A stretch of 64,000 nucleotides of DNA, from the NCBI GenBank assembly GCA_027487865.1, contig JAIYCT010000007.1:1-64000 (forward strand), given 5' to 3'. This DNA is from Microbacteriaceae bacterium (GTDB lineage Bacteria; Actinomycetota; Actinomycetes; Actinomycetales; Microbacteriaceae). A program made the translations under genes and the position numbers. Of the stretch, positions 1 through 64,000 are shown one piece after another (within the stretch, counting starts at the first letter, position 1; each line of letters starts with the position of its first letter). The notes under the pieces are model-generated. The model did no database searches, had not been told where the DNA came from, and saw nothing but the letters and a program-made list of their open reading frames with translations.

Positions 1-523
<523 letters not shown>

Positions 524-555
524 CAACTTCAAATTTGTGCTTGCGTCCACTGTGT

Positions 556-580
556 GGTTCTCGAGGTATGGTCGAGAACC
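556..580 (+). other. Perfect hairpin in the 23S-5S spacer
   Basis: GGTTCTCGA at 556-564 pairs perfectly with TCGAGAACC at 572-580 across a 7-base loop. It lies in the spacer between 23S and 5S rRNA and has no T-run, so it is not a terminator. The likely role is as an rRNA processing structure, for example a substrate for RNase III-like cleavage. This role is inferred from position only. Confidence 0.6.
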
Positions 581-613
581 GAAGAATGATCTTCGATTCA
601 CATATCTCAATAG

Positions 614-732
614 TGTTTCGGCGGCCATAGCGAGAGGGAAACGCCCGGTCACATTCCGAACCCGGAAGCTAAGACTCTCAGCGCCGATGGTACTGCAAGG
701 GGGACTTTGTGGGAGAGTAGGACACCGCCGGA
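614..732 (+). rRNA. rrf: 5S ribosomal RNA
   Basis: The segment shows the typical actinobacterial 5S pattern: a 5' GTTTCGGCGG that pairs with the 3' CCGCCGGAC, the internal GGGAAACGCCCGGT block, CATTCCGAACCCGGAAGCTAAG, and GATGGTACTGC. The length of about 119 bases is normal. It follows 23S rRNA by about 90 bases and is followed at once by a strong terminator, so it closes the rRNA operon. The ends may be off by a few bases. Confidence 0.95.
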
Positions 733-742
733 CTTACTTTAG

Positions 743-780
743 AAAAGGCCACTCCTTATGGGGTGGCCTTTTCCTTTTTA
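743..780 (+). terminator. rRNA operon intrinsic terminator
   Basis: AAAAGGCCAC and GTGGCCTTTT form a strong inverted repeat with a short loop, followed by TTCCTTTTTA. It lies directly behind the 5S gene and before the first protein gene, as expected for the end of an rRNA operon. Confidence 0.9.
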
Positions 781-805
781 AGCTATCTTCAAGGAAGACA
801 AACAT

Positions 806-1930
806 ATGGAATCCAGAAGACCAAGGCCTCAGGCCGATAAAGAAGGCCCGTCGGGCCGTGGTGTTCGCCAGGAAGGCGATCGCCCAGTTTGGCAACAGCG
901 CGTCGAGCGCACCAAGGACATTGAAAAGTCCCCACTAATCCCATCGGAGATCACTCCGGAGGATTTGGACATGGGCGCCAGGGTTCAACTCAAGACCCTG
1001 ACCGCGGAGAATGCGGAAATGGTTGCAAGGCACCTGGCAATGGTGTCGCTGCTTATCGACTCTGACGCTGATCTTGCTCATAAGCACGCGCTTGCTGCAT
1101 CTCGCAGAGCGGGCCGCTTAGCTATCGTCCACGAAACACTTGGCATTACTGCCTATAAAACATCAGATTTTGCACTCGCTTTACGCGAACTGCTTACCCA
1201 TCGCAGACTAACCGGATCTAACGACCAGCTACCGCTGATTGTTGATTCTGAGCGCGGTATGGGTAGACCTGAACGTGCTTTGGAAGCAGTGTCGGGTCTT
1301 GACCGCAGCAAGCTTGCGGTTGGTATTCGCATCAACCTGGCTATCGCGCTTTCCGGAGCGAGGCTGGACTTAGGTCAAGCTAAGGAAGCCAAGCAAGAGC
1401 TAGAGATTGCCGAACTAACCCCAAAGACCGTTTACCCGCAATCGCCACTGCTTTTCCGCAGCTACGCCGAAATTCTTCGCGAGCTCGGCCAAGACGGGAC
1501 CGAGTGGGACACTCTGGCTGACCGTGCGGACCATGCAATCGATAATCAAGACGGTGAGCTCTTTGATCTTGTTGAAGAGATCCACATTCCCACCAGTGAA
1601 GAGTTCGACAGAACAGCGAAGCCTGAGCGTAAGTTCACACCTCGTGATGGTGAACGTCGCGAACGTAGTGGCTCTCCTGATCGTGAGCGACGCGCGCCTG
1701 CCAGAGATGGAGAACGCAAGTTCACCCCACGTGAAGGCGAGAAGCGCGAGCGTTCAAGTGGCGATGGTGCACCAACACCGGCTACCGGAAACGGCGAGCG
1801 TAAGTTCCCATCTCGCGATGGCGAACGTAAGCCATGGGTGAAAGATGGCGGTCCAAAGAAGTTTGGTGGCAGATCTCAAACCTCAGGTAAGGATTTCAAG
1901 CCAAGGGGAAACCGTGGCAAGACTGGTTGA
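806..1930 (+). CDS. TPR-like protein with charged repeat tail (Rv1691-like)
   Basis: This 374-residue protein has no known enzymatic role. Residues about 50-250 are alpha-helical with alternating Ala/Leu/Arg patterns like the tetratricopeptide-type protein found at this place in actinobacteria (Rv1691 in M. tuberculosis). The last roughly 110 residues are a low-complexity Arg/Lys/Glu/Asp/Gly tail in which units such as GERKFTPRDGE and GERKFPSRDGE recur. The N-terminus is also strongly charged. AAGGAAG at 791-797 supports the ATG at 806. The tail suggests binding to nucleic acid or ribosomes, but this is inference. The end overlaps the next gene by 17 bases. Confidence 0.75.
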   Translation: MESRRPRPQADKEGPSGRGVRQEGDRPVWQQRVERTKDIEKSPLIPSEITPEDLDMGARVQLKTLTAENAEMVARHLAMVSLLIDSDADLAHKHALAASRRAGRLAIVHETLGITAYKTSDFALALRELLTHRRLTGSNDQLPLIVDSERGMGRPERALEAVSGLDRSKLAVGIRINLAIALSGARLDLGQAKEAKQELEIAELTPKTVYPQSPLLFRSYAEILRELGQDGTEWDTLADRADHAIDNQDGELFDLVEEIHIPTSEEFDRTAKPERKFTPRDGERRERSGSPDRERRAPARDGERKFTPREGEKRERSSGDGAPTPATGNGERKFPSRDGERKPWVKDGGPKKFGGRSQTSGKDFKPRGNRGKTG

Positions 1931-2894
1931 TGGTTACGACTCTCTGCTACTAGATCTTGACGGGGTCGTTTACGTTGGCGCAAAAGCCATTGATCATGCT
2001 GTCGAAAGCATCAACTCGGCTCAGTCGCAAGGTTTCAAGGTCGGATATATAACCAACAACGCATCCCGCAAGCCTGACACCATCGCTAGTCAACTAGCGG
2101 GTTTCGGCTTGAATATTGAACCAGACGAGGTCGTTGGCTCGGCTCGTGCGGCGGTGAAGATGCTCGCCGAACGAATCCCTGCAGGAGCGAAAGTCCTAGT
2201 TGTTGGGGGAGAGGGTCTGACCTCTGAGGTTGAGGCATTCGGATTCGAACTGGTTTCCGCTGCGGCAGATAAGCCGGCAGCTGTGATTCAGGGTTTTAGC
2301 CCGGACGTTGGATGGAAGCACCTGGCGGAAGCGGCATTTGCCATTCAGGGTGGTGCTATTTGGCTTGCAACAAATCAAGACTGGACCATTCCTCGCGAGG
2401 GCGGGATCGCTCCTGGCAACGGGACTTTGGTATCCGCCGTACATACCGCAGTTGGAATACTTCCAGATTTTGCGGGTAAGCCTTTTCGTCCGATTTTTGA
2501 ATCTGCGGTTTCGCAGCTAAACATTTCGCGTCCACTAATGATTGGTGATCGCCTCGATACTGACATTCGAGGCGGCGTCGGTTTTGGTATCGACACCGCT
2601 TGTGTTCTTACCGGGATTGCATCCAGAAAAGACCTAATTGGTGCACGTGAAGAGGACCGCCCAACCTTCATTCTCGAAGATTTACGACAGTTGTTTGAGC
2701 CCTACCCGGTTGTGAAAGTTACTAAGCGGGGAGTAAAGCTGGGAAAGACCGAAGTTGAACTGATAGGCAATAAAGTTCTGGTGACCGAAGGCGATCCTCG
2801 TTCGCTCGAGGCCCTTCGCGCTGCTTGCTCGCTAATCTGGAGCTGCGGCACTCCGATTTACGGCCTGGACGTTGAAGCCGCCCTCTACGAATAG
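1914..2894 (+). CDS. HAD-IIA family phosphatase (glycerol-3-phosphate phosphatase type)
   Basis: The protein is a HAD superfamily IIA phosphatase of 326 residues. The nucleophile motif LLLDLDGVVYVG lies near the N-terminus, followed by TNNAS, and motif IV is MIGDRLDTDIRGG. A C-terminal extension of about 70 residues follows the HAD fold, as in Rv1692 of M. tuberculosis, which is known as a glycerol 3-phosphate phosphatase. I chose the GTG at 1914 because AGGGGA lies just upstream; a longer frame from 1845 would run deep into the preceding gene. Family homologues also include phosphoglycolate and nitrophenyl phosphatases, so the exact substrate is uncertain. Confidence 0.88.
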   Translation: MARLVDGYDSLLLDLDGVVYVGAKAIDHAVESINSAQSQGFKVGYITNNASRKPDTIASQLAGFGLNIEPDEVVGSARAAVKMLAERIPAGAKVLVVGGEGLTSEVEAFGFELVSAAADKPAAVIQGFSPDVGWKHLAEAAFAIQGGAIWLATNQDWTIPREGGIAPGNGTLVSAVHTAVGILPDFAGKPFRPIFESAVSQLNISRPLMIGDRLDTDIRGGVGFGIDTACVLTGIASRKDLIGAREEDRPTFILEDLRQLFEPYPVVKVTKRGVKLGKTEVELIGNKVLVTEGDPRSLEALRAACSLIWSCGTPIYGLDVEAALYE

Positions 2895-2901
2895 GAATCT
2901 G

Positions 2902-3009
2902 ATGGATATCGAACAGCTACTTTCGGGGATTGACGAACTTGAGCCTCAGGCCCAGCTCGAGCGTTTGCAAGAGATTGTGAACGAGCTTGAGAAGCTTGTA
3001 AACCAGTGA
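2902..3009 (+). CDS. Small acidic helical protein, 35 residues
   Basis: A short frame starts at ATG 2902 and stops at 3009, giving 35 residues that are rich in Glu, Leu and Gln (MDIEQLLSGIDELEP, then heptad-like LERLQEIVNELEKL). It reads as a single coiled-coil helix. AGGA lies eight bases upstream, and the stop overlaps the GTG of tlyA by four bases, so it is translationally coupled on both sides. A small uncharacterised protein (Rv1693) holds the same position between the HAD phosphatase and tlyA in M. tuberculosis, which supports a real gene. Its function is unknown. Confidence 0.7.
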   Translation: MDIEQLLSGIDELEPQAQLERLQEIVNELEKLVNQ

Positions 3010-3806
3010 GTGAACGCTTAGACATTGAGCTTGTGATTCGGTCAATTGCTCGCTCTCGATCCCACGCTGCGTCCTTGATTGAGCAATCTCGAGTGTTAGT
3101 GAATGGAAAAGCAGCTACCAAGCCTGCCCAGAAGATCTCGGAGGCCGATGAGTTGAGTTTGACCCAGGGGCCAGATTTTGTATCCAGGGCCGGGCAAAAA
3201 CTCGACGATGCGCTAAAAGAGTTTGACATCTCAATCTCTGGCTGGTGCTTAGATGCCGGTGCGTCCACCGGTGGCTTCACACAGGTGCTGCTAGAAAGCG
3301 GTGCAACTGGTGTGGTGGCAGTCGATGTTGGGCACGATCAATTAGTTGACTTACTCAGAAGCGATGACCGAGTTATCAGTCTCGAAGGCTGCAACCTAAG
3401 AGAACTGACGGTTGCAAAACTGAGTGAGCTAACCGGACGAACTTTTGATTTCTCCCATGTGGTTGCGGACCTAAGTTTCATCTCCTTGACTCTTGTGTTG
3501 GAACAGCTTTCTCTGCTTGCACCAAAAGCGCCGATGGTGCTTTTGGTAAAGCCTCAATTTGAAGTTGGTAAGCACTCCCTAAACGCTTCTGGAATCGTGA
3601 CTGACTGGCGCGATAGGCGCCGGGCGTTGGAGCAGGTTGTTGATTGCGCAGCAACGTTGGGTTATGAAATCTCAGGTTTAGTGGAATCTTCCATCAAGGG
3701 AACTCACGGCAATACCGAATACTTGTTGTGGATAAGCCCAAATGGAGCCGAAAATCGGCAACAATGGTCTGAAGCAATTTCTCAATTGGCCAAGAAGGAA
3801 AGATGA
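3006..3806 (+). CDS. tlyA: TlyA, rRNA 2'-O-methyltransferase
   Basis: TlyA methylates ribose 2'-hydroxyls in 16S and 23S rRNA using S-adenosylmethionine; in mycobacteria loss gives capreomycin resistance. The 266-residue length fits the family. An S4 RNA-binding domain covers about residues 1-65 (SRSHAASLIEQSRVLVNG), followed by an FtsJ/RrmJ-type methyltransferase fold with the SAM motif LDAGASTGGFTQVLLE and the conserved VLLVKPQFEVG. The start is the GTG at 3006, which overlaps the stop of the small upstream gene, and its own stop overlaps nadK in ATGA. The gene order tlyA-nadK-recN is widespread in actinobacteria. Confidence 0.95.
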   Translation: MSERLDIELVIRSIARSRSHAASLIEQSRVLVNGKAATKPAQKISEADELSLTQGPDFVSRAGQKLDDALKEFDISISGWCLDAGASTGGFTQVLLESGATGVVAVDVGHDQLVDLLRSDDRVISLEGCNLRELTVAKLSELTGRTFDFSHVVADLSFISLTLVLEQLSLLAPKAPMVLLVKPQFEVGKHSLNASGIVTDWRDRRRALEQVVDCAATLGYEISGLVESSIKGTHGNTEYLLWISPNGAENRQQWSEAISQLAKKER

Positions 3807-4702
3807 GTCGCAAGGTTCTGCTGGTATCCAGCCCTCAGTACTTAGATAAGGCTGAGCTGGTGCTAAGCGCGTGCAACCACCTTTCGCAGAATTCCATCAC
3901 CGTCCTTCTTGAACAAGAGCACCTAGAGTCCCTTGCAAAACTTGGTGTGGTTATTCCAAGCGACGTCGAAAGCTACGACGGATCCGAAGTGGAACTGGCA
4001 GTTGTTTTAGGTGGCGACGGAAGCATCCTTCGAGCTGCAGAGCTTCTTCGAGGAACGAAAGCCCCAATCCTCGGCATAAACGCAGGACATTTTGGATTCA
4101 TGGCCGAGGCTGAAAGCGGAAGCCTGATTTCGGCGCTAGACGTTGTGATATCCAAGCGTTACCAGGTGCGCGATCGTCTCGCCATCGAAGTGGTGGTAAC
4201 CAGCCAGGGCAAGGAAACCTACCGATCTTGGGCACTTAATGAAGTGGCACTTGAAAAAAGTGCTCGTGAGCGCATGCTCGAGGTGGTTATCGAGGTTGAT
4301 TCACGTCCGGTTTCCTCTTTCGGTTGCGACGGTGTCGTAGTGTCCACCCCCACCGGCTCCACTGCCTATGCCTTTAGCGCAGGTGGCCCGGTAATTTGGC
4401 CAAACGTCGAAGCTCTAATGATGATTCCACTGAGCGCTCACGCTCTTTTTGCTAGGCCACTAGTAGTTGGCCCTCAGACCCACCTCGCGATTGAGGTGCT
4501 GCGTCGCAGTTCCGGTGCGGGCGTGCTCTGGTGTGATGGTCGCAGGACATTTGAACTTCCTCCTGGCTCCCGCGTAGAGGTTCGTCAGAGTAGTGAGTCG
4601 GTACCGATGGTGGTTTTGCAAGACGAACCGTTTGCGGATCGAATTGTGAAGAAATTCTCGCTGCCGGTTACCGGCTGGAGAGGTCCAGACAGCGACAAGT
4701 GA
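3803..4702 (+). CDS. nadK: NAD kinase
   Basis: NAD kinase phosphorylates NAD to NADP using ATP or polyphosphate. The 299-residue protein shows the GGDGSILRAAE motif at about residue 70 and the conserved NE pair in ALNEVALEKS. The glycine-rich CDGVVVSTPTGSTAYAFSAGG motif is also present in shorter form around residues 174-194. The start ATG overlaps the tlyA stop by four bases, and the stop overlaps the recN GTG by four, so the three genes are coupled. Confidence 0.96.
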   Translation: MSRKVLLVSSPQYLDKAELVLSACNHLSQNSITVLLEQEHLESLAKLGVVIPSDVESYDGSEVELAVVLGGDGSILRAAELLRGTKAPILGINAGHFGFMAEAESGSLISALDVVISKRYQVRDRLAIEVVVTSQGKETYRSWALNEVALEKSARERMLEVVIEVDSRPVSSFGCDGVVVSTPTGSTAYAFSAGGPVIWPNVEALMMIPLSAHALFARPLVVGPQTHLAIEVLRRSSGAGVLWCDGRRTFELPPGSRVEVRQSSESVPMVVLQDEPFADRIVKKFSLPVTGWRGPDSDK

Positions 4703-6354
4703 TTGAAGCAATCGGAATCCGCAATCTTGGTGTGATTGAATCCGCTCAACTTGAGCTAAAACCAGGTTTTACAGCCCTTACGGGTGAGACCGGTGCCGGC
4801 AAGACCATGGTTCTAAATGCCTTGAGCTTGCTGCTCGGAGGTAGAGCAGACTCCAGTTCAGTCAGAACCGGCCAGCAGCAACTCTTTGTAGAGGGAAGCT
4901 GGCACATCACAGATCCAGAGCTCATTCAAGCTGTTGAGGATCTAGGTGGGGAAGTCGATTCCCACACACTGCTGGTCAATCGCACAGTAACCGCTGATGG
5001 CCGATCCCGTGCCGCACTCGGAGGAGCTCAAGCTCCCGCTGGTGCCTTGGCGGAAATCGCAGCCAAGTTAGTAACCGTCCATGGCCAGTCAGATCAGCTC
5101 AGACTTCGGTCGCTTGCGGCACAGCGCGATGCTCTTGATGAATTCGGAGGCATCGCGGTTCAGGCGGCTAAGGACTCTTATGCCGCCAGTTTTCAAACCT
5201 TCAAAGAATTACAGGCTCGGTTAGAGCGCTTGCAGTCGGCGGCATCCTCGGATCAGCGCAGGGTCACTGAACTTCGTGAGCTTCTTTCCGAAATCGAAAA
5301 GCTTTCACCTGTTGAAGGAGAGCTCGAAGATGTCGAAGAGCGAATCAATCGTCTCGCGAATGTGGAGTCGCTTCGTATCAACGCGGCAACTGCTCACGAT
5401 GCCCTAGCCGAAGCTGAGCCCTCCGCGCTCGAGCTTCTTGGACTTGCATCCAGGGCCCTGGAACAATCCAGCGATAGCGAACTAAGGGAAATGGGAACTC
5501 GCCTCAGGGAGGCAACCGCAGCTTCTTCTGATGTTTCTGCAGATCTGGCTTCATTTCTGATTGACCTTGAAGCAGATCCTGCGCAGTTAGAACAGCTACA
5601 GATGCGCAAGGCTTCTCTTGTGCAGCTTGAACGCAAGATCGGCATGGGGCTCGGGGAGCTTTTGGGTGCGATTGCAGGCTGGCAGGTGGAGCTTTTAGAT
5701 CTAGACAGTTCAGACGAGCAAGTCGAGCGCTTGGAATCTCAGCTTGCCTCAACCCTCAGTCAGCTCTCAATGGATGCAGCCAAACTGAGTCAAGTCAGGC
5801 AAGATGCTGCCCAGAGCCTTACGACTCGGGTTTCCAAAGAGCTCAGTGATCTTGCGATGCAGGGAAGCCGATTTAGCGTAAACCTTGCTCCGCTTGGTGA
5901 TTTTGAAGCTAGTGGTCGGGATCGAATTGAGTTTCTACTCGCCAATGCCGGTAGTGACCCGAGGCCTTTGGCCAAGGGAGCATCCGGCGGTGAACTTTCA
6001 AGAATCATGCTTGCCATTGAGTTGGTGCTAGCCGGTGACCACCCGATGCCGACCATGATTTTTGACGAGGTAGACGCCGGAGTTGGCGGTCAAGCGGCTG
6101 TTGAGCTCGGGAGAAGACTTCGCAGACTCAGTGAAAACACTCAGGTGATTGTCGTAACTCACCTACCGCAGGTTGCTGCCTTTGCGCACCAGCAGATCAA
6201 AGTTGCCAAAGAGGTTTCCGGGGAAATCACAAAGTCCTCGGTTCAGTTACTAGGCCCAGAAGATAGGACACGCGAGCTTGCGAGAATGCTTTCCGGTAAC
6301 CCAGATTCTGAGGTTGCATTGCAACACGCAGAAGAACTTTTGAAATCTCACTAA
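4699..6354 (+). CDS. recN: DNA repair ATPase RecN
   Basis: RecN is an SMC-like ATPase that acts at DNA double-strand breaks. The 551-residue protein has the Walker A motif GETGAGKT near residues 30-37, a central alpha-helical coiled-coil region of about 150-370, the ABC signature KGASGGELSRIM, and Walker B MIFDEVDAGVGG. The length is normal for the family. The GTG start overlaps the nadK stop. The gene order after recN differs from mycobacteria, where steA and mctB follow; here pyrG comes next after 54 bases. Confidence 0.95.
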   Translation: MIEAIGIRNLGVIESAQLELKPGFTALTGETGAGKTMVLNALSLLLGGRADSSSVRTGQQQLFVEGSWHITDPELIQAVEDLGGEVDSHTLLVNRTVTADGRSRAALGGAQAPAGALAEIAAKLVTVHGQSDQLRLRSLAAQRDALDEFGGIAVQAAKDSYAASFQTFKELQARLERLQSAASSDQRRVTELRELLSEIEKLSPVEGELEDVEERINRLANVESLRINAATAHDALAEAEPSALELLGLASRALEQSSDSELREMGTRLREATAASSDVSADLASFLIDLEADPAQLEQLQMRKASLVQLERKIGMGLGELLGAIAGWQVELLDLDSSDEQVERLESQLASTLSQLSMDAAKLSQVRQDAAQSLTTRVSKELSDLAMQGSRFSVNLAPLGDFEASGRDRIEFLLANAGSDPRPLAKGASGGELSRIMLAIELVLAGDHPMPTMIFDEVDAGVGGQAAVELGRRLRRLSENTQVIVVTHLPQVAAFAHQQIKVAKEVSGEITKSSVQLLGPEDRTRELARMLSGNPDSEVALQHAEELLKSH

Positions 6355-6408
6355 CAACTTTCGTGTCACAGGCTATTTGAGCGCTTCCAGGTGATAAATT
6401 GAAGTTCC

Positions 6409-8073
6409 ATGGCTCAAAGCTCTGGAATCCCCTCACACATCTTCGTAACCGGTGGCGTTGCGTCTTCACTAGGCAAGGGTTTGACCGCGGCATCGCTGGG
6501 CAATCTATTGACCGCAAGGGGATTGCGAGTCGTAATGCAAAAACTCGACCCCTATCTAAACGTAGACCCCGGAACCATGAATCCTTTTCAGCACGGTGAG
6601 GTATTCGTTACCGATGATGGCGCTGAGACCGACTTGGATATTGGTCACTACGAGCGATTCTTGGACATCAACCTAAACGCGGCAGCAAACGTGACTACCG
6701 GTCAGGCCTATTCGAATGTCATTGCCAAAGAGCGTCGCGGTGAGTATCTGGGAGACACCGTTCAGGTCATCCCGCACATCACCGATGAGATCAAACGAAG
6801 AATGCGCCTTCAGGCAAACCAGGAGCCAATTCCGGATGTGATTATCACCGAGATCGGTGGCACGGTTGGAGATATTGAGTCACAGCCTTTTATGGAGGCC
6901 GCACGCCAGGTCAGAAGAGATATTGGGCGAGACAACGCTTTCTTTGTTCACGTCACGCTGGTTCCTTACCTAAAGCCATCGGGGGAGCTCAAGACCAAGC
7001 CAACCCAGCACTCGGTTGCACAGCTTCGCTCGCTCGGTATTGCACCGGATGCGATTGTCTGCCGCTCAGACCGAGAGCTGCCTGATTCCATCAAAAACAA
7101 GATTGCAAACATGTGTGACGTTGACCGCGAAGCGGTTGTAACGGCAGCGGATGCCTCATCCATCTATGACATTCCAATGGTATTGAATTCCGAGGGCCTC
7201 GATAGCTACATCATTTCTAAACTAGGGCTGGAAGCTGGCGAAGTCGATTGGTCGACCTGGTCCCCGGTGTTGGCTGCGGTGCACGAACCTAAGCACGAGG
7301 TGACTATTGGTTTGGTGGGAAAGTACATTGACCTACCAGATGCTTATCTTTCGGTAACCGAAGCGATCCGCGCAGGTGGATTTGCCGAGTCAACCAGTGT
7401 GAATATCCGCTGGATTCGCTCGGATGACTGCGAGTCTGAGGCCGGCGCTCGCGAACACTTGAGTGAGCTAGATGCAATTTGTGTCCCAGGTGGCTTCGGC
7501 ATCCGGGGAATCGAAGGAAAACTCGGAGCACTTCGATTCGCTAGGGAAAACCAGATCCCAACCCTTGGTCTTTGCTTGGGACTGCAGTGCATGGTGATCG
7601 AATACGCCAGAAACGTAGCAGGTATCAAAGGCGCGACCTCGAGTGAGTTTGAGCCTGGTGCGCCACATCCGGTGATTGCAACCATGGCTGAGCAGGTTGA
7701 TGTGCTTGCCGCGGGGGATATGGGCGGAACCATGAGACTTGGGCTTTACGAGGCCAAACTGCAGGAGGGCTCGCAGGTTGCCAAGGTCTATGGCGCACTT
7801 ACCGCCAGCGAACGCCACCGCCACCGCTACGAGGTCAACAACCACTACCGCGATCAAATCGCAGCGGCTGGACTGGTGTTCTCGGGAACCAGCGCAGACG
7901 GTCAGCTAGTTGAATATGTTGAACTTCCAAAGGATGTTCACCCCTACTACGTCTCCACCCAGGCTCACCCTGAGTTCAAGTCCCGTCCCACCAAGCCAAA
8001 CCCAATGTTCCACGGTTTGGTTCAGGCGGCACTTGAGCGTCAAAAGCAGCAAAAGCTATTTGACGAGTCCTAA
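6409..8073 (+). CDS. pyrG: CTP synthase
   Basis: CTP synthase makes CTP from UTP, ATP and glutamine in pyrimidine synthesis. The 554-residue protein has the N-terminal synthase domain ([29 protein letters not shown]) and a C-terminal class I glutamine amidotransferase domain with nucleophile C389 in GLCLGLQC and the H520-P-E522 of the catalytic triad. The ATG at 6409 has only a weak GAAG as a ribosome site. TAAATT lies eight bases before the ATG, so transcription may start close to the start codon. The stop is directly followed by the xerD ATG. Confidence 0.97.
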
Positions 8074-8973
8074 ATGACAGCGCCGCTGGATGCCTACCTC
8101 CGGCACCTCGTGATTGAGCGAGGTCTGAGTAAGAACACCCTGAGCGCTTATAAGGCTGACCTCGCAAAATACCGAGACTATTTGGAACAAAACAGCTTTT
8201 CGGAACTGAGCATCACTAGGTCGCAGCTTTCAGATTTCCTGCAGTGGCTTAATTCACAAAATCTAAAGGCGGCGTCATCGGCGAGAATCTTGGCTGCCGT
8301 CCGCGGTTACCAAAAGTATTTGCTTTTGGAAAACCTGAGAACCGATGACCCAAGCCAGCAGGTGAAAAGCCCCAAACTTCCAAAGCGCTTACCCAAGGCC
8401 CTCACCCAGGCGCAGGTCATGTCGCTACTTACAGCATCCGGCCCTGAACCCGATGATGAAACCGCGGATCCCCTAAGGCTTAGAAACCGCGCAATTTTGG
8501 AGCTGATGTATTCCTCGGGCTGCCGCGTGAGTGAAGTTGCCCAATTGGATCTTGATGAGATGGTGCAGGGTGGCTGGGTGAGGATTCGAGGCAAGGGTTC
8601 AAAGGAGCGCTTGGTTCCGGTTGGATCGTTTGCCCAGCGGGCAATAGATGCCTACCTGATTCGCTCAAGGCCGCTTCTTAGTGCCAAAGCTGGCGGTCCG
8701 GCTCTGTTTTTGAACCAGCGCGGCTCCAGACTTTCTCGCCAGAGCATCTGGGAGATTATCCAGTCAGCCGGTGAGGGCTGTGGCCTGTCTGTCTCGCCCC
8801 ACTCACTCAGGCATTCATTTGCCACCCACTTGATTGAAGGTGGAGCGGATGTCAGAGTGGTCCAGGAGCTCCTAGGGCACGCATCTGTGGCCACAACTCA
8901 GATTTACACCTTGGTCACAATTGATACATTGCGCGAGGTTTATGCGTCTTCACACCCCCGCGCGCGGCGGTAG
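8074..8973 (+). CDS. xerD: Tyrosine recombinase XerD
   Basis: XerD resolves chromosome dimers at dif together with XerC and FtsK. The 299 residues contain an N-terminal SAM-like core-binding domain and the catalytic domain with R151 (GCRVSEV), H243 and R246 (HSLRHSF), H269 (LLGHAS) and nucleophile Y278 (TQIYT). Its ATG follows the pyrG stop without a gap. A NUDIX gene that lies between pyrG and xerD in mycobacteria is absent. It is a core recombinase and not an integrase of a mobile element; xerD rather than xerC is chosen from the pyrG-parA-scpA context. Confidence 0.92.
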   Translation: MTAPLDAYLRHLVIERGLSKNTLSAYKADLAKYRDYLEQNSFSELSITRSQLSDFLQWLNSQNLKAASSARILAAVRGYQKYLLLENLRTDDPSQQVKSPKLPKRLPKALTQAQVMSLLTASGPEPDDETADPLRLRNRAILELMYSSGCRVSEVAQLDLDEMVQGGWVRIRGKGSKERLVPVGSFAQRAIDAYLIRSRPLLSAKAGGPALFLNQRGSRLSRQSIWEIIQSAGEGCGLSVSPHSLRHSFATHLIEGGADVRVVQELLGHASVATTQIYTLVTIDTLREVYASSHPRARR

Positions 8974-9002
8974 GCTAATGAGAGAAAAAGTTGGAGGCAC
9001 CG

Positions 9003-9827
9003 GTGAATCTCTCTAAGAAGGAATTCCCAGTTCCGGCCAAGCTCAAAGAGCACGGTCCGGCACGCATTATTGCAATGTGCAATCAAAAAGGCGGCGTTGG
9101 TAAAACCACGACCACCATCAACCTGGCAGCATCGCTAGCTGACTACGGTCGCAAGATTTTGGTTGTCGACTTTGACCCGCAGGGTGCGCTATCGGTCAAC
9201 CTTGATGCCGATTACCAAGATGCCCCAACCATCTATGACCTGATGATGAATGTCACCATGGATCCACACGAGGCGATTCAGAAAACCTCGATTCCCAACT
9301 TAGATGTCATTCCAGCCAATATCGACCTATCGGCTGCCGAGATGAACCTGGTGACCGAGATGGGTCGCGAGCGAGTGCTCGATGGCATTTTGAACAAGGT
9401 CAAAGACGAGTACGACGTCATCTTCATCGACTGCCAGCCATCACTTGGCCTATTGACCGTAAACGCCTTGACCGCAGCCCACGGAGTCTTGATTCCGATG
9501 GCAACCGAGTTCTTTGCGCTTCGTGGTGTTGCACTTTTGGTGCAGACCATCGAGAAGGTAAAAGCCAGAACCAACCCAACTTTGCAGCTGGACGGCTTGA
9601 TTCCAACCATGCACGATTCCAGGACCTTGCACTCGCGTGAGGTTTTGGAGCGTTTGCAGGAAGCCTTTACCGGCAAGGTATTTCAAACTGCGATTGCAAG
9701 AACCGTGAAATTCCCTGACGCTACCGTCGCCAGAAAGCCAATTACCGATTTCGCACCTAGCTCTGATGCCGCCGAGGCCTACCGCCGGGTTGCAAGGGAG
9801 CTGGTGAGCCGTGGCTGTTCAGCTTGA
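9003..9827 (+). CDS. parA: ParA/Soj-family ATPase linked to scpAB
   Basis: This is a deviant Walker ATPase of the ParA/MinD family, 274 residues. It has the Walker A box CNQKGGVGKTTTTINLA, Walker A' VVDFDPQGALSVNL and Walker B VIFIDCQPSLGLL. It lies directly upstream of scpA and scpB, as does Rv1708 in M. tuberculosis, and no parB follows, so it is probably a segregation or condensation accessory and may not be the oriC ParA. The GTG at 9003 is chosen because TTGGAGG sits six to twelve bases before it; an in-frame TTG at 8991 would consume that site. A TAGGCT at 8971-8976 could be a -10 box. Confidence 0.9.
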   Translation: MNLSKKEFPVPAKLKEHGPARIIAMCNQKGGVGKTTTTINLAASLADYGRKILVVDFDPQGALSVNLDADYQDAPTIYDLMMNVTMDPHEAIQKTSIPNLDVIPANIDLSAAEMNLVTEMGRERVLDGILNKVKDEYDVIFIDCQPSLGLLTVNALTAAHGVLIPMATEFFALRGVALLVQTIEKVKARTNPTLQLDGLIPTMHDSRTLHSREVLERLQEAFTGKVFQTAIARTVKFPDATVARKPITDFAPSSDAAEAYRRVARELVSRGCSA

Positions 9828-10614
9828 GTCAGAGATTGACTTCCAGTTACAGCTAGAGAACTTCGAAGGTCCATTTGACCTACTGCTTCGTCTTATCGGC
9901 AAGCACGAGCTTGATATCACAACTGTCTCACTGGCCAAGGTGACCGACGACTTCATTCAATTTGTAAAAAAGCTCGACGAGCAAGCCGGTATCGAAAGCG
10001 CTTCGGAATTCCTAGTTGTGGCGGCAACCCTGCTCGATCTAAAGATCGCATCGCTCTTGCCACAGGGCGAGGTTGTAGATGCCGAAGACATTGCGCTGTT
10101 AGAGGCGCGAGACATCCTGTTTGCCAAGCTGCTGCAGTATCGCGCATTCAAGGAGATTGCCAGCTGGTTTGGAACCTCGTTGGAGATTGAATCCACTCGC
10201 ATTCCACGCGAGGTAAGGCTTGAGGAGAGATTCCGCAATGCTCGACCGCAGCTGCAGTGGGGGACTTCGCTTTCGGAGTTTGGCCAAATAGCGCAGCTGG
10301 CATTCGCTCCTCGCGAGATTCCTGGAGTTGGGCTTACGCACCTGCACGCATCCAAGGTTTCGATTCGCGAGCAGTCAAGAATCATGGTGGAGCGACTTCG
10401 TAAATCCGGCAGCCTTACCTTCCGTGAATTGATATCCGATTGCGCTGACAGGGCAGAACTTGTCGCCAGATTCTTGGGCATTTTGGAGCTCTACAGGGTT
10501 GGTGCGGCAAGTTTCCACCAGAGCGATCCATTCGCGGATTTCACCGTGGTCTGGGAGGATAAGACTTTTGCAATGGATTCACTTGGAATGTTAGGGGCGG
10601 ACTATGGCGACTGA
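9811..10614 (+). CDS. scpA: Segregation and condensation protein A
   Basis: ScpA is the kleisin subunit that bridges the SMC dimer in the condensin complex. The N-terminal FEGPFDLLLRLIGKHELDI signature is clear, followed by a helical middle and a winged-helix C-terminal part, total 267 residues. The start is GTG 9811 with AAGGGAG upstream; it overlaps parA by 17 bases, and the end overlaps scpB by 11. The overlaps and shared order with scpB indicate one operon. Confidence 0.95.
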   Translation: MAVQLESEIDFQLQLENFEGPFDLLLRLIGKHELDITTVSLAKVTDDFIQFVKKLDEQAGIESASEFLVVAATLLDLKIASLLPQGEVVDAEDIALLEARDILFAKLLQYRAFKEIASWFGTSLEIESTRIPREVRLEERFRNARPQLQWGTSLSEFGQIAQLAFAPREIPGVGLTHLHASKVSIREQSRIMVERLRKSGSLTFRELISDCADRAELVARFLGILELYRVGAASFHQSDPFADFTVVWEDKTFAMDSLGMLGADYGD

Positions 10615-11152
10615 CTTCGCCCTGCGCGCAGCCCTTGAGGCAATCCTGACCGTTGCCGAGACTCCACTGAATCTTGTTACTCTCGCCGGAGCACTTGAAG
10701 TGCCGATTGCTCAGGTAAAGAACGAGCTTGATGGCCTGGTCGAGGAATACCAAAGTGCCAACGATGGCCTTGGCCGTGGATTTGAATTGCGTGAGGTTGG
10801 CGGTGGCTGGCGGCTTTACGTTAGGCCGCAGCACGACTGGGCGGTAAAGCTCTTGGTTGCCAATGAGAATCCGGCCAAGCTGTCTCAGGCTGCGCTTGAG
10901 ACCTTGGCGGTTATTGCCTATCGCCAGCCGATTTCCCGCGGTCAGGTTTCTTCAATTCGCGGAGTAAACGTTGACTCGGTGGTTCGAACCCTGCTTTCCA
11001 GAGGTTTGATTACTGAGCTATACACCGATGCCGAGACTGGAGCTGCCATGTTCGGATCAACCGAGATGCTGCTTGAGGTTTTAGGTATTAATTCAATCGA
11101 GGAACTACCGGCCATCAGCCCGTATTTGCCGGGACAGGATGACATTGACTGA
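10604..11152 (+). CDS. scpB: Segregation and condensation protein B
   Basis: ScpB is the winged-helix accessory subunit of SMC-ScpAB. The 182 residues show two winged-helix units; LSQAALETLAVIAYRQPISRG and VRTLLSRGLI are typical family segments. The ATG lies inside the end of scpA, and the gene overlaps rluB by 14 bases. The smc gene itself is not in this window. Confidence 0.95.
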   Translation: MATDFALRAALEAILTVAETPLNLVTLAGALEVPIAQVKNELDGLVEEYQSANDGLGRGFELREVGGGWRLYVRPQHDWAVKLLVANENPAKLSQAALETLAVIAYRQPISRGQVSSIRGVNVDSVVRTLLSRGLITELYTDAETGAAMFGSTEMLLEVLGINSIEELPAISPYLPGQDDID

Positions 11153-11900
11153 GAACGAAGGCGTACGCCTACAAAAAGTATTGGCTGCCGCGGGTGTTGC
11201 ATCCCGACGAGCCGTTGAGGAAATGATCGTCAAGGGTCGCATCAAGGTGAATGGCAAGGTCGTAAAGGAACTCGGCACTCGCATCTTCCCTGAGGCTGAC
11301 CAGGTAATGGTTGATGGCAGACCCTGGCAGCTAGACCCGGAGCGCATTTACCTTGCCTTCCACAAGCCAAAGGGTGTGGTTTCGACCATGGCGGACGAGA
11401 ACGGCAGACCTTGTCTGGCGGATTACTTTATTGGCTTTGATCGAGTGTTCAACATTGGTCGGCTAGATGCCGAGACCACAGGACTAATCCTGATGACCAA
11501 TGACGGCGAACTGGCTAATGAGCTAGCGCACCCATCGTTTGGTGTCCAGAAGCTTTATGTTGCCAAGGTAAGAGGAAAGATAACCAGGGTTGAGATGCAG
11601 AAGCTCAAGGATGGTGTGAAGCTGGAGGATGGACTTGCTCAAGCGGACAGCGCGAGGGTGATAGACCAGAACGAACAGACTTCGTTGATTGAGCTAGTTT
11701 TGCACTCCGGCAAGAATCGAGTGGTTCGCCGCATGATGGAAGCGGTCGGTTTCCCAGTTTTGGAGCTAACTCGCAAGAGCTTTGGACCAATGCGCTTAGG
11801 TAATCTCAAGCCCGGTCAGTTCCGCGAGTTGAGTAAACTTGAGGTGAGCATGCTTATGGAAGCTGCCACCGGGAAAGAAGTAGCTAGAAAGAGGCGCTAA
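11139..11900 (+). CDS. rluB: RluB-type rRNA pseudouridine synthase
   Basis: The protein (253 residues) belongs to the RsuA/RluB/RluE/RluF family that makes pseudouridine in rRNA. It has an N-terminal S4 domain (VRLQKVLAAAGVASRRAVEE) and the catalytic region FNIGRLDAETTGLILMTNDGEL, in which the Asp of GRLDAET is the catalytic residue. It follows scpB as in most actinobacteria and Firmicutes. RluB (U2605 in 23S) is the best guess, though RsuA-like specificity cannot be excluded. Its stop TAA shares a base with the ATG of aroH. Confidence 0.9.
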   Translation: MTLTENEGVRLQKVLAAAGVASRRAVEEMIVKGRIKVNGKVVKELGTRIFPEADQVMVDGRPWQLDPERIYLAFHKPKGVVSTMADENGRPCLADYFIGFDRVFNIGRLDAETTGLILMTNDGELANELAHPSFGVQKLYVAKVRGKITRVEMQKLKDGVKLEDGLAQADSARVIDQNEQTSLIELVLHSGKNRVVRRMMEAVGFPVLELTRKSFGPMRLGNLKPGQFRELSKLEVSMLMEAATGKEVARKRR

Positions 11901-12262
11901 TGGCCGTTCGCGCAATTAGGGGAGCCATCCAAATCAGTCAGGACGAGCGTTCTGAGCTACTCAAGGGCACCGCTGAACTTGTAACCAAGGTGCTGCACGA
12001 GAACAACCTCGATCTTGCAGACCTAATCTCAATCTGGTTTACCGCAACCCCTGACCTCGTGAGTGAGTTTCCGGCGCTCGCAGCTAGAGAGCTCGGTTTA
12101 GGTGATGTCCCACTTATGTGCTCGGTCGAAATGGCTGTCGCAGGCTCAATGCCAAGGGTTATTCGACTAATGATGCACATCGAGACCAAACTTTCCCGCT
12201 CCGAGATAAAGCATGTTTATTTGCGCGGGGCAACTGCACTTAGGGCTGATCTAGCCCAGTGA
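11900..12262 (+). CDS. aroH: Chorismate mutase, AroH class
   Basis: Chorismate mutase converts chorismate to prephenate for Phe and Tyr synthesis. The 120-residue sequence matches the trimeric AroH fold rather than the all-helical AroQ type, with VRAIRGAIQI at the N-terminus, FTATPDLVSEFPALAAREL in the middle, and PRVIRLMMHI followed by HVYLRGA at the end. It is translationally coupled to rluB (TAATG) and to tyrA (GTGA), which places the two steps from chorismate to hydroxyphenylpyruvate side by side. Confidence 0.93.
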   Translation: MAVRAIRGAIQISQDERSELLKGTAELVTKVLHENNLDLADLISIWFTATPDLVSEFPALAARELGLGDVPLMCSVEMAVAGSMPRVIRLMMHIETKLSRSEIKHVYLRGATALRADLAQ

Positions 12263-13326
12263 AGAACCCAGAAATCAAAATTGTTGGGGCTGGCCTTTTA
12301 GGCACCAGCCTTGGCTTGGCGTTGGCTAGACAGTCAGTTGTTGCCACCCTGGAAGATCAGTCCAAGGCAAATTTGCGACTGGCTATCGAATACGGTGCCG
12401 GAGTCGAAACTGGCCCAGAGCCAGACTTGGTGATTGTTTGTGTTCCACCGGACCTAACCGCAGATGTCGTTATTGAGCAGCTCCAAAAGCATCCGGCGGC
12501 CACGGTTACCGATGTTGCTTCGGTCAAGAGCAAGGTTGCCCAAGATGTAGCGCTCGCGCTACCTGATCACGCTCTCCGCTACATCGGCTCTCACCCGATG
12601 GCTGGTCGAGAAAAGGGCGGTCCTTCAGCTGCTCGAGCGGATTTGTTTTTTGCTAGACCTTGGATCATTACTTCTTCAAAAGACTCATCACCGGCTGCCA
12701 TCGAGCTAATTCGGGACGTGGCTTTGCGTCTAGGCGCACTCCCGGTTGAGCTCAGTGCAACAGAGCACGATGAGGCAGTGGCTATGGTTTCTCACCTGCC
12801 ACAGTTGGTGGCATCGCTTCTGGCAAACAGGCTGAACCTTGGCACGGCCGAGCAGCTTGGACTTGCGGGCCAAGGTCTTCGTGACACTTCGAGAATTGCC
12901 GCCAGCGACCCAGAGCTTTGGGTGCAGATCATCTCCCAGAATTCCCACTCGATAGCGCCACTGCTTTCCATGCTGCACGCGGACCTTGAGCAGTTGGTTG
13001 AATCGGTTGCACAGATTGACCAGTCTGGAAGCCTGGCCAAGATTCACGCCCTGTTGCAAGGCGGTAATTCTGGCGTTGCACGTATTCCAGGTAAGCACGG
13101 CGGAAAGAGCTCTAATTACCAGGTCGTTACCGTGGTCATCGAGGATGCCCCAGGCGCGCTGGCAAGTCTGTTGACTTTCATTGGTGAGATCGGTGTCAAC
13201 CTTGAGGATCTAAATCTTGAGCACTCACCGGGCGCTCCAATTGGTTTGGTCGAATTGCAGGTGCTGCCTGAGGTGGCAACCAAGCTTTCAGAGCAGCTCG
13301 TGTCGAACGGTTGGCGGTTGGTCTAG
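12259..13326 (+). CDS. tyrA: Prephenate dehydrogenase
   Basis: TyrA oxidises prephenate to 4-hydroxyphenylpyruvate for tyrosine synthesis. The 355 residues have an N-terminal Rossmann dinucleotide fold (VGAGLLGTSLGLALA), the catalytic-region SHPMAGREKGGP, a helical dimerisation part, and a C-terminal ACT-like domain starting near YQVVTVVIEDAPGALA, which probably serves feedback control. It starts at GTG 12259, overlapping the aroH stop, and ends with TAG whose G is the first base of the cmk GTG. Confidence 0.93.
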   Translation: MKNPEIKIVGAGLLGTSLGLALARQSVVATLEDQSKANLRLAIEYGAGVETGPEPDLVIVCVPPDLTADVVIEQLQKHPAATVTDVASVKSKVAQDVALALPDHALRYIGSHPMAGREKGGPSAARADLFFARPWIITSSKDSSPAAIELIRDVALRLGALPVELSATEHDEAVAMVSHLPQLVASLLANRLNLGTAEQLGLAGQGLRDTSRIAASDPELWVQIISQNSHSIAPLLSMLHADLEQLVESVAQIDQSGSLAKIHALLQGGNSGVARIPGKHGGKSSNYQVVTVVIEDAPGALASLLTFIGEIGVNLEDLNLEHSPGAPIGLVELQVLPEVATKLSEQLVSNGWRLV

Positions 13327-13964
13327 TGGCCGAGTTTGTAATTGCCATTGATGGACCAGCTGGCTCTGGTAAGTCCAGCGTCTCAAAAGAAGTTGCCAGG
13401 CGACTTGGGTTTGGCTACCTTGACACCGGTGCTGGCTATCGAGCCCTTGCACTTCATGGCCTAAACAATCCCGGTCAAGAGATCCAGCAGCTGTTTGACT
13501 CCTTCGACTATGCAATATCTCTTGATCCGGATCACCCAGCGGTGATGGTAGGTGACGAAGATGTGACAGCCGAGATTAGAACTGAGCGCATCGCCAGCGC
13601 GGTAAGCCAAATCGCAAAACTACCCGAGGTTCGAAAGTTCCAGCTCGAAGATGCCAGAGCGCTAATTTCTGCATGCAATATGCCTGGAATTGTGGTTGAG
13701 GGGCGAGATATCACAACCGTTGTTGCCCCGGATGCTCAGTTACGAATATTGCTTACTGCCAGTGAGGCCGTTAGGCTCGCTAGGAGAGGTTTAGAAAACA
13801 GCGAGAGCGCTGAAAACCTCAAGGCCCGTGACGCTTCCGATTCGAAGGTTGTCGAGTTCATGATTGCGGCCGAAGGTGTTTATTTAGTTGATACCACTGA
13901 CTTGGATTTTGAATCCAGCGTGGCTGAAGTATTGAGATTGGTAGAGGTGGTGAAGCATGGCTGA
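13326..13964 (+). CDS. cmk: Cytidylate kinase
   Basis: Cmk phosphorylates CMP and dCMP. The P-loop [19 protein letters not shown] and DTGAGYRAL are present near the N-terminus, and [15 protein letters not shown] in the middle. GTG 13326 is chosen as start since it overlaps the tyrA stop by one base; an in-frame TTG at 13311 would add five residues. The protein is 212 residues, slightly short for the family (around 225). It overlaps der by eight bases, and the cmk-der pair is conserved in actinobacteria. Confidence 0.93.
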
Positions 13965-15420
13965 AGAATTCGATCCAGTATTGGCCGAAGCTCAGGCGCA
14001 AGTTCTGCGCGAAGAGTTGACGCAGTATGACTTGGATGAGGAAGATTTTGGGCTCTTAGAGCTTGATCTAGACGAAGAGTATCAAGACGGCTATCGCCCT
14101 TCTCCTCCGGTTTTGGCAATTGTTGGAAGACCTAACGTAGGTAAGTCTGCGCTGGTGAACCGTATCCTTGGTCGTCGCGAGGCTGTCGTAGAAGACAAGC
14201 CCGGCATCACCCGCGACCGTGTCTCCTATCGTGCTGAGTGGAATGGCCGCTCAATCACCCTGGTGGACACCGGTGGCTGGGAGCACGATGCCTCCGGTAT
14301 CGATGCATCGGTAGCCGAGCAGGCTGAGATTGCAGTAGATCTGGCAGATGCAGTTTTGTTCGTGGTTGACGCCCTGGTTGGTCCTACCGCATCAGATGAG
14401 CGCGTGGTCAAGATGCTGCGCGGTTCCGGTAAGCCGGTGCTTTTGGTTGCCAACAAGATAGATGACGCTCACCTGGACCCAGAGGCTCATGCACTTTGGA
14501 GCCTGGGACTGGGCGAGCCATACCCAGTTTCAGCGCTGCACGGTAGGGGAGTGGCAGACCTTTTGGACGCTGTCCTAAAGGTGCTTCCAGAAAAGTCAGC
14601 GATTGCGGCTGATGAATTCTCAGGACCCCGTCGAGTCGCCCTAATTGGTAGACCAAACGTTGGTAAGTCATCGCTTTTGAATAAGGCAACCGGAACCAAC
14701 CGTGCTGTTGTGAACGAAATGGCTGGCACTACCCGTGACCCAATCGACGAGCAGGTTGAGATCTCCGGTCGCATATGGAGATTCATTGATACCGCAGGTA
14801 TTAGACGAAAGATGCACCGCGTCGAGGGTGCTGATTTCTACGCATCACTTCGAACCGCAACCGCCTTGGAGCGTGCCGAGGTAGCTGTAGTGCTTTTCGA
14901 TGTAACTGAAGCTATCAGCGAAGCCGACATCCGTATCGTGCAGCTTGGCCTTGATTCCGGTCGTGCACTGATTATTGCTTTCAACAAGTGGGACCTCCTA
15001 GACGAAGAACGTCGCATCTACCTCGAGAAGGAAATCGATCGCGATCTCGCACACGTTGACTGGGCGCCAAGGGTAAACCTCTCGGCACTTACCGGTCGCC
15101 ACCTTGAGAAGCTAGTTCCTGCCCTTGAACTAGCGCTTGAGTCATGGGACACCAGAATTCCAACCGGAAAACTAAATGCTTTCCTTCAGGAACTTCAGGC
15201 AGCAACCCCGCACCCAATTCGTGGGGGTAAGCAGCCTAGGATTCTGTTCGGAACCCAGGCAGCATCAAGGCCTCCAAAGTTCGTGCTCTTTGCAACCGGA
15301 TTTATCGAAGCCGGTTACCGCCGCTTTATCATTCGTAAGCTTCGCGAGACCTATGGTTTTGAGGGCAGCCCTATTGAGATCGGCGTTCGAGTAAGAGAGC
15401 GCAGAAAGCGCGGCAAGTAA
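13957..15420 (+). CDS. der: Ribosome biogenesis GTPase Der (EngA)
   Basis: Der is a double-GTPase needed for 50S subunit assembly. The 487 residues contain an acidic N-terminal extension of about 50 residues, G-domain 1 ([21 protein letters not shown]), G-domain 2 ([21 protein letters not shown]) and a C-terminal KH-like domain ending in Arg/Lys. The acidic extension (rich in Asp, Glu, Leu) is typical of actinobacterial Der. The stop TAA overlaps the ldh ATG by one base. Confidence 0.97.
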
Positions 15421-16358
15421 TGTCCAAAATCTCTGTGGTTGGAGCAGGTGCTGTTGGAACCGCAACCGCCTATGCGCTGCTAATCAAAGAAGTTGCTAGT
15501 GACATTGTCCTCTATGACATCGCAACCGAAAAGGTTGAAGCTGAGGTTTTAGATCTAGCTCACGGAACCCTGTTCACTGGCTTTTCTAGAATCTCTGGAG
15601 GAAGCGACATCAAGGTCACCGCAAACAGTGACCTCATCATCGTGACCGCAGGTGCTAAGCAGAAGCCAGGACAAACCAGGCTCGATCTAGCTGCCACAAA
15701 TGCGGAGATTTTCAAGAAGATTCTGCCTGAGTTGCTTACGCACTCTCCAAATGCAATCTTTCTGCTTGTCACTAACCCATGCGATGTGCTGGCCGTTGTT
15801 GCTCAACGAATCAGCGGTTTGCCTGCAAACAGAATCTTTGCATCGGGAACCGTTTTGGACAGTGCACGTTTGCGCTGGGTAATCGCAGAGCGCTTCAAGG
15901 TTTCAAATAACTCCGTGCACGCCTACATAGTCGGAGAGCATGGCGATAGCGAATTCTCGCTTTGGAGCCAGACCAGAATCGGCCCTGTGCCCATAACTGA
16001 GTGGGAATTGTCCCCAGGAACCTTCATCACCCAGCAGGAGCTTGACCAGATAGCACTCGATGTAAAGAACGCCGCCTACAAGGTAATCGCCGGCAAAGGT
16101 GCAACAAACTACGCTATTGGACTTTCTGCAACCAGGATCGCTCAAGCGATTTTGACCGACTCAAATGACGTGCTCTCGGTAAGCAGTGTTCTTGAGAACT
16201 ACCAGGGCGTTTCCGGAGTTGCTTTATCAGTTCCAACAATCGTGAATCGCCAAGGTGCAACTCGCGCAGTGGAAGTGCCAATGACCAAGGCCGAACACGC
16301 TAAGTTCTTGGCCTCTGCAGCAGCAATTGAGCAATCGCTCAAGACTTTGGGCTACTGA
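15420..16358 (+). CDS. ldh: L-lactate dehydrogenase
   Basis: The enzyme interconverts pyruvate and L-lactate with NAD. The 312 residues show the Rossmann motif VVGAGAVGTATAYAL, the substrate-loop KQKPGQTRLDL, VTNPCDVLAVVA, and the catalytic His in VGEHGDSEFSLW. Gln in the GQTR loop points to lactate rather than malate, for which Arg is expected at this place. It is coupled to der through TAATG, an unusual partner for a metabolic gene. It is the last gene of the long plus-strand run, and no clear terminator follows. Confidence 0.93.
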   Translation: MSKISVVGAGAVGTATAYALLIKEVASDIVLYDIATEKVEAEVLDLAHGTLFTGFSRISGGSDIKVTANSDLIIVTAGAKQKPGQTRLDLAATNAEIFKKILPELLTHSPNAIFLLVTNPCDVLAVVAQRISGLPANRIFASGTVLDSARLRWVIAERFKVSNNSVHAYIVGEHGDSEFSLWSQTRIGPVPITEWELSPGTFITQQELDQIALDVKNAAYKVIAGKGATNYAIGLSATRIAQAILTDSNDVLSVSSVLENYQGVSGVALSVPTIVNRQGATRAVEVPMTKAEHAKFLASAAAIEQSLKTLGY

Positions 16359-16372
16359 GCATTTCAAGCACA

Positions 16373-16404
16373 TTACAAATAGGTGCTGCTCGGACGAATA
16401 GACT
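16373..16404 (+). promoter_or_regulatory. Possible tRNA-Pro promoter
   Basis: TTACAA at 16373-16378 is followed after 17 bases by GAATAG, or after 20 bases by TAGACT (16399-16404). The second hexamer fits the actinobacterial TANNNT form, but the spacing is long. The pair lies 19 bases or more before the tRNA gene. Confidence 0.3.
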
Positions 16405-16422
16405 GCATTTGTTGTTATGCAA

Positions 16423-16496
<74 letters not shown>

Positions 16497-16625
16497 CTGG
16501 GGGAACTAGGGGAACTCTGAAAGTGTTCTCGGCCTCCGTGAGAATGTCGGAACCGCAAGTTAGGCTAGACATACGGATACCCGAGCATCGGGGCTTAGTG
16601 GAGTTTGGATCAGGGGCGATAACTA

Positions 16626-18953
16626 ATGTCGAGCCAGTCGATAACTTTGCTTGCCCGAAATCTTCGAGGTAGGGCAATCGCTCTGGTTCTTGCGATGCTA
16701 GCCCTGAGTTTTTCAGCTTTGCCTGCCAAGGCCGTGAGTAACCCCAATGCCGTAACCATCAACAACTCAATTTGCGACTTGACCTCCGCGGGCTATTTAG
16801 GCGCAGGTTCGGTAAACAACCCCTGGCAGATAAGTGACTCGGCTTCACTTTGGGAAACCGCCGATTGCGAAGCTCAAAATCCGGGCGGCAAATACGTGCT
16901 CACGCGAAACATCGATTTAACTAGCGCCAGTGCTTTTACTCGACGTGCTATCGGCTACGTGTCTACGGGAAACATCTACCGCTTCCAGGGGAAGTTTGAT
17001 GGCCAAGGACATAGCATTTCCAACCTAAACATTGAAGGCTTGTATGCTCCGACGGTCCCTATTCAAAATGTGGCGTCGGCAGGATTGTTTGCGTGGCTAA
17101 ATGATGCTGAAATCAAGAACTTGGCCCTGTCAGGGACAGTTTCGGGAGCAATTAATAGCACCGTCACCAACGACGAAGAGTACTCAACTGGTTTCTTGGG
17201 AGCCCGATCATCTGGGAATTTGATTCTTTCAAACCTAACTATCTCGGGCAGCGTGTCGGGGTACAGCCGGGTTGGCAACTTGGTTGGCGTCGCGGAAAGC
17301 GTGTCAGCTACAACAGTTCATGTGACCGGCCGGGTCGCAGGTTATTCGTCGGTTGGGGGCTTTTTCGGCCATGTCTCACAATCAGCAGCTATTTCACTGT
17401 CGTTGAATCAGGCCCTTATCGATGCTCAGTTCGCTCCCACAGCAATCTCTGCAGGAGGATTTATTGGATTCGGTGAGCAAATCGAGATCAGCCAATCGGT
17501 TAACTCAGGTGCGGTGAAGGGCATAGCCGAAACCGGCGGATTTGTCGGATCTGCTGGAGTGGTGACTATTTCTGCATCGGTAAATTCCGGGGAAGTCAGC
17601 GGTGGCTCCTTCGACCAAGGCGTTGCAGGAACTCAAGCTGCTGGCCTGGTCGGTTTTGCCATTCAGGCACATTTCTTTCAGAGCGCTAACCGAGGAAACG
17701 TCTCCATGTGGGGATCGATTGCAGGCGGTCTCATTGGGCAAGTCACGCGCCTATCTGTCGAGCAAAGCCAAAATGCAGGCGTTCTCAGGACAAGAGATGG
17801 AAACACCGGTGGAATTGTGGGTAGGGTCAACTTCCTCGATATTAGGAATTCGCACAACTCCGGCGCAGTTGTGGCAAATACTTTTCTTGGCGGTTTAGCG
17901 TCGCGCGTCATTAGTACCGCTCGTATAGAGAGCACATACAACATCGGCACGCTGTCTCAATCCCCGCAGTGGTCGATCAGTCGATGGCTTACTCCAGCTG
18001 TAACCGACATAGACGGCATGATGGCATTTGGTTCTGGATCAATAAGTTCCTCCTACACAATTCCGCCATCGTCCAAGGTTGGAACGTCAACGGTTCTGGA
18101 ACTTAGGATGAAGCCCACCTACGCCGGTTGGGACTTTGTTTCGATTTGGGGTTTCGATTGCAATGATGCAATTGCCACCCCAAAACTTCGAGCACTTTCT
18201 GGAAACGCTTCTTTGAGCAGCAACTCTTGCCCAATAGCCATATCTAACCCAGGATCCCCACCGCCTCTGCCCCCGTCCCCAAACGAGACCCCGCCGGGCG
18301 GGGCTTCTAACTCTTCGACATTGAGTTCCACGTCGTCCTCAACGAGTTCCAATTCGGGGAATGCAGGCGGCAATCAAGGTTCAGGGGATCGCACGCCAGT
18401 CCTTTTGGGCACTTACACAACATCGCCCGGTTTGATTTTGAAGTTAGTGGGCACATCCCTTGATGTTGTGAATCGAGTATTAATCGGCACAGTCAGTGTC
18501 ACCATTTCCGCTTCAGCCTTGACCACGCTGAACGTCATGGTTCCAATTTCAATACCTCTGGGGTCACACGATCTAACTTTGGAGTCGAACTCCGGTCGCT
18601 TTACGAAAACCAAAGCGCTAATCGTGAAAGCCAACTCAAGCTCGACCCGGTCAGCTCTTGCCGGAAAGTCATTTGCGCTACCAAAGTTCACTGTTGGAAA
18701 AACGACTTTGAATTCTCTCCAACGACAATTTGTCTCGAGACTTTTGTTGGACTCTGGTGTGTCGAAGGTGGTCTGCACCGGGCTGGTGCGGTCCGGAATG
18801 ACTCACCACGCAAGAGTCCAAGTGAGACTGCGGGCAAAGGCTGCTTGCAACCAGGTGAAGTTCTTGCTTCCGAACTCAAGTGTCTGGGTTCAAAGTCGAT
18901 CAACAAGCTCCAAACAAATGCTGGGTCGAGTAATTATCACCATTAGGGGATAG
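16626..18953 (+). CDS. Secreted GLUG-repeat surface protein
   Basis: This 775-residue protein has a Sec signal peptide (basic start, hydrophobic 16-31, ALPAKA cleavage site at 36). Residues about 60-520 consist of beta-helix-like repeats with GGFVGSAG, GGLIGQVTRL and GGIVGRVNFL units, the GLUG type seen in adhesins. A Pro/Ser/Asn/Gly-rich linker follows at about 540-590, then an IPT/TIG-like beta-sandwich (to about 675), and a C-terminal stretch that resembles a degenerate OmpA-like domain (VVCTGLV...RAKAACNQV). No LPXTG motif is seen. AGGGG at 16612-16616 supports the ATG. It stands alone between a tRNA and pgsA, and it is the one obviously accessory gene here. A role in adhesion is inference. 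Confidence 0.8.
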   Translation: MSSQSITLLARNLRGRAIALVLAMLALSFSALPAKAVSNPNAVTINNSICDLTSAGYLGAGSVNNPWQISDSASLWETADCEAQNPGGKYVLTRNIDLTSASAFTRRAIGYVSTGNIYRFQGKFDGQGHSISNLNIEGLYAPTVPIQNVASAGLFAWLNDAEIKNLALSGTVSGAINSTVTNDEEYSTGFLGARSSGNLILSNLTISGSVSGYSRVGNLVGVAESVSATTVHVTGRVAGYSSVGGFFGHVSQSAAISLSLNQALIDAQFAPTAISAGGFIGFGEQIEISQSVNSGAVKGIAETGGFVGSAGVVTISASVNSGEVSGGSFDQGVAGTQAAGLVGFAIQAHFFQSANRGNVSMWGSIAGGLIGQVTRLSVEQSQNAGVLRTRDGNTGGIVGRVNFLDIRNSHNSGAVVANTFLGGLASRVISTARIESTYNIGTLSQSPQWSISRWLTPAVTDIDGMMAFGSGSISSSYTIPPSSKVGTSTVLELRMKPTYAGWDFVSIWGFDCNDAIATPKLRALSGNASLSSNSCPIAISNPGSPPPLPPSPNETPPGGASNSSTLSSTSSSTSSNSGNAGGNQGSGDRTPVLLGTYTTSPGLILKLVGTSLDVVNRVLIGTVSVTISASALTTLNVMVPISIPLGSHDLTLESNSGRFTKTKALIVKANSSSTRSALAGKSFALPKFTVGKTTLNSLQRQFVSRLLLDSGVSKVVCTGLVRSGMTHHARVQVRLRAKAACNQVKFLLPNSSVWVQSRSTSSKQMLGRVIITIRG

Positions 18954-19058
18954 TAAAGTTTCACAGCCTTTAGAGTCGTCTTGCCTCGGTCACAGGGCGA
19001 TCTTGAACCAGAGCTCAACGTGGGTCCCGAGCTGACCAGTTTTATAACCTCTCCCTAT

Positions 19059-19064
19059 TAGAAT
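19059..19064 (+). promoter_or_regulatory. -10 box TAGAAT, probable leaderless start of pgsA
   Basis: TAGAAT ends seven bases before the ATG at 19072, and no Shine-Dalgarno is found in the preceding 30 bases. This distance would place the transcription start at the A of the ATG. Confidence 0.55.
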
Positions 19065-19071
19065 CTGGCTC

Positions 19072-19635
19072 ATGAGCCTTCGGCACGAGTTGCGCAGCAT
19101 TCCAAATATGCTTAGTATTTTGCGCCTTGTTTTGGTGCCGGTCTTTCTTTGGCTACTGCTGAATGACCACACGTTTTGGGCTTTGGGTGTCTTAGCTTTT
19201 GCCGGAGCATCGGACTGGCTTGACGGCCAGATAGCTCGGCGCTTCAACCAGGTCACTGAGCTAGGCAGGGTCCTGGATCCGGCAGCCGACCGGCTATACA
19301 TTTTTGCTAGCTTGATCGGCCTTGTGATCAACGGCAATGTGCCACTATGGCTTGCAATTGCAGTGATTGCCCGAGATGTTATGTTGCTTTTTGTCTACCC
19401 GGTTTTGGCTACTCACGGCTACGGGCCTCTGCCGGTGCATTTTCTCGGTAAAGCTGGAACCTTCGCACTGCTTTACGCGCTTCCTTTGATGCTATTGGCC
19501 GACCTTTGGCCTGAGGCTGAATTTGTGATTTTGCCGCTTTCTTGGGGCTTCGCTTTCTGGGGAGTCGGACTGTATTGGTTAGCCGGATTTATTTACGTCA
19601 AGCAAGTTAGAGATTTGGTTTCGAGCAAGGCTTAA
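19072..19635 (+). CDS. pgsA: CDP-alcohol phosphatidyltransferase (PgsA type)
   Basis: The protein is a CDP-alcohol phosphatidyltransferase of 187 residues with about five membrane helices. The family motif DG-(x)2-AR-(x)8-G-(x)3-D-(x)3-D is present as DWLDGQIARRF...GRVLDPAADRL. It probably makes phosphatidylglycerol phosphate or a related phospholipid; the acceptor alcohol cannot be decided from the sequence. In M. tuberculosis pgsA2 lies shortly upstream of garA, which matches the order here. A TAGAAT seven bases before the ATG suggests a leaderless transcript. Confidence 0.87.
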   Translation: MSLRHELRSIPNMLSILRLVLVPVFLWLLLNDHTFWALGVLAFAGASDWLDGQIARRFNQVTELGRVLDPAADRLYIFASLIGLVINGNVPLWLAIAVIARDVMLLFVYPVLATHGYGPLPVHFLGKAGTFALLYALPLMLLADLWPEAEFVILPLSWGFAFWGVGLYWLAGFIYVKQVRDLVSSKA

Positions 19636-19669
19636 ATCCCCTAGCATTGTGGTTCAAGGGGAGGACACC

Positions 19670-20089
19670 GTGGTCAAGGATTTTCATTCAAGTGATGAAA
19701 CTGCTCGCTTTGCAGAAGACCTAGTCCCGCAGGACTCAGACTCTCTTTCTCCAGAAGAACAATCAGCTGTTTCAGCTCTGCCTGCAGGCTCTGCTCTTCT
19801 AATTGTTAGACGAGGAGCTGGCGTTGGCTCGAGATTCCTTTTGGACCAGGACTTGACAGTCGCAGGTCGTCACCCTGATGCTGACATCTTTTTAGACGAC
19901 GTAACCGTCTCTCGCAAGCACGCTGAATTTATACGATCTGGTAACAGATTTAACGTTACGGATTTGGGCTCTATGAATGGAACCTATGCTGATGGCTCAA
20001 GGGTCGATTCTGCGGATTTGAGCCACGGTGACGAAGTCCAGATTGGCAAGTTCCGGATGACCTTTTTTGCTTCGGATAAGGACAGGTAG
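19670..20089 (+). CDS. garA: FHA-domain regulator GarA/OdhI
   Basis: GarA/OdhI is a small FHA protein that inhibits 2-oxoglutarate dehydrogenase until phosphorylated by Ser/Thr kinases. The FHA core is clear: AGRHPDADIFLDDVTVSRKHAEF and VTDLGSMNGTY, with Arg, Ser, His and Asn of the phosphothreonine pocket. I choose GTG 19670 since AGGGGAGG ends six bases before it; this gives 139 residues. The regulatory N-terminal motif is reduced: DETARF stands where M. tuberculosis has ETTSVF, so only one threonine (T11) remains, aligned with T22. The gene precedes the FtsR-like regulator by two bases. Confidence 0.92.
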   Translation: MVKDFHSSDETARFAEDLVPQDSDSLSPEEQSAVSALPAGSALLIVRRGAGVGSRFLLDQDLTVAGRHPDADIFLDDVTVSRKHAEFIRSGNRFNVTDLGSMNGTYADGSRVDSADLSHGDEVQIGKFRMTFFASDKDR

Positions 20090-20091
20090 TA

Positions 20092-20772
20092 ATGGATAAC
20101 GCCGTAAGGAAAATCCAGGACCACCTCAAGCTCTACACAATCGGTCAGGTGCTTGGGGTACTCAAGCCTGACTTCTCCGATCTAAGTCCTTCAAAGCTGC
20201 GCTTCCTTGAGGACCAGGGATTGATCACCCCTGACCGCACTGACTCTGGTTACCGTAAGTATTCCGAGTCGCAGATTGAGCGAATTCGAATCATTCTGAC
20301 CCTGCAGCGTGACCAGTATCTGCCGCTAAAGGTTATTCGCGACTATCTCGATGAGATCGACGCCGGGCGTAAGCCACTTCTTCCTCCAACCAACCCGGGC
20401 TCTTTGCGTAAGGGTCAGCGGTTCTCAACCGCACAGCTCAAGGCAGAGACCGGATTGGGCGACCTTGCTTTCCGCGAAGGCGCCGAACTTGGACTCTTTG
20501 GTGCTCAGCCGCACTCATCCCACGAGGTCGAGATTGCATTTGCACTTGTTGGACTGGAGCAGTTCGGAATTCAGCCGCGCCACCTCAGGGGTCTAAAGTC
20601 TGCTGCCGAGCGCGAAGTCGGAATTATTACCGGAGTGACAGAGCCGGTCTTGAGAAAGAAAGCTCCAGAATCTGCTGCCAGGGCTGGGCATATTGCCCGC
20701 GAGATAGCAGAGCGATTTGGTGCTATTCGTTCCCACCTAATCTCCGAGGCAATCGACTCAATCGAGAACTAG
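20092..20772 (+). CDS. ftsR: MerR-family regulator, FtsR/Rv1828-like
   Basis: This 226-residue protein has a MerR winged helix at the N-terminus (YTIGQVLGVLKPDF then SKLRFLEDQGLITPDRT, GYRKYSESQIERI) and a C-terminal domain of the Rv1828 type, not a metal-binding one. The homologue in Corynebacterium glutamicum, FtsR, activates ftsZ. It follows garA, as in other actinobacteria. An inverted repeat upstream of ftsZ in this window could be a target, but this is inference. RBS GGACAGG lies just before the ATG. Confidence 0.87.
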   Translation: MDNAVRKIQDHLKLYTIGQVLGVLKPDFSDLSPSKLRFLEDQGLITPDRTDSGYRKYSESQIERIRIILTLQRDQYLPLKVIRDYLDEIDAGRKPLLPPTNPGSLRKGQRFSTAQLKAETGLGDLAFREGAELGLFGAQPHSSHEVEIAFALVGLEQFGIQPRHLRGLKSAAEREVGIITGVTEPVLRKKAPESAARAGHIAREIAERFGAIRSHLISEAIDSIEN

Positions 20773-20857
20773 GTTTCGACACGCCGAGCTGTGGATAAAC
20801 CATAAACCTCAGGTTGAAGGCAGACTTAACGCAACTTGACCACAGGGAGAAGGCAAA

Positions 20858-21370
20858 GTGGAGATTCAGTCCCCAATGCTGTTCACCGACGGCCTGCCAG
20901 CGCAGGACATCGGTTACCGTGGTGCGTCTGCAGCCGCAGCAGCGGGCATCTCTTACCGCCAGCTTGACTATTGGGACCGCACCGGTTTGGTAATCCCATC
21001 CATCCAAACCGCAACCGGTTCTGGATCTCAGCGTCTTTATGCTTTCCGCGACATCTTGGTTCTAAAGCTGGTGAAGCGCCTACTCGACACCGGAGTATCG
21101 CTACAGCAGATCCGATTTGCGGTTGAGCAGCTTCGTGCTGCCGGGATGAGCGATCTAAGCAACACCACACTTATGTCTGACGGCGCAAGGGTCTACCTCT
21201 GCACCTCGCAGGACGAAGTTATCGACTTGCTGGGCCAGGGCCAGGGCGTATTTGGAATTGCAGTTGGTCGCGTGCTTCGTGAAGTAGAGGCAACCTTGGT
21301 TGACTTTGCGGCTGAAGAGGCCAACATTCAAGATGAACTAGCAGCTCGCAGAGCTCGCAAGATTTCTTAG
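20858..21370 (+). CDS. MerR-family regulator, Rv1830-like
   Basis: This second MerR-type protein has 170 residues. The DNA-binding part reads YRGASAAAAAGISYRQLDYWDRTGLV, then SGSQRLYAFRDILVLKLVKRLLD. The C-terminal half has VYLCTSQDEVIDLLGQGQGV. In M. tuberculosis the bifunctional nuclease gene Rv1829 (DUF151) lies between the two MerR genes; here it is missing and only an 85-base gap remains. AGGGAGAAGG upstream supports the GTG at 20858. The stop TAG overlaps the stop of the opposing parA-like gene by four bases. Confidence 0.87.
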   Translation: MEIQSPMLFTDGLPAQDIGYRGASAAAAAGISYRQLDYWDRTGLVIPSIQTATGSGSQRLYAFRDILVLKLVKRLLDTGVSLQQIRFAVEQLRAAGMSDLSNTTLMSDGARVYLCTSQDEVIDLLGQGQGVFGIAVGRVLREVEATLVDFAAEEANIQDELAARRARKIS

Positions 21371-22284
21371 CGTCTAAACCAACGCTTCTTTTTAGCTTCT
21401 GCCCTTGACTTTGGGGCTTCCTCACTCGGCATCATTTCCGTAATTGGGTTTGCTCTGCCTCGGGTTGCGCGTCCAACAACGCCAACGCGATCGCGTCGTT
21501 CGGTGCCGTGCTCGATGTCAGAAACCGCTCCAGCCAATAGCCAGTCAAAGCTCTTTGCAATCTCGGCTGCACCTTCGGCCGGCCAGGCGTGAATTGGACG
21601 TGCGGCTCCGGTGGACTGCTGAATTGCGGCACGCTCCTCGAAGAACGGCATTAGTAGCTGCTCTTCAAACATCTCTCGCAATTCCTTGATTCGGTACTCG
21701 TGTTCGTTCGACTGAGGGCGAAGTCGGTTTACGACAACTCCCAGCAACTGAAGTCTTGGGGTTAGCTTGGCGCTAATCTCGGCGATTGCTTTACGTGCTC
21801 GGTCGGCAGCGATAACCGAATAGAGCGAAGGCTCGGTAACCAAAATGACCCTGTCCGATGCGACCCAGGCAGTTCTGGTGAGTGCATTGATCGAAGGTGG
21901 GGTGTCGATGATCACCAGGTCGTACTCGTCTTCAATTTGAGTGAGAACTTCTTCTAGCTTCCAGACATCCGCAACCGAAGGCGCTGGGTTGTCCAGCAGC
22001 AGCGAACGAGGTGACCCGACTAAGACATCCATCTTGGAGCTGGCATTCCATGGAGATGGCACGATGGCCCTGCGAATGATTGGAAGTTTGGGGGACTGCA
22101 GCACTTCTGCAACCGAAGTTCCGAAGTCGCTAACAGCTCCTAAGCCGCTAGTTGCATCGCACTGAGGGTCAAGGTCGACCAGCAAAGTGTTCAAGCCCTT
22201 GTTCAGGGCGGCCGACGCCAGACCCAAAGCGACGGTAGTTTTTCCGACGCCACCTTTTAAAGAGCTCACACTTAGAACTTGCAC
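21367..22284 (-). CDS. ParA/MinD-like ATPase with basic C-terminal tail
   Basis: The protein is a deviant Walker ATPase of 305 residues: Walker A SLKGGVGKTTVALGLA, Walker A' LLVDLDPQCDATSGLG, Walker B LVIIDTPPSINAL. The last 45 residues are charged and basic, ending in KSRAEAKKKRWFRR, which may bind DNA or membrane. No parB or polar scaffold gene lies beside it. It is distinct from the scpA-linked ParA at 9003 and could position chromosome or other cargo. The start is GTG 22284; TAGCCT six bases upstream suggests a leaderless transcript. The gene converges on the Rv1830-like gene with a shared TTAG. Confidence 0.85.
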   Translation of the reverse strand: MQVLSVSSLKGGVGKTTVALGLASAALNKGLNTLLVDLDPQCDATSGLGAVSDFGTSVAEVLQSPKLPIIRRAIVPSPWNASSKMDVLVGSPRSLLLDNPAPSVADVWKLEEVLTQIEDEYDLVIIDTPPSINALTRTAWVASDRVILVTEPSLYSVIAADRARKAIAEISAKLTPRLQLLGVVVNRLRPQSNEHEYRIKELREMFEEQLLMPFFEERAAIQQSTGAARPIHAWPAEGAAEIAKSFDWLLAGAVSDIEHGTERRDRVGVVGRATRGRANPITEMMPSEEAPKSRAEAKKKRWFRR

Positions 22285-22308
22285 TGCAATAGGCTACCTT
22301 TTTATAGT
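22279..22308 (+). promoter_or_regulatory. Promoter of pyruvate carboxylase gene
   Basis: TTGCAC (22279-22284) and TATAGT (22303-22308) are spaced by 18 bases, a good vegetative sigma-factor promoter. It overlaps the start region of the divergent parA-like gene, so the two transcription units share this short control region. Confidence 0.6.
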
Positions 22309-22347
22309 CGGGTTCGCCGAAGCACCCCACCGTTTCAGTGAGGTTCT

Positions 22348-25300
22348 ATGTTCAAGAAAATATTGGTTGCCAACCGCGGCGAGATTGCAGTGCGCGCATT
22401 CCGCGCTGCCTATGAGACCGGCGCTTCGACTGTTGCCGTCTATCCATTTGAAGATCGCAACTCCGTTCACCGCCTAAAAGCCGATGAGGCTTACGAGATT
22501 CACGCGGAAGGCTCACCGGTCAAGGCCTACCTTTCGGTTTCGGAAATGATTCGCGTTGCCAAGGAAGCCGGCGCTGACGCAATTTACCCGGGCTATGGCT
22601 TTTTGTCTGAGAATCCAGACCTTGCGCGGGCGGCAAAGGAAAACGGAATCGTATTTGTAGGTCCCGGCCCAGAAGTTTTGGAGCTTGCCGGTGACAAGGT
22701 AAACGCCAAGTTGGCGGCGATCCGAGCTGGAGTGCCAGTTTTGGCATCGACCGAGTCTTCGGATGATGTGAATGTTTTGGTGCCACAGGCTCAAAAAATC
22801 GGATTCCCGCTGTTCGTGAAGGCAGTTGCCGGCGGTGGTGGTCGAGGAATGCGAAAGGTTGACCAAGAGTCTGAGCTATTGCAGTCGCTTGAGGCCGCAA
22901 TGCGTGAGGCTGGCAGTGCTTTTGGCGACTCAAGAGTTTTCTTGGAGCAGGCAGTAATCCGTCCGCGTCACATCGAGGTGCAAATCCTTGCGGATATGCA
23001 CGGCAACATTATTCACCTGCACGAGCGCGACTGCAGCATCCAGCGCAGAAACCAAAAGGTCATCGAGATTGCCCCGGCTCCAAAGTTGGACGATGCTCTT
23101 AGGCAGCAGCTCTTCCGAGATGCAATTGCCTTTGCCAAGGAAATTGGTTACCAGAATGCTGGAACCGTTGAGTTTCTGATTGATACGGTCGGCCCGAATG
23201 CCGGCAAGCACGTCTTTATCGAGATGAACCCGCGCATACAGGTGGAGCACACCGTGACCGAGGAAATTACCGATGTTGACCTAGTTCAGTCCCAAATGAG
23301 AATTGCAGCCGGTGCAACCCTTGAGGAACTAGGGCTTCGCCAAGAGGACATCAAGCCTCACGGATTTGCCCTCCAGTGCCGCATTACAACTGAGGATCCA
23401 AGCGCTGGCTTTAGGCCAGACACTGGAAAGATCACCACCTACCGCTCGCCTGGCGGTGCCGGTATTCGATTAGATGGTGGAACCGTGACAACCGGTGCCG
23501 AGGTTTCTCCACACTTTGACTCGATGCTGGTAAAGCTTGTTGCAAGAGGTAGAGACTTTCACTCAGCGGTTGAAAGAGCCAAGCGCGCGCTAGCGGAATT
23601 CCGCGTGCGCGGGGTTGCTACCAACATCAACTTCCTGCAGGCAGTTTTGGATGACGAGACTTTTGCATCCGGTGAGCTCTCCACCCACTTCATCGACGAG
23701 CGTCCTGAACTTATGAACGGCAAGGTGTCCCAGGACCGCGGCACTAAGGTGCTGCAGTGGTTGGCCGAGGTAACAGTGAATAAGCCATGGGGCACTCGAG
23801 AGGGCAAGATCGACCCATCTCGTAAGCTTCCAAACCTAGACATTTCAACCGAGGCACCAGCTGGAACCAAGCAGTTGCTCACCGAGCTGGGTCCGCAGGG
23901 CTTTGCGGCTTGGATGCGAAGCCAAGAGCGAGTGCTGGTTACCGACACAACTTTCCGTGATGCACACCAGTCACTGCTTGCAACCCGTGTTCGCGGCCGT
24001 GACTTGGTGGCCGCAACCCCGTATGTTGCGCGGATGACTCCGGAGCTTTTATCCATTGAAGCTTGGGGTGGCGCAACCTATGACGTGGCACTGCGTTTTC
24101 TGGGGGAGGACCCTTGGGATCGCCTAGCCCAGATCCGAGACGCACTGCCAAACGTCTGTATCCAAATGCTGCTTCGCGGCAGAAACACCGTTGGCTACAC
24201 CCCATATCCAGAAGAAGTAACGCGGGCCTTCATCTTTGAGGCTGCCCGAACCGGCGTGGACATCTTCCGCATCTTTGATGCTTTAAACGATGTCGACCAG
24301 ATGCTTCCTGCCATTACCGCGGTAAGGGAGACCGGAACGGCTTTGGCTGAGGTTGCCATGAGCTACACCGGAAACCTAGCCGATCCTTCGGAGACGCTTT
24401 ACACCTTGGATTACTACTTGAATCTTGCGGACAAGATCGTTGCTGCCGGTGCTCACGTTTTGGCAATCAAGGATATGGCAGGGCTTTTGCGCCCAGAGGC
24501 AGCCAGAATTTTGGTAACCGCGCTAAGAGAGCGCTTTGATCTTCCGGTTCACCTGCACACTCACGACACTCCTGGTGGCCAGCTGGCCACCCTTTTGGCC
24601 GCAGTTGAGGCTGGAGTGGATGCGGTTGACGTTGCTAGTGCACCAATGGCCGGAACCACCAGTCAGCCTTCGGCATCGGCGTTGGTGGCCGCTCTGGCAT
24701 TCACTAAGCGTGACACCAAGATCAGCCTCGAAAAGATAACTGACCTTGAGCCCTACTGGGAAGCGGTTCGCAGGGTTTATGCACCATTTGAATCTGGCCT
24801 TCCAGGACCAACCGGTCGCGTTTACCGACACGAAATTCCAGGTGGCCAGCTATCTAACCTTCGCCAGCAGGCGATTGCGCTTGGGCTTGGAGACCGCTTT
24901 GAGCTAGTCGAAGAGATGTATGCCGAGGCAAACCGTATTTTGGGCAGACCTCCAAAGGTAACGCCATCCTCCAAGGTGGTTGGCGACCTAGCTCTGCACC
25001 TGGTTGCAGTTGCGGCGGAACCAAAGGACTTTGAGCAAAACCCTCAGAACTATGACATCCCTCAGAGTGTTGTTGGATTTATGGCTGGGGAGCTTGGAGA
25101 CCTTCCGGGTGGCTGGCCTGAGCCATTTAGATCCAAGGTGCTTAGCGGTCGAAGCGTAGACATTTCAATAACTCCGGTTTCTGAGGAGGATTTGCTAAAG
25201 CTGAATTCCAAGAACTACGCCGACATTCGTAGCACCCTGAACCGTCTGCTGTTCCCAGGTCCAACCAAGGATTTCCTGCGCACCAGCAACCTCTACGGTC

Positions 25301-25749
25301 AGCTCGACAAGCTTGCAACCTTGGATTACCTCTACGGTCTCGAGTCGGATGTTGAGCATGTTGTTGAACTGCGCAAGGGAATCCAGCTGTTTGTAGGTCT
25401 TGAAGCAATCGGCGAGGCAGATCTCAAGGGCTTCCGCTCGGTGATGGCAAAGCTTAATGGACAGCTGCGGCCAATCACAGTTCGCGACCACAGCATTCAG
25501 GTAGCCGTTGCCAGCTCAGAAAAGGCCGATCCAAACCAGCCTGGTCACGTTGCCGCACCATTCACCGGAGTAGTTACGCCTAAGGTCGTCATCGGTGACC
25601 CCGTGCTAATCGGCCAGCCGATTGCAAGCATTGAAGCGATGAAGATGGAAGCCAACATTGCAGCTCCTATTTCAGGTCGCGTGGTTCGACTAGGCGTCGC
25701 AGGTCCAACCCCGGTCGAAGGCGGAGACCTAATCGCGGTCATCGAGTAG
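22348..25749 (+). CDS. pyc: Pyruvate carboxylase
   Basis: Pyruvate carboxylase makes oxaloacetate from pyruvate, bicarbonate and ATP, an anaplerotic step. At 1133 residues it is the full single-chain form: biotin carboxylase (KILVANRGEIAVRAFRAA, GGGGRGMRKV, HIEVQILAD) to about residue 455, carboxyltransferase with DTTFRDAHQSLLATRVR and the metal-ligand pair HLHTHDT, and a C-terminal biotinyl domain with K1099 in EAMKMEANI. The sequence continues without break. A biotin protein ligase is needed but is not in this window. The gene is monocistronic or cotranscribed with def, six bases downstream. Confidence 0.97.
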   Translation: MFKKILVANRGEIAVRAFRAAYETGASTVAVYPFEDRNSVHRLKADEAYEIHAEGSPVKAYLSVSEMIRVAKEAGADAIYPGYGFLSENPDLARAAKENGIVFVGPGPEVLELAGDKVNAKLAAIRAGVPVLASTESSDDVNVLVPQAQKIGFPLFVKAVAGGGGRGMRKVDQESELLQSLEAAMREAGSAFGDSRVFLEQAVIRPRHIEVQILADMHGNIIHLHERDCSIQRRNQKVIEIAPAPKLDDALRQQLFRDAIAFAKEIGYQNAGTVEFLIDTVGPNAGKHVFIEMNPRIQVEHTVTEEITDVDLVQSQMRIAAGATLEELGLRQEDIKPHGFALQCRITTEDPSAGFRPDTGKITTYRSPGGAGIRLDGGTVTTGAEVSPHFDSMLVKLVARGRDFHSAVERAKRALAEFRVRGVATNINFLQAVLDDETFASGELSTHFIDERPELMNGKVSQDRGTKVLQWLAEVTVNKPWGTREGKIDPSRKLPNLDISTEAPAGTKQLLTELGPQGFAAWMRSQERVLVTDTTFRDAHQSLLATRVRGRDLVAATPYVARMTPELLSIEAWGGATYDVALRFLGEDPWDRLAQIRDALPNVCIQMLLRGRNTVGYTPYPEEVTRAFIFEAARTGVDIFRIFDALNDVDQMLPAITAVRETGTALAEVAMSYTGNLADPSETLYTLDYYLNLADKIVAAGAHVLAIKDMAGLLRPEAARILVTALRERFDLPVHLHTHDTPGGQLATLLAAVEAGVDAVDVASAPMAGTTSQPSASALVAALAFTKRDTKISLEKITDLEPYWEAVRRVYAPFESGLPGPTGRVYRHEIPGGQLSNLRQQAIALGLGDRFELVEEMYAEANRILGRPPKVTPSSKVVGDLALHLVAVAAEPKDFEQNPQNYDIPQSVVGFMAGELGDLPGGWPEPFRSKVLSGRSVDISITPVSEEDLLKLNSKNYADIRSTLNRLLFPGPTKDFLRTSNLYGQLDKLATLDYLYGLESDVEHVVELRKGIQLFVGLEAIGEADLKGFRSVMAKLNGQLRPITVRDHSIQVAVASSEKADPNQPGHVAAPFTGVVTPKVVIGDPVLIGQPIASIEAMKMEANIAAPISGRVVRLGVAGPTPVEGGDLIAVIE

Positions 25750-25755
25750 GTTGCC

Positions 25756-26250
25756 GTGGCAGTAAGAGAAATTCGGCTATTTGGCGATCCCGTACTGAAA
25801 TCGCCGACTGCTGAAATCAAAGATTTTGAGTCAGCCAAAGGGCTGATTCAGGACTTACTCGACACCACAGCCCTTCCCGGTCGTGCCGGAGTTGCAGCTA
25901 CCCAGATCGGTGTTGGTCTTTCTGCTTTCTCCTATAACGTCGATGGCAACATCGGTTACCTGATCAACCCAGAAATCGTAAAGGTCGAGGGCGAGATAGA
26001 ACTTGTTGAAGAGGGTTGCCTCTCGGTGCCAGGGCTGTGGCATATGACACCGAGGTATCCCAAGGCTACGGCCCGCGGTTTCCAGCTGGACGGAAGTCAA
26101 ATTGAGGTTACGGGGGAAGGGCTTATGGCTCAGGCCCTGCAGCACGAGTGCGACCACCTCAAAGGACTCTTGTATTTAGATCGCCTAGAAAAAGAAGAAC
26201 GCAGGTTGGCTTTCGCCAACCTGCGTCAACAGACCTGGTTTCTTCCCTAG
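25756..26250 (+). CDS. def: Peptide deformylase
   Basis: Def removes the formyl group from the N-terminal methionine of nascent proteins. All three motifs are present in the 164 residues: GVAATQIGVG, EEGCLSVPG with the metal-binding Cys, and QHECDHLKG with the two His ligands and the catalytic Glu. The GTG start lies six bases behind pyc. The stop TAG overlaps the stop of the opposing acyl-CoA ligase gene in CTAG. Confidence 0.96.
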   Translation: MAVREIRLFGDPVLKSPTAEIKDFESAKGLIQDLLDTTALPGRAGVAATQIGVGLSAFSYNVDGNIGYLINPEIVKVEGEIELVEEGCLSVPGLWHMTPRYPKATARGFQLDGSQIEVTGEGLMAQALQHECDHLKGLLYLDRLEKEERRLAFANLRQQTWFLP

Positions 26251-28040
26251 CCGTATATTCTGTCTACGTGAAGGGCAAAGTCAGACATAACCTTTGGTCG
26301 CTTGATCTTTAGCGATGGAGTCAAGTGACCAGAAGCTTCGGTTAGCTCGACATCCAGAATCTCGAACTCCTTGATTTGCTCAGCAGTTGAGAACTTCTTG
26401 TTCACAACGGCAATTGCGCCTGCAATCTCTTCACGAATCTTCGGGTGCTTGGCAGCTTCGGCAAGGGTCAACTTTTCAGCGATGCCATTATTTGCTGTCC
26501 AAACCGGAACCATGTCTGGGTCCAGGGAAATCAAAGCCGAGATGAATGGCTTTGCATCACCAATCACAACTACCTGTCCAACAAGTGGGTGCGCGCGGAT
26601 TGGGTCCTCGATCGGAGCCGGGGCTACGTTCTTTCCACCCGCGGTGACCAAGATCTCCTTCTTGCGACCGGTAATGGTCAAGAAGCCATCCTCGTCCAAC
26701 TCACCAATGTCTCCGGTGCGGAACCAGTCTTCAGCGAAGGCCTCGCGAGTAGCACTCTCATTGCGCCAGTAACCACGCATCATGTTGATGCCGCGTAGCC
26801 AAATCTCTCCGTCATCGGCAATCTTGATGCCGGTGCCGGGAAGCGCTCGGCCTACCTTGCCGATCTTCTGCCAGCTGACGCGACCAATAACCGCAGCAGC
26901 TGCAGTCTCGGTTAGGCCATAGCCCTCAAGAACGATTAGGCCGATGCCGCGGAAGAAGTGACCTAGTCGAGCGCCCAGTGGGGCACCACCGGAGATGGCG
27001 TACTTGACCCCACCACCCATGGCAGCGCGAAGCTTGGAGTAAACCAGCTTGTCAAACAGTCCGTGCTTTACCTTCAAACCAAGCGATGGGCCACCCTTGG
27101 CATCAAGCGCCTTGCTGTATTCGATAGCGGTCTCTGCGGCAGCGCGGAAGATTTTGCCCTTGCCGGCAGCTTCAGCCTTTAGTTCAGCACCGTTGTAAAC
27201 CTTCTCGAATACACGAGGCACTGCGAGCAAGAACGTCGGCTTGAATACCGGAAGCACTTCGCCAACCAACTTGGTGTCACCTAGGTGACCAACACGGATG
27301 CCGGAGTAGATGCAAAGAACCGATACGTAACGAGCCAGGATGTGAGCCATTGGCAAGAAGATCAGTGAGTGCTGCTTGTCGTTGGCAATTTCAGGTAGCT
27401 CGGCTGCTGCATTCTTGCAGTGGTCAACTAGCGAGCGGTGAGTTAGCTCACAGCCCTTTGGGTTGCCAGTGGTACCAGAGGTGTACACGATGGTTGCCAA
27501 ATCACCTAGCGACGCATTGGTGCGTGCGGTTTCTAGGACCTCGTCCGCTACGGTTTCGCCGGACTGGTGCAGCTTGGTGAAGTCTGAAGAATCGATCTTC
27601 CAAACCTGGCTAACCCTAGGAGTGTTAGAGCGAACCTGGTCAACTCGTGCCTGGTGCTCTTCGTTCTCAATAAACAAGGCGACAGCATCTGAGTCTGAAA
27701 GGATCCATTCGATCTGTGAAGGGGAGCTCGACTCGTAGATAGGGACTGTTACAGCACCGGCAAACCAGATCGCAAAGTCGATCATCGACCACTCGTAGCG
27801 GGTCTTGGACATGATGGCCACCGCCTGTCCAGGCTTTATGCCGGCGGCAATCAATCCCTTGCCCAAAGTTCTCACTTCGGCCAAGAAGTCACCGGCGGTT
27901 ACATCACGCCAGCTCTTGTCTGGGTTCTGTCTCGAAAAAAGTGGGTGTTGTGGGTTCTTGGCGACCCGCTGAAGCAATAGATCTGTGGCATTTTCCTGCG
28001 GGTTTGATTCCACCAACAGCGGCACATCGTAAAACGTCAT
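26247..28040 (-). CDS. Long-chain fatty acid--CoA ligase (FadD15-like)
   Basis: This AMP-forming acyl-CoA synthetase has 597 residues. The P-loop-like motif is TIVYTSGTTGNPKGCELTH, the A5 motif is EGYGLTETAAA, and the A7/A8 motifs are DWFRTGDIGELDEDGFLTITGRK in two adjoining parts, with KEILVTAGGKNVAP. The long-chain, FadD15 or Streptomyces-type subgroup is indicated by length and by the glk-plsC-aroG context. GGGAGAAA seven bases before ATG 28040 fixes the start; a longer in-frame start at 28082 has no ribosome site. It may activate fatty acids for phospholipid synthesis with the neighbouring plsC. Confidence 0.92.
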   Translation of the reverse strand: MTFYDVPLLVESNPQENATDLLLQRVAKNPQHPLFSRQNPDKSWRDVTAGDFLAEVRTLGKGLIAAGIKPGQAVAIMSKTRYEWSMIDFAIWFAGAVTVPIYESSSPSQIEWILSDSDAVALFIENEEHQARVDQVRSNTPRVSQVWKIDSSDFTKLHQSGETVADEVLETARTNASLGDLATIVYTSGTTGNPKGCELTHRSLVDHCKNAAAELPEIANDKQHSLIFLPMAHILARYVSVLCIYSGIRVGHLGDTKLVGEVLPVFKPTFLLAVPRVFEKVYNGAELKAEAAGKGKIFRAAAETAIEYSKALDAKGGPSLGLKVKHGLFDKLVYSKLRAAMGGGVKYAISGGAPLGARLGHFFRGIGLIVLEGYGLTETAAAAVIGRVSWQKIGKVGRALPGTGIKIADDGEIWLRGINMMRGYWRNESATREAFAEDWFRTGDIGELDEDGFLTITGRKKEILVTAGGKNVAPAPIEDPIRAHPLVGQVVVIGDAKPFISALISLDPDMVPVWTANNGIAEKLTLAEAAKHPKIREEIAGAIAVVNKKFSTAEQIKEFEILDVELTEASGHLTPSLKIKRPKVMSDFALHVDRIYG

Positions 28041-28180
28041 TGTTTTCTCCCATTCGAGTTTCAAATACTCTAATCGCCACATTGAGTGCGGGAGCTACAA
28101 CTCATGTAACTTTTTTCCTGTTTTTTTGTAACCTTTCCACAAAGCGGTAAAATTTAGCTTCGGCAATCTACGATGTATAA
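28041..28180. promoter_or_regulatory. Divergent promoter region fadD / glk
   Basis: On the plus strand TTGTAA (28126-28131) and TAAAAT (28148-28153) are 16 bases apart. TACGAT at 28169-28174 ends six bases before the glk ATG and could serve as the -10 of a leaderless transcript, since no Shine-Dalgarno is seen. On the minus strand TAGAGT (28072-28067) lies upstream of the acyl-CoA ligase ribosome site. The T-rich runs at 28110-28127 raise AT content. Confidence 0.5.
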
Positions 28181-29137
28181 ATGCTTTCAGTCGGAATCGA
28201 CATCGGTGGCACCAAGATTCTTGGTGCGCTAGTAGACGAGCATGGACAGATTCTTTATGAAACCAAGGTGCCTTCTCCCGCGCAGGATCCTGATCTGATG
28301 GTTTCCACTGTCGTCAACGTGATCAAGGACGTCATAGCTAATGCCACCTCCGAGGTCGTCGGAGTAGGTGTGGCTGCTGCCGGGTTCATTGATGCAAGTC
28401 AGTCCACCATCTTGTACTCCCCAAATTTGAAGTGGCGCAATGAGCCATTTCGTGACCGCCTTCAGGTTCATCTGGATGTTCCGCTGGTGATTGAAAACGA
28501 TGCCAATGCTGCAGGTTGGGCTGAATACAAATTTGGGGCAGGCCGCGGCACCAAAGACATGGTGATGCTCACCCTGGGCACCGGAGTTGGCGGCGCAGTT
28601 GTTGCTGACTACAAGCTTCGCCGCGGTGGCTTTGGAATTGCTGGCGAACTGGGGCACGTTCGAGTTGTCCAGGACGGCAAGCAGTGTGGTTGCGGTCGCA
28701 AGGGCTGCGTAGAGCAATACTCCTCAGGCACCGCGGTAGTAAAGGCGGCAAAGAAGCTTGCCGCAAGTTCTGGTCCTGCAGGGCAGAGATTGCGGGAACT
28801 CAAGGCCGAGTTCGGAGAGTTGACCGGCGCACAGGTTTACCAAGCCCTGTTGGAAGGCGACGCCGGTGTCTATTCCATCTTCCGCGAGGCCGGACGATAC
28901 TTGGGTCAAGCGATGGCTACCATTACTGCGGTCTTGGACCCACAGGTTTACGTTATCGGGGGAGGCCTATCTGAGGCCGGCGAGATGATTCTCGAACCAA
29001 TTCGAGAGAGTTTTCTGCAGGATCATCCAGCCCGAGGTTTTTGGCCAGAGGCCAAAATTGTGACAGCCGAGTTTACGAATCAGGCTGGAGTTATTGGAGC
29101 GGCCGACCTAGCGCGCGAGTCGCTCGCTAAGCTGTAA
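28181..29137 (+). CDS. glk: ROK-family glucokinase
   Basis: The protein (318 residues) is a ROK-family sugar kinase, most likely glucokinase. It has the phosphate-binding GIDIGGTKILGAL at the N-terminus, ENDANAAGWAEY with the catalytic Asp, TLGTGVGGAVV, ELGHV with the sugar-binding Glu and His, and the zinc motif CGCGRKGCVEQYSSG. ROK glucokinases also act in catabolite control in streptomycetes, but no HTH domain is present, so it is a kinase and not a ROK repressor. ATG 28181 has no clear ribosome-binding site. Confidence 0.92.
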   Translation: MLSVGIDIGGTKILGALVDEHGQILYETKVPSPAQDPDLMVSTVVNVIKDVIANATSEVVGVGVAAAGFIDASQSTILYSPNLKWRNEPFRDRLQVHLDVPLVIENDANAAGWAEYKFGAGRGTKDMVMLTLGTGVGGAVVADYKLRRGGFGIAGELGHVRVVQDGKQCGCGRKGCVEQYSSGTAVVKAAKKLAASSGPAGQRLRELKAEFGELTGAQVYQALLEGDAGVYSIFREAGRYLGQAMATITAVLDPQVYVIGGGLSEAGEMILEPIRESFLQDHPARGFWPEAKIVTAEFTNQAGVIGAADLARESLAKL

Positions 29138-29158
29138 GCATCGCGACTGGAGCACAAA

Positions 29159-29845
29159 TTGGCATATTTCATTATCAAGAACTTCATTCTTGGCCCAATT
29201 CTGCAGATTCTGTTTCGCCCCTGGGTTAAAGGCGCTAAAAACGTCCCGAATGCAGGTGGCGCAATTCTGGCCTCCAACCACCTATCTTTTTCTGACTCTA
29301 TCTTTTTGCCGCTCAAGGTGAGAAGGCCAGTTACCTTCTTGGCCAAGAGCGACTACTTCACCGGCAAGGGTGTGAAGGGTGCGCTGATCCGTTGGTTCTT
29401 CAAGGCGACCGGACAGCTCCCAATTGACCGCTCCGGCGGCAAGGCATCCGAGGATTCGCTAAACACCGGTCTCGGGGTTTTGGAGCGTGGGTTGCTGCTT
29501 GGCATCTACCCGGAGGGAACTCGATCCCCAGATGCAAAGCTTTACCGCGGTAGAACCGGAATTGCCCGCATGGTGCTGGAAGCCAAGGTCCCAGTTATTC
29601 CGGTAGCCATGATCGACACCGAAAAGGTGCAGCCAATTGGTTCCAAGTATCCAAAGATTCGCCGAGTTGGAGTCGTGATTGGCGAGCCAATGGACTTCAC
29701 AAGATTTGCCGGCATGGAGGGGGAGCGCGCAGTGTTGCGCGCCGTCACCGATCTAATCGTTTACAACATCATGCAGCTGAGCAAGCAGGAGTATGAAGAC
29801 GTATACGCCTCCACCGTCAAGAACCGCATGGCTCAGGCCGCATAG
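29159..29845 (+). CDS. plsC: 1-acyl-sn-glycerol-3-phosphate acyltransferase
   Basis: PlsC transfers an acyl chain to lysophosphatidic acid, giving phosphatidic acid. The 228 residues include the HX4D motif in SNHLSFSDS, a substrate-binding YPEGTRSPD, and VPVIPVAMID. A hydrophobic N-terminal segment probably anchors the protein to the membrane. The start is TTG 29159, supported by TGGAG six bases upstream. It sits between glk and aroG in the order known from M. tuberculosis (Rv2182c region). Confidence 0.92.
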   Translation: MAYFIIKNFILGPILQILFRPWVKGAKNVPNAGGAILASNHLSFSDSIFLPLKVRRPVTFLAKSDYFTGKGVKGALIRWFFKATGQLPIDRSGGKASEDSLNTGLGVLERGLLLGIYPEGTRSPDAKLYRGRTGIARMVLEAKVPVIPVAMIDTEKVQPIGSKYPKIRRVGVVIGEPMDFTRFAGMEGERAVLRAVTDLIVYNIMQLSKQEYEDVYASTVKNRMAQAA

Positions 29846-29858
29846 CTAAAGGAACAGA

Positions 29859-31199
29859 TTGACAGACTTCGGATTAGACAACTACCTAAAGCTTGAGGCC
29901 AAGCAGCAGCCAACCTGGTCAGATGCGCAGGTGCTCGAGCAGGTAAAAAAAGACCTCTCGGTTCAACCACCATTGGTGTTCGCCGGTGAGGTAGACACCC
30001 TGCGCGAGCGTTTGGCTCAAGCAGCCATTGGAAAGGCATTCCTATTGCAAGGCGGCGACTGTGCCGAGACTTTTGTGGATGCCACCGCAGATCGTATTCG
30101 TAACCGAATCAAGACCGTGCTGCAGATGGCAGTGGTTTTGATGTATGGCTCATCGCTACCTGTAATCAAAATGGGTCGCATGGCTGGACAGTTTGCAAAG
30201 CCAAGATCCTCAGATTTCGAAACCCGAGACGGCGTGACCCTTCCTGCCTACCGCGGCGATGCAGTCAATGGCTACGAATTCACTGAGGAGTCACGCAGTA
30301 ACGATGCCAGACGCCTAATGCAGGCGTACCACACCTCTTCCAGCACCCTAAACCTGATCCGTGCCTTCACCACCGGTGGATTTGCTGATCTTCGTCAGGT
30401 GCACGCCTGGAACAAGGGCTTCACCGACAATCCTGCCAACAAGCAGTACGAGTCAATCGCCGGTGACATCGACCGCGCCATGAGGTTCATGGAGGCTTGC
30501 GGCGTTGATTCCGCGGAGCTTCGCGCTACCGAGTTCTTTGTCTCGCACGAGGGATTGCTGTTTGACTACGAGCGTCCGATGACCAGAATCGACTCTCGAA
30601 CTGATACTCCATATGTGACCTCAGGTCACTTCGTCTGGGTGGGCGAGCGCACCAGGCAGCTAGATGGTGCACACCTTGACTTCTTCTCTCGAGTCAGAAA
30701 TCCACTTGGTGTAAAGCTTGGACCAACCACCTCGGTTGATGACCTAAAAAAGATCATCGAAAAGCTAGACCCAAACCAGGAGCCAGGTCGCTTGACTCTG
30801 ATTTCTCGCATGGGTGCCGGCAAGATTCGCGAAGAGCTACCAAAGCTAATCGAGGCAGCCAAAGAAACCGGCTCAACGCCACTTTGGATTACTGACCCAA
30901 TGCACGGCAACGGTATGACCACCGCCAACGGCTACAAGTCGCGTCGATTTGAAGACGTGATGGACGAGGTTATGGGCTTCTTTGAGGTTCACCGCGCACT
31001 TGGCACTCACCCAGGTGGCCTGCACGTTGAGCTGACCGGTGACGATGTCGCCGAGTGCCTGGGTGGTTCAGAGATGATTGACGAAGCTACTTTGGCTAAG
31101 CGCTACGAGTCGGTCTGCGACCCTCGCCTAAACCACATGCAGTCGCTCGAGCTGGCATTCTTGGTTGCCGAGCAGCTCGTGCAGACCCAGAGGAGATAG
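29859..31199 (+). CDS. aroG: DAHP synthase, class II
   Basis: This enzyme condenses phosphoenolpyruvate and erythrose 4-phosphate to DAHP, the first step of the shikimate pathway. The 446 residues match the class II (plant-like) family: FLLQGGDCAETF, KMGRMAGQFAKPRS, TDPMHGNG and GGLHVELTGDDVAECLGG. The start is TTG 29859 with AAAGGA upstream. In M. tuberculosis this enzyme binds and activates a separate AroQ chorismate mutase; here the mutase at 11900 is of the AroH class, so the same interaction is not expected. Confidence 0.96.
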   Translation: MTDFGLDNYLKLEAKQQPTWSDAQVLEQVKKDLSVQPPLVFAGEVDTLRERLAQAAIGKAFLLQGGDCAETFVDATADRIRNRIKTVLQMAVVLMYGSSLPVIKMGRMAGQFAKPRSSDFETRDGVTLPAYRGDAVNGYEFTEESRSNDARRLMQAYHTSSSTLNLIRAFTTGGFADLRQVHAWNKGFTDNPANKQYESIAGDIDRAMRFMEACGVDSAELRATEFFVSHEGLLFDYERPMTRIDSRTDTPYVTSGHFVWVGERTRQLDGAHLDFFSRVRNPLGVKLGPTTSVDDLKKIIEKLDPNQEPGRLTLISRMGAGKIREELPKLIEAAKETGSTPLWITDPMHGNGMTTANGYKSRRFEDVMDEVMGFFEVHRALGTHPGGLHVELTGDDVAECLGGSEMIDEATLAKRYESVCDPRLNHMQSLELAFLVAEQLVQTQRR

Positions 31200-31202
31200 T
31201 CG

Positions 31203-31541
31203 ATGTCACTTCCAGGTGTCGATAGCTGGCTAAGCATTGATGAGGCCGGTGAGCAGCTTGGCATTTCTGCATCCAAGGTGAGAAGGCTTATCGAAGAGCA
31301 CGTGCTCTTTAGTGTCCGAGTCGATAAGCAGCCAATGATTCCTGCCCACCTGATTCAAAATGGTGAGCCGCTAGCCAGCATTCGTGGAACCCTATTTCTT
31401 TTGCTTGACTGCAGTCTGACCCTCGATGAGGCAATCGACTGGATTTATACCGAGAATGAGCACTTGGGTAGAACCCCGATTGCTGCGCTACTGGAAGGCC
31501 ACAAGGCTCCGGTTAGAAGAGCTGCTCAGTCGCTGGGCTAA
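31203..31541 (+). CDS. Rv2175c-like winged-helix DNA-binding protein
   Basis: The protein has 112 residues. The N-terminal half is a winged helix (SWLSIDEAGEQLGISASKVRRLIEE, with split motif) and the C-terminal half matches the Rv2175c extension (GTLFLLLDCSLTLDEAIDW). In M. tuberculosis Rv2175c binds DNA and is phosphorylated by the adjacent kinase PknL. No kinase gene is here: aroG lies three bases upstream and the polyprenyl synthase gene converges from the other side. AGGAGATAG before the ATG 31203 provides the ribosome site. Confidence 0.87.
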   Translation: MSLPGVDSWLSIDEAGEQLGISASKVRRLIEEHVLFSVRVDKQPMIPAHLIQNGEPLASIRGTLFLLLDCSLTLDEAIDWIYTENEHLGRTPIAALLEGHKAPVRRAAQSLG

Positions 31542-31545
31542 AGCC

Positions 31546-32646
31546 TTATTTACTGCGGTTGATTACCGCTTCAGTCAGATTCGCAAGTTCTTTACGACCC
31601 TGCTCTGAGATTTCCAGCTCGGCAAGCGCCTCAATGGCTCGGTCTGAGTACTGCTCAATCAAAGCTTCAGTCTTGGCAAGGGCACCGGAGTCCACAATGG
31701 CATTTCGCATGAAATCGATCTGTTCACCATCGAGATCTCCGCTAACCAAGAGTTCTTCAAAGATGTTCGCAACACTTACCGGCAGTGCTTCCAAGGTCAG
31801 ACCAATCAAAACAGTTCGCTTGCCTTCGCGAAGGTCATCTCCGGCCGGCTTGCCGGTAACCTGAGGGTCACCAAAAACTCCAAGAATGTCGTCTCTGAGC
31901 TGGAATGCCAGTCCCAGCGGGATTCCGAAGTTGCTCAGGCTCTTTAGCTCGGATTGGTGAGCACCACCGAGGGCAGCCCCGATCAACAGCGGCGCCTCCA
32001 GGCTGTATTTCGCGGTTTTATAGAGCATCACCTTGTTGGCTCTAGCCACTGCCTCAGACTTGGAGCGAAGTGGAGCGGCATTTTCCTCTAGGACATCAAG
32101 GTACTGACCAGCCATAACCTCAAAACGCATCTTTGAGAACTCGGTTCGGCAGGCCGCTTCAATCACCTCACCGGGGGAGTGCAATAGGGCCTCGCCAAAC
32201 AGTTCCGACGACCACGAAAGCATCATGTCGCCAACAAGCACCGAACCTGCGACTCCAAAGCGCTCTGCGCTTCCAGCAAATCGGCTGGATTGGTGCAGTG
32301 ATTCAAAGCGCTTGTGGATCGCCGGCTTTCCTCTGCGGGTATCAGATTGATCCAGCAGGTCATCGTGAACCAGAGCTGCTGCGTGAAACATTTCTAGCGC
32401 TGCTGCCACCGAAACCACAGGGGTTTCAACGCTCAGTTTGGCGGTGTCAAACTCCACCACCTGGTAGCCGGCCCAGGCCCAGAAGGCAAACAGGGCGCGG
32501 AATCGCTTGCCGCCGGCAAGTAGATCCTGGGTGTAGTCGATGATGGGCACTAAGTCATCTGAGATCTCAGTTAGCTCAGAACGCTTGAGGTCGCAATACA
32601 CATCCAAACGGTGCTGGACCAGATTTAGTATAAAACCTTGAGACAT
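31546..32646 (-). CDS. idsA: Polyprenyl diphosphate synthase (IdsA type)
   Basis: The enzyme is a trans-isoprenyl diphosphate synthase of 366 residues that makes geranylgeranyl or longer diphosphates. The first Asp-rich motif lies in HDDLLDQSDTRRGKPAIH and the second in QLRDDILGVFGD; GGKRFRALF is the usual upstream motif. The product chain length is not certain. ATG 32646 is chosen; a frame from 32703 would extend across the promoter. TAGGCT seven bases upstream and the absence of a Shine-Dalgarno suggest a leaderless transcript. Products may feed carotenoid, retinal or menaquinone synthesis. Confidence 0.9.
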   Translation of the reverse strand: MSQGFILNLVQHRLDVYCDLKRSELTEISDDLVPIIDYTQDLLAGGKRFRALFAFWAWAGYQVVEFDTAKLSVETPVVSVAAALEMFHAAALVHDDLLDQSDTRRGKPAIHKRFESLHQSSRFAGSAERFGVAGSVLVGDMMLSWSSELFGEALLHSPGEVIEAACRTEFSKMRFEVMAGQYLDVLEENAAPLRSKSEAVARANKVMLYKTAKYSLEAPLLIGAALGGAHQSELKSLSNFGIPLGLAFQLRDDILGVFGDPQVTGKPAGDDLREGKRTVLIGLTLEALPVSVANIFEELLVSGDLDGEQIDFMRNAIVDSGALAKTEALIEQYSDRAIEALAELEISEQGRKELANLTEAVINRSK

Positions 32647-32653
32647 AGGGGAT

Positions 32654-32680
32654 AGCCTAACTGAGCTTCGCTGTTTACAA
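32654..32680 (-). promoter_or_regulatory. Promoter of idsA, probably leaderless
   Basis: Reading the minus strand, TTGTAA (32680-32675) precedes TAGGCT (32659-32654) by 15 bases, and the ATG begins after a further seven bases. The spacing from the -10 box places the transcription start at the start codon. The same 56-base gap must also hold the promoter for the divergent DUF3040 gene. Confidence 0.55.
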
Positions 32681-32702
32681 TTAGGGAAGAACGGAGTTGA
32701 CA

Positions 32703-33047
32703 ATGGGACTATCTGAGCGCGAGCAAAAACTGCTCGAAGAGATGGAACGCAACCTAATGGCGCAAGACGCCGAGTTTGCTAAAACCATTTCCAGCACCAC
32801 CAGCGCCAACCAGTCGGCAGGAAAGCTGGTGCTTGGCGTTTTGATCCTGCTCTCGGGCCTTGGACTTTTGGTCCTGGCAGTGGCTCTCCAGGTTGCGTTT
32901 TTTGGCGTCGTTGCCTTCTTGGTGATGGTGATCGGGCTGGTTATTGCCAGTGCAAACTTCAGACTTCCGGAACTTCCAGCCGCAGGCGACAAGCCAAAGG
33001 CGACTTTCTTTGAGGATCGTTGGAATCAACGCTTCGGCAACGAATAG
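32703..33047 (+). CDS. DUF3040 membrane protein
   Basis: The protein has 114 residues with the DUF3040 pattern: a short cytoplasmic N-terminus GLSEREQKLLEEMERNL, a linker, then two adjacent hydrophobic helices at about residues 40-85, and a polar C-terminus. The family is common and uncharacterised in actinobacteria and is normally found just before mraZ, as here. ATG 32703 with GGAG six bases upstream is preferred over an in-frame TTG at 32697. A strong terminator follows. The function is unknown. Confidence 0.87.
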   Translation: MGLSEREQKLLEEMERNLMAQDAEFAKTISSTTSANQSAGKLVLGVLILLSGLGLLVLAVALQVAFFGVVAFLVMVIGLVIASANFRLPELPAAGDKPKATFFEDRWNQRFGNE

Positions 33048-33061
33048 TAAAAACCTGACCT

Positions 33062-33089
33062 AACCCCGCTTCGGCGGGGTTTTTCTTTT
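33062..33089 (+). terminator. Intrinsic terminator after DUF3040 gene
   Basis: AACCCCGC and GCGGGGTT pair around a TTCG tetraloop and are followed by TTTTCTTTT. It separates the DUF3040 gene from the mraZ promoter. Confidence 0.92.
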
Positions 33090-33111
33090 AAAAAAGGTGA
33101 CCAAAACGTGA

Positions 33112-33117
33112 TATAAA
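33112..33117 (+). promoter_or_regulatory. -10 box of the mraZ / dcw promoter
   Basis: TATAAA at 33112-33117 lies just upstream of the triple MraZ operator and downstream of a terminator, so it is the expected promoter position. A -35 box is not clear. Confidence 0.5.
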
Positions 33118-33134
33118 ACACGCCAAAATAACCC

Positions 33135-33161
33135 AAAGTGGAGCAAAGTGGAGTAAAGTGG
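33135..33161 (+). promoter_or_regulatory. Triple MraZ operator repeats
   Basis: AAAGTGG occurs three times (33135-33141, 33145-33151 and 33155-33161) with exact 10-base periodicity and three-base spacers AGC and AGT, the last followed by AGG. This is the direct-repeat form known for MraZ binding sites in front of mraZ operons. The sites lie between the -10 box and the mraZ start, which fits autoregulation by a multimeric MraZ ring contacting one DNA face. Confidence 0.85.
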
Positions 33162-33188
33162 AGGAAACAGCTTGGGAAAGGGGTCGAA

Positions 33189-33620
33189 GTGCTACTAGGT
33201 ACTCACACGCCCAAGCTGGACGAAAAGGGCCGCCTAATCCTTCCTGCCAAGTTCCGCGATGAGCTTGGTGAAGGTGTTGTTATCACCCGCGGCCAAGAGC
33301 GCTGCCTCTATGTCTTCTCCAGTAAAGAATTCGCATCCGTGCACGACAAGATCCGCCAGGCACCTGTCACCAACGAGGAAGCTCGTCGCTACCTACGTGT
33401 TTTCCTCTCTGGTGCGACCGATGAGACCCCAGACAAGCAGGGTCGAGTGCTACTGCCTCAGCTACTACGCGACTACGCGAACCTTTCCAAAGAGTTGGTC
33501 ATCATCGGTGTTGGCGCTAGAGCCGAAATCTGGGATGCACAGACCTGGAACGACTACCTAGCCCGCAACGAAGATGGTTTCTCCTCACAGGCGGAGGAGG
33601 TGATCCCAGGGTTGTTCTAA
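33189..33620 (+). CDS. mraZ: Transcriptional regulator MraZ
   Basis: MraZ is a ring-forming AbrB-like DNA-binding protein that controls the division and cell wall operon. The 143 residues hold two swapped-hairpin units with the conserved DxxxR motifs in [16 protein letters not shown] and [19 protein letters not shown] 33189 is the start: AAAGGGG ends five bases before it, and [14 protein letters not shown] aligns with the family N-terminus. An in-frame upstream GTG at 33138 lies inside the operator and is rejected. Confidence 0.95.
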
Positions 33621-33718
33621 CCCTGCAACTTGGCCCTTGGCCGTGTACCGGCCTTCTTCCCCGAAGTCGGAACAAGTGAAAACCAAGCTCACAAACGGAC
33701 AAGGACCAAGTTGCAGGG
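33621..33718 (+). ncRNA. mraW-type RNA motif in the leader of rsmH
   Basis: The 117 bases between mraZ and rsmH hold a large stem-loop. CCCTGCAACTTGG at 33621-33633 pairs exactly with CCAAGTTGCAGGG at 33706-33718, and the stem extends about nine more pairs with two mismatches. Inside it lies a hairpin with CTTC-TTCCCC-GAAG. A conserved structured RNA called the mraW motif is known from the 5' region of mraW (rsmH) in actinobacteria, and both the location and the CUUCUUCCCC loop agree with it. The regulatory effect and ligand, if any, are not known. Confidence 0.78.
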
Positions 33719-33737
33719 CAGGACATAAGGGAATGTC

Positions 33738-34694
33738 ATGATTCAAACTTCAGAACTTCACTCCCCGGTAATGCTTCAGCGTTGCCTAGACCTGCTACAG
33801 CCTGGCTTCACCGTTTCAAAGCCGGTAGCAATCGACTGCACCCTGGGTCTTGGCGGTCACACCGAAGCGCTACTGACCCAGAACCCAAGCTTGACTGTGA
33901 TCGGTATCGACCGCGACCCAAGCGCAATCGCACTTGCATCTGAGCGCCTAGCTCAGTTTGGTGAGCGCTTTATCCCGGTACTTGCTGTCTACGACGAAAT
34001 CGAGTCGATTTTGGACCGCCTAGAGATTCCTTCAGTGCACGGAATCCTGATGGACCTAGGCGTTAGCTCAATGCAGCTGGATGTTGCAGACCGTGGCTTC
34101 TCCTACGCTCAAGAGGCAGAGCTAGACATGCGAATGGATCAGACCAGAGGCAAAACCGCTGCTGACCTTCTAGCCAGCATGGATGAGAGCGAACTCGCTC
34201 GTATCTTCCGTCGCTACGGCGAAGAGAGATTTGCCGGACCAATCGCAAGACGCATTGTTCGCGAGCGTGCGACCCTTCCAATCACAACTTCAACCCAGCT
34301 GAACAAGATCGTCATCGATGTTGTGCCAGTTGCTCCAGGTAAGACCAACGGTCACCCTGCCAAGCGGATCTACCAGGCGCTAAGAATTGCCGTCAACGAT
34401 GAGCTAGGTGTCCTAGAAGACGCCATGCCTCAGGCGATTGACGCTCTAGCTGTTGGCGGTCGCCTAGTGGTTATGTCTTACCACTCCCTGGAGGACGGGA
34501 TTGTCAAAGATGCCCTCCAAGCGGCCGCCACAAGTTCTACTCCGGTTGACATGCCAGTCGAATTGCCTGGCACCGCACCGGTTTTGAAAATCATCACCCG
34601 TGGCGTAGAGCGCGCCACGGAATTGGAACTGGAGAAAAACCCAAGGTCTGCTTCGGCAAGGCTTCGGGCTGCAGAAAAACTGGAGGGTAACTAA
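33738..34694 (+). CDS. rsmH: 16S rRNA m4C1402 methyltransferase RsmH (MraW)
   Basis: RsmH methylates N4 of C1402 in 16S rRNA with S-adenosylmethionine. The 318 residues include HSPVMLQRCLDLL, the SAM motif DCTLGLGGHTEALL, LMDLGVSSMQLD, YAQEAELDMRMD, and VVMSYHSLEDGIVK near the C-terminus. AAGGGAA upstream supports ATG 33738. The mRNA leader holds a large stem-loop. The TAA stop overlaps the ATG of the next gene by one base. Confidence 0.95.
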   Translation: MIQTSELHSPVMLQRCLDLLQPGFTVSKPVAIDCTLGLGGHTEALLTQNPSLTVIGIDRDPSAIALASERLAQFGERFIPVLAVYDEIESILDRLEIPSVHGILMDLGVSSMQLDVADRGFSYAQEAELDMRMDQTRGKTAADLLASMDESELARIFRRYGEERFAGPIARRIVRERATLPITTSTQLNKIVIDVVPVAPGKTNGHPAKRIYQALRIAVNDELGVLEDAMPQAIDALAVGGRLVVMSYHSLEDGIVKDALQAAATSSTPVDMPVELPGTAPVLKIITRGVERATELELEKNPRSASARLRAAEKLEGN

Positions 34695-35212
34695 TGGCGG
34701 TTTACATGGTTTCGCAGGCTCAGGCCAGGCAGTTGCGTCCCAACATGACAGCGGGTCTGATCATCGTGGTTGGCATCATCGTGGTGCTACTGGGTCAGCT
34801 GGTGCTAAACATGGTCCTCACCCAGGATGCCTACCACCTACGTTCGCTAAAACTTGAAAAGCGCGACCTGGCAACTCAGGTTCAGATTCTGCAGGAAGAA
34901 GTCGACTCGCTTGCCTCGCCACAGAACTTAGCTGACGCTGCAAACCGACTAGGCATGGTTGCCAACCCAGCTTCAGTGTTGCTAGACATCGAAAACGACC
35001 GGGTATTCGGTAAGCCTCGACCTGCAAGTGCTGAAAATGCGGTTGTTGTCTCCGCAAACCTGGTTGCTAACTCTGCAATGGGAACCGTATCCGACTTCAC
35101 CGCGGCAACTGTCGCCAGCGCCGAGGTATCCGAGAGTGTCGAAACGCAGAAACCTGCCCTTTCTGGCTTAGTTTTGGAGTCGGGTCTAATCCCAGCTTCA
35201 CCAACCAGATAG
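34694..35212 (+). CDS. ftsL: FtsL-like septum protein
   Basis: The position between rsmH and ftsI, a single transmembrane helix (about residues 20-42) and a following heptad-rich coiled coil (SLKLEKRDLATQVQILQEEV) identify this as FtsL, which with FtsB and FtsQ recruits and activates FtsW/FtsI. The 172 residues end in an Ala/Val/Ser-rich extracytoplasmic tail without recognisable domain. FtsL diverges fast, so the assignment relies on topology and place more than on sequence. Confidence 0.85.
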   Translation: MAVYMVSQAQARQLRPNMTAGLIIVVGIIVVLLGQLVLNMVLTQDAYHLRSLKLEKRDLATQVQILQEEVDSLASPQNLADAANRLGMVANPASVLLDIENDRVFGKPRPASAENAVVVSANLVANSAMGTVSDFTAATVASAEVSESVETQKPALSGLVLESGLIPASPTR

Positions 35213-35218
35213 GCCACC

Positions 35219-36997
35219 ATGGGTACACACAGATCGCTGAGTCGCAGACTCGGCGTATTTGCCCTAATTCTCCTGGTGATGGTCCTAGGTCTTGGAATTC
35301 GCCTGGTCGACTACCAGGTCGTAAGAGCTGAGCAGATTCGCGAGGAATCTTTCAAGTCGCGCTCAATCACTCAAACCCTTCCCGCCCTCAGGGGTCAAAT
35401 TCGCGATTCCTCTGGACAGGTGCTCGCAAGGACAGTCTTTCGCTACGACGTAAATGCCGCGCCAAAGAATGTCGGTAGCGTCTTTAAGACCGTTGATGGG
35501 GTTCGCACCGAGCGCACAGTCGAGCAAATCGTGGCAGAACTTGCTCCGCTGATTGAACTAACTCCTGAGGAATTGACCTTGCTGCTCGCCGGAGATAGTG
35601 AGTATTCGAACCTGGCGAAAAAGGTTGATGGCGAAACCTATAACGCCATCCGGGAGCTGAACATCCCTTGGATTTACTTTGATGCCTTTGCCGACCGGCT
35701 TTATCCAAACGGTGCAGTTGCTGGAAACGTGATTGGCTTTGTGGGTTCCGATGGTGCACCGCTAGCTGGGCTTGAGCGCCAATACAACACCTGCCTTGCG
35801 GGAATCGATGGCCAGGAAACTTTTGAGCGAAGTGCCGAGGGCGTTCGCATTCCAACCTCCAACGTCACCACCCAACCAACTCAAAACGGTGGAACCCTGA
35901 ACTTGGCGATCGATGCCAACCTGCAGTTCTTTGCTCAGCAGGTTTTGGCTAACACAGTGAACGACCTGGGTGCGCAGTGGGCATCAGCGGTGGTCGTAGA
36001 GGTTGAAACCGGCAAACTTTTGGCCGCTGCCGAAGCGCCTTCGGTTGACCCAAATGACCCAGCCGCCTCGGATGCCAATAACCGCGGCTCAAAAATCTTC
36101 CAGGCGGCTTTTGAGCCGGGTTCGATCATGAAGGCGCTGACTACCGCCATCGTCTTGGACACTAAGACTGCAAACGCTTATGACACCGTTCGAGCACCCG
36201 ATTACATGAAGCTGGACTTCGCCGGTGGCTGGATCAAGGACAGCTTTGGGCACGAGCCATTCAACCTAACCCTTGGGGGAGTTCTTCGATATTCCTCCAA
36301 TACTGGAATGTCTAGCTTTGGCATCAAGATCGACAAAGAAACCCGTTACAACTACCTGCAGAAGTTTGGTTTTGGTTCGGTTAGTCCGCTTCGATTCGAG
36401 GGTGAAAGCTCGGGAATCTTGCACGACTACAAAGACTGGGACAAGATGACCAACTACGCCACGACCTATGGTCAGGGTATTTCGATCACAGGAATTCAGA
36501 TGGCTTACGCCTACCAGGCGATGGCTAACGAGGGCGTCAGGCTGGATCCGATTCTGGTGGAAAACTGCACCGCGGATGATGGCTCAATCATTTATCAACC
36601 CAAGCAAAATGCCACCAGAGTCCTCTCCAAGGAAACCGCCAAGCTGAACCTGAACCTGATGGAGAAAGTGGTTGAGTTCGGTGGCGTTGGTCGAAATGCT
36701 GCCATCGACGGCTATCGCGTAGCGGGCAAAACCGGTACCGCGCAGATCAAGGATGGCACTGGGTATGGATCGCAGTTCGCAATTTCCTTCTACGGTCTGG
36801 CTCCGGTGGAGAATCCCAAATTCATCGTAGGTATCACCATCTACAAGGCCGTTGGCGTATCGAACTCGCTGCAGGCAACCTTCCCATTCAAGGCCATCAT
36901 GCAGCAGGCCCTCAAGACCTACCGCGTTCCACCATCGACTACGAAATCCCCAGACCTACCATCAGGATCTCAAGGTGAAGTCGAACCTCGCAACTAG
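35219..36997 (+). CDS. ftsI: Septal peptidoglycan transpeptidase FtsI (PBP3-like)
   Basis: FtsI is the class B penicillin-binding protein that cross-links septal peptidoglycan. The 592 residues have a single N-terminal membrane anchor (about 10-28), a dimerisation domain (RGQIRDSSGQVLAR), and a transpeptidase domain with S302-I-M-K305, S359-S-N361 and K504-T-G. All three catalytic motifs are intact. The C-terminal end overlaps the murE start by 23 bases. Confidence 0.95.
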   Translation: MGTHRSLSRRLGVFALILLVMVLGLGIRLVDYQVVRAEQIREESFKSRSITQTLPALRGQIRDSSGQVLARTVFRYDVNAAPKNVGSVFKTVDGVRTERTVEQIVAELAPLIELTPEELTLLLAGDSEYSNLAKKVDGETYNAIRELNIPWIYFDAFADRLYPNGAVAGNVIGFVGSDGAPLAGLERQYNTCLAGIDGQETFERSAEGVRIPTSNVTTQPTQNGGTLNLAIDANLQFFAQQVLANTVNDLGAQWASAVVVEVETGKLLAAAEAPSVDPNDPAASDANNRGSKIFQAAFEPGSIMKALTTAIVLDTKTANAYDTVRAPDYMKLDFAGGWIKDSFGHEPFNLTLGGVLRYSSNTGMSSFGIKIDKETRYNYLQKFGFGSVSPLRFEGESSGILHDYKDWDKMTNYATTYGQGISITGIQMAYAYQAMANEGVRLDPILVENCTADDGSIIYQPKQNATRVLSKETAKLNLNLMEKVVEFGGVGRNAAIDGYRVAGKTGTAQIKDGTGYGSQFAISFYGLAPVENPKFIVGITIYKAVGVSNSLQATFPFKAIMQQALKTYRVPPSTTKSPDLPSGSQGEVEPRN

Positions 36998-38393
36998 TCT
37001 GCTGGCTCAGAAATTTAGTCTTTCTCGAAGCGGTGACGATGTTGAGATCAGCTCAGTTGCTCTAGCCTCCAATTTGTGCCGACCGGGCTCGCTGTTTATA
37101 GCAACCCAGGGGCTTAAGCACCACGGTCTAGACTTCCTGGATCAGGCAATTGCAAATGGAGCTGTTGCAGTTTTGTCGGATAGGGAAGTCGCGGGGATCC
37201 CAAGTCTTGTGCACCCAGATCCAAGGTCAATCGCGGGTGAGATTTCCGACCTGATTTATGGCACCACCGCCTCCGGCATGACATTGCTTGGCGTCACCGG
37301 AACCAACGGCAAGACCTCTGTCACGAACTACCTGCACCAGATTTTGCTGGGCTTAGGAAAACCTGCCGGAATGAGCGCTTCCACCAGTCGAATCGTGGGA
37401 ACCACCGAGCTTCCGGCTGCGCTCACCTCGCCTGAGGTCACCGAGTTGCACGATCTTTTGGCACAGATGCGGGCAGCCGGCGCGGAACACGCGGCTATTG
37501 AGGTCTCAGCGCAAGCGCTTATCCGACACCGAGTAGATGGTGTGCTATTCGAGGTGGTCGGCTTTAGTAACCTCTCACGCGATCACCTTGATGACTTTTC
37601 AACCATGGAGCAATACCTAGCCGCCAAAGCAGCGCTCTTCACCAAAAAATACGCTAAAAAAGGCGTTGTCCTAGTCGAGGACGAGCATGCTCGAAAGCTT
37701 TTTGAGACCGCAGAAATCCCATTGGTTGGTATTGGCGAGGGATTGCAATACAGCTATCGCTACCAGGCTGATCAGCTAGCAATTTTAGGCAAGCACGAGC
37801 TCAGCGTTCACTTTTCGCAAGGTGGGCTGATGGCCAAGAACTTGGTGCTTGCGCTGGTAATGCTTATGGAGGCCGGATTTAGCCCAGCTGAGCTTAAAGC
37901 AGCAGTTAGTGCCAGTGAGCTCTATGTTCCAGGGCGCTTGGAGTTGGTTTCTGAATCCAAGCCACATGTTTATGTTGACTATGCCCACACTCCAGCCGGG
38001 GTGGAGAGCGCCGTTATGGAGATAAAAAAGCGTTATCCAACTCTCACCTTGGTCTTAGGTGCATCGGGTAATCGAGACCAGGGTAAGCGCAGCGAAATGG
38101 GAATAGCAGGATCAAACGCCGATCTTTTGATCATCACCGATCAGCACCCAAGGGACGAAGATCCAGCGACTATCAGACACGCCCTAATCACCGCAGCCGC
38201 AACCAACTTGGATGCGGGAAAAATCTTGGAGATTCCAGACCCAGCGCAAGCAATTAAGCGAGCAGTTTTAGAAACAGCCGAGGATTCTGCCGTGCTTTGG
38301 TGTGGTCCAGGGCACCTAACATATCGAGAAATTGCCGGTCACAAGGTTCCATTTGACGCGAGGAAACTCGCAATAGAGGCGGTTGAGTCATGA
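36975..38393 (+). CDS. murE: UDP-MurNAc-tripeptide ligase MurE
   Basis: MurE adds the third, usually diamino, residue to UDP-MurNAc-dipeptide. The P-loop GVTGTNGKTSVTNYLHQ and the C-terminal VDYAHTPAGVESAV and LGASGNRDQGKR are present. The substrate motif that reads DNPR in meso-diaminopimelate enzymes is QHPR here (H391-P-R393), which suggests another diamino acid. GTG 36975 is chosen because the protein then begins VKSNLATSLLAQKF in family register with AGGA upstream; this gives 472 residues. The stop overlaps murF by four bases. Confidence 0.93.
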   Translation: MKSNLATSLLAQKFSLSRSGDDVEISSVALASNLCRPGSLFIATQGLKHHGLDFLDQAIANGAVAVLSDREVAGIPSLVHPDPRSIAGEISDLIYGTTASGMTLLGVTGTNGKTSVTNYLHQILLGLGKPAGMSASTSRIVGTTELPAALTSPEVTELHDLLAQMRAAGAEHAAIEVSAQALIRHRVDGVLFEVVGFSNLSRDHLDDFSTMEQYLAAKAALFTKKYAKKGVVLVEDEHARKLFETAEIPLVGIGEGLQYSYRYQADQLAILGKHELSVHFSQGGLMAKNLVLALVMLMEAGFSPAELKAAVSASELYVPGRLELVSESKPHVYVDYAHTPAGVESAVMEIKKRYPTLTLVLGASGNRDQGKRSEMGIAGSNADLLIITDQHPRDEDPATIRHALITAAATNLDAGKILEIPDPAQAIKRAVLETAEDSAVLWCGPGHLTYREIAGHKVPFDARKLAIEAVES

Positions 38394-39781
38394 TTGCACT
38401 GACCCTCGCCGAGATTGCTTCCGCGATCAATGGAAAAGTAGTTCAAGGTGACGAGAATCTTGTGGTTCAAGGTGGAGCGGACACTGATTCAAGGACGCTA
38501 GAGCCCGGCGGAATCTTCTTCGCCAAGCTGGGAGAGCACGAGGATGGCCACCGCTACCTAGAGCAGGTTGCTGAGGTTGCCGCCCTTGCCGTGGTTTCAA
38601 GTCCGAACCCCACGGTAAAGATCGCCCAGATACAGGTTGTGGACACGGTTGTCGCACTCACAGATTTGGCCAAGTACGTGCTGGCTCGAGTTCGGGCCGC
38701 TGAACAGCTTCAGGTCGTGGGAATCACAGGATCTAATGGCAAGACTTCCACCAAAAACATGCTCCGCGAGATTCTCTCCAGGGTTGGCGAAACTGTAGCC
38801 CCAAGAGATTCATTCAATAACGAGGTCGGACTTCCTCTCACCGTCTTAAAGCTGCAATCAACCACTAAATACCTAGTTTTGGAGCTCGGTGCGGCCGGAG
38901 TCGGCTCCATCAAAGCACTTGCCAGCTGGTGTCTACCGGATATCGGTGTCGAGCTCAAAGTGGGTCTTGCTCACGCAGGTGCATTTGGTGGAATCGAGAT
39001 AACAGCGCAAATCAAGCGCGAGATGATGCCCTTTATTCAACGCGTTGCGATTTTGAACGAAGACGACCCGGTCGTAAGAGCCTTCGAGCCAAACCAAGGC
39101 GTCAAGCGCGTCGGATTTGGCTTTGCTAGAGAGGCCGATTTCGAAATCAAGTCGGCAGAACTGAGTCTTGGCGGCACCAAACTTGCAATCTCTTACCCGG
39201 ATGGTCAAGTTATTGAACTGACCCTGAAGATGCTGGGGGAGCACCAGGCGATGAATGTTTCCGCTGCGCTAGCGGTTGCTCAGGAGCTCGGTGTTCCAAG
39301 AGATATTGCCATTGAAGCGGTATCTGAGATGGAGATGGCAGAGCGCTGGCGCATGCAGCTGATTCGGCGTCATGACGGAGTATTCGTCATCAACGATGCC
39401 TACAACGCATCCCCAGATTCCATGAGGGCAGCTTTGCAAACCCTGGCTACTTTGGGTCGCCAAGGTCACCGAACCATCGCGGTTCTAGGCCAAATGGCAG
39501 AACTTGGTGAGTATTCCGTGCAGGAGCACGATCAGCTAGGTCGGTTGGTGGTGAGATACAACATCGATCAGCTGTTTGTCGTGGGTCAAGAGGCGAAGTT
39601 GATTCACTTGGGGGCTATGCAAGAGGGCAGCTGGGATGGCGAGTCTGTGTTTTGCGAGACAATCAGCGCGGCTTTTGATGCGATTCATGACAAGCTTTCA
39701 CCTGGCGATATTGTCCTGGTGAAATCCAGCAACATCGCGGGTTTGAGATTCTTAGGCGACGAGTTGGCGGGTGTGAAGTGA
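38390..39781 (+). CDS. murF: UDP-MurNAc-tripeptide--D-Ala-D-Ala ligase
   Basis: MurF adds the D-Ala-D-Ala dipeptide to UDP-MurNAc-tripeptide. The 463 residues include the ATP site [24 protein letters not shown], the central LGAAGVGSI, and the C-terminal [11 protein letters not shown]. It is coupled to murE through ATGA and to mraY through GTGA. Confidence 0.95.
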
Positions 39782-40881
39782 GAGCCTTACTTGCATCAGG
39801 CGGCATCGCACTATTCATTTCGCTTTTCGCCACCCCAGGGTTTATTTGGCTTTTTAGGAACCTGCAGTGGGGTCAGTTCATTCGTGATGACGGTCCAAAG
39901 ACTCACCACACCAAGCGCGGCACTCCAACCATGGGTGGCATCGTCATCCTCTTGGCCGCAACCATTGGCTACTTTGTCGCAAAGCTCATAAACGGTGAAT
40001 CGCCATCGGCATCTGCCCTGCTTGTGATCCTGATGATGCTGGGACTTGGACTGGTTGGCTTTATAGATGACCTACTCAAGGTCCGCAATCAACGCAGCTT
40101 AGGGCTTACCGGATGGGCAAAGATCGCAGGCCAGGTTGCAGTTGCAATCGTCTTTGCGGTTCTCGCGCTTGGTTTCCCTGATGAAGACGGCTTGACGCCG
40201 GCATCCACCGCAATCTCGCTATTTAGAGACCTACCGATCGACCTGTTTATCTGGGGCTCAGTTATTGGCATGGGGTTGTTTGTGGCCTGGATCACCCTTT
40301 TGGTTACCAGCGCATCCAACGGTGTGAACATCGCAGACGGCTTAGATGGTCTGGCATCTGGATCCGCGATCATGGCCATAGGCGCTTACGTGATCATTGG
40401 TTTTTGGCAGTTCAACCAAAGCTGTGCGACGGTTGTCGAGAATTTTGCATCCTGCTATAACGTGCGCGACCCGCTTGACCTGGCGGTTGTTGCGGCAGCC
40501 ATCGTGGGTGCTTGTGTTGGCTTTTTGTGGTGGAACACCTCACCAGCGCAGATCTTTATGGGAGATGTCGGGTCGCTTGGTCTAGGTGGTGCGCTAGCCG
40601 CGCTGGCAATCCTTTCCCGCACCGAGTTGCTACTTATTCTGATCGGTGGAATCTTCGTTATCGTCACCGGTTCGGTAGTGATTCAGCGAGTGTTCTTCAA
40701 GATCACCAAGTGGCGAACCGGAACCGGCAAGCGTGTCTTTTTGATGTCACCACTGCACCACCACTTTGAGCTCAAGGGCTGGGCTGAGATCACCATCGTT
40801 GTTCGCTTCTGGATCATTGCATCGTTGTGTGTGATTAGCGGCGTTGGCCTGTTCTACGTGGAGTGGATCTACGGCATATGA
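39778..40881 (+). CDS. mraY: Phospho-MurNAc-pentapeptide transferase MraY
   Basis: MraY transfers phospho-MurNAc-pentapeptide to undecaprenyl phosphate, giving lipid I. The 367 residues contain about ten membrane helices with [11 protein letters not shown], the Asp pair in [25 protein letters not shown] and [11 protein letters not shown], and the His motif [13 protein letters not shown]. The GTG start overlaps the murF stop; the end overlaps murD by four. Confidence 0.96.
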
Positions 40882-42314
40882 TCCCGCAGCGCAGCTGGCA
40901 CGACAATTGGGCTGGACTGCACGTTGCAGTCTTAGGTTTGGGTAAATCCGGATTCTCGGTAGCTGACACGCTTTGCGAACTAGGCGCAGAGGTAACGGTT
41001 TTTGCGAATTCCGCGAGTCCTGAATACTCCGAACTTCTTGAGGTCATTGGTGCAAAGCTAGTGCTTTCTGATTCGGTTTCCGAGCTGAGCAAAATGGCAA
41101 GGATTGACTTTGCGGTGGTCTCTCCAGGTTTTGCGCCTTCGCACCCGGCAGTGCTCTGGCTTGCAAATCATGACATCCAGGTCCTAACGGATATCGATCT
41201 AGCTTTGCGTCTTAGGGACAAAACCGATCGGGTAGCCAAGTGGATCACCATCACCGGCACCAACGGCAAAACCACTACCACTGAGCTGGTAACTCACGTC
41301 CTGCAAACTGCAGGACTGCGCGCAGTGGCATGTGGCAACATCGGAAATCCAATTTTGGATGCCATCAGAGACCCAGAAGGTTTCGACTACCTAGTGGTTG
41401 AGATATCCAGCTTCCAGCTTCACTACGCTGGGCGACTAAACCCGGTGGCCAGCGCATTTTTGAACCTGGCACCAGATCACATCGACTGGCACGGCAGCGA
41501 GCAGGCCTACTTTGAAGCTAAGGCAAAGGTTTTTGAGGGTACTGAGATTGCAATTGTCTATAACGCCCAAGACTCAAAGACCCTGGCGGCTGCAGAAAAC
41601 GCTGAAGTGGTTGATGGCTGCCGAGCCGTGGCCTTTACCACCGGCATGCCAAGTGTCAGTGCGGTTGGCTTTGTAGAGGAATTCCTAGTTGATCGAGCCT
41701 TTATTGCAGACCGCTACTCGGCAGCGCTGGAAATAGCGCAGGATTCTGACTTAGAAGCAATTGGTGTCCTAAGCGACCACCTGAGGTCCAATGTCGCCGC
41801 CGCCACGGCGTTGGCCAGGGCGGTGGATGTTGAGCCCAAAGTCATCAAACAAGCTATCGCGACCTTCAAACTTGCTCCGCATCGAATTCAAAAAGTACTC
41901 GAGCAGCAGGGCATTGTCTTTATTGACGATTCAAAGGCCACTAATGCTCACGCAGCTAATGCGTCGCTGGCAAGCTTCGATTCAATCGTGTGGATTGTTG
42001 GTGGCCTTCTCAAAGGCGTTGACCCGACTCCGCTTTTGATTGATCACGGCTCGAAGCTAAAAGCCGCCATTGTTATTGGTGCCGACACGGCCGAACTTGA
42101 GGCGTTGTTTGCAAAACACCTTCCAAACTTGCCTCTGAGGGTGATTTCGGGCGAGAAGATCATGTCCCAGGCCGTGAGCTCCGCTTTGGAGTTTGCAACT
42201 GAGGGAGACACGGTTTTGCTAGCCCCGGCAGCGGCTTCTATGGATCAGTTCCAAGACTATGCAGACCGTGGAAATCAGTTTCAGGCAGAGGTTAGAAGGC
42301 AGGTGAGTAAGTGA
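40878..42314 (+). CDS. murD: UDP-MurNAc-L-alanine--D-glutamate ligase
   Basis: MurD adds D-glutamate to UDP-MurNAc-alanine. The 478 residues show [15 protein letters not shown], the ATP site [13 protein letters not shown], the carbamate and metal region [12 protein letters not shown], and [11 protein letters not shown], with [13 protein letters not shown] at the end. ATG 40878 in the ATGA overlap with mraY is chosen; an in-frame GTG at 40863 is also possible. Confidence 0.95.
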
Positions 42315-43459
42315 CAAATCTAAAAGAGATGTTGCAGCCTCGTCTGCACGCACAGTCCAGGCAATTCTTTTGGCTTTTGGGACTAACCCTTGCGACCGTT
42401 GCAATTGGGCTCACTATGGTGGCGAGTGCATCTGCAGTAGACGCGTTTAAAGAAACCGCTAATGCCGCATCTATCTTTCTAAAGCAGGGCGGCTACGCGC
42501 TGATTGGCCTAGCGCTGATGCTCATAATCTCCAATGTTTCACTTGATGTGATGCGCAGATTCGCGATGTTGGGGCTGATGGTGACCATGGGAGCTCAGGC
42601 GGCAACGGTTTTGGTCGGTCGAGAGATCAACGGAAACCGCAACTGGCTTGATCTTGGTCCGGTCGGTGTCCAGCCGTCCGAGTTTCTAAAGCTCGGTTTG
42701 ATTATTGCGCTGTCCTTTCAGCTTTCTCAGCTGACAGGTTTTCAAGACGAGGATTTGCCGATTTGGAAGCGGGTGTGGTTCTTCTCCGCGGTCGGTGTTG
42801 GCATGGTGGCGGTGCTAAGTAAGGACTTGGGTTCGGGCATCATCATGGTGGTCTTGCTGATGGGTCTCTACCTAATTGCCGGCATAAAGATGTCCTATTG
42901 GTATTCCATCATCGCGGTTGGCTCGGCACTGGCGTTTTTCCTGGTTTCCAGTTCGCCCTCTCGAAGAGTGCGCTTTGACGCCTGGATGAACCCGGCAGCA
43001 GCTGACCCAATGGGTGTGAATTGGCAGTTTGAAAAGGGCACCTGGGCCCTTGCCTCCGGCGGCATTTTTGGCACAGGCCTTGGTCGCTCCAAGCTCAAAT
43101 GGAGCTGGATCCCTGAGGTTGAAAACGACTTTATCTTCGCAATCATCGGCGAAGAGCTGGGGCTAATCGGAGCGCTTCTGGTGGTTGCGCTGTTCTTAGC
43201 GCTCGGTCTGGTTATGTTCCAAATCGCTAGGCAGCAAACCGACCCCTTCAACCGCAACCTGGTGGTGGGAGTGATGTTTTGGATTGTGATTCAGGCATTT
43301 ATCAACATGGGTGTTGTGGTTGGGCTGTTTCCGGTTCTCGGCGTTACCTTGCCGCTGGTTTCTGCCGGTGGCTCTTCGCTGATTGCATCACTTATGGCCA
43401 TTGGCGTGGTGCTGGCAGTAGAGCGTGATCGAACGGCGAATCTAGGACGCAGAAGGTGA
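42311..43459 (+). CDS. ftsW: Septal peptidoglycan polymerase FtsW
   Basis: FtsW is the SEDS-family glycosyltransferase that polymerises septal glycan strands with FtsI. The 382 residues form about ten membrane helices, with NRNWLDLGPVGVQPSEFLKL, KDLGSGIIMV, NDFIFAIIGEELGLIGA and the C-terminal LPLVSAGGSSLIA. Position between murD and murG favours FtsW over RodA. The GTG start overlaps the murD stop. Confidence 0.95.
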   Translation: MTNLKEMLQPRLHAQSRQFFWLLGLTLATVAIGLTMVASASAVDAFKETANAASIFLKQGGYALIGLALMLIISNVSLDVMRRFAMLGLMVTMGAQAATVLVGREINGNRNWLDLGPVGVQPSEFLKLGLIIALSFQLSQLTGFQDEDLPIWKRVWFFSAVGVGMVAVLSKDLGSGIIMVVLLMGLYLIAGIKMSYWYSIIAVGSALAFFLVSSSPSRRVRFDAWMNPAAADPMGVNWQFEKGTWALASGGIFGTGLGRSKLKWSWIPEVENDFIFAIIGEELGLIGALLVVALFLALGLVMFQIARQQTDPFNRNLVVGVMFWIVIQAFINMGVVVGLFPVLGVTLPLVSAGGSSLIASLMAIGVVLAVERDRTANLGRRR

Positions 43460-44535
43460 CCAAGTTTTTATTGGCCGGTGGCGGAACTGCCGGCCACGTA
43501 AATCCGATGTTGGCGCTGGCTCAGTCGCTGAGGGCTTTAGATCACGAGGTGCTGACCCTTGGCACCAAGGAGGGTCTGGAGTCTCGCCTTGTTCCGCAGC
43601 GCGGGTTTGAGCTACTAACGATTGCCAGGCTGCCATTTCCTCGCAAGCCCTCACTCTATGCCTTGGCATTCCCGTTCCGATTTGCCGCGGCCGTGATTTC
43701 AATTCTCAAGATGATCAAGGCGCACAAGATTGAGGCAGTGGTTGGGTTTGGTGGCTACGCATCCGCTCCCGCTTACCTCGCTGCATTTCTTGCCAGAAAG
43801 CCGCTGGTGATCCACGAGGCAAATGCCCTAGCGGGTATTGCCAATCGCCTGGGTGCAAAATTCACCAAAAGCATCGCGGTGGCTTTTCCAAACAGCGATC
43901 TGTCACCAGCTGCCATCACGGGCATGCCTCTTCGCCCGGAAATTGTTGATTCTGTGTCTGGCTACGACAAAGAGCAGGCACGAATCGAATTGGGTCTGAA
44001 TCCCTTTATGACAACGCTTTTGGTCACCGGAGGGTCTTTAGGAGCTAAGAGCATCAACGAGGCGATAATCGAGACCCGCAGCGTGCTAAATGCCGCAGGG
44101 ATTCAAATCCTGCACATCGTGGGGGACAGGGCCAATCTCGCTGAGGTCTCAGAACCGGGTTACCGCCGGATGGCTTACTGCGACCGAATGGATGCTGCAA
44201 TCGCAGCATCGGATTTGGCGGTATCGCGGGCTGGAAGCTCAACGGTCAGTGAGTTTGCTGCCTGTGGACTGCCGGCTATTTACATTCCATACCCGGTGGG
44301 TAACGGAGAGCAAAAATTTAACGCAGCAACCATTGTTGAAGCAGGCGGTGGCAAATTGGTTTCAGATAGTGAGTTCACAGCCAAGTACATAAGCTCCGAA
44401 TTAATCCCGCTGGTGAGCCACAGTTCGAGCATCAGAAAGATGTCTCAGGCGGCAAAGTCAGTGGGAATTCCCGACGCAACCGAGCGGCTACGCGATCTTG
44501 TGCTTGCGGCAGTGAATACTAAGACCCGTGATTAA
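43456..44535 (+). CDS. murG: Lipid II synthase MurG
   Basis: MurG adds GlcNAc from UDP-GlcNAc to lipid I, giving lipid II, at the inner face of the membrane. The 359 residues show the N-terminal [56 protein letters not shown] and [18 protein letters not shown]. The GTG start overlaps the ftsW stop, and its end overlaps murC by eight bases. Confidence 0.95.
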
Positions 44536-45916
44536 GCCCGAGTACTCCCAGCCCATTCCTGACGATTTAGGTACCGTGCACTTTATTGGTATCGGGGGTT
44601 CTGGAATGTCGGGCATCGCCCGGCTTACTTTGGGAATGGGGCACAAGGTTACCGGGTCCGACCTCAGGGACTCCTCAAACGTCAAGGCACTGCAAGCACT
44701 AGGTGCCGTAATTCACATCGGTCACTCCGCCGAAAACCTTGGTAACCCTGACACGGTGGTTGTCACAAGCGCACTTTGGCCGACCAACCCTGAGTACGTC
44801 CTGGCTCAGGAGCGCGGAATACCAATCCTGCACCGCTCGGCGCTCTTGGCTCACCTGGCATCAAAGGGCAAGCTCATCGCGGTAGCGGGAGCTCACGGAA
44901 AGACCACTTCGACCGGAATGGTGATTACCGCTCTCAGCCGCCTCGGTGCTGACCCCAGCTTTGTAAACGGCGGTGTGATACAGGAGTACGGAGCGTCAGC
45001 GGGATCTGGCAAGGGTGAGCACTTTGTCATAGAAGCAGACGAGTCCGACAGTTCATTCCTGCACTACAAGACCGAAGTCGCACTAATCACCAACGTTGAC
45101 CCAGATCACCTGGACCACTTTGGCTCACTCGATGCTTTCGAAGGTGAATTCGCAAAGTTTGCCGATGCCGCGGGTTCGCTAGTCGCAATTTCAAGCGATG
45201 ATCCGGGTGCTGTGCGAGTAACTAAGCGCTTGAAGCACAAAAACATAATCACATTTGGAACCGCCAGCTATGCCTCGGTGCAGGTCAGAAACGTGGCTGC
45301 GCTAAGTGGAAACGTCTCTTTTGAACTCGGCTTTGGCCCCAAGAGCATTCAGGTTCAATTACAGGTTCCAGGCCATCACAATGCGCTCAATGCCGCTGGA
45401 GCGGTTGCGGTCTTGGTTGGACTTGGATTTGATTTTGAGGATTCGGCGAAGGCTGTCGCGCACTTCTCCGGCACCGAGCGCCGCTTTGAGCTGCACGGGG
45501 AGCGCCGCGGGGTTAAGGTCTACGACGACTACGCTCACCACCCCACCGAGGTTGCCGCCGCATTGAGCGCGGCTAGAGCGGTAGTGGGTTCGGGCAAATT
45601 GATCACGGTTTTTCAACCGCATCTTTTTTCTAGAACTCGCATTTTCCAGTCCGAGTTCGCACAAGCATTAGCGCTGAGTGACCAGGTGGTTTGCCTGGAT
45701 ATCTATGCGGCCAGGGAAGACCCGGAACCAGGGGTCACCGGGGCACTAATTGCAGATCGCTTCGCAGATCAAGCCCGGATGCACTACGTGCCGGTGTGGG
45801 AGGACGTGCCCGCCGTTGCCGCCAGCCTTGCCCAAAGTGGGGATTTCATCATCACGATGGGCTGTGGTGACATCTACCGCATGGTTCCTGAGCTGCTAAG
45901 TGCCCTGGAGGCTTAG
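44528..45916 (+). CDS. murC: UDP-MurNAc--L-alanine ligase MurC
   Basis: MurC adds the first amino acid to UDP-MurNAc. The 462 residues have [16 protein letters not shown] at the start, the ATP motif [36 protein letters not shown] and [14 protein letters not shown]. In Microbacteriaceae with type B peptidoglycan the first residue can be glycine, and I cannot tell from the sequence which is used. The start is GTG 44528 inside the end of murG. Confidence 0.95.
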
Positions 45917-46696
45917 TTGAAGAAACCAGAGCGCGAACTTGTCGGCCGTGAGATAAAGCGCGTTAGACAAAGCGCTAAGCCCGCGAAGACTAAAGCTCCC
46001 CGCAGCTCTGGATTTCGCATTCTCGGTAGGACCTTGTTTATTGCGGGACCAATCGCCCTGGTGATTCTGGTGGTAGCCACCTTCTTCACACCGATGCTCG
46101 CCGTAGAGCAAATCAAAGTCAGCGGCAATGATCGAATTCAAGCCAGCAAGGTAATGGGAGCTCTGGAGGGACTGGTTGGAAAGCCCCTGACAACCATCTC
46201 CCAGGACAGTGTTGCCGACCTGTTGGCGGATTTTGCTCTGATCGAGACCTTCACGCTCCAGGCGGAGCCGCCTCACACTTTGACCGTGAAGATTCGCGAG
46301 CGCCAGCCAATTGTGATTCTGGTTCGAGGTGGGAAGAACTACCTCTATGACGCTGCCGGGGTTCGCATCGATGTGGCAGGTGCCAAAGATAAGTACCCGT
46401 TTTTCCGCTTCACCGCTGACCCTTTGAAGGACAAGAAGTATAAAACCGCTATGGAGGTCTTGCTTTCACTTCCGGTTGGCACCTATAAGAAGGTTTTCTC
46501 AATTCAGGTTTCCGAGCAGTTAACCTCAGATTTGATTTTGCGAAAGAGCGATACCCGCGTGATTTGGGGAAACGCCAAGCAGGGGCTGCTCAAAGCGGAG
46601 GTCTTGAACTCGCTTATAAAGACCGGTGTAAAACCCGGCGTCACGATCGATGTCTCATCTCCCAAAGCCCCCGTGGTTACTTACCAAGACTATTGA
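45917..46696 (+). CDS. ftsQ: Cell division protein FtsQ
   Basis: FtsQ links the divisome to FtsL and FtsB. The 259 residues have a basic cytoplasmic N-terminus (about 40), one membrane helix (about 38-62), then a POTRA domain (AVEQIKVSGNDRIQASKVM) and a beta domain. The start is TTG 45917, next to the murC stop, with GGAGG five bases before it. The gene is the last of the tightly overlapped run; 137 bases follow before ftsZ. Confidence 0.92.
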   Translation: MKKPERELVGREIKRVRQSAKPAKTKAPRSSGFRILGRTLFIAGPIALVILVVATFFTPMLAVEQIKVSGNDRIQASKVMGALEGLVGKPLTTISQDSVADLLADFALIETFTLQAEPPHTLTVKIRERQPIVILVRGGKNYLYDAAGVRIDVAGAKDKYPFFRFTADPLKDKKYKTAMEVLLSLPVGTYKKVFSIQVSEQLTSDLILRKSDTRVIWGNAKQGLLKAEVLNSLIKTGVKPGVTIDVSSPKAPVVTYQDY

Positions 46697-46833
46697 TTCA
46701 ACTCATTTGCGACACGCCAGAGACCCTCGAGCGAATAGGGCTGGTCGGGGCCTAACTTCTTGGCGCAAACTGAATTCTTCTCAAAGGGTTAAGCCTCAGC
46801 CTTAACTTGAGAGTTTTCACAAGGAGGAACATC
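46697..46833 (+). promoter_or_regulatory. ftsZ upstream region with inverted repeat
   Basis: This is the longest gap in the cell wall cluster. It contains the inverted repeat GTTAAG (46788-46793) and CTTAAC (46801-46806) with a 7-base centre, about 30 bases before the ftsZ start. AAGGAGG (46821-46827) is a strong ribosome site. No clear -10/-35 pair and no terminator with a T-run were found. Confidence 0.5.
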
Positions 46834-48006
46834 GTGGCTCAGACCCCGAACTATCAGGCAGTCATCAAGGTCGTTGGAGTTGGTGGCGGCGGTGTGAATG
46901 CGCTAAACCGCATGATCCAGTCTGGACTGCGTGGAGTTGAGTTTGTAGCGGTGAACACCGACGCACAGGCCCTGCTAATGAGCGATGCCGATGTCAAGTT
47001 GGACATTGGTCGCGACATCACCCGTGGCCTTGGAGCAGGAGCAGACCCAGAGGTAGGTCGCCGCGCCGCTGAGGAGCACGAGAACGAGATTGAGTCAGCG
47101 CTAAAGGGTGCCGACATGGTATTCGTAACCGCCGGCGAGGGTGGCGGCACCGGAACCGGAGCAGCTCCAGTGGTAGCAAGAATTGCAAAGCGCCTAGGTG
47201 CTTTGACCGTGGGTGTGGTAACCCGCCCGTTCAACTTTGAGGGTAAGCGCCGTGCCGTGCAGGCCGATGAGGGTATCCGCGAACTTCGCGCCGAGGTTGA
47301 CACCCTGATCGTGGTTCCAAACCAGCGTCTACTTGAGATGTCAAACAAGAAGATTTCCGCCATCGAAGCATTCATCACCGCGGACGACGTGCTTCGTGCC
47401 GGTGTGCAGGGCATCAGCGACCTGATCGTGATCCCTGGACTTATCAACCTCGACTTCAACGACGTGAAGTCCGTTATGCAGGGTGCCGGAAGTGCCCTTA
47501 TGGGCATCGGTACCGCCAAGGGTGAAGACCGTGCGGTCCGTGCTGCTGAGATTGCCGTTTCATCTCCGCTTCTCGAGGCAACCATCGAGGGTGCTCACGG
47601 AGTACTGCTTTTGGTTCAGGGTGCTTCAGACCTAGGCCTGCACGAAATCGACGACGCAGCTCGTTTGGTTCAGGAAGCAGTTCACCCAGAAGCCAACATC
47701 ATCTTCGGTGCAACCATTGAGGACACCTTGGGTGACGAGGTCCGCATCACCGTTATCGCCGCTGGCTTTGATGGCGGAGAGCCGACGTACCGAAAGTTCG
47801 AAGCACCTGCTGCTGTTGTTCTTCCAGTCGAGCAGGCTGTTGCGGCCCCAGCAGTTGAGGATTACGCAGTTGCCGAGGCGGCCCAGGAGCTTCCAACCAG
47901 CGAGCAGTTGATTCAGAGCGAGACCTTGGTTCCCGCCCACAGTGCAGCTCCTAGCTCCAACGGTCAGTTCGGTGACGATTTGGATCTTCCTGAATTCTTC
48001 CGTTGA
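46834..48006 (+). CDS. ftsZ: Cell division protein FtsZ
   Basis: FtsZ is the tubulin-like GTPase that forms the division ring. The 390 residues show [17 protein letters not shown], the tubulin signature [22 protein letters not shown], and the conserved C-terminal peptide DLDLPEFFR that binds SepF and other partners. GTG 46834 is fixed by AAGGAGG; a longer in-frame start at 46807 lies before this ribosome site. The linker of about 60 residues is Ala/Val/Glu-rich. Its stop overlaps the TTG of yggS by four bases. Confidence 0.97.
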
Positions 48007-48698
48007 GCCAATTAGCTTCTAGATACGAACAGGTGCTGGCCAAAATGGCCAGTGCCTGTTCGGCTTCTGGCAGGTCATTGACCGATGTTGAGTTAGTGGC
48101 CATCACAAAGAACAACCCTGCCGAGGTGGTGGCCGAGTTAGTTGATTTAGGTCAGCTGCATTTTGGTGAAAACCGAGACCAGGAAGCCAGCCCAAAAAGT
48201 GTTCGACTCGCGGAATTGCGCCCGCAGTCGCAGGCTATTTGGCACTTTGTCGGTCAGTTGCAATCCAACAAGGTGAAATCGGTCCTGAAATACGCCAGGG
48301 TCATTCACTCAATCGACCGAGAATCGCTAGTTTCAGAACTAGCGAAGCAACTTCCAAAGTTTGAGGGAAACTTTTCAGGGTTTGTCGAGCTAAACCTCAC
48401 CAATGACGAAGGTCGCGGGGGAGTGCTACCTGAAAATCTTGCGCCACTGGCCGAGTCAGTATTGCAGCTACCAAACTTTGAGCTGCTAGGAGTTATGGCG
48501 GTTGCCGGACTTGGGATGGACCCGGCTGCGGAATTTGAAAAAGTTCTTATTGCCAGCGGCAAATTGCAGGAACTTGCACCCAAGGCTACAAAGCTATCGA
48601 TTGGCATGAGCGAGGACTTCGAATTAGCGATTTCCATGGGTGCGACACACATAAGAGTTGGCTCGGCAATCACCGGCCCTAGGCCTTTGAACCCATAG
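48003..48698 (+). CDS. yggS: YggS/YlmE-family PLP-binding protein
   Basis: The protein is a pyridoxal phosphate homeostasis protein of the alanine racemase-like barrel family (231 residues). The PLP lysine lies in [10 protein letters not shown], with [21 protein letters not shown] and [12 protein letters not shown] as family marks. The usual VSKTxP motif is ITKNNP here, a mild change that keeps the lysine. It starts with TTG 48003 overlapping the ftsZ stop. The gene is normally located between ftsZ and sepF in actinobacteria. Confidence 0.93.
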
Positions 48699-48723
48699 TC
48701 TTGAAGCAATCTAAGGAGTAATG

Positions 48724-49113
48724 ATGGGCGCAGTTAATTCAGTTATGACTTTCTTTGGTTTTGGATCAGCAGAACCTCAGAAAGTTGAAGCGAGCGCAAA
48801 GCCTCGTCCAGCCGCATCGAGACCACGTCGCGGCTCTGAAATGTCAGAAATCATCACGCTAGAACCACAGACTTACGCAGATGGTAAGGAAGTCGCCTTC
48901 CACTACCGCCAAGGCGTTCCAGTGATTGTGAACATCGGCGGCATGAGCGAAGCCGATGCCAAGCGCATGCTGGACTTCATGCTGGGCCTCAAAGAAGCGC
49001 TCGAGGGTCAGATCCGCCGCGTCACCCCAAAGGTCTTCTTGCTAAGCCCAAGCCACGTTGAGGTGAACGACGGCGAGGCTGAGGCCACCGATGCCGACAA
49101 CCTGCTCGACTAA
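48724..49113 (+). CDS. sepF: Cell division protein SepF
   Basis: SepF anchors FtsZ to the membrane in actinobacteria, which lack FtsA. The 129 residues begin with an amphipathic membrane-targeting helix, followed by a charged linker, and the core domain VPVIVNIGGMSEADAKRMLDF and FLLSPSHVEV. The second of two consecutive ATG codons (48724) has the better distance from AAGGAG. Confidence 0.94.
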   Translation: MGAVNSVMTFFGFGSAEPQKVEASAKPRPAASRPRRGSEMSEIITLEPQTYADGKEVAFHYRQGVPVIVNIGGMSEADAKRMLDFMLGLKEALEGQIRRVTPKVFLLSPSHVEVNDGEAEATDADNLLD

Positions 49114-49116
49114 TTT

Positions 49117-49401
49117 ATGGGCCTGATCGGTTTAATTCTTTATTGGGCGTTGCAGCTTTTTGTCTATGCAATGTTTGCCAGGTTCATCGTTGAATTCGTA
49201 ATGTCGGTCAATCGTGGCTGGCGACCACCTAGCATCTTGATGCCGATTGTTGATTTTGCATTCACAATCACCGATCCACCGATTAAGTTCGTAAGGCGCT
49301 TTGTACCGCCATTGCGACTGGGTGTAGTGGCGTTGGATTTGGCTTGGACAATTGTGCTTATTGCGGTACTTTTTGCGCAGGGCTTGGTTCGAACCCTCTA
49401 A
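49117..49401 (+). CDS. YggT-family membrane protein
   Basis: The protein has 94 residues and belongs to the YggT family: two hydrophobic segments flank the conserved loop TDPPIKFVRRFVPP. It sits between sepF and divIVA, its usual place in Gram-positive division clusters. Its role is not well defined. Confidence 0.9.
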   Translation: MGLIGLILYWALQLFVYAMFARFIVEFVMSVNRGWRPPSILMPIVDFAFTITDPPIKFVRRFVPPLRLGVVALDLAWTIVLIAVLFAQGLVRTL

Positions 49402-49451
49402 AGCGAATAACATAGCGTGAGCGCTTTTGCGCTGTATCAGGAAGGTGCAAC

Positions 49452-50150
49452 ATGGCGCTGACGCCCGAAGAAGTTGTAAACAAGAGATTTACCATCGTCA
49501 AGTTCCGCGAGGGATATGACCAGGACGAGGTCGACGACTTTCTAGACGAGGTCGTTGTTGAGCTTCGAAAGCTCGGTGGCGAGAACGAAGAGCTTCGCCA
49601 GCAGCTAGAGGCCGCAAAGGCTCAGGCGCAGGCCGCTCCAGCTGCTTCAGCAGCAGACTTCCCAGTTGCACCGGTGGTTGCCGCATCCGTTCCAAGTGCG
49701 GCCGACGCCAGCAACTCACACAGCTTGCTAGAGCTTGCCCGCAAGTTGCATGAGGAGCACGTCCGCGAGGGTCTAACCAAGCGCGATCAGCTAATTCGTG
49801 ATGGCCAGGAGAATGCCGCTCGCCTAGTGCGCGACGCAGAGGCTCAGGCCCGTGCAGTTCTTGGTCAACTAGAGCTTGACCGCAAGGCAATTGAGAACAC
49901 CATTGACGAACTTCGTGAATTCGAGCACGACTACCGTGGTCGCCTGCGTGAATACATGGAGTCTCAGCTCACCACTTTGATCCGCGAGGAGTCCTTTGAG
50001 CAGCCGCTAGAGGCAGCTGCGAAGATTGAATTCGCCCAAATCACCGAGGTTGCGGCCGAGGTTGTTGAGGATGAAGACGAGCTCGAGGACGAGGTTGTGA
50101 CGTCAGCAGCCGCTGAGGATGAAGACGAAACCTCAAGTGAGCGCAAGTAA
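49452..50150 (+). CDS. divIVA: DivIVA/Wag31 polar scaffold protein
   Basis: DivIVA marks cell poles and, in actinobacteria, directs polar growth. The N-terminal lipid-binding domain reads ALTPEEVVNKRFT and YDQDEVDDFLDEVV. A coiled coil follows (about 35-60), then an Ala/Pro-rich linker and a second long coiled coil (about 95-180), and an acidic end of Glu and Asp. The 232 residues are typical for the family. A short hairpin (AGCGC-TTTT-GCGCT at 49420-49433) precedes the ribosome site GGAAGG. Confidence 0.94.
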   Translation: MALTPEEVVNKRFTIVKFREGYDQDEVDDFLDEVVVELRKLGGENEELRQQLEAAKAQAQAAPAASAADFPVAPVVAASVPSAADASNSHSLLELARKLHEEHVREGLTKRDQLIRDGQENAARLVRDAEAQARAVLGQLELDRKAIENTIDELREFEHDYRGRLREYMESQLTTLIREESFEQPLEAAAKIEFAQITEVAAEVVEDEDELEDEVVTSAAAEDEDETSSERK

Positions 50151-50631
50151 AGCAAGAACCTTCCTTTTCCTTGGAATTGGCGTTTTCTTAGTTTTTCTTG
50201 ATCAGCTAACCAAAGAGTTGGCAATTGCCGAACTTTCTGACGGTTCTGTCATGCCCGTAATAGGTGAAATTCTCAGATTCCGACTTGCCTATAACGACGC
50301 TGCTGCATTTTCGCTCGGCGTTGGCCAGACCTGGGTGCTAGCGATTATTGCCTGCTGTGCGGTGCTAGCGCTTTTGTGGTTTGGACCAAAGGTCAAAAAC
50401 CTCACCTGGACCATCATCGCCGGTCTGGTCCTGGGCGGAGCTGCAGGAAATTTGGTTGACAGACTCACTCGCGCTCCAGGTTTCCTAAATGGGCATGTCG
50501 TTGATTTCATCTCGATTCCATTCAACTTCCCGATTTTCAACTTGGCTGACACCTTCTTGGTTGTCGGTGTATCACTGGCAATGCTCAGAACGCTTATGGG
50601 TGACGAACTGGGTGGCAAGGTTGGCAAGTAA
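50137..50631 (+). CDS. lspA: Signal peptidase II (lipoprotein)
   Basis: LspA cleaves lipoprotein signal peptides. The 164 residues have four membrane helices and both catalytic Asp regions: NDAAAFSLG and FNLADTFLVVG. GTG 50137 overlaps the divIVA end by 14 bases. In most actinobacteria ileS lies between divIVA and lspA; it is absent from this place. A substrate is present in the window: the CtaC precursor with LAGC. Confidence 0.92.
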   Translation: MSASKARTFLFLGIGVFLVFLDQLTKELAIAELSDGSVMPVIGEILRFRLAYNDAAAFSLGVGQTWVLAIIACCAVLALLWFGPKVKNLTWTIIAGLVLGGAAGNLVDRLTRAPGFLNGHVVDFISIPFNFPIFNLADTFLVVGVSLAMLRTLMGDELGGKVGK

Positions 50632-51556
50632 GTATCTGCCGGTTCCGGACTCCCTCTCCGGTGAGAGAGCCGATGCCGCCTTGGCAAAAATGCTCGGCAT
50701 CAGCCGCTCTCAGGCGGCAGATTTACTTGCTGAGGGCAGTGTCACCAGAGCCGGGAAAGTAATTGGTAAATCCGATCGGCTTGAAATTGACCAGGTCATC
50801 GAGGTCGAGCTGGTCGAGCGCTCAAATGAGCCAGAGGTCATTGCCGAGGATGTGGCCGAGCTAAAGGTTGTTTTCCAAGATGAACACATGATTGTCATCG
50901 ACAAACCTGCCGGCGTTGTCTCGCACCCTTCTTTGGGTTTTGTGGGCCCAAGCGTCCCCGGTGTCTTGTTGGCCAGAGGCATCCAGCTAGCCACCTCCGG
51001 CGCTCAGGAGCGTCAGGGCATAGTCCAGCGACTCGATGTTGGAACCAGCGGTCTGATGGTCTTAGCAAAGGGCGAGCGGGCTTATTCGGTTTTAAAGCAG
51101 GCTTTTAGAGACAGAACTGTGAAAAAGACCTATCACGCCTTGGCCCAGGGACACCTAGACCCAGCTGTGGGCACAATAGACACCCCAATCGCCAGAAGCA
51201 CCAAGCACGATTACAAGTTCACAATCTCTGCAGATGGCAAAAATGCTGTCACCCACTACCGGACCATCGAGCTTTTGCCAACGGCTGCTCTTTTGGAAAT
51301 TGGATTAGAGACCGGAAGAACCCACCAAATCAGGGTTCACCTTGCCCACTTTAGGCATCCTCTGGTCGGCGATCCGCTCTACGGGAGCGATCCCAAGCTG
51401 GCGGCTGCGCTTAAGTTGGATAGGCAGTGGCTCCATGCCCATAAGCTTGGCTTTTCTCACCCAATTTCGGGGGAGTGGGTCGAATTCGAAAGCGAATATC
51501 CGCAAGATTTGGAACTCGCCCTGAACCGACTGCGGGAAGTAGATTTTCGGCTTTAG
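50612..51556 (+). CDS. rluD: RluD-type 23S rRNA pseudouridine synthase
   Basis: The protein belongs to the RluA/RluC/RluD family. It has an N-terminal S4 domain (SGERADAALAKMLGISRSQA), the catalytic Asp in QRLDVGTSGLMVLAK, and ETGRTHQIRVHLAH. The order lspA-rluD-dnaE is conserved in actinobacteria. The start is uncertain: GTG 50612 (314 residues) is chosen, while TTG 50621 is equally in frame. Both overlap the lspA end. Confidence 0.9.
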   Translation: MARLASKYLPVPDSLSGERADAALAKMLGISRSQAADLLAEGSVTRAGKVIGKSDRLEIDQVIEVELVERSNEPEVIAEDVAELKVVFQDEHMIVIDKPAGVVSHPSLGFVGPSVPGVLLARGIQLATSGAQERQGIVQRLDVGTSGLMVLAKGERAYSVLKQAFRDRTVKKTYHALAQGHLDPAVGTIDTPIARSTKHDYKFTISADGKNAVTHYRTIELLPTAALLEIGLETGRTHQIRVHLAHFRHPLVGDPLYGSDPKLAAALKLDRQWLHAHKLGFSHPISGEWVEFESEYPQDLELALNRLREVDFRL

Positions 51557-51559
51557 GCT
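51554..51559 (+). promoter_or_regulatory. Possible -10 box of dnaE
   Basis: TAGGCT lies across the rluD stop, 31 bases before the dnaE ATG, in the only short gap here. A -35 box is not evident. GGAGGTGAA in front of the dnaE ATG is a strong ribosome site. Confidence 0.35.
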
Positions 51560-51590
51560 AAGGGCCCGTCGATGAATAAGTGGAGGTGAA

Positions 51591-54500
51591 ATGAGCGATT
51601 CGTTCGTCCATTTGCACAACCACACCGAGTATTCGATGCTCGATGGAGCTGCGCGCATCAAGCAATTGGTTGCCAAAGCCGCAGACCTTCAGATGCCTGC
51701 AATCGCCATGACCGACCACGGCAATGCTCACGGTGCATATGAATTTTGGAACCAGGCAACCTCGCACGGCATCAAGCCAATCATCGGTATTGAGGCCTAC
51801 CTAGCCCCTGGAAGTCGCAAAGAGAAGTCCAAGGTTCGCTGGGGCGTCGGGGGAGAAGACGACGTTTCTGGTGGCGGTGCCTACTCACACATGACGATGT
51901 GGGCAACTGACAACAAATCGATGCAAAACCTGTTTCGGCTTTCTTCCGAAAGCTATCTTTCTGGCTACTACTTCAAACCTCGAATGGATCGCGAGTTACT
52001 GCACAAATACGGCAAGGGTCTTATTGCAACCACCGGTTGCCCAGGTGGTGAGGTTCAGACTCGTATTCGCCTCGGACAATACAAAGAGGCTGTTGAGACA
52101 GCTGCTGAATTCCGTGACATTTTTGGCGAGGGTAATTTCTTTGTCGAGCTGATGGACCACTCGCTGGATATCGAAAAGCGCGTTCGCGAGGACCTGCTTC
52201 GACTTGCCAAAGATCTAAACCTTCCTTTGGTTGCCACCAATGACCTGCACTACACCGAGGCTGAGGATGCAACTGCCCATGATGCACTGCTGTGTGTTCA
52301 GGTTGGGTCAAATCTCTACGACGAGAATCGCTTCAAGTTTGAATCTCAGGAGTACTACCTGAAGTCCGCGCAGCAGATGCGCGAGATATTCAAAGAGCAC
52401 CCGGAAGCCTGCGATAACACCCTGCTAATCGCCGAGAAGTGCGAAGTGAGTTTTGAGAAGCGTGATCTGATGCCTAGGTTCCCAGTTCCAGAGGGGGAGA
52501 CCGAGAGCGGTTGGCTGGATAAAGAGGTTTGGCGCGGTATGGATCGCCGTTTCCCAAATGGTTATTCGGATCGATACAAGCAGCAGGCAGCTTACGAAAT
52601 TGATGTGATTCGAAACATGGGTTTCCCGGGTTACTTCTTGGTAGTCGCCGACTTCATCGGCTGGGCTCGCCAGCAGGGAATCCGCGTAGGTCCCGGTCGT
52701 GGCTCAGCGGCAGGATCGTTGGTGGCGTATGCGCTTGGCATTACCGAGCTCGATCCAATTGTTCACAACTTGATCTTTGAGCGCTTTTTGAACCCGGAGC
52801 GTTTATCGCTGCCGGATATCGATGTCGACTTTGATGACCGCAGGCGTCCCGAAGTTATTCGCTACGTCACCGAGAAATACGGCGAAGACCGAGTGGCTCA
52901 GATCGTCACCTTCGGAACCATCAAGGCAAAGCAGGCCCTAAAGGATGCCGCCAGGGTATTGGCCATGCCCTATGCGGTGGGCGAAAAGCTAACCAAGGCA
53001 ATGCCGCCAATGGTTTTAGGGCGCGATATTGCGCTGAATGAGCTGGTGGACCCAACCGCTGAGCGCTACTCAGAGGCAGCGGAATTCAGAGAGATCATCG
53101 AGAGTGACGAGGATAGCCAAAAGGTCTTTGATCTTGCCAAGGGGCTTGAGGGCCTAAAGCGCCAGTGGGGCGTTCACGCAGCCGGAGTAATCATGTCGGC
53201 CGAGCCGCTAATGGATGTCATTCCAATTATGAAGCGCGAAGAAGATGGCGCAATCATTACGCAATTTGACCAGCCTCCCTGTGAGTCGCTTGGTCTATTG
53301 AAGATGGACTTTTTGGGTCTTAGAAACCTGACCATGCTTGATGATGCACTGTTCAACATCAAGCTCAACCGCAATGAAACTGTGGTGCTCGAAGAGCTCG
53401 ATCTCAATGCGGATGAGAAGACCTTCGAGCTGCTTTCTCGCGGTGACACCCTGGGTGTTTTCCAGCTTGATGGTGATTCCATGCGTCAGCTGCTGAGACT
53501 TTTGAAACCGTCTGAATTCGAGCACATCTCGGCAGTTATCGCGCTATACCGCCCGGGACCTATGGGTATGAATTCGCACATCAACTATGCCCAGCGCAAA
53601 AATGGTTTGCAGGAGTCCGAGGGTGTGCACCCGGAGCTGATGGAGCCACTGAGTGAGATTTTGGATCCGACCTACGGCCTGATTGTGTACCAGGAGCAGG
53701 TGATGTCAGCCGCTCAGAAAGTCGCTGGCTACACGCTTGGTCAAGCGGATCTTTTGCGCCGAGCCATGGGTAAGAAAAAGCCCGAGGAGCTAGACAAGCA
53801 GCTTGAGGTCTTCCGATCGGGCATGAAGGGCAACGGCTTCTCAGATGGCGCCATCAAGGCCCTTTGGGACACGCTTTTGCCGTTTGCCGATTATGCGTTC
53901 AATAAGGCTCACTCGGCTGGTTACGCGGTACTTAGCTACTGGACCGCATACCTAAAGGCCAATTTCCCAGCCGAATATATGGCTGCTTTGCTTACCTCGG
54001 TTGGAGACTCCAAGGAAAAGCTGGCGGTCTATCTCAATGAGTGTCGCAGGATGGGCATCCAGGTTCTACCTCCCGATGTGAATCAATCCATAAGTGGCTT
54101 TGCGGCGGTTGGAAACGATATTCGATTTGGCCTAAACGCGATTCGCAATGTTGGCAAAAACGTTGTCGATGCCATCGTCGAGGCTCGCGCAGAATCCCCG
54201 TTTGATTCTTTCCAGGATTACCTCACCAGGGTGGCATCGCAGGCGGCTACCAAGAGATGCGTTGAATCACTTATCAAGGCCGGTGCCTTTGACTCCCTTG
54301 GTCACACCAGACGCTCCCTAATTGCGGTTCACGAAGAGGCGATTGACTCCTCGGCGGTATTGAAGAAACAGGCGCTGAGCGGTCAGGTAGATCTCTTCGG
54401 TGGCATGTTTGATGAGGATCCGGCTATGGTTCCGATCCCGAATCTTCCGGAGTGGACTAAGCGCGACCTGTTAGCTCACGAGCGAGAAATGCTGGGGCTA

Positions 54501-55082
54501 TACGTCTCCGACCATCCGCTGGCTGGTCAAGAGGCGCTCCTGATGCGTCACTCGGATATGGGAACAATTGCTCTGAAAGACAGCGAAATCAAAGATGGCG
54601 AGTCGGTCACTTTGGCAGGTCTGATTACCCAGGTTCAGCACAAAGTGGCCAGAGCCTCGGGTAACCCCTACGGGCAGGTTGTGCTAGAAGACTTCTCGGG
54701 CGAAATATCAATCATGTTTATGGGTAAGACCTACCTTGAAAATCGTGAGCTACTTAAGGCTGACCAGACGGTATCAATTCGCGGACGAATCCAAAGGCGA
54801 GACGAAGAGATAATGCTCTCGGCTTATTCCATTGAAGTGCTTGAAGCCGGTCGCGAGGCAGGCGGTGTTCTGATCATTACCGTGAAAGAAGCACTCGCCA
54901 CCAAGAGCAATTTGCAAAAGCTGTCCGAAATCTTGACCAAGAATCCCGGCCCGGTCGAGGTTCAGATCAAGATGCAAAACGGTGGGGATTCAAAGCACTT
55001 TTTACTGCCGCAACGAATCTCTGTCGGTCACGATCTTTTCGGCGAAATCAAGGCCCTGTTAGGCCAAGACGCGGTCAACTAG
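51591..55082 (+). CDS. dnaE: DNA polymerase III alpha subunit
   Basis: DnaE is the replicative polymerase. The 1163 residues contain an N-terminal PHP domain (FVHLHNHTEYSMLDGAARI), the polymerase core with GPGRGSAAGSLVAY and the catalytic PDIDVDFDDRRR, a tandem helix-hairpin-helix part, and a C-terminal OB fold (VTLAGLITQVQ). The PHP His and Asp residues are present (HNH at the start and TDHGN), so proofreading by PHP is plausible, as known for actinobacterial DnaE1. The TAG stop is part of a CTAG shared with the opposing gene. Confidence 0.97.
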   Translation: MSDSFVHLHNHTEYSMLDGAARIKQLVAKAADLQMPAIAMTDHGNAHGAYEFWNQATSHGIKPIIGIEAYLAPGSRKEKSKVRWGVGGEDDVSGGGAYSHMTMWATDNKSMQNLFRLSSESYLSGYYFKPRMDRELLHKYGKGLIATTGCPGGEVQTRIRLGQYKEAVETAAEFRDIFGEGNFFVELMDHSLDIEKRVREDLLRLAKDLNLPLVATNDLHYTEAEDATAHDALLCVQVGSNLYDENRFKFESQEYYLKSAQQMREIFKEHPEACDNTLLIAEKCEVSFEKRDLMPRFPVPEGETESGWLDKEVWRGMDRRFPNGYSDRYKQQAAYEIDVIRNMGFPGYFLVVADFIGWARQQGIRVGPGRGSAAGSLVAYALGITELDPIVHNLIFERFLNPERLSLPDIDVDFDDRRRPEVIRYVTEKYGEDRVAQIVTFGTIKAKQALKDAARVLAMPYAVGEKLTKAMPPMVLGRDIALNELVDPTAERYSEAAEFREIIESDEDSQKVFDLAKGLEGLKRQWGVHAAGVIMSAEPLMDVIPIMKREEDGAIITQFDQPPCESLGLLKMDFLGLRNLTMLDDALFNIKLNRNETVVLEELDLNADEKTFELLSRGDTLGVFQLDGDSMRQLLRLLKPSEFEHISAVIALYRPGPMGMNSHINYAQRKNGLQESEGVHPELMEPLSEILDPTYGLIVYQEQVMSAAQKVAGYTLGQADLLRRAMGKKKPEELDKQLEVFRSGMKGNGFSDGAIKALWDTLLPFADYAFNKAHSAGYAVLSYWTAYLKANFPAEYMAALLTSVGDSKEKLAVYLNECRRMGIQVLPPDVNQSISGFAAVGNDIRFGLNAIRNVGKNVVDAIVEARAESPFDSFQDYLTRVASQAATKRCVESLIKAGAFDSLGHTRRSLIAVHEEAIDSSAVLKKQALSGQVDLFGGMFDEDPAMVPIPNLPEWTKRDLLAHEREMLGLYVSDHPLAGQEALLMRHSDMGTIALKDSEIKDGESVTLAGLITQVQHKVARASGNPYGQVVLEDFSGEISIMFMGKTYLENRELLKADQTVSIRGRIQRRDEEIMLSAYSIEVLEAGREAGGVLIITVKEALATKSNLQKLSEILTKNPGPVEVQIKMQNGGDSKHFLLPQRISVGHDLFGEIKALLGQDAVN

Positions 55083-55600
55083 GAGTTGTCGGCCAACCGC
55101 TCGGTAGCGGTTAGGTAACCGCGCTTGTAGTAGAGCAGCGGACTATCTTCTTGCAAAGCTTCGGTGCCGTGCAGGATGTCGAGCACCACAACCGCATTGG
55201 CTTCAACTTCAAAGCGCTCCCGCACCTTTCCGATCAGGATGCTTGAAGCACTTGGGAAAACTGGCAACTGGCCGACCAGCTGGTAATCACCTTCGATAAA
55301 GCGCTCTTCTTTGGGACCCGCCATGCGCTGGGCCAACTCTAGGTTTGTGGCAGAGAGAGTGTGAAGGGCAACATCACGTCCAACAACCAAATGTGGGTAG
55401 CTAGAAGAGCCACGAGCGATGTTGAATGAGACCAGCGGCGGGTTTGAGCCCAAAGACGTCACCGATGTCGCGGTGAATCCAATCGGCTGACCGTCTTGGT
55501 CGTGGGAGGTAATTATCGCTACGCCAGAGGCGTGCATGCGAAAGGTCGCCTTTAGCGCATCTGAGCCAATCGCGGGGAAGTTCAAGGATTCTGTAGTCAT
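55079..55600 (-). CDS. Flavin reductase-like FMN-binding protein
   Basis: This 173-residue protein has the FMN-binding split barrel of the flavin reductase (HpaC-like) family: FRMHASGVAIITSHDQDG, GFTATSVTSLGSNPPLVSFNI, and the C-terminal PLLYYKRGYLT. It could supply reduced flavin to a monooxygenase, but no oxygenase partner lies nearby. It reads against dnaE and hisD. The ATG at 55600 has CGGGAG directly beside it, too close for a normal ribosome site; TAACCT nine bases upstream could be a -10 box. Confidence 0.85.
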   Translation of the reverse strand: MTTESLNFPAIGSDALKATFRMHASGVAIITSHDQDGQPIGFTATSVTSLGSNPPLVSFNIARGSSSYPHLVVGRDVALHTLSATNLELAQRMAGPKEERFIEGDYQLVGQLPVFPSASSILIGKVRERFEVEANAVVVLDILHGTEALQEDSPLLYYKRGYLTATERLADNS

Positions 55601-55652
55601 CTCCCGATAAGGTTAGGGCATTACTTCTTTCGCAGCGAAAACCAGAGGTAAA

Positions 55653-56960
55653 GTGCGCGTTATAGAAATCACAGGTCCTATCACTCAGGATCAAATTCGC
55701 GGTGCACTGCCCAGGGCCTCAGTCAGCGTTGAGAAGGCATTGGGAACGGTTTTGCCGCTAATTGAAGACGTAAAGCACAACTCCCTTTCGGCACTTTTGG
55801 ATCAAGCAGAGCGTTTTGATGATGTTCGTCCCGAGTTTGTTAGAGTGCCGCAAACGGTCATCGACCAGTCCGTTTCGCAACTCAGCACTGAGCTCAGGGC
55901 AGCAATTGAGACTGCAATTGAGCGGGTTCGGAAGGTATCGCTTGCGGGAGTCCCGAAAGATTTCGAAGTGGAGCTAGCTGCAGGTGCGCTGGTTTCCCAG
56001 CGCTATGTCCCAGTTGACTCGGTCGGGCTCTATGTCCCAGGCGGCAAGGCTGTTTACCCTTCAAGTGTTGTGATGAACGCGGTTGCCGCTCAATCGGCCG
56101 GTGTCCCAAGAATTGCGATTGCATCGCCACCTCAAAAGGAATTTGGCGGATTACCGCACCCAACGATTTTGGCAACCGCAGCATTGCTAGGCGTCACTGA
56201 GGTTTACGCAATCGGGGGAGCGGCAGCGGTTGCGGCATTTGCCTATGGGGTGACTGAAATCGAGCTAGCTCCGGTTCGAATGGTTACAGGTCCCGGAAAT
56301 GTCTATGTCGCGGCGGCCAAGCGAGCGCTCAGAGGTTTGATCGGAATTGATTCTGAGGCCGGTCCAACCGAGATCCTGATAATCGCGGATGACAGCGCTA
56401 ACCCGAAGAGCATTGCGGCCGACCTGATTTCTCAAGCCGAGCACGACGAGAACGCTGCTGCGGTTCTGGTTACTGACAGTAGCGACCTAATCTCCGCAGT
56501 TCAGATCGAGCTTGCCGAACAGATTGCTATTACCAAGAACGCTGAACGTGTCAAGGCTGCACTTGGCGGCCTGCAGTCGGCGTTGGTTTTAGTGCCAAAT
56601 TTGGCAACCGCGGTTGCAGTTAGCAACGAGTACGCCACCGAGCACCTTGAAATACAGACTAGAAATCCCAAGGCTTTGCTTCCAAAAATCACCAATGCCG
56701 GAGCAATCTTTCTGGGGGAGTTTTCTCCCGTTAGCCTTGGGGATTACCTTGCCGGTAGCAATCACGTTCTACCAACCGGCGAGCAGGCTAAATTTGGTCC
56801 AGGACTCGGTGTCCACACCTTCTTAAGGCCACAACAGGTAGTCGACTACTCTCAATCAGCCCTGGCTGAAGTGGCAAGCCAGCTTGATACCTTTGCGAGT
56901 GCCGAAGGCTTGAGCGCACACGGCGATGCTGCCAAGATTAGATTCACCGGAGGTAACTAA
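55653..56960 (+). CDS. hisD: Histidinol dehydrogenase
   Basis: HisD oxidises histidinol to histidine in two NAD-dependent steps. The 435 residues include [47 protein letters not shown], the metal and base motif [14 protein letters not shown], and [20 protein letters not shown]. It stands alone, separated from any other his gene in this window. The start is GTG 55653 with AGAGG upstream. The stop TAA overlaps the nrdR ATG by one base. Confidence 0.95.
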
Positions 56961-57403
56961 TGTTTTGCCCATTTTGCAGACATGCAGATTCCAGGGTTAT
57001 TGACTCAAGAACCTCGGATGATGGATCAGCTATTCGCCGCAGAAGACAGTGTCCTGAGTGTCAGAAGCGCTTCACTACCTTAGAGACCGCCTCGCTCATG
57101 GTGACTAAGCGCAGCGGTGTAACCGAACCTTTTTCCAGGGACAAGATTGTTTCCGGTGTCCGCAAGGCTTGCCAGGGACGCCCCGTTACTGATGCCGACC
57201 TAGCTTTATTGGCCCAACAGGTCGAAGAGACGCTTCGGTCCTCGGGTGCTGCAACCATTGAGGCGCAGGACATTGGCCTGGCGATCCTGGAACCACTTCG
57301 TCAGTTGGACTACGTTGCGTTCATGCGCTTTGCCTCGGTTTACCAGGCTTGGGACTCGCTGGATGATTTTGAGCGGGCGATTTCGGATCTGCGGGGGAAC
57401 TAA
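56960..57403 (+). CDS. nrdR: Ribonucleotide reductase repressor NrdR
   Basis: NrdR represses ribonucleotide reductase genes in response to ATP and dATP. The 147 residues begin with a zinc ribbon (CPFC, then CPEC with KRFTTLE) and continue with an ATP-cone domain ([22 protein letters not shown] in parts). The ending [12 protein letters not shown] is typical. It is translationally coupled to hisD, a partnership also seen in some actinobacteria. Confidence 0.95.
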
Positions 57404-57406
57404 CCC

Positions 57407-58402
57407 TTGTATCGGCTGCTCTTCAATCTCTTTTTCAAGCCGCTGGATGCGGAAACCTCCCACAAGATTGTTGACACCGCCCTGCGTCTAGCTTCCAAAG
57501 TGGGAGTTCTTCGGGCAAGCAAGCGCGAAAAGCCAATAACTGTAATGGGTCTTGGCTTTGAGAACCGCCTTGGGCTTGGAGCGGGGTTTGACAAAAACGC
57601 CCAGTTGGTCAGGCCGCTGCACGCCTTAGGTTTTGGGCACGTCGAAGTCGGCACCGTGACCTTCCACGCTCAACCGGGAAATCCAAAACCTCGATCCTTC
57701 CGCATTCCACAATACGATGCCCTGATCAATCGAATGGGCTTCAATAATGACGGTGCTGCTGTTATCGGCAAGCGCCTAGAGAAGCTTCGCCGGGACTACA
57801 CAAACCTTCCGGTGATTGGCGTGAATATCGGTAAGAGTCGAATTGTCGAGGCAAAAGATGCCGCCAATGACTATCGCGCCACCACCAAGCTGGTTGCCAG
57901 GGTTGCGGACTATCTGGCCGTAAACGTCTCATCGCCTAACACTCCAGGACTTAGGGATTTGCAGCAGGTTGAGTCACTGAGGCCGATTTTGCAGGCGGTT
58001 TTGGATGAGTGCCAAGGCAAGCCGGTGTTGGTGAAGGTTTCCCCAGACCTTGCCGATGACGACTTTATGGCGGTGCTAAAGCTGGTCCAGGACCTTGCGC
58101 TAACCGGTGTGATTATGACCAACACCACCACTAGACGTGACGGGGTTGGCGACTCTGAGATCTTGAAAGAGGCCGGCGGTCTTTCCGGACCAGTACTTGC
58201 TGCGCGCTCAATCGAGATGCTCCGGATTGCCAGAAGAGAACTGCCAAAAGAATTTGTAATCATCTCGGTGGGTGGAGTAAGTTCCGTTGTCCAAGCCGTC
58301 GAGCGCGTTCACCTTGGGGCAGATTTAGTGCAGGTTTACACCGGCTTGATCTACCAGGGTCCAGCCTGGCCTAGAAGACTTGCGAAAGCGCTAGCTAACT
58401 AG
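57407..58402 (+). CDS. pyrD: Dihydroorotate dehydrogenase, class 2
   Basis: PyrD oxidises dihydroorotate to orotate with a quinone acceptor. The 331 residues have the class 2 marks: an N-terminal helical membrane-contact region (YRLLFNLFFKPLDAETSH), GLGAGFDKNAQLV, NRMGFNNDG, and VNVSSPNTPGLRDLQ with the catalytic Ser. The TTG start lies three bases after nrdR with GGGGGA upstream. The stop is within CTAG, shared with the opposing aldo/keto reductase gene. Confidence 0.95.
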   Translation: MYRLLFNLFFKPLDAETSHKIVDTALRLASKVGVLRASKREKPITVMGLGFENRLGLGAGFDKNAQLVRPLHALGFGHVEVGTVTFHAQPGNPKPRSFRIPQYDALINRMGFNNDGAAVIGKRLEKLRRDYTNLPVIGVNIGKSRIVEAKDAANDYRATTKLVARVADYLAVNVSSPNTPGLRDLQQVESLRPILQAVLDECQGKPVLVKVSPDLADDDFMAVLKLVQDLALTGVIMTNTTTRRDGVGDSEILKEAGGLSGPVLAARSIEMLRIARRELPKEFVIISVGGVSSVVQAVERVHLGADLVQVYTGLIYQGPAWPRRLAKALAN

Positions 58403-59400
58403 CAAAGCCTTGCCTCAGGACTCTTGGTCTTAGCAGGATCGCGTTCAATAACATCTCCCAGAACCTCATCGACTTTGGCCATGATCTCCTGAGGAATCTC
58501 CACGCCGGAGGCTGCAAGGTTAGAAGTGATCTGCTCTGGCTTTGTGGCTCCAACAATCGCGGCAGCAACATTCTTGTTTTGAAGCACCCATGCAATTGCA
58601 AACTGAGCCATTGTGATACCAAGCTCGTCTGCCAGCGGCTTTAGCCCCTGCACACGGGTCAAGGTGGTCTCAGACATGAACTTCTCGATGATTCCCGAAA
58701 GATCCGGGTCTGCGGCTCTCGAACCTGCTGGGGCAGGTTGCCCAGGCAGGTACTTGCCGGTTAGTACACCCTGAGCCATTGGGGACCAGACAATTTGACT
58801 GAGCCCAAGCTCTTCAGAGGTCGGAACAACCTGTTCTTCGATTACTCGCCAAAGCATTGAGTACTGCGGTTGGTTGGAGATCAGCTTGAAACCAAGCTCC
58901 TTGGCCAAACGTTGACCCTCACGAATCTGCTGAGCATTCCACTCGGAAACTCCGACGTAAAGCACCTTGCCCATGCCAACCAGGTCTCCAAAGGCCTGCA
59001 TGGTCTCTTCAAGTGGAGTCTCGAAGTCAAAGCGGTGAGCCTGGTAGAGGTCGACATAGTCGGTCTGGAGGCGCTCAAGAGAACCGTTGATGGATTCCAT
59101 GATGTGCTTGCGGCTCAGACCGGTGTCATTTGGACCTTTGGCTGCAACCGGCCAGTAAACCTTGGTAAGAATCTCTAAACCTTCGCGGCGCTGACCCTTT
59201 AGTGCGTTACCCAAGACCGTCTCAGCAGCCTGATTAGCGTAAACATCGGCGGTGTCAAAGGTTGTTACGCCACCTTCGAGGGCAGCCCTAACGGTGCTAA
59301 GTGCCTGCTCATCCGCCACTTGAGATGCGTGAGTCAGCCAGTTTCCGTAGATGATCTCGGAGACTTTGAGGCCGGAGTTTCCTAAGTAGCGGTGTTGCAT
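58399..59400 (-). CDS. Aldo/keto reductase (Kv-beta/YghZ-like)
   Basis: The 333-residue protein is an NADPH-dependent aldo/keto reductase. The catalytic tetrad is visible: Asp and Tyr in TFDTADVYANQAAE, Lys in ILTKVYWP, His in YQAHRFD. The sequence group with GNSGLKVSEIIYGNW at the start resembles potassium-channel beta subunit-like reductases such as YghZ, which detoxify methylglyoxal and similar aldehydes. Substrate is unknown. AAGGGAG upstream supports ATG 59400. It follows the DUF3043 gene in the same direction. Confidence 0.9.
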   Translation of the reverse strand: MQHRYLGNSGLKVSEIIYGNWLTHASQVADEQALSTVRAALEGGVTTFDTADVYANQAAETVLGNALKGQRREGLEILTKVYWPVAAKGPNDTGLSRKHIMESINGSLERLQTDYVDLYQAHRFDFETPLEETMQAFGDLVGMGKVLYVGVSEWNAQQIREGQRLAKELGFKLISNQPQYSMLWRVIEEQVVPTSEELGLSQIVWSPMAQGVLTGKYLPGQPAPAGSRAADPDLSGIIEKFMSETTLTRVQGLKPLADELGITMAQFAIAWVLQNKNVAAAIVGATKPEQITSNLAASGVEIPQEIMAKVDEVLGDVIERDPAKTKSPEARLC

Positions 59401-59421
59401 TTTGAGCTCCCTTTGGGTTGA

Positions 59422-59964
59422 TTACTTCTCTAGTTTTGTGAAGCGGGCAACCTGAGGCTTTGGAATTCGAAGTGAGCGCATCTGAATCGAACGCATAGCT
59501 CCGTACCAGCCCAAGCCACCTTCAATGCGGTCAGCACCGAACTTTTGGGCGACACGCTTTTTGACCATGCGAGACACAAACCATGCATCGAGAGCGACAA
59601 TTCCGAACAATCCCCACATCGCAAACAGAGTGATCAGCTGGACCATATAGGAGTCAATAAAAGTTGCTAGCACCACAACGAATAGTCCCGGCAGCACCAT
59701 TTCACCAGCGGTAAAGCGAGCATCCACCAAGTCGCGCGCATACTTACGCTGCGGTCCGCGGTCACGCAGGGTTAGATAGCGCTCGTCGCCTGCCATCATG
59801 CCCTCGCGAGCCTTTGTGCGCTCCTCGCGGACCTTCTGGCGCTCTGCCTGCTTGGCTTCCTTACTGCGGTCTCCAACTAGCGGCCGGATTCTGGCCTGCT
59901 CCTGCTCTTTGCGGGACGGGGTTGGCTGGCCCTTTTTTGCGCCGGGAGTGCGGTTTTCGCTCAT
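59422..59964 (-). CDS. DUF3043 membrane protein
   Basis: The protein has about 180 residues: a long, highly charged N-terminal half rich in Arg, Lys and Glu (PTPSRKEQEQARIRPL), the family segment GPQRKYARDLVDAR, two membrane helices (about 95-140), and a basic C-terminus. DUF3043 is an uncharacterised actinobacterial family often found close to the erpA/ctaC region. The second of two ATG codons (59964) has a better distance from AAAGG than the first (59967). Confidence 0.88.
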   Translation of the reverse strand: MSENRTPGAKKGQPTPSRKEQEQARIRPLVGDRSKEAKQAERQKVREERTKAREGMMAGDERYLTLRDRGPQRKYARDLVDARFTAGEMVLPGLFVVVLATFIDSYMVQLITLFAMWGLFGIVALDAWFVSRMVKKRVAQKFGADRIEGGLGWYGAMRSIQMRSLRIPKPQVARFTKLEK

Positions 59965-59999
59965 CATCGCCTTTCGAGATATGCCACTAGATTAGCGTC

Positions 60000-61403
60000 A
60001 TGACATTTGCATCTAGACCACTTGACCCAGCACTTGTTGAACCGGTTGCGGGCTTCATTGGTGATTCCTTCCCTCAGGCCATTGGCCAATTGGGTGAAAT
60101 GGTGAAGATTCCAGGTATTGCCTGGGAGGCATTTGATGCCAACAACCTTGAAAGATCAGCCGAGCTGGTTGCCAAGTACTTCTCAGACCTTGGCTTTTTT
60201 GACTGGGTGGAGATTCGTCGGGCACCAAAGCCAAATGGCCAAATGGGGTCACCGGCGATTGTGGCTAGACGCGCTGGGAAGCCAGAGCGTCCACACGTTT
60301 TGCTTTACGCACACCACGATGTTCAGCCACCGGGGGATAGCGCACTTTGGGAGACCGACCCTTTCACCGCAACTCTCAAAGGCGATCGACTATTTGGTCG
60401 CGGTGTCTCTGATGATAAAAGCGGAATTATCACCCACCTCTACGCAATTCGCGCCCTGCAAGAACTTGCTGCAGAAGTGGACCTGGGTATTTCGATCTTC
60501 ATCGAGGGCGAAGAAGAGGCAGGCTCGGAGTCCTTTGACAACTTCCTAGCGGAAAATCGGGAAGATCTGGCTGCAGATCTAATCATCGTCGCTGACAGCG
60601 CCAACTGGTCAACTGAAATCCCAGCGCTCACCACCAGCCTCAGGGGAATGGTGTCACAGGTCTTGACGGTAAAAACCCTGGACCACGCCGTTCACTCCGG
60701 CATGTTCGGCGGACCCCTGCCAGATGCCATGACCGCCATGATCAAGTTGCTAGCCACGCTCACCACCGAGGCCGGCGATGTTGCCGTCAAGGGACTGAAT
60801 TCAATCAAGTGTGATGATTTGCCACTCGAGGAAGCAGAGTTCGCCGCTCTGGCTGGCCTTTTGGAGGGCGTCAAGCCCATGGGAACCAAGTCTTTGGTTC
60901 AGCAAACATGGGGCGAGCCAGCAATCACAGTCATCGGTATCGATGCACCAACTGTTGCCCTCTCCTCAAATACCGCGCAGCCCTCAATCAGCGCCAAGAT
61001 CTCAATGCGAATCGCACCGGACCAAGACCCACTAGAAGCGCTGAAACTTTTACAGCAACACCTGTTGGATCACGCACCGTTCGGAGCTCACGTTGAACTG
61101 GGCGCGATTGAAAAAGGCCCTGGCTACTTAGCTAAGGAGGGCTGGGGATCGACCCTGGCGCACGAAGTCTTTAGTGCAGCATGGCCTCAGAAGTCCGTGA
61201 ACATTGGAATTGGCGGCTCGATACCGTTTATTTCGACCTTCGCAACGATGTTCCCAAATGCGGAAATCATGGTCACTGGAGTGGAAGAGCCAGATTCCAG
61301 AGCGCACTCGCCAAATGAATCGCAACACCTGCCAACTCTCAAACGAGCCATGACCGCGGAAGCATTGCTTTTGCTGCATGGGAATCAACTGACCCGGGAT
61401 TAG
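60000..61403 (+). CDS. M20-family dipeptidase
   Basis: This 467-residue zinc peptidase belongs to the M20 family. Metal and catalytic residues are in LLYAHHDVQPPGD, GRGVSDDKSG, FIEGEEEAGSES and DSRAHSPNES. Similar actinobacterial proteins are annotated as cytoplasmic dipeptidases. There is no signal peptide. TAGATT (59988-59993) ends six bases before the ATG and no Shine-Dalgarno is seen, so the transcript is probably leaderless. The divergent DUF3043 gene starts 35 bases upstream. Confidence 0.92.
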   Translation: MTFASRPLDPALVEPVAGFIGDSFPQAIGQLGEMVKIPGIAWEAFDANNLERSAELVAKYFSDLGFFDWVEIRRAPKPNGQMGSPAIVARRAGKPERPHVLLYAHHDVQPPGDSALWETDPFTATLKGDRLFGRGVSDDKSGIITHLYAIRALQELAAEVDLGISIFIEGEEEAGSESFDNFLAENREDLAADLIIVADSANWSTEIPALTTSLRGMVSQVLTVKTLDHAVHSGMFGGPLPDAMTAMIKLLATLTTEAGDVAVKGLNSIKCDDLPLEEAEFAALAGLLEGVKPMGTKSLVQQTWGEPAITVIGIDAPTVALSSNTAQPSISAKISMRIAPDQDPLEALKLLQQHLLDHAPFGAHVELGAIEKGPGYLAKEGWGSTLAHEVFSAAWPQKSVNIGIGGSIPFISTFATMFPNAEIMVTGVEEPDSRAHSPNESQHLPTLKRAMTAEALLLLHGNQLTRD

Positions 61404-61430
61404 TTAAACTAGATACAAATTGGAGGCAAA

Positions 61431-61772
61431 ATGACCGAAGTACTAGCTCACGGAGTGAAGCTGACCGACACCGCGGTGTCAAAGGTTAAAGCGCTACTTG
61501 CTGCAGAGGGTCGCGACGACCTACGTCTGAGGGTTGCTGTTGAGCCCGGTGGCTGCTCCGGTTTGATCTATCAACTTTTCTTTGACGAACAGCTCGAGGA
61601 AGTCGACGCGGTTGTTGAATACAACGGCGTTGAGGTAGTGGTTGACCAGATGAGCGTGCCTTATCTAGATGGGGCTTCGATTGATTTTGAGGACACAATC
61701 CAGAAGCAAGGTTTCACTATCGACAACCCGAACGCTGCCGGAAGCTGCGCTTGTGGAGATTCATTTAGCTAA
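61431..61772 (+). CDS. erpA: Iron-sulfur insertion protein ErpA (HesB/IscA)
   Basis: The protein is an A-type iron-sulfur carrier of 113 residues with the three cluster cysteines: one in EPGGCSGLIYQ and two in GSCACGDSF near the C-terminus. In actinobacteria it lies next to the cytochrome oxidase genes (Rv2204c near ctaC). TTGGAGGC seven bases before ATG 61431 is a strong ribosome site. Confidence 0.94.
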   Translation: MTEVLAHGVKLTDTAVSKVKALLAAEGRDDLRLRVAVEPGGCSGLIYQLFFDEQLEEVDAVVEYNGVEVVVDQMSVPYLDGASIDFEDTIQKQGFTIDNPNAAGSCACGDSFS

Positions 61773-61850
61773 TTGGGCGCAAACACGGCAAATTCCAGCC
61801 TCCCGCGGGCTAGAATTAGCTCATAAACTGCAGTGTTTAAGGATGCCTCA

Positions 61851-62705
61851 TTGAGTAAGAATCGTCGTGGAATAGCCCTGGTGGCCACGTCTATAGCAAG
61901 CGTTTTGTTCCTAGCCGGCTGCAGCCCTCAACTTGAGCGTGGTTTCCTACCGGACGCCTCTGGCGTTACCAACCACACCGATCGAATTATTGGCCTGTGG
62001 ACCACATCATGGATTGTGTTGATGGCTGTTGGATTCGTATCTTGGGCATTGATGGCCTGGGCATTGGTTGTCTACCGCCGACGCAAGGGCGAGACCGGGA
62101 TGCCGGCGCAGCTTCGATACAACATGCCAATCGAGACCCTCTTCACCGTTGTGCCACTGATTTTGGTATTGGGCTTCTTCGCTTTTACCGCTCGTGACAT
62201 GCAGGCCATTGAGGCCAAGAATGAGAACCCGGATATTTCCATTTCGGTCATTGCTAAGCAGTGGAGCTGGGACTTCAACTACGTAAACGAGCAGGTCTAC
62301 TTCTCGGGCATCCAGGCTCAGTTCACCGGCGAAGAAGAGAACATCTCTGAGACGCTTCCAACCCTTTACCTCCCGGTCAACAAGACCGTAAAGATCGACC
62401 TGAGTTCGCGAGACGTGATCCACTCCTTCTGGGTAATTGACTTCTTGTATAAGAAAGACATGTTCCCCGGTCTTACTAACCACATGTATTTCACTCCTAC
62501 CAAGGAGGGCACCTACGCGGGCAAATGTGCGGAGCTTTGTGGCGAATACCACTCAATGATGTTGTTCCAAGTAAAGGTCGTCTCTGAACAAGAGTATGCC
62601 GCTTACATTGCTGAACTAGCGGCCAAGGGTAACGTTGGTCAGCTCTCAAATGATTACGACAGAAACCAAAACCTACCTGGCAATAACCCAGAGATAAGGG
62701 GATAG
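61851..62705 (+). CDS. ctaC: Cytochrome c oxidase subunit II
   Basis: CtaC carries the CuA centre that accepts electrons for the aa3 oxidase. The 284 residues have a lipoprotein signal peptide (VLFLAGC), two membrane helices, and the CuA ligands in [13 protein letters not shown], plus His in [11 protein letters not shown] 61851 is chosen since AAGGA lies seven bases upstream; GTG 61833 is an alternative with no ribosome site. TAGAAT at 61811-61816 may be the -10 box. The oxidase is of the actinobacterial type, in which subunit II is usually fed by a bc1 complex. Confidence 0.94.
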
Positions 62706-62710
62706 GGCAA

Positions 62711-64000
62711 ATGGCAACCACACTCACTCCAACGCTGACGAATCCAGTTTCGTTCACTCCTAAGCGTTCCAAGGGTCAGATCTTGGTCGACTGGCTAACC
62801 ACCACCGACCACAAGAAAATCGGTTACCTGTACCTGATCACCTCTTTCCTTTACTTCATGATCGGTGGCGTCATGGCGCTGATCATTCGCGCCCAGCTCA
62901 CCTTGCCTGGCCTTGACATCGTCGCTTCCAAAGAGCAGTACAACCAGCTATTCACCATGCACGGCACCATCATGCTTTTGATGTTCGCAACCCCACTTTT
63001 TGCCGGTTTTGCAAACGTTTTGATGCCGGTCCAGATTGGTGCACCAGATGTTGCCTTCCCTCGACTAAACGCAATCGCTTACTGGTTCTATAACTTCGGT
63101 AGCTTGATAGCCGTTTCCGGCTTCTTCACCCCGCAGGGTGCTGCGTCGTTTGGTTGGTTTGCCTACGCGCCACTTTCAAACACCACTTTCTCGCCGGGAA
63201 TTGGTGGAGATCTGTGGGTATTCGGTCTAGCGCTCTCTGGATTCGGAACAATTCTGGGTGGTGTGAACTTCATCACCACAATCATCACCATGCGAGCTCC
63301 TGGTATGACCATGTGGCGCATGCCGATCTTTACCTGGAACACCTTGGTGACTTCGATTCTGGTAATCATGTGTTTCCCACCGCTAGCGGCGGCGCTATTC
63401 GCTCTCGGTGCCGACCGTAAGTTCGGTGCACACATCTTCGATCCTGAGAACGGTGGAGCCATGCTGTGGCAGCACCTGTTCTGGTTCTTCGGTCACCCAG
63501 AGGTTTACATCTTGGCCTTGCCGTTCTTTGGAATTGTTTCTGAGATTTTCCCGGTCTTCAGCCGCAAACCAATCTTTGGTTACAGGACCTTGGTTTACGC
63601 AACGATCTCGATTGCGGCTCTTTCGATGACGGTGTGGGCTCACCACATGTACGTCACCGGTCAGGTACTACTGCCATTCTTCGCATTCACGACGATGCTG
63701 ATTGCGGTCCCCACCGGTGTGAAAATCTTTAACTGGATTGGAACGATGTGGAAGGGATCAATTACCTTCGAGACGCCAATGCTTTTCAGCTTGGGCTTCC
63801 TAGTGAGCTTCGTGTTCGGTGGACTAACCGGTGTGATCTTGGCATCTCCTGTTTTGGACTTCCACCTATCCGACAGCTACTTCGTGGTGGCACACTTCCA
63901 CTACGTGGTCTTTGGAACAGTGGTCTTTGCGATGTTCGCGGGCTTCTACTTCTGGTGGCCAAAGTTCACCGGCAAGATGTTGAACGAGCGCCTAGGAAAG
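62711..64000 (+). CDS. ctaD: Cytochrome c oxidase subunit I, 5' part (runs off window)
   Basis: CtaD is the catalytic heme-copper subunit. From ATG 62711 the frame is open to the last base, giving 430 residues without the C-terminus. Early residues are [17 protein letters not shown]; the heme ligand region includes [11 protein letters not shown], the CuB and cross-linked Tyr motif is [14 protein letters not shown], and [10 protein letters not shown] and HFHYVVFG give the remaining CuB and heme ligands. The proton-channel segments indicate the A-type oxidase. The gene follows ctaC by five bases. Confidence 0.96.

Follow-up and report, generated by a model that had tools for sequence, protein, structure and literature searches.

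Convergent genes that overlap by 4 bases at their ends were described by Lillo and Krakauer (2007; PMC2174442), whose tables for 58 species give 672 overlaps shorter than 5 bases among 1890 convergent overlaps (the difference between their Table 2 and Table 3). For 58 convergent overlaps in E. coli, the same source counts 19 in which a Rho-independent terminator of one gene lies inside the partner, and two in which this holds for both genes. Head-on polymerase collision is described in a preprint as ending convergent transcripts, with hairpins positioning it (PMC13082048), and in the reduced genome of Rickettsia prowazekii 11 of the 12 convergent transcripts examined are reported to have no defined end site (PMC3027695). 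A literature search that covered few subscription papers returned nothing on the genus studied here, or on a terminator that covaries within a gene of the opposite strand. The 4-base convergent overlap is thus of a known kind, and it is unusually common in the genome described below.

The window analyzed here is a stretch of 64,000 nucleotides from a Microbacteriaceae bacterium (assembly GCA_027487865.1, contig JAIYCT010000007.1). Gene calls place five convergent pairs in it (Table 1). A first-pass annotation, made from the letters of the window, had reported exact 4-base stop overlaps at four of these junctions, and both the ORF ends and the sequence confirmed them as real (one TTAG, three CTAG). 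The pair that it had singled out as the only one not overlapping, Rv2175c-like/polyprenyl synthetase (idsA), was checked on the sequence and is indeed separated by a 4-base gap.

Table 1. Convergent junctions of the window and the candidate terminator within def.
Feature	Position	Strand	Plus-strand gene	Minus-strand gene	Remark
TTAG	21367..21370		MerR-type regulator gene (20858-21370)	ParA-type ATPase gene (21367-22284)	shared stops
CTAG	26247..26250		peptide deformylase def (25756-26250)	AMP-binding enzyme gene, fadD-like (26247-28082)	shared stops
4-base gap	31542..31545		Rv2175c-like gene (31203-31541)	polyprenyl synthetase gene (31546-32703)	
CTAG	55079..55082		dnaE (51591-55082)	flavin reductase gene (55079-55600)	shared stops
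CTAG	58399..58402		dihydroorotate dehydrogenase gene pyrD (57407-58402)	aldo/keto reductase gene (58399-59400)	shared stops
13-bp stem, GAAA loop	26198..26227	-			within def coding sequence; putative fadD intrinsic terminator
T-rich run	26183..26197	-			3' of stem on minus strand

The first-pass annotation had also argued that such junctions do not reflect random spacing, and had named a count of convergent distances over the full genome as a check. That count showed a clear excess, above chance, of exact 4-base overlaps (hereafter -4), which were found in 66 of 185 convergent pairs, or about one in three. The next most frequent distances occurred in 7 pairs each, and overlaps of any length in 117 of the 185. 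Genes were called with model order 3 (order 5 missed def and other genes), and the other two model orders gave 63/186 and 65/184 pairs at -4. Given the genome-wide rate, the probability of at least four of five pairs lying at -4 is 0.058, so the trait runs through the whole genome and the window happens to be slightly enriched in it.

Samples from three species of the genus had 19 of 47 convergent pairs at -4, those from four other genera of the family 5 of 106, and annotated stretches of E. coli K-12 4 of 27 (counted by hand, excluding neighbors with annotated pseudogenes between them). For -4 pairs of the genome under study whose orthologues also converge within the stretches sampled, the orthologues were likewise at -4 in 7/8 cases in G002, 6/6 in G007, 2/4 in G011 and 1/6 in the relative G031. 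Coding density does not predict the loss of spacers: with the same caller G031 was 93% coding, yet overlaps occurred at only 6 of the 28 convergent junctions sampled from it. It is the collapse of convergent spacers, with 117/185 pairs overlapping compared to 6/28 in the equally coding-dense G031, that is unusual here.

Orthologue distances across the genus were collected for three junctions. At dnaE/flavin reductase, 20 of 21 other genomes likewise have -4, the tetramer drifting among species between CTAG, TTAG and CTAA. At def/fadD, -11 was commoner (9/19) than -4 (6/19), and at pyrD/aldo-keto reductase -4 and -14 were found in 11 and 7 of 20 other genomes, respectively; orthologues of these last two junctions used -11, -8, -14 and other distances. 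Relatives had likewise been named as a check by the first-pass annotation, and orthologous pairs beyond the genus do end apart (+33, +13, +59, +73 and +6 for dnaE/flavin reductase; +75 and +76 for def/fadD), some of the separated junctions carrying plain hairpins. Distances are given only where the partner gene lies alongside, which leaves out the flavin reductase loci of G023, G024 and G032 and 8 of the 10 fadD loci outside the genus.

The 66 junctions at -4 comprised 29 CTAG, 20 TTAG, 17 CTAA and no TTAA, a mix that fits a hand-worked expectation from stop and preceding-base usage (about 24, 21, 21 and 1, respectively). Stops of the TAA type follow a T in only 6% of cases, and across the genome TTAA is rare (observed/expected 0.39), both of which fit its absence. 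We rejected CTAG as a special signal, as the mix tracks stop and last-base usage; the emphasis that had been placed on this palindrome is not upheld by the mix, nor by the tetramer drift at dnaE/flavin reductase.

Analysis of the def/fadD junction suggests that a textbook-type intrinsic terminator for fadD is embedded in def. In the fadD direction this candidate scored 43.8, a stable G+C-rich hairpin being followed by a T-rich run, which the plus-strand side lacks; the stem ends 20-50 bases beyond the fadD stop. The fold z-score was -4.79, with 1 of 200 shuffles equally stable. Covariation was counted in four distinct sequences representing six genomes: 52 of 52 cells were paired and 5 of the 13 pairs had changed on both sides, scores equaled in 2/500 and 6/500 shuffles, while the count of further pair types was unexceptional (253/500 shuffles). 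Nearly all of these changes were synonymous, the protein sequence being nearly fixed. Besides def/fadD, two putative embedded-terminator cases recur across species; covariation was also seen in a HAD phosphatase gene, more weakly than in def. A general enrichment of hairpins behind -4 junctions was considered separately and rejected. In the genome under study it was weak (mean -14.1 vs -13.1 kcal/mol in controls, p = 0.06); the few G002 junctions sampled showed it more strongly (p = 0.003).

The overlaps are ordinary in kind and extreme in degree. We consider it likely that the junctions are stop-to-stop convergent overlaps of the usual sort which the genus has accumulated through spacer deletion, a trap at -4, and termination within the opposing gene. 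The spacer and terminator between converging genes would have been deleted, as relatives outside the genus still possess spacers. With the ends touching, a lost stop would be most cheaply replaced by one already present on the opposite strand; by arithmetic on this genome, TAA or TAG after a pyrimidine also supplies, in one frame, a stop codon to the gene on the other strand, giving the 4-base overlap. The -4 state may then be sticky, as its two central bases serve both stops, changes at the outer bases (C/T and A/G) are silent for both genes, and long C-terminal extensions would be weeded out. Tetramer drift and retention of -4 are observed, and we infer that this stickiness is their cause.

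A stop-codon null built from unselected gene ends of the same genome gave 4 as the modal overlap, accounting for 38.5% of those no longer than 30 bases, and the observed share was 66 of 105 (p = 4e-7). Stop loss with extension to the next stop gives the mode and falls short of its full height, so extension must be supplemented by the trap or by some selection. In a toy simulation, whose indel ratio and extension costs were chosen and not measured, deletions in excess of insertions with a cost of 1-4 per added residue put 0.23-0.52 of pairs at -4 (two later time points), weak extension costs 0.03-0.24, and balanced indels 0.00-0.04. Deletion bias and a cost of C-terminal extension are thus enough, in this toy model, to produce the frequency seen, with -4 itself under no selection. 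Deletion pressure, which the first-pass annotation had proposed as the cause, agrees with this deletion-biased toy model, where more pairs come to lie at -4 than at any other distance; high coding density is not sufficient, as G031 shows.

With the spacer gone, transcription would have to end within the opposite gene: at a minority of junctions by an intrinsic terminator that forms part of the partner's reading frame, and at the others probably by Rho, head-on polymerase collision or diffuse readthrough. Loss of Rho was rejected: 20 of 21 genomes have the factor, and the one in which it was not detected, G014, is 50% complete.

As CTAG reads TAG on both strands, chance ORFs could stop there and the overlaps could be an artefact of gene calling. 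However, all ten proteins of the window's convergent pairs have a Pfam match above the cut-off, -4 persists in 44 of 119 pairs where both genes have at least 450 bases, orthologues align to, or close to, their ends, and the caller recovered the exact distance for 24 of the 27 annotated E. coli K-12 pairs (3 of the 4 annotated at -4), missing rmf/fabA, hchA/hprS and yqfG/yqfH. Together these rule out an artefact to near certainty. It is very improbable, too, that terminators at convergent ends have generally been relocated into opposing coding sequences with the overlaps as a by-product, although strong embedded terminators occur at 3/66 -4 pairs here, 2/9 in G002 and 2/7 in G007, compared to 0/1008 control antisense ends, and covariation is seen in def and the HAD phosphatase gene. 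Against the downstream stretches of tandem genes in close succession, 0.005 of which reach d > 20 (n=548), this contrast is less sharp; no terminator at d > 20 was found in 63 of the 66 -4 pairs or in 50 of 51 other overlapping pairs; and with a stricter hairpin detector all overlapping ends pooled did not differ from controls (p = 0.20). The claim of the first-pass annotation that terminators are lost entirely is mostly right, in that those 63 pairs lack a strong intrinsic one, but it does not hold for the candidate within def, nor for convergent pairs whose gap is at least 25 bases, 18 of 43 of which keep a strong intrinsic terminator.

Selection may instead have favored the -4 junction itself, for instance to fix the place where opposing polymerases collide head-on or to let the two genes control each other. 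The excess over the extension null and the retention of -4 at dnaE/flavin reductase would be expected on this account, and in E. coli, according to the preprint, collision is one way in which transcripts of convergent genes end (PMC13082048). Yet the toy model attains the observed frequency without selecting -4, the tetramer mix follows stop usage, and the def/fadD and pyrD/aldo-keto reductase orthologues use several other distances, making such selection unlikely. We also think it improbable that the genus has rebuilt its convergent-operon boundary, a selected shared-stop junction (collision or Rho) replacing intergenic terminators alongside embedded ones maintained by covariation; if it had, the -4 arrangement would owe its existence to selection as well as to mutational trapping.

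Accumulation of ordinary overlaps remains our preferred reading, and the genus offers a natural system in which most convergent genes lack room for an intergenic terminator, so that termination without such signals can be tested directly. The overlaps are of the same kind, with the same tetramers, as those of Lillo and Krakauer (PMC2174442); compared to the 672 of 1890 in their tables, -4 makes up 66 of 117 overlaps and 66 of all 185 convergent pairs here. As reported there for overlapping genes of E. coli, one gene's terminator would lie among the codons of the gene that converges on it, whereas the stem described here can be traced across species, covarying under a nearly fixed protein. It is likely a terminator maintained inside another gene's coding sequence and legible from synonymous covariation, which suggests a route to dual-coding terminators elsewhere. 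Collision-based termination, as described in the preprint (PMC13082048), also needs no classical intergenic terminator. In the Rickettsia pairs described, 137 to 1910 bases are reported to separate the two genes (PMC3027695), whereas in this genome the spacers are mostly gone.

The first-pass annotation had claimed four exact 4-base overlaps among the convergent gene pairs of the window, and ORF coordinates together with the sequence bore this out. Each of the 10 proteins encoded at the five convergent junctions had a Pfam match, and the table gives these identities. Elsewhere in the window, a 775-codon ORF (16626-18953, + strand) had no Pfam match and was absent from the gene calls at order 5, as well as at orders 2-4 among the calls listed; it is probably either a real gene with odd composition or a chance frame.

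Convergent junctions of the window, and likely terminators inside opposing genes elsewhere in the source genome (G000; C7 and C10 are contigs)
Feature	Position	Genes	Score	Distance	Basis
TTAG, both stops	21367-21370	MerR-type regulator / ParA-type ATPase			ORF coordinates, sequence
CTAG, both stops	26247-26250	peptide deformylase (def) / AMP-binding enzyme (fadD)			ORF coordinates, sequence
4-base gap, fifth convergent pair	31542-31545	Rv2175c-like protein / polyprenyl synthetase			sequence
CTAG, both stops	55079-55082	DNA polymerase III alpha (dnaE) / flavin reductase			ORF coordinates, sequence
CTAG, both stops	58399-58402	dihydroorotate dehydrogenase (pyrD) / aldo/keto reductase			ORF coordinates, sequence
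Likely terminator inside opposing gene	C10:394356		47.8	-4	
Likely terminator inside opposing gene	C10:325914		16.6	-4	
Likely terminator inside opposing gene	C7:436190		39.8	-29	

A purpose-built 3-periodic Markov caller predicted genes in the source genome (13 contigs, 1,465,243 bases), which was read stretch by stretch. Over the whole genome 66/185 convergent pairs lay at exactly -4 (a 4-base overlap with both stops in one tetramer; positive distances are gaps), confirming that the excess extends beyond the window. Overlaps of any length made up 117/185, and the runner-up distances, 0 and -11, had 7 pairs each. Other model orders of the caller placed 63/186 and 65/184 pairs at -4, and restriction to pairs with both genes of at least 450 bases gave 44/119. 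Given the genome rate, the probability of at least 4/5 window pairs at -4 was 0.058. Tested against E. coli K-12 annotation over four 50-kb stretches, the caller recovered the exact distance for 24/27 annotated convergent pairs, including 3/4 of those at -4.

Samples from the same genus had 9/21 (G002, 200 kb), 7/14 (G007, 100 kb) and 3/12 (G011, 100 kb) convergent pairs at -4, whilst 200-kb samples from other genera of the family had 3/28 (G031), 1/17 (G035), 1/38 (G027) and 0/23 (G034); the pooled difference was significant (19/47 vs 5/106, Fisher p = 1.2e-7). Orthologue distances showed how individual junctions had changed. Elsewhere in the genus, the dnaE/flavin reductase pair was at -4 in 20/21 genomes and at +3 in G001; its tetramer varied between CTAG, TTAG and CTAA, and outside the genus the two genes were separated by +33, +13, +59, +73 and +6. 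Among 19 genomes of the genus def/fadD was at -4 in 6, -11 in 9, -8 in 2, -10 in 1 and +11 in 1; outside the genus the gaps were +75 and +76, both holding a clear strong hairpin, followed in the outgroup G023 by a T-rich run. For pyrD/aldo-keto reductase the counts among 20 genomes of the genus were 11 at -4, 7 at -14, 1 at -26 and 1 at -29. The alternatives -11 and -14 were recurring overlaps at these two junctions in genomes G009-G021; because they recur across species, long-lived states are not confined to -4. In the sampled stretches, G000 pairs at -4 with a convergent orthologue had kept that distance in 7/8 cases in G002, 6/6 in G007, 2/4 in G011 and 1/6 in G031. From these distances the overlaps look old within the genus; -4 is the commonest state, though others exist, and outgroups have spacers.

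The genetic code itself favors four bases, as a pyrimidine followed by TAA or TAG is a stop on the opposite strand too, in one frame. When genes were extended into unselected G000 gene ends, 15.8% stopped at exactly 4, or 38.5% of those stopping within 30 bases; the observed share of overlaps up to 30 bases was higher (66/105, p = 4e-7). The tetramers were 29 CTAG, 20 TTAG, 17 CTAA and 0 TTAA, where the usage of stops and of the base before them predicts about 24, 21, 21 and 1 (hand calculation). TTAA is scarce for its trinucleotide content (observed/expected 0.39 in G000, 0.35 in G002, 0.27 in G007, 0.52 in G011), and CTAG is close to expectation in the same genomes (0.83-0.98). Deletion pressure in a streamlined genome had been proposed as the cause of the excess. 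Streamlining alone is insufficient: G031 is small and densely coding (93%) like the genus samples, but merely 6/28 of its convergent pairs overlap, albeit in a small sample. The deletion part of the proposal fared better in a toy simulation. When deletions outnumbered insertions 2.5- or 5-fold and each added residue cost 1 to 4, -4 accounted for 0.23-0.52 of pairs and overlaps for 0.28-0.92 at the two later time points (-4 = 0.02-0.16 at the earliest); weak costs (0.1-0.3) gave 0.03-0.24 at -4, and balanced indels 0.00-0.04. As its parameters were chosen, the simulation demonstrates sufficiency alone.

Intergenic terminators had been described as lost entirely. Using a d'Aubenton-Carafa style score (strong terminator, d > 20), a strong terminator in at least one direction was found in 18/43 G000 convergent pairs with gaps of at least 25, 1/25 with gaps of 0-24, 3/66 at -4 and 1/51 with other overlaps; at -4 pairs elsewhere the counts were 2/9 (G002), 2/7 (G007), 0/3 (G011) and 0/3 (G031). 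No control antisense end of G000 had one (0/1008). By ends, -4 pairs exceeded these controls, whose counts were derived from control rates, both at d > 20 (3/132 vs 0/1008, p = 0.0015) and at d > 0 (6/132 vs 10/1008, p = 0.006). The contrast was softer against stretches downstream of close tandem genes, where the rate of d > 20 was 0.005 (n = 548). A stricter hairpin detector gave 6/132 ends at -4 vs 6/540 (p = 0.017), and no difference from controls with all overlaps pooled (p = 0.20). Judged from these counts, most collapsed junctions lack an intrinsic terminator, and a few have a likely one within the opposing gene; the claim of total loss thus needs correction. Rho was present in 20/21 genomes. 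For convergent genes, the literature describes head-on polymerase collision in E. coli (PMC13082048) and readthrough in Rickettsia (PMC3027695).

The predicted fadD terminator lies entirely within def: on the minus strand, 26227-26198 holds a 13-bp stem and its GAAA loop, and a T-rich run comes next (fold z-score -4.79; equal stability in 1/200 shuffles). The sequence was the same in G000, G013 and G018, with variants in G004, G002 and G001. Across four distinct sequences 52/52 cells of the 13 pairs were paired (shuffle mean 89%; 2/500 as high), a score biased in favor of the structure, which was derived from the same sequences. Both sides had changed in 5 pairs (shuffle mean 2.5; 6/500 as high). 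In slid controls no more than 44% of cells were paired. Pair types were not unusually numerous (253/500). Nearly all changes were synonymous, as the encoded peptide was R(R/K)LAFANLR in 6/6 genomes. G007 kept a hairpin there without the T-rich run, and G011 had no comparable hairpin at this site. In the def direction no T-rich run follows the hairpin, and ribosomes translating def would probably cover it.

Two further likely embedded terminators at -4 were found again across species. That of an enoyl-ACP reductase-like gene lies inside a converging HAD-phosphatase gene (G000 contig position C4:94048, stretch L047; also G002, G007 and G011); 36/36 cells of its 9 pairs were paired and 2 pairs, seen in G011, had changed on both sides, with weaker support (37/500 shuffles as high). 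That of the ribosomal protein L31 gene lies inside a converging exonuclease gene (C4:89838, L047; also G002 and G007).

The 4-base convergent overlap is already known in kind. Kingsford and co-workers reportedly put forward a model for the creation and repair of overlaps in 2007. Lillo and Krakauer (2007; PMC2174442) describe a jump in convergent overlaps at a length of four, identical tetramers, an origin by stop mutation, elevated TAG use in E. coli convergent overlaps and the terminators of its overlapping convergent genes; stop movement in such overlaps is discussed in PMC4161906. The annotated pairs at -4 in E. coli K-12 (NC_000913), a convenient laboratory strain, are zapC/ycbX, yccX/tusE, yedP/dgcQ and yqfG/yqfH. 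By hand count of that annotation, 4/27 convergent pairs were at -4 and 6/27 overlapped (-4 vs G000, p = 0.047). Since E. coli also has such pairs, the kind is widespread and its degree is the distinctive thing, being extreme here and genus-specific among the genomes sampled.
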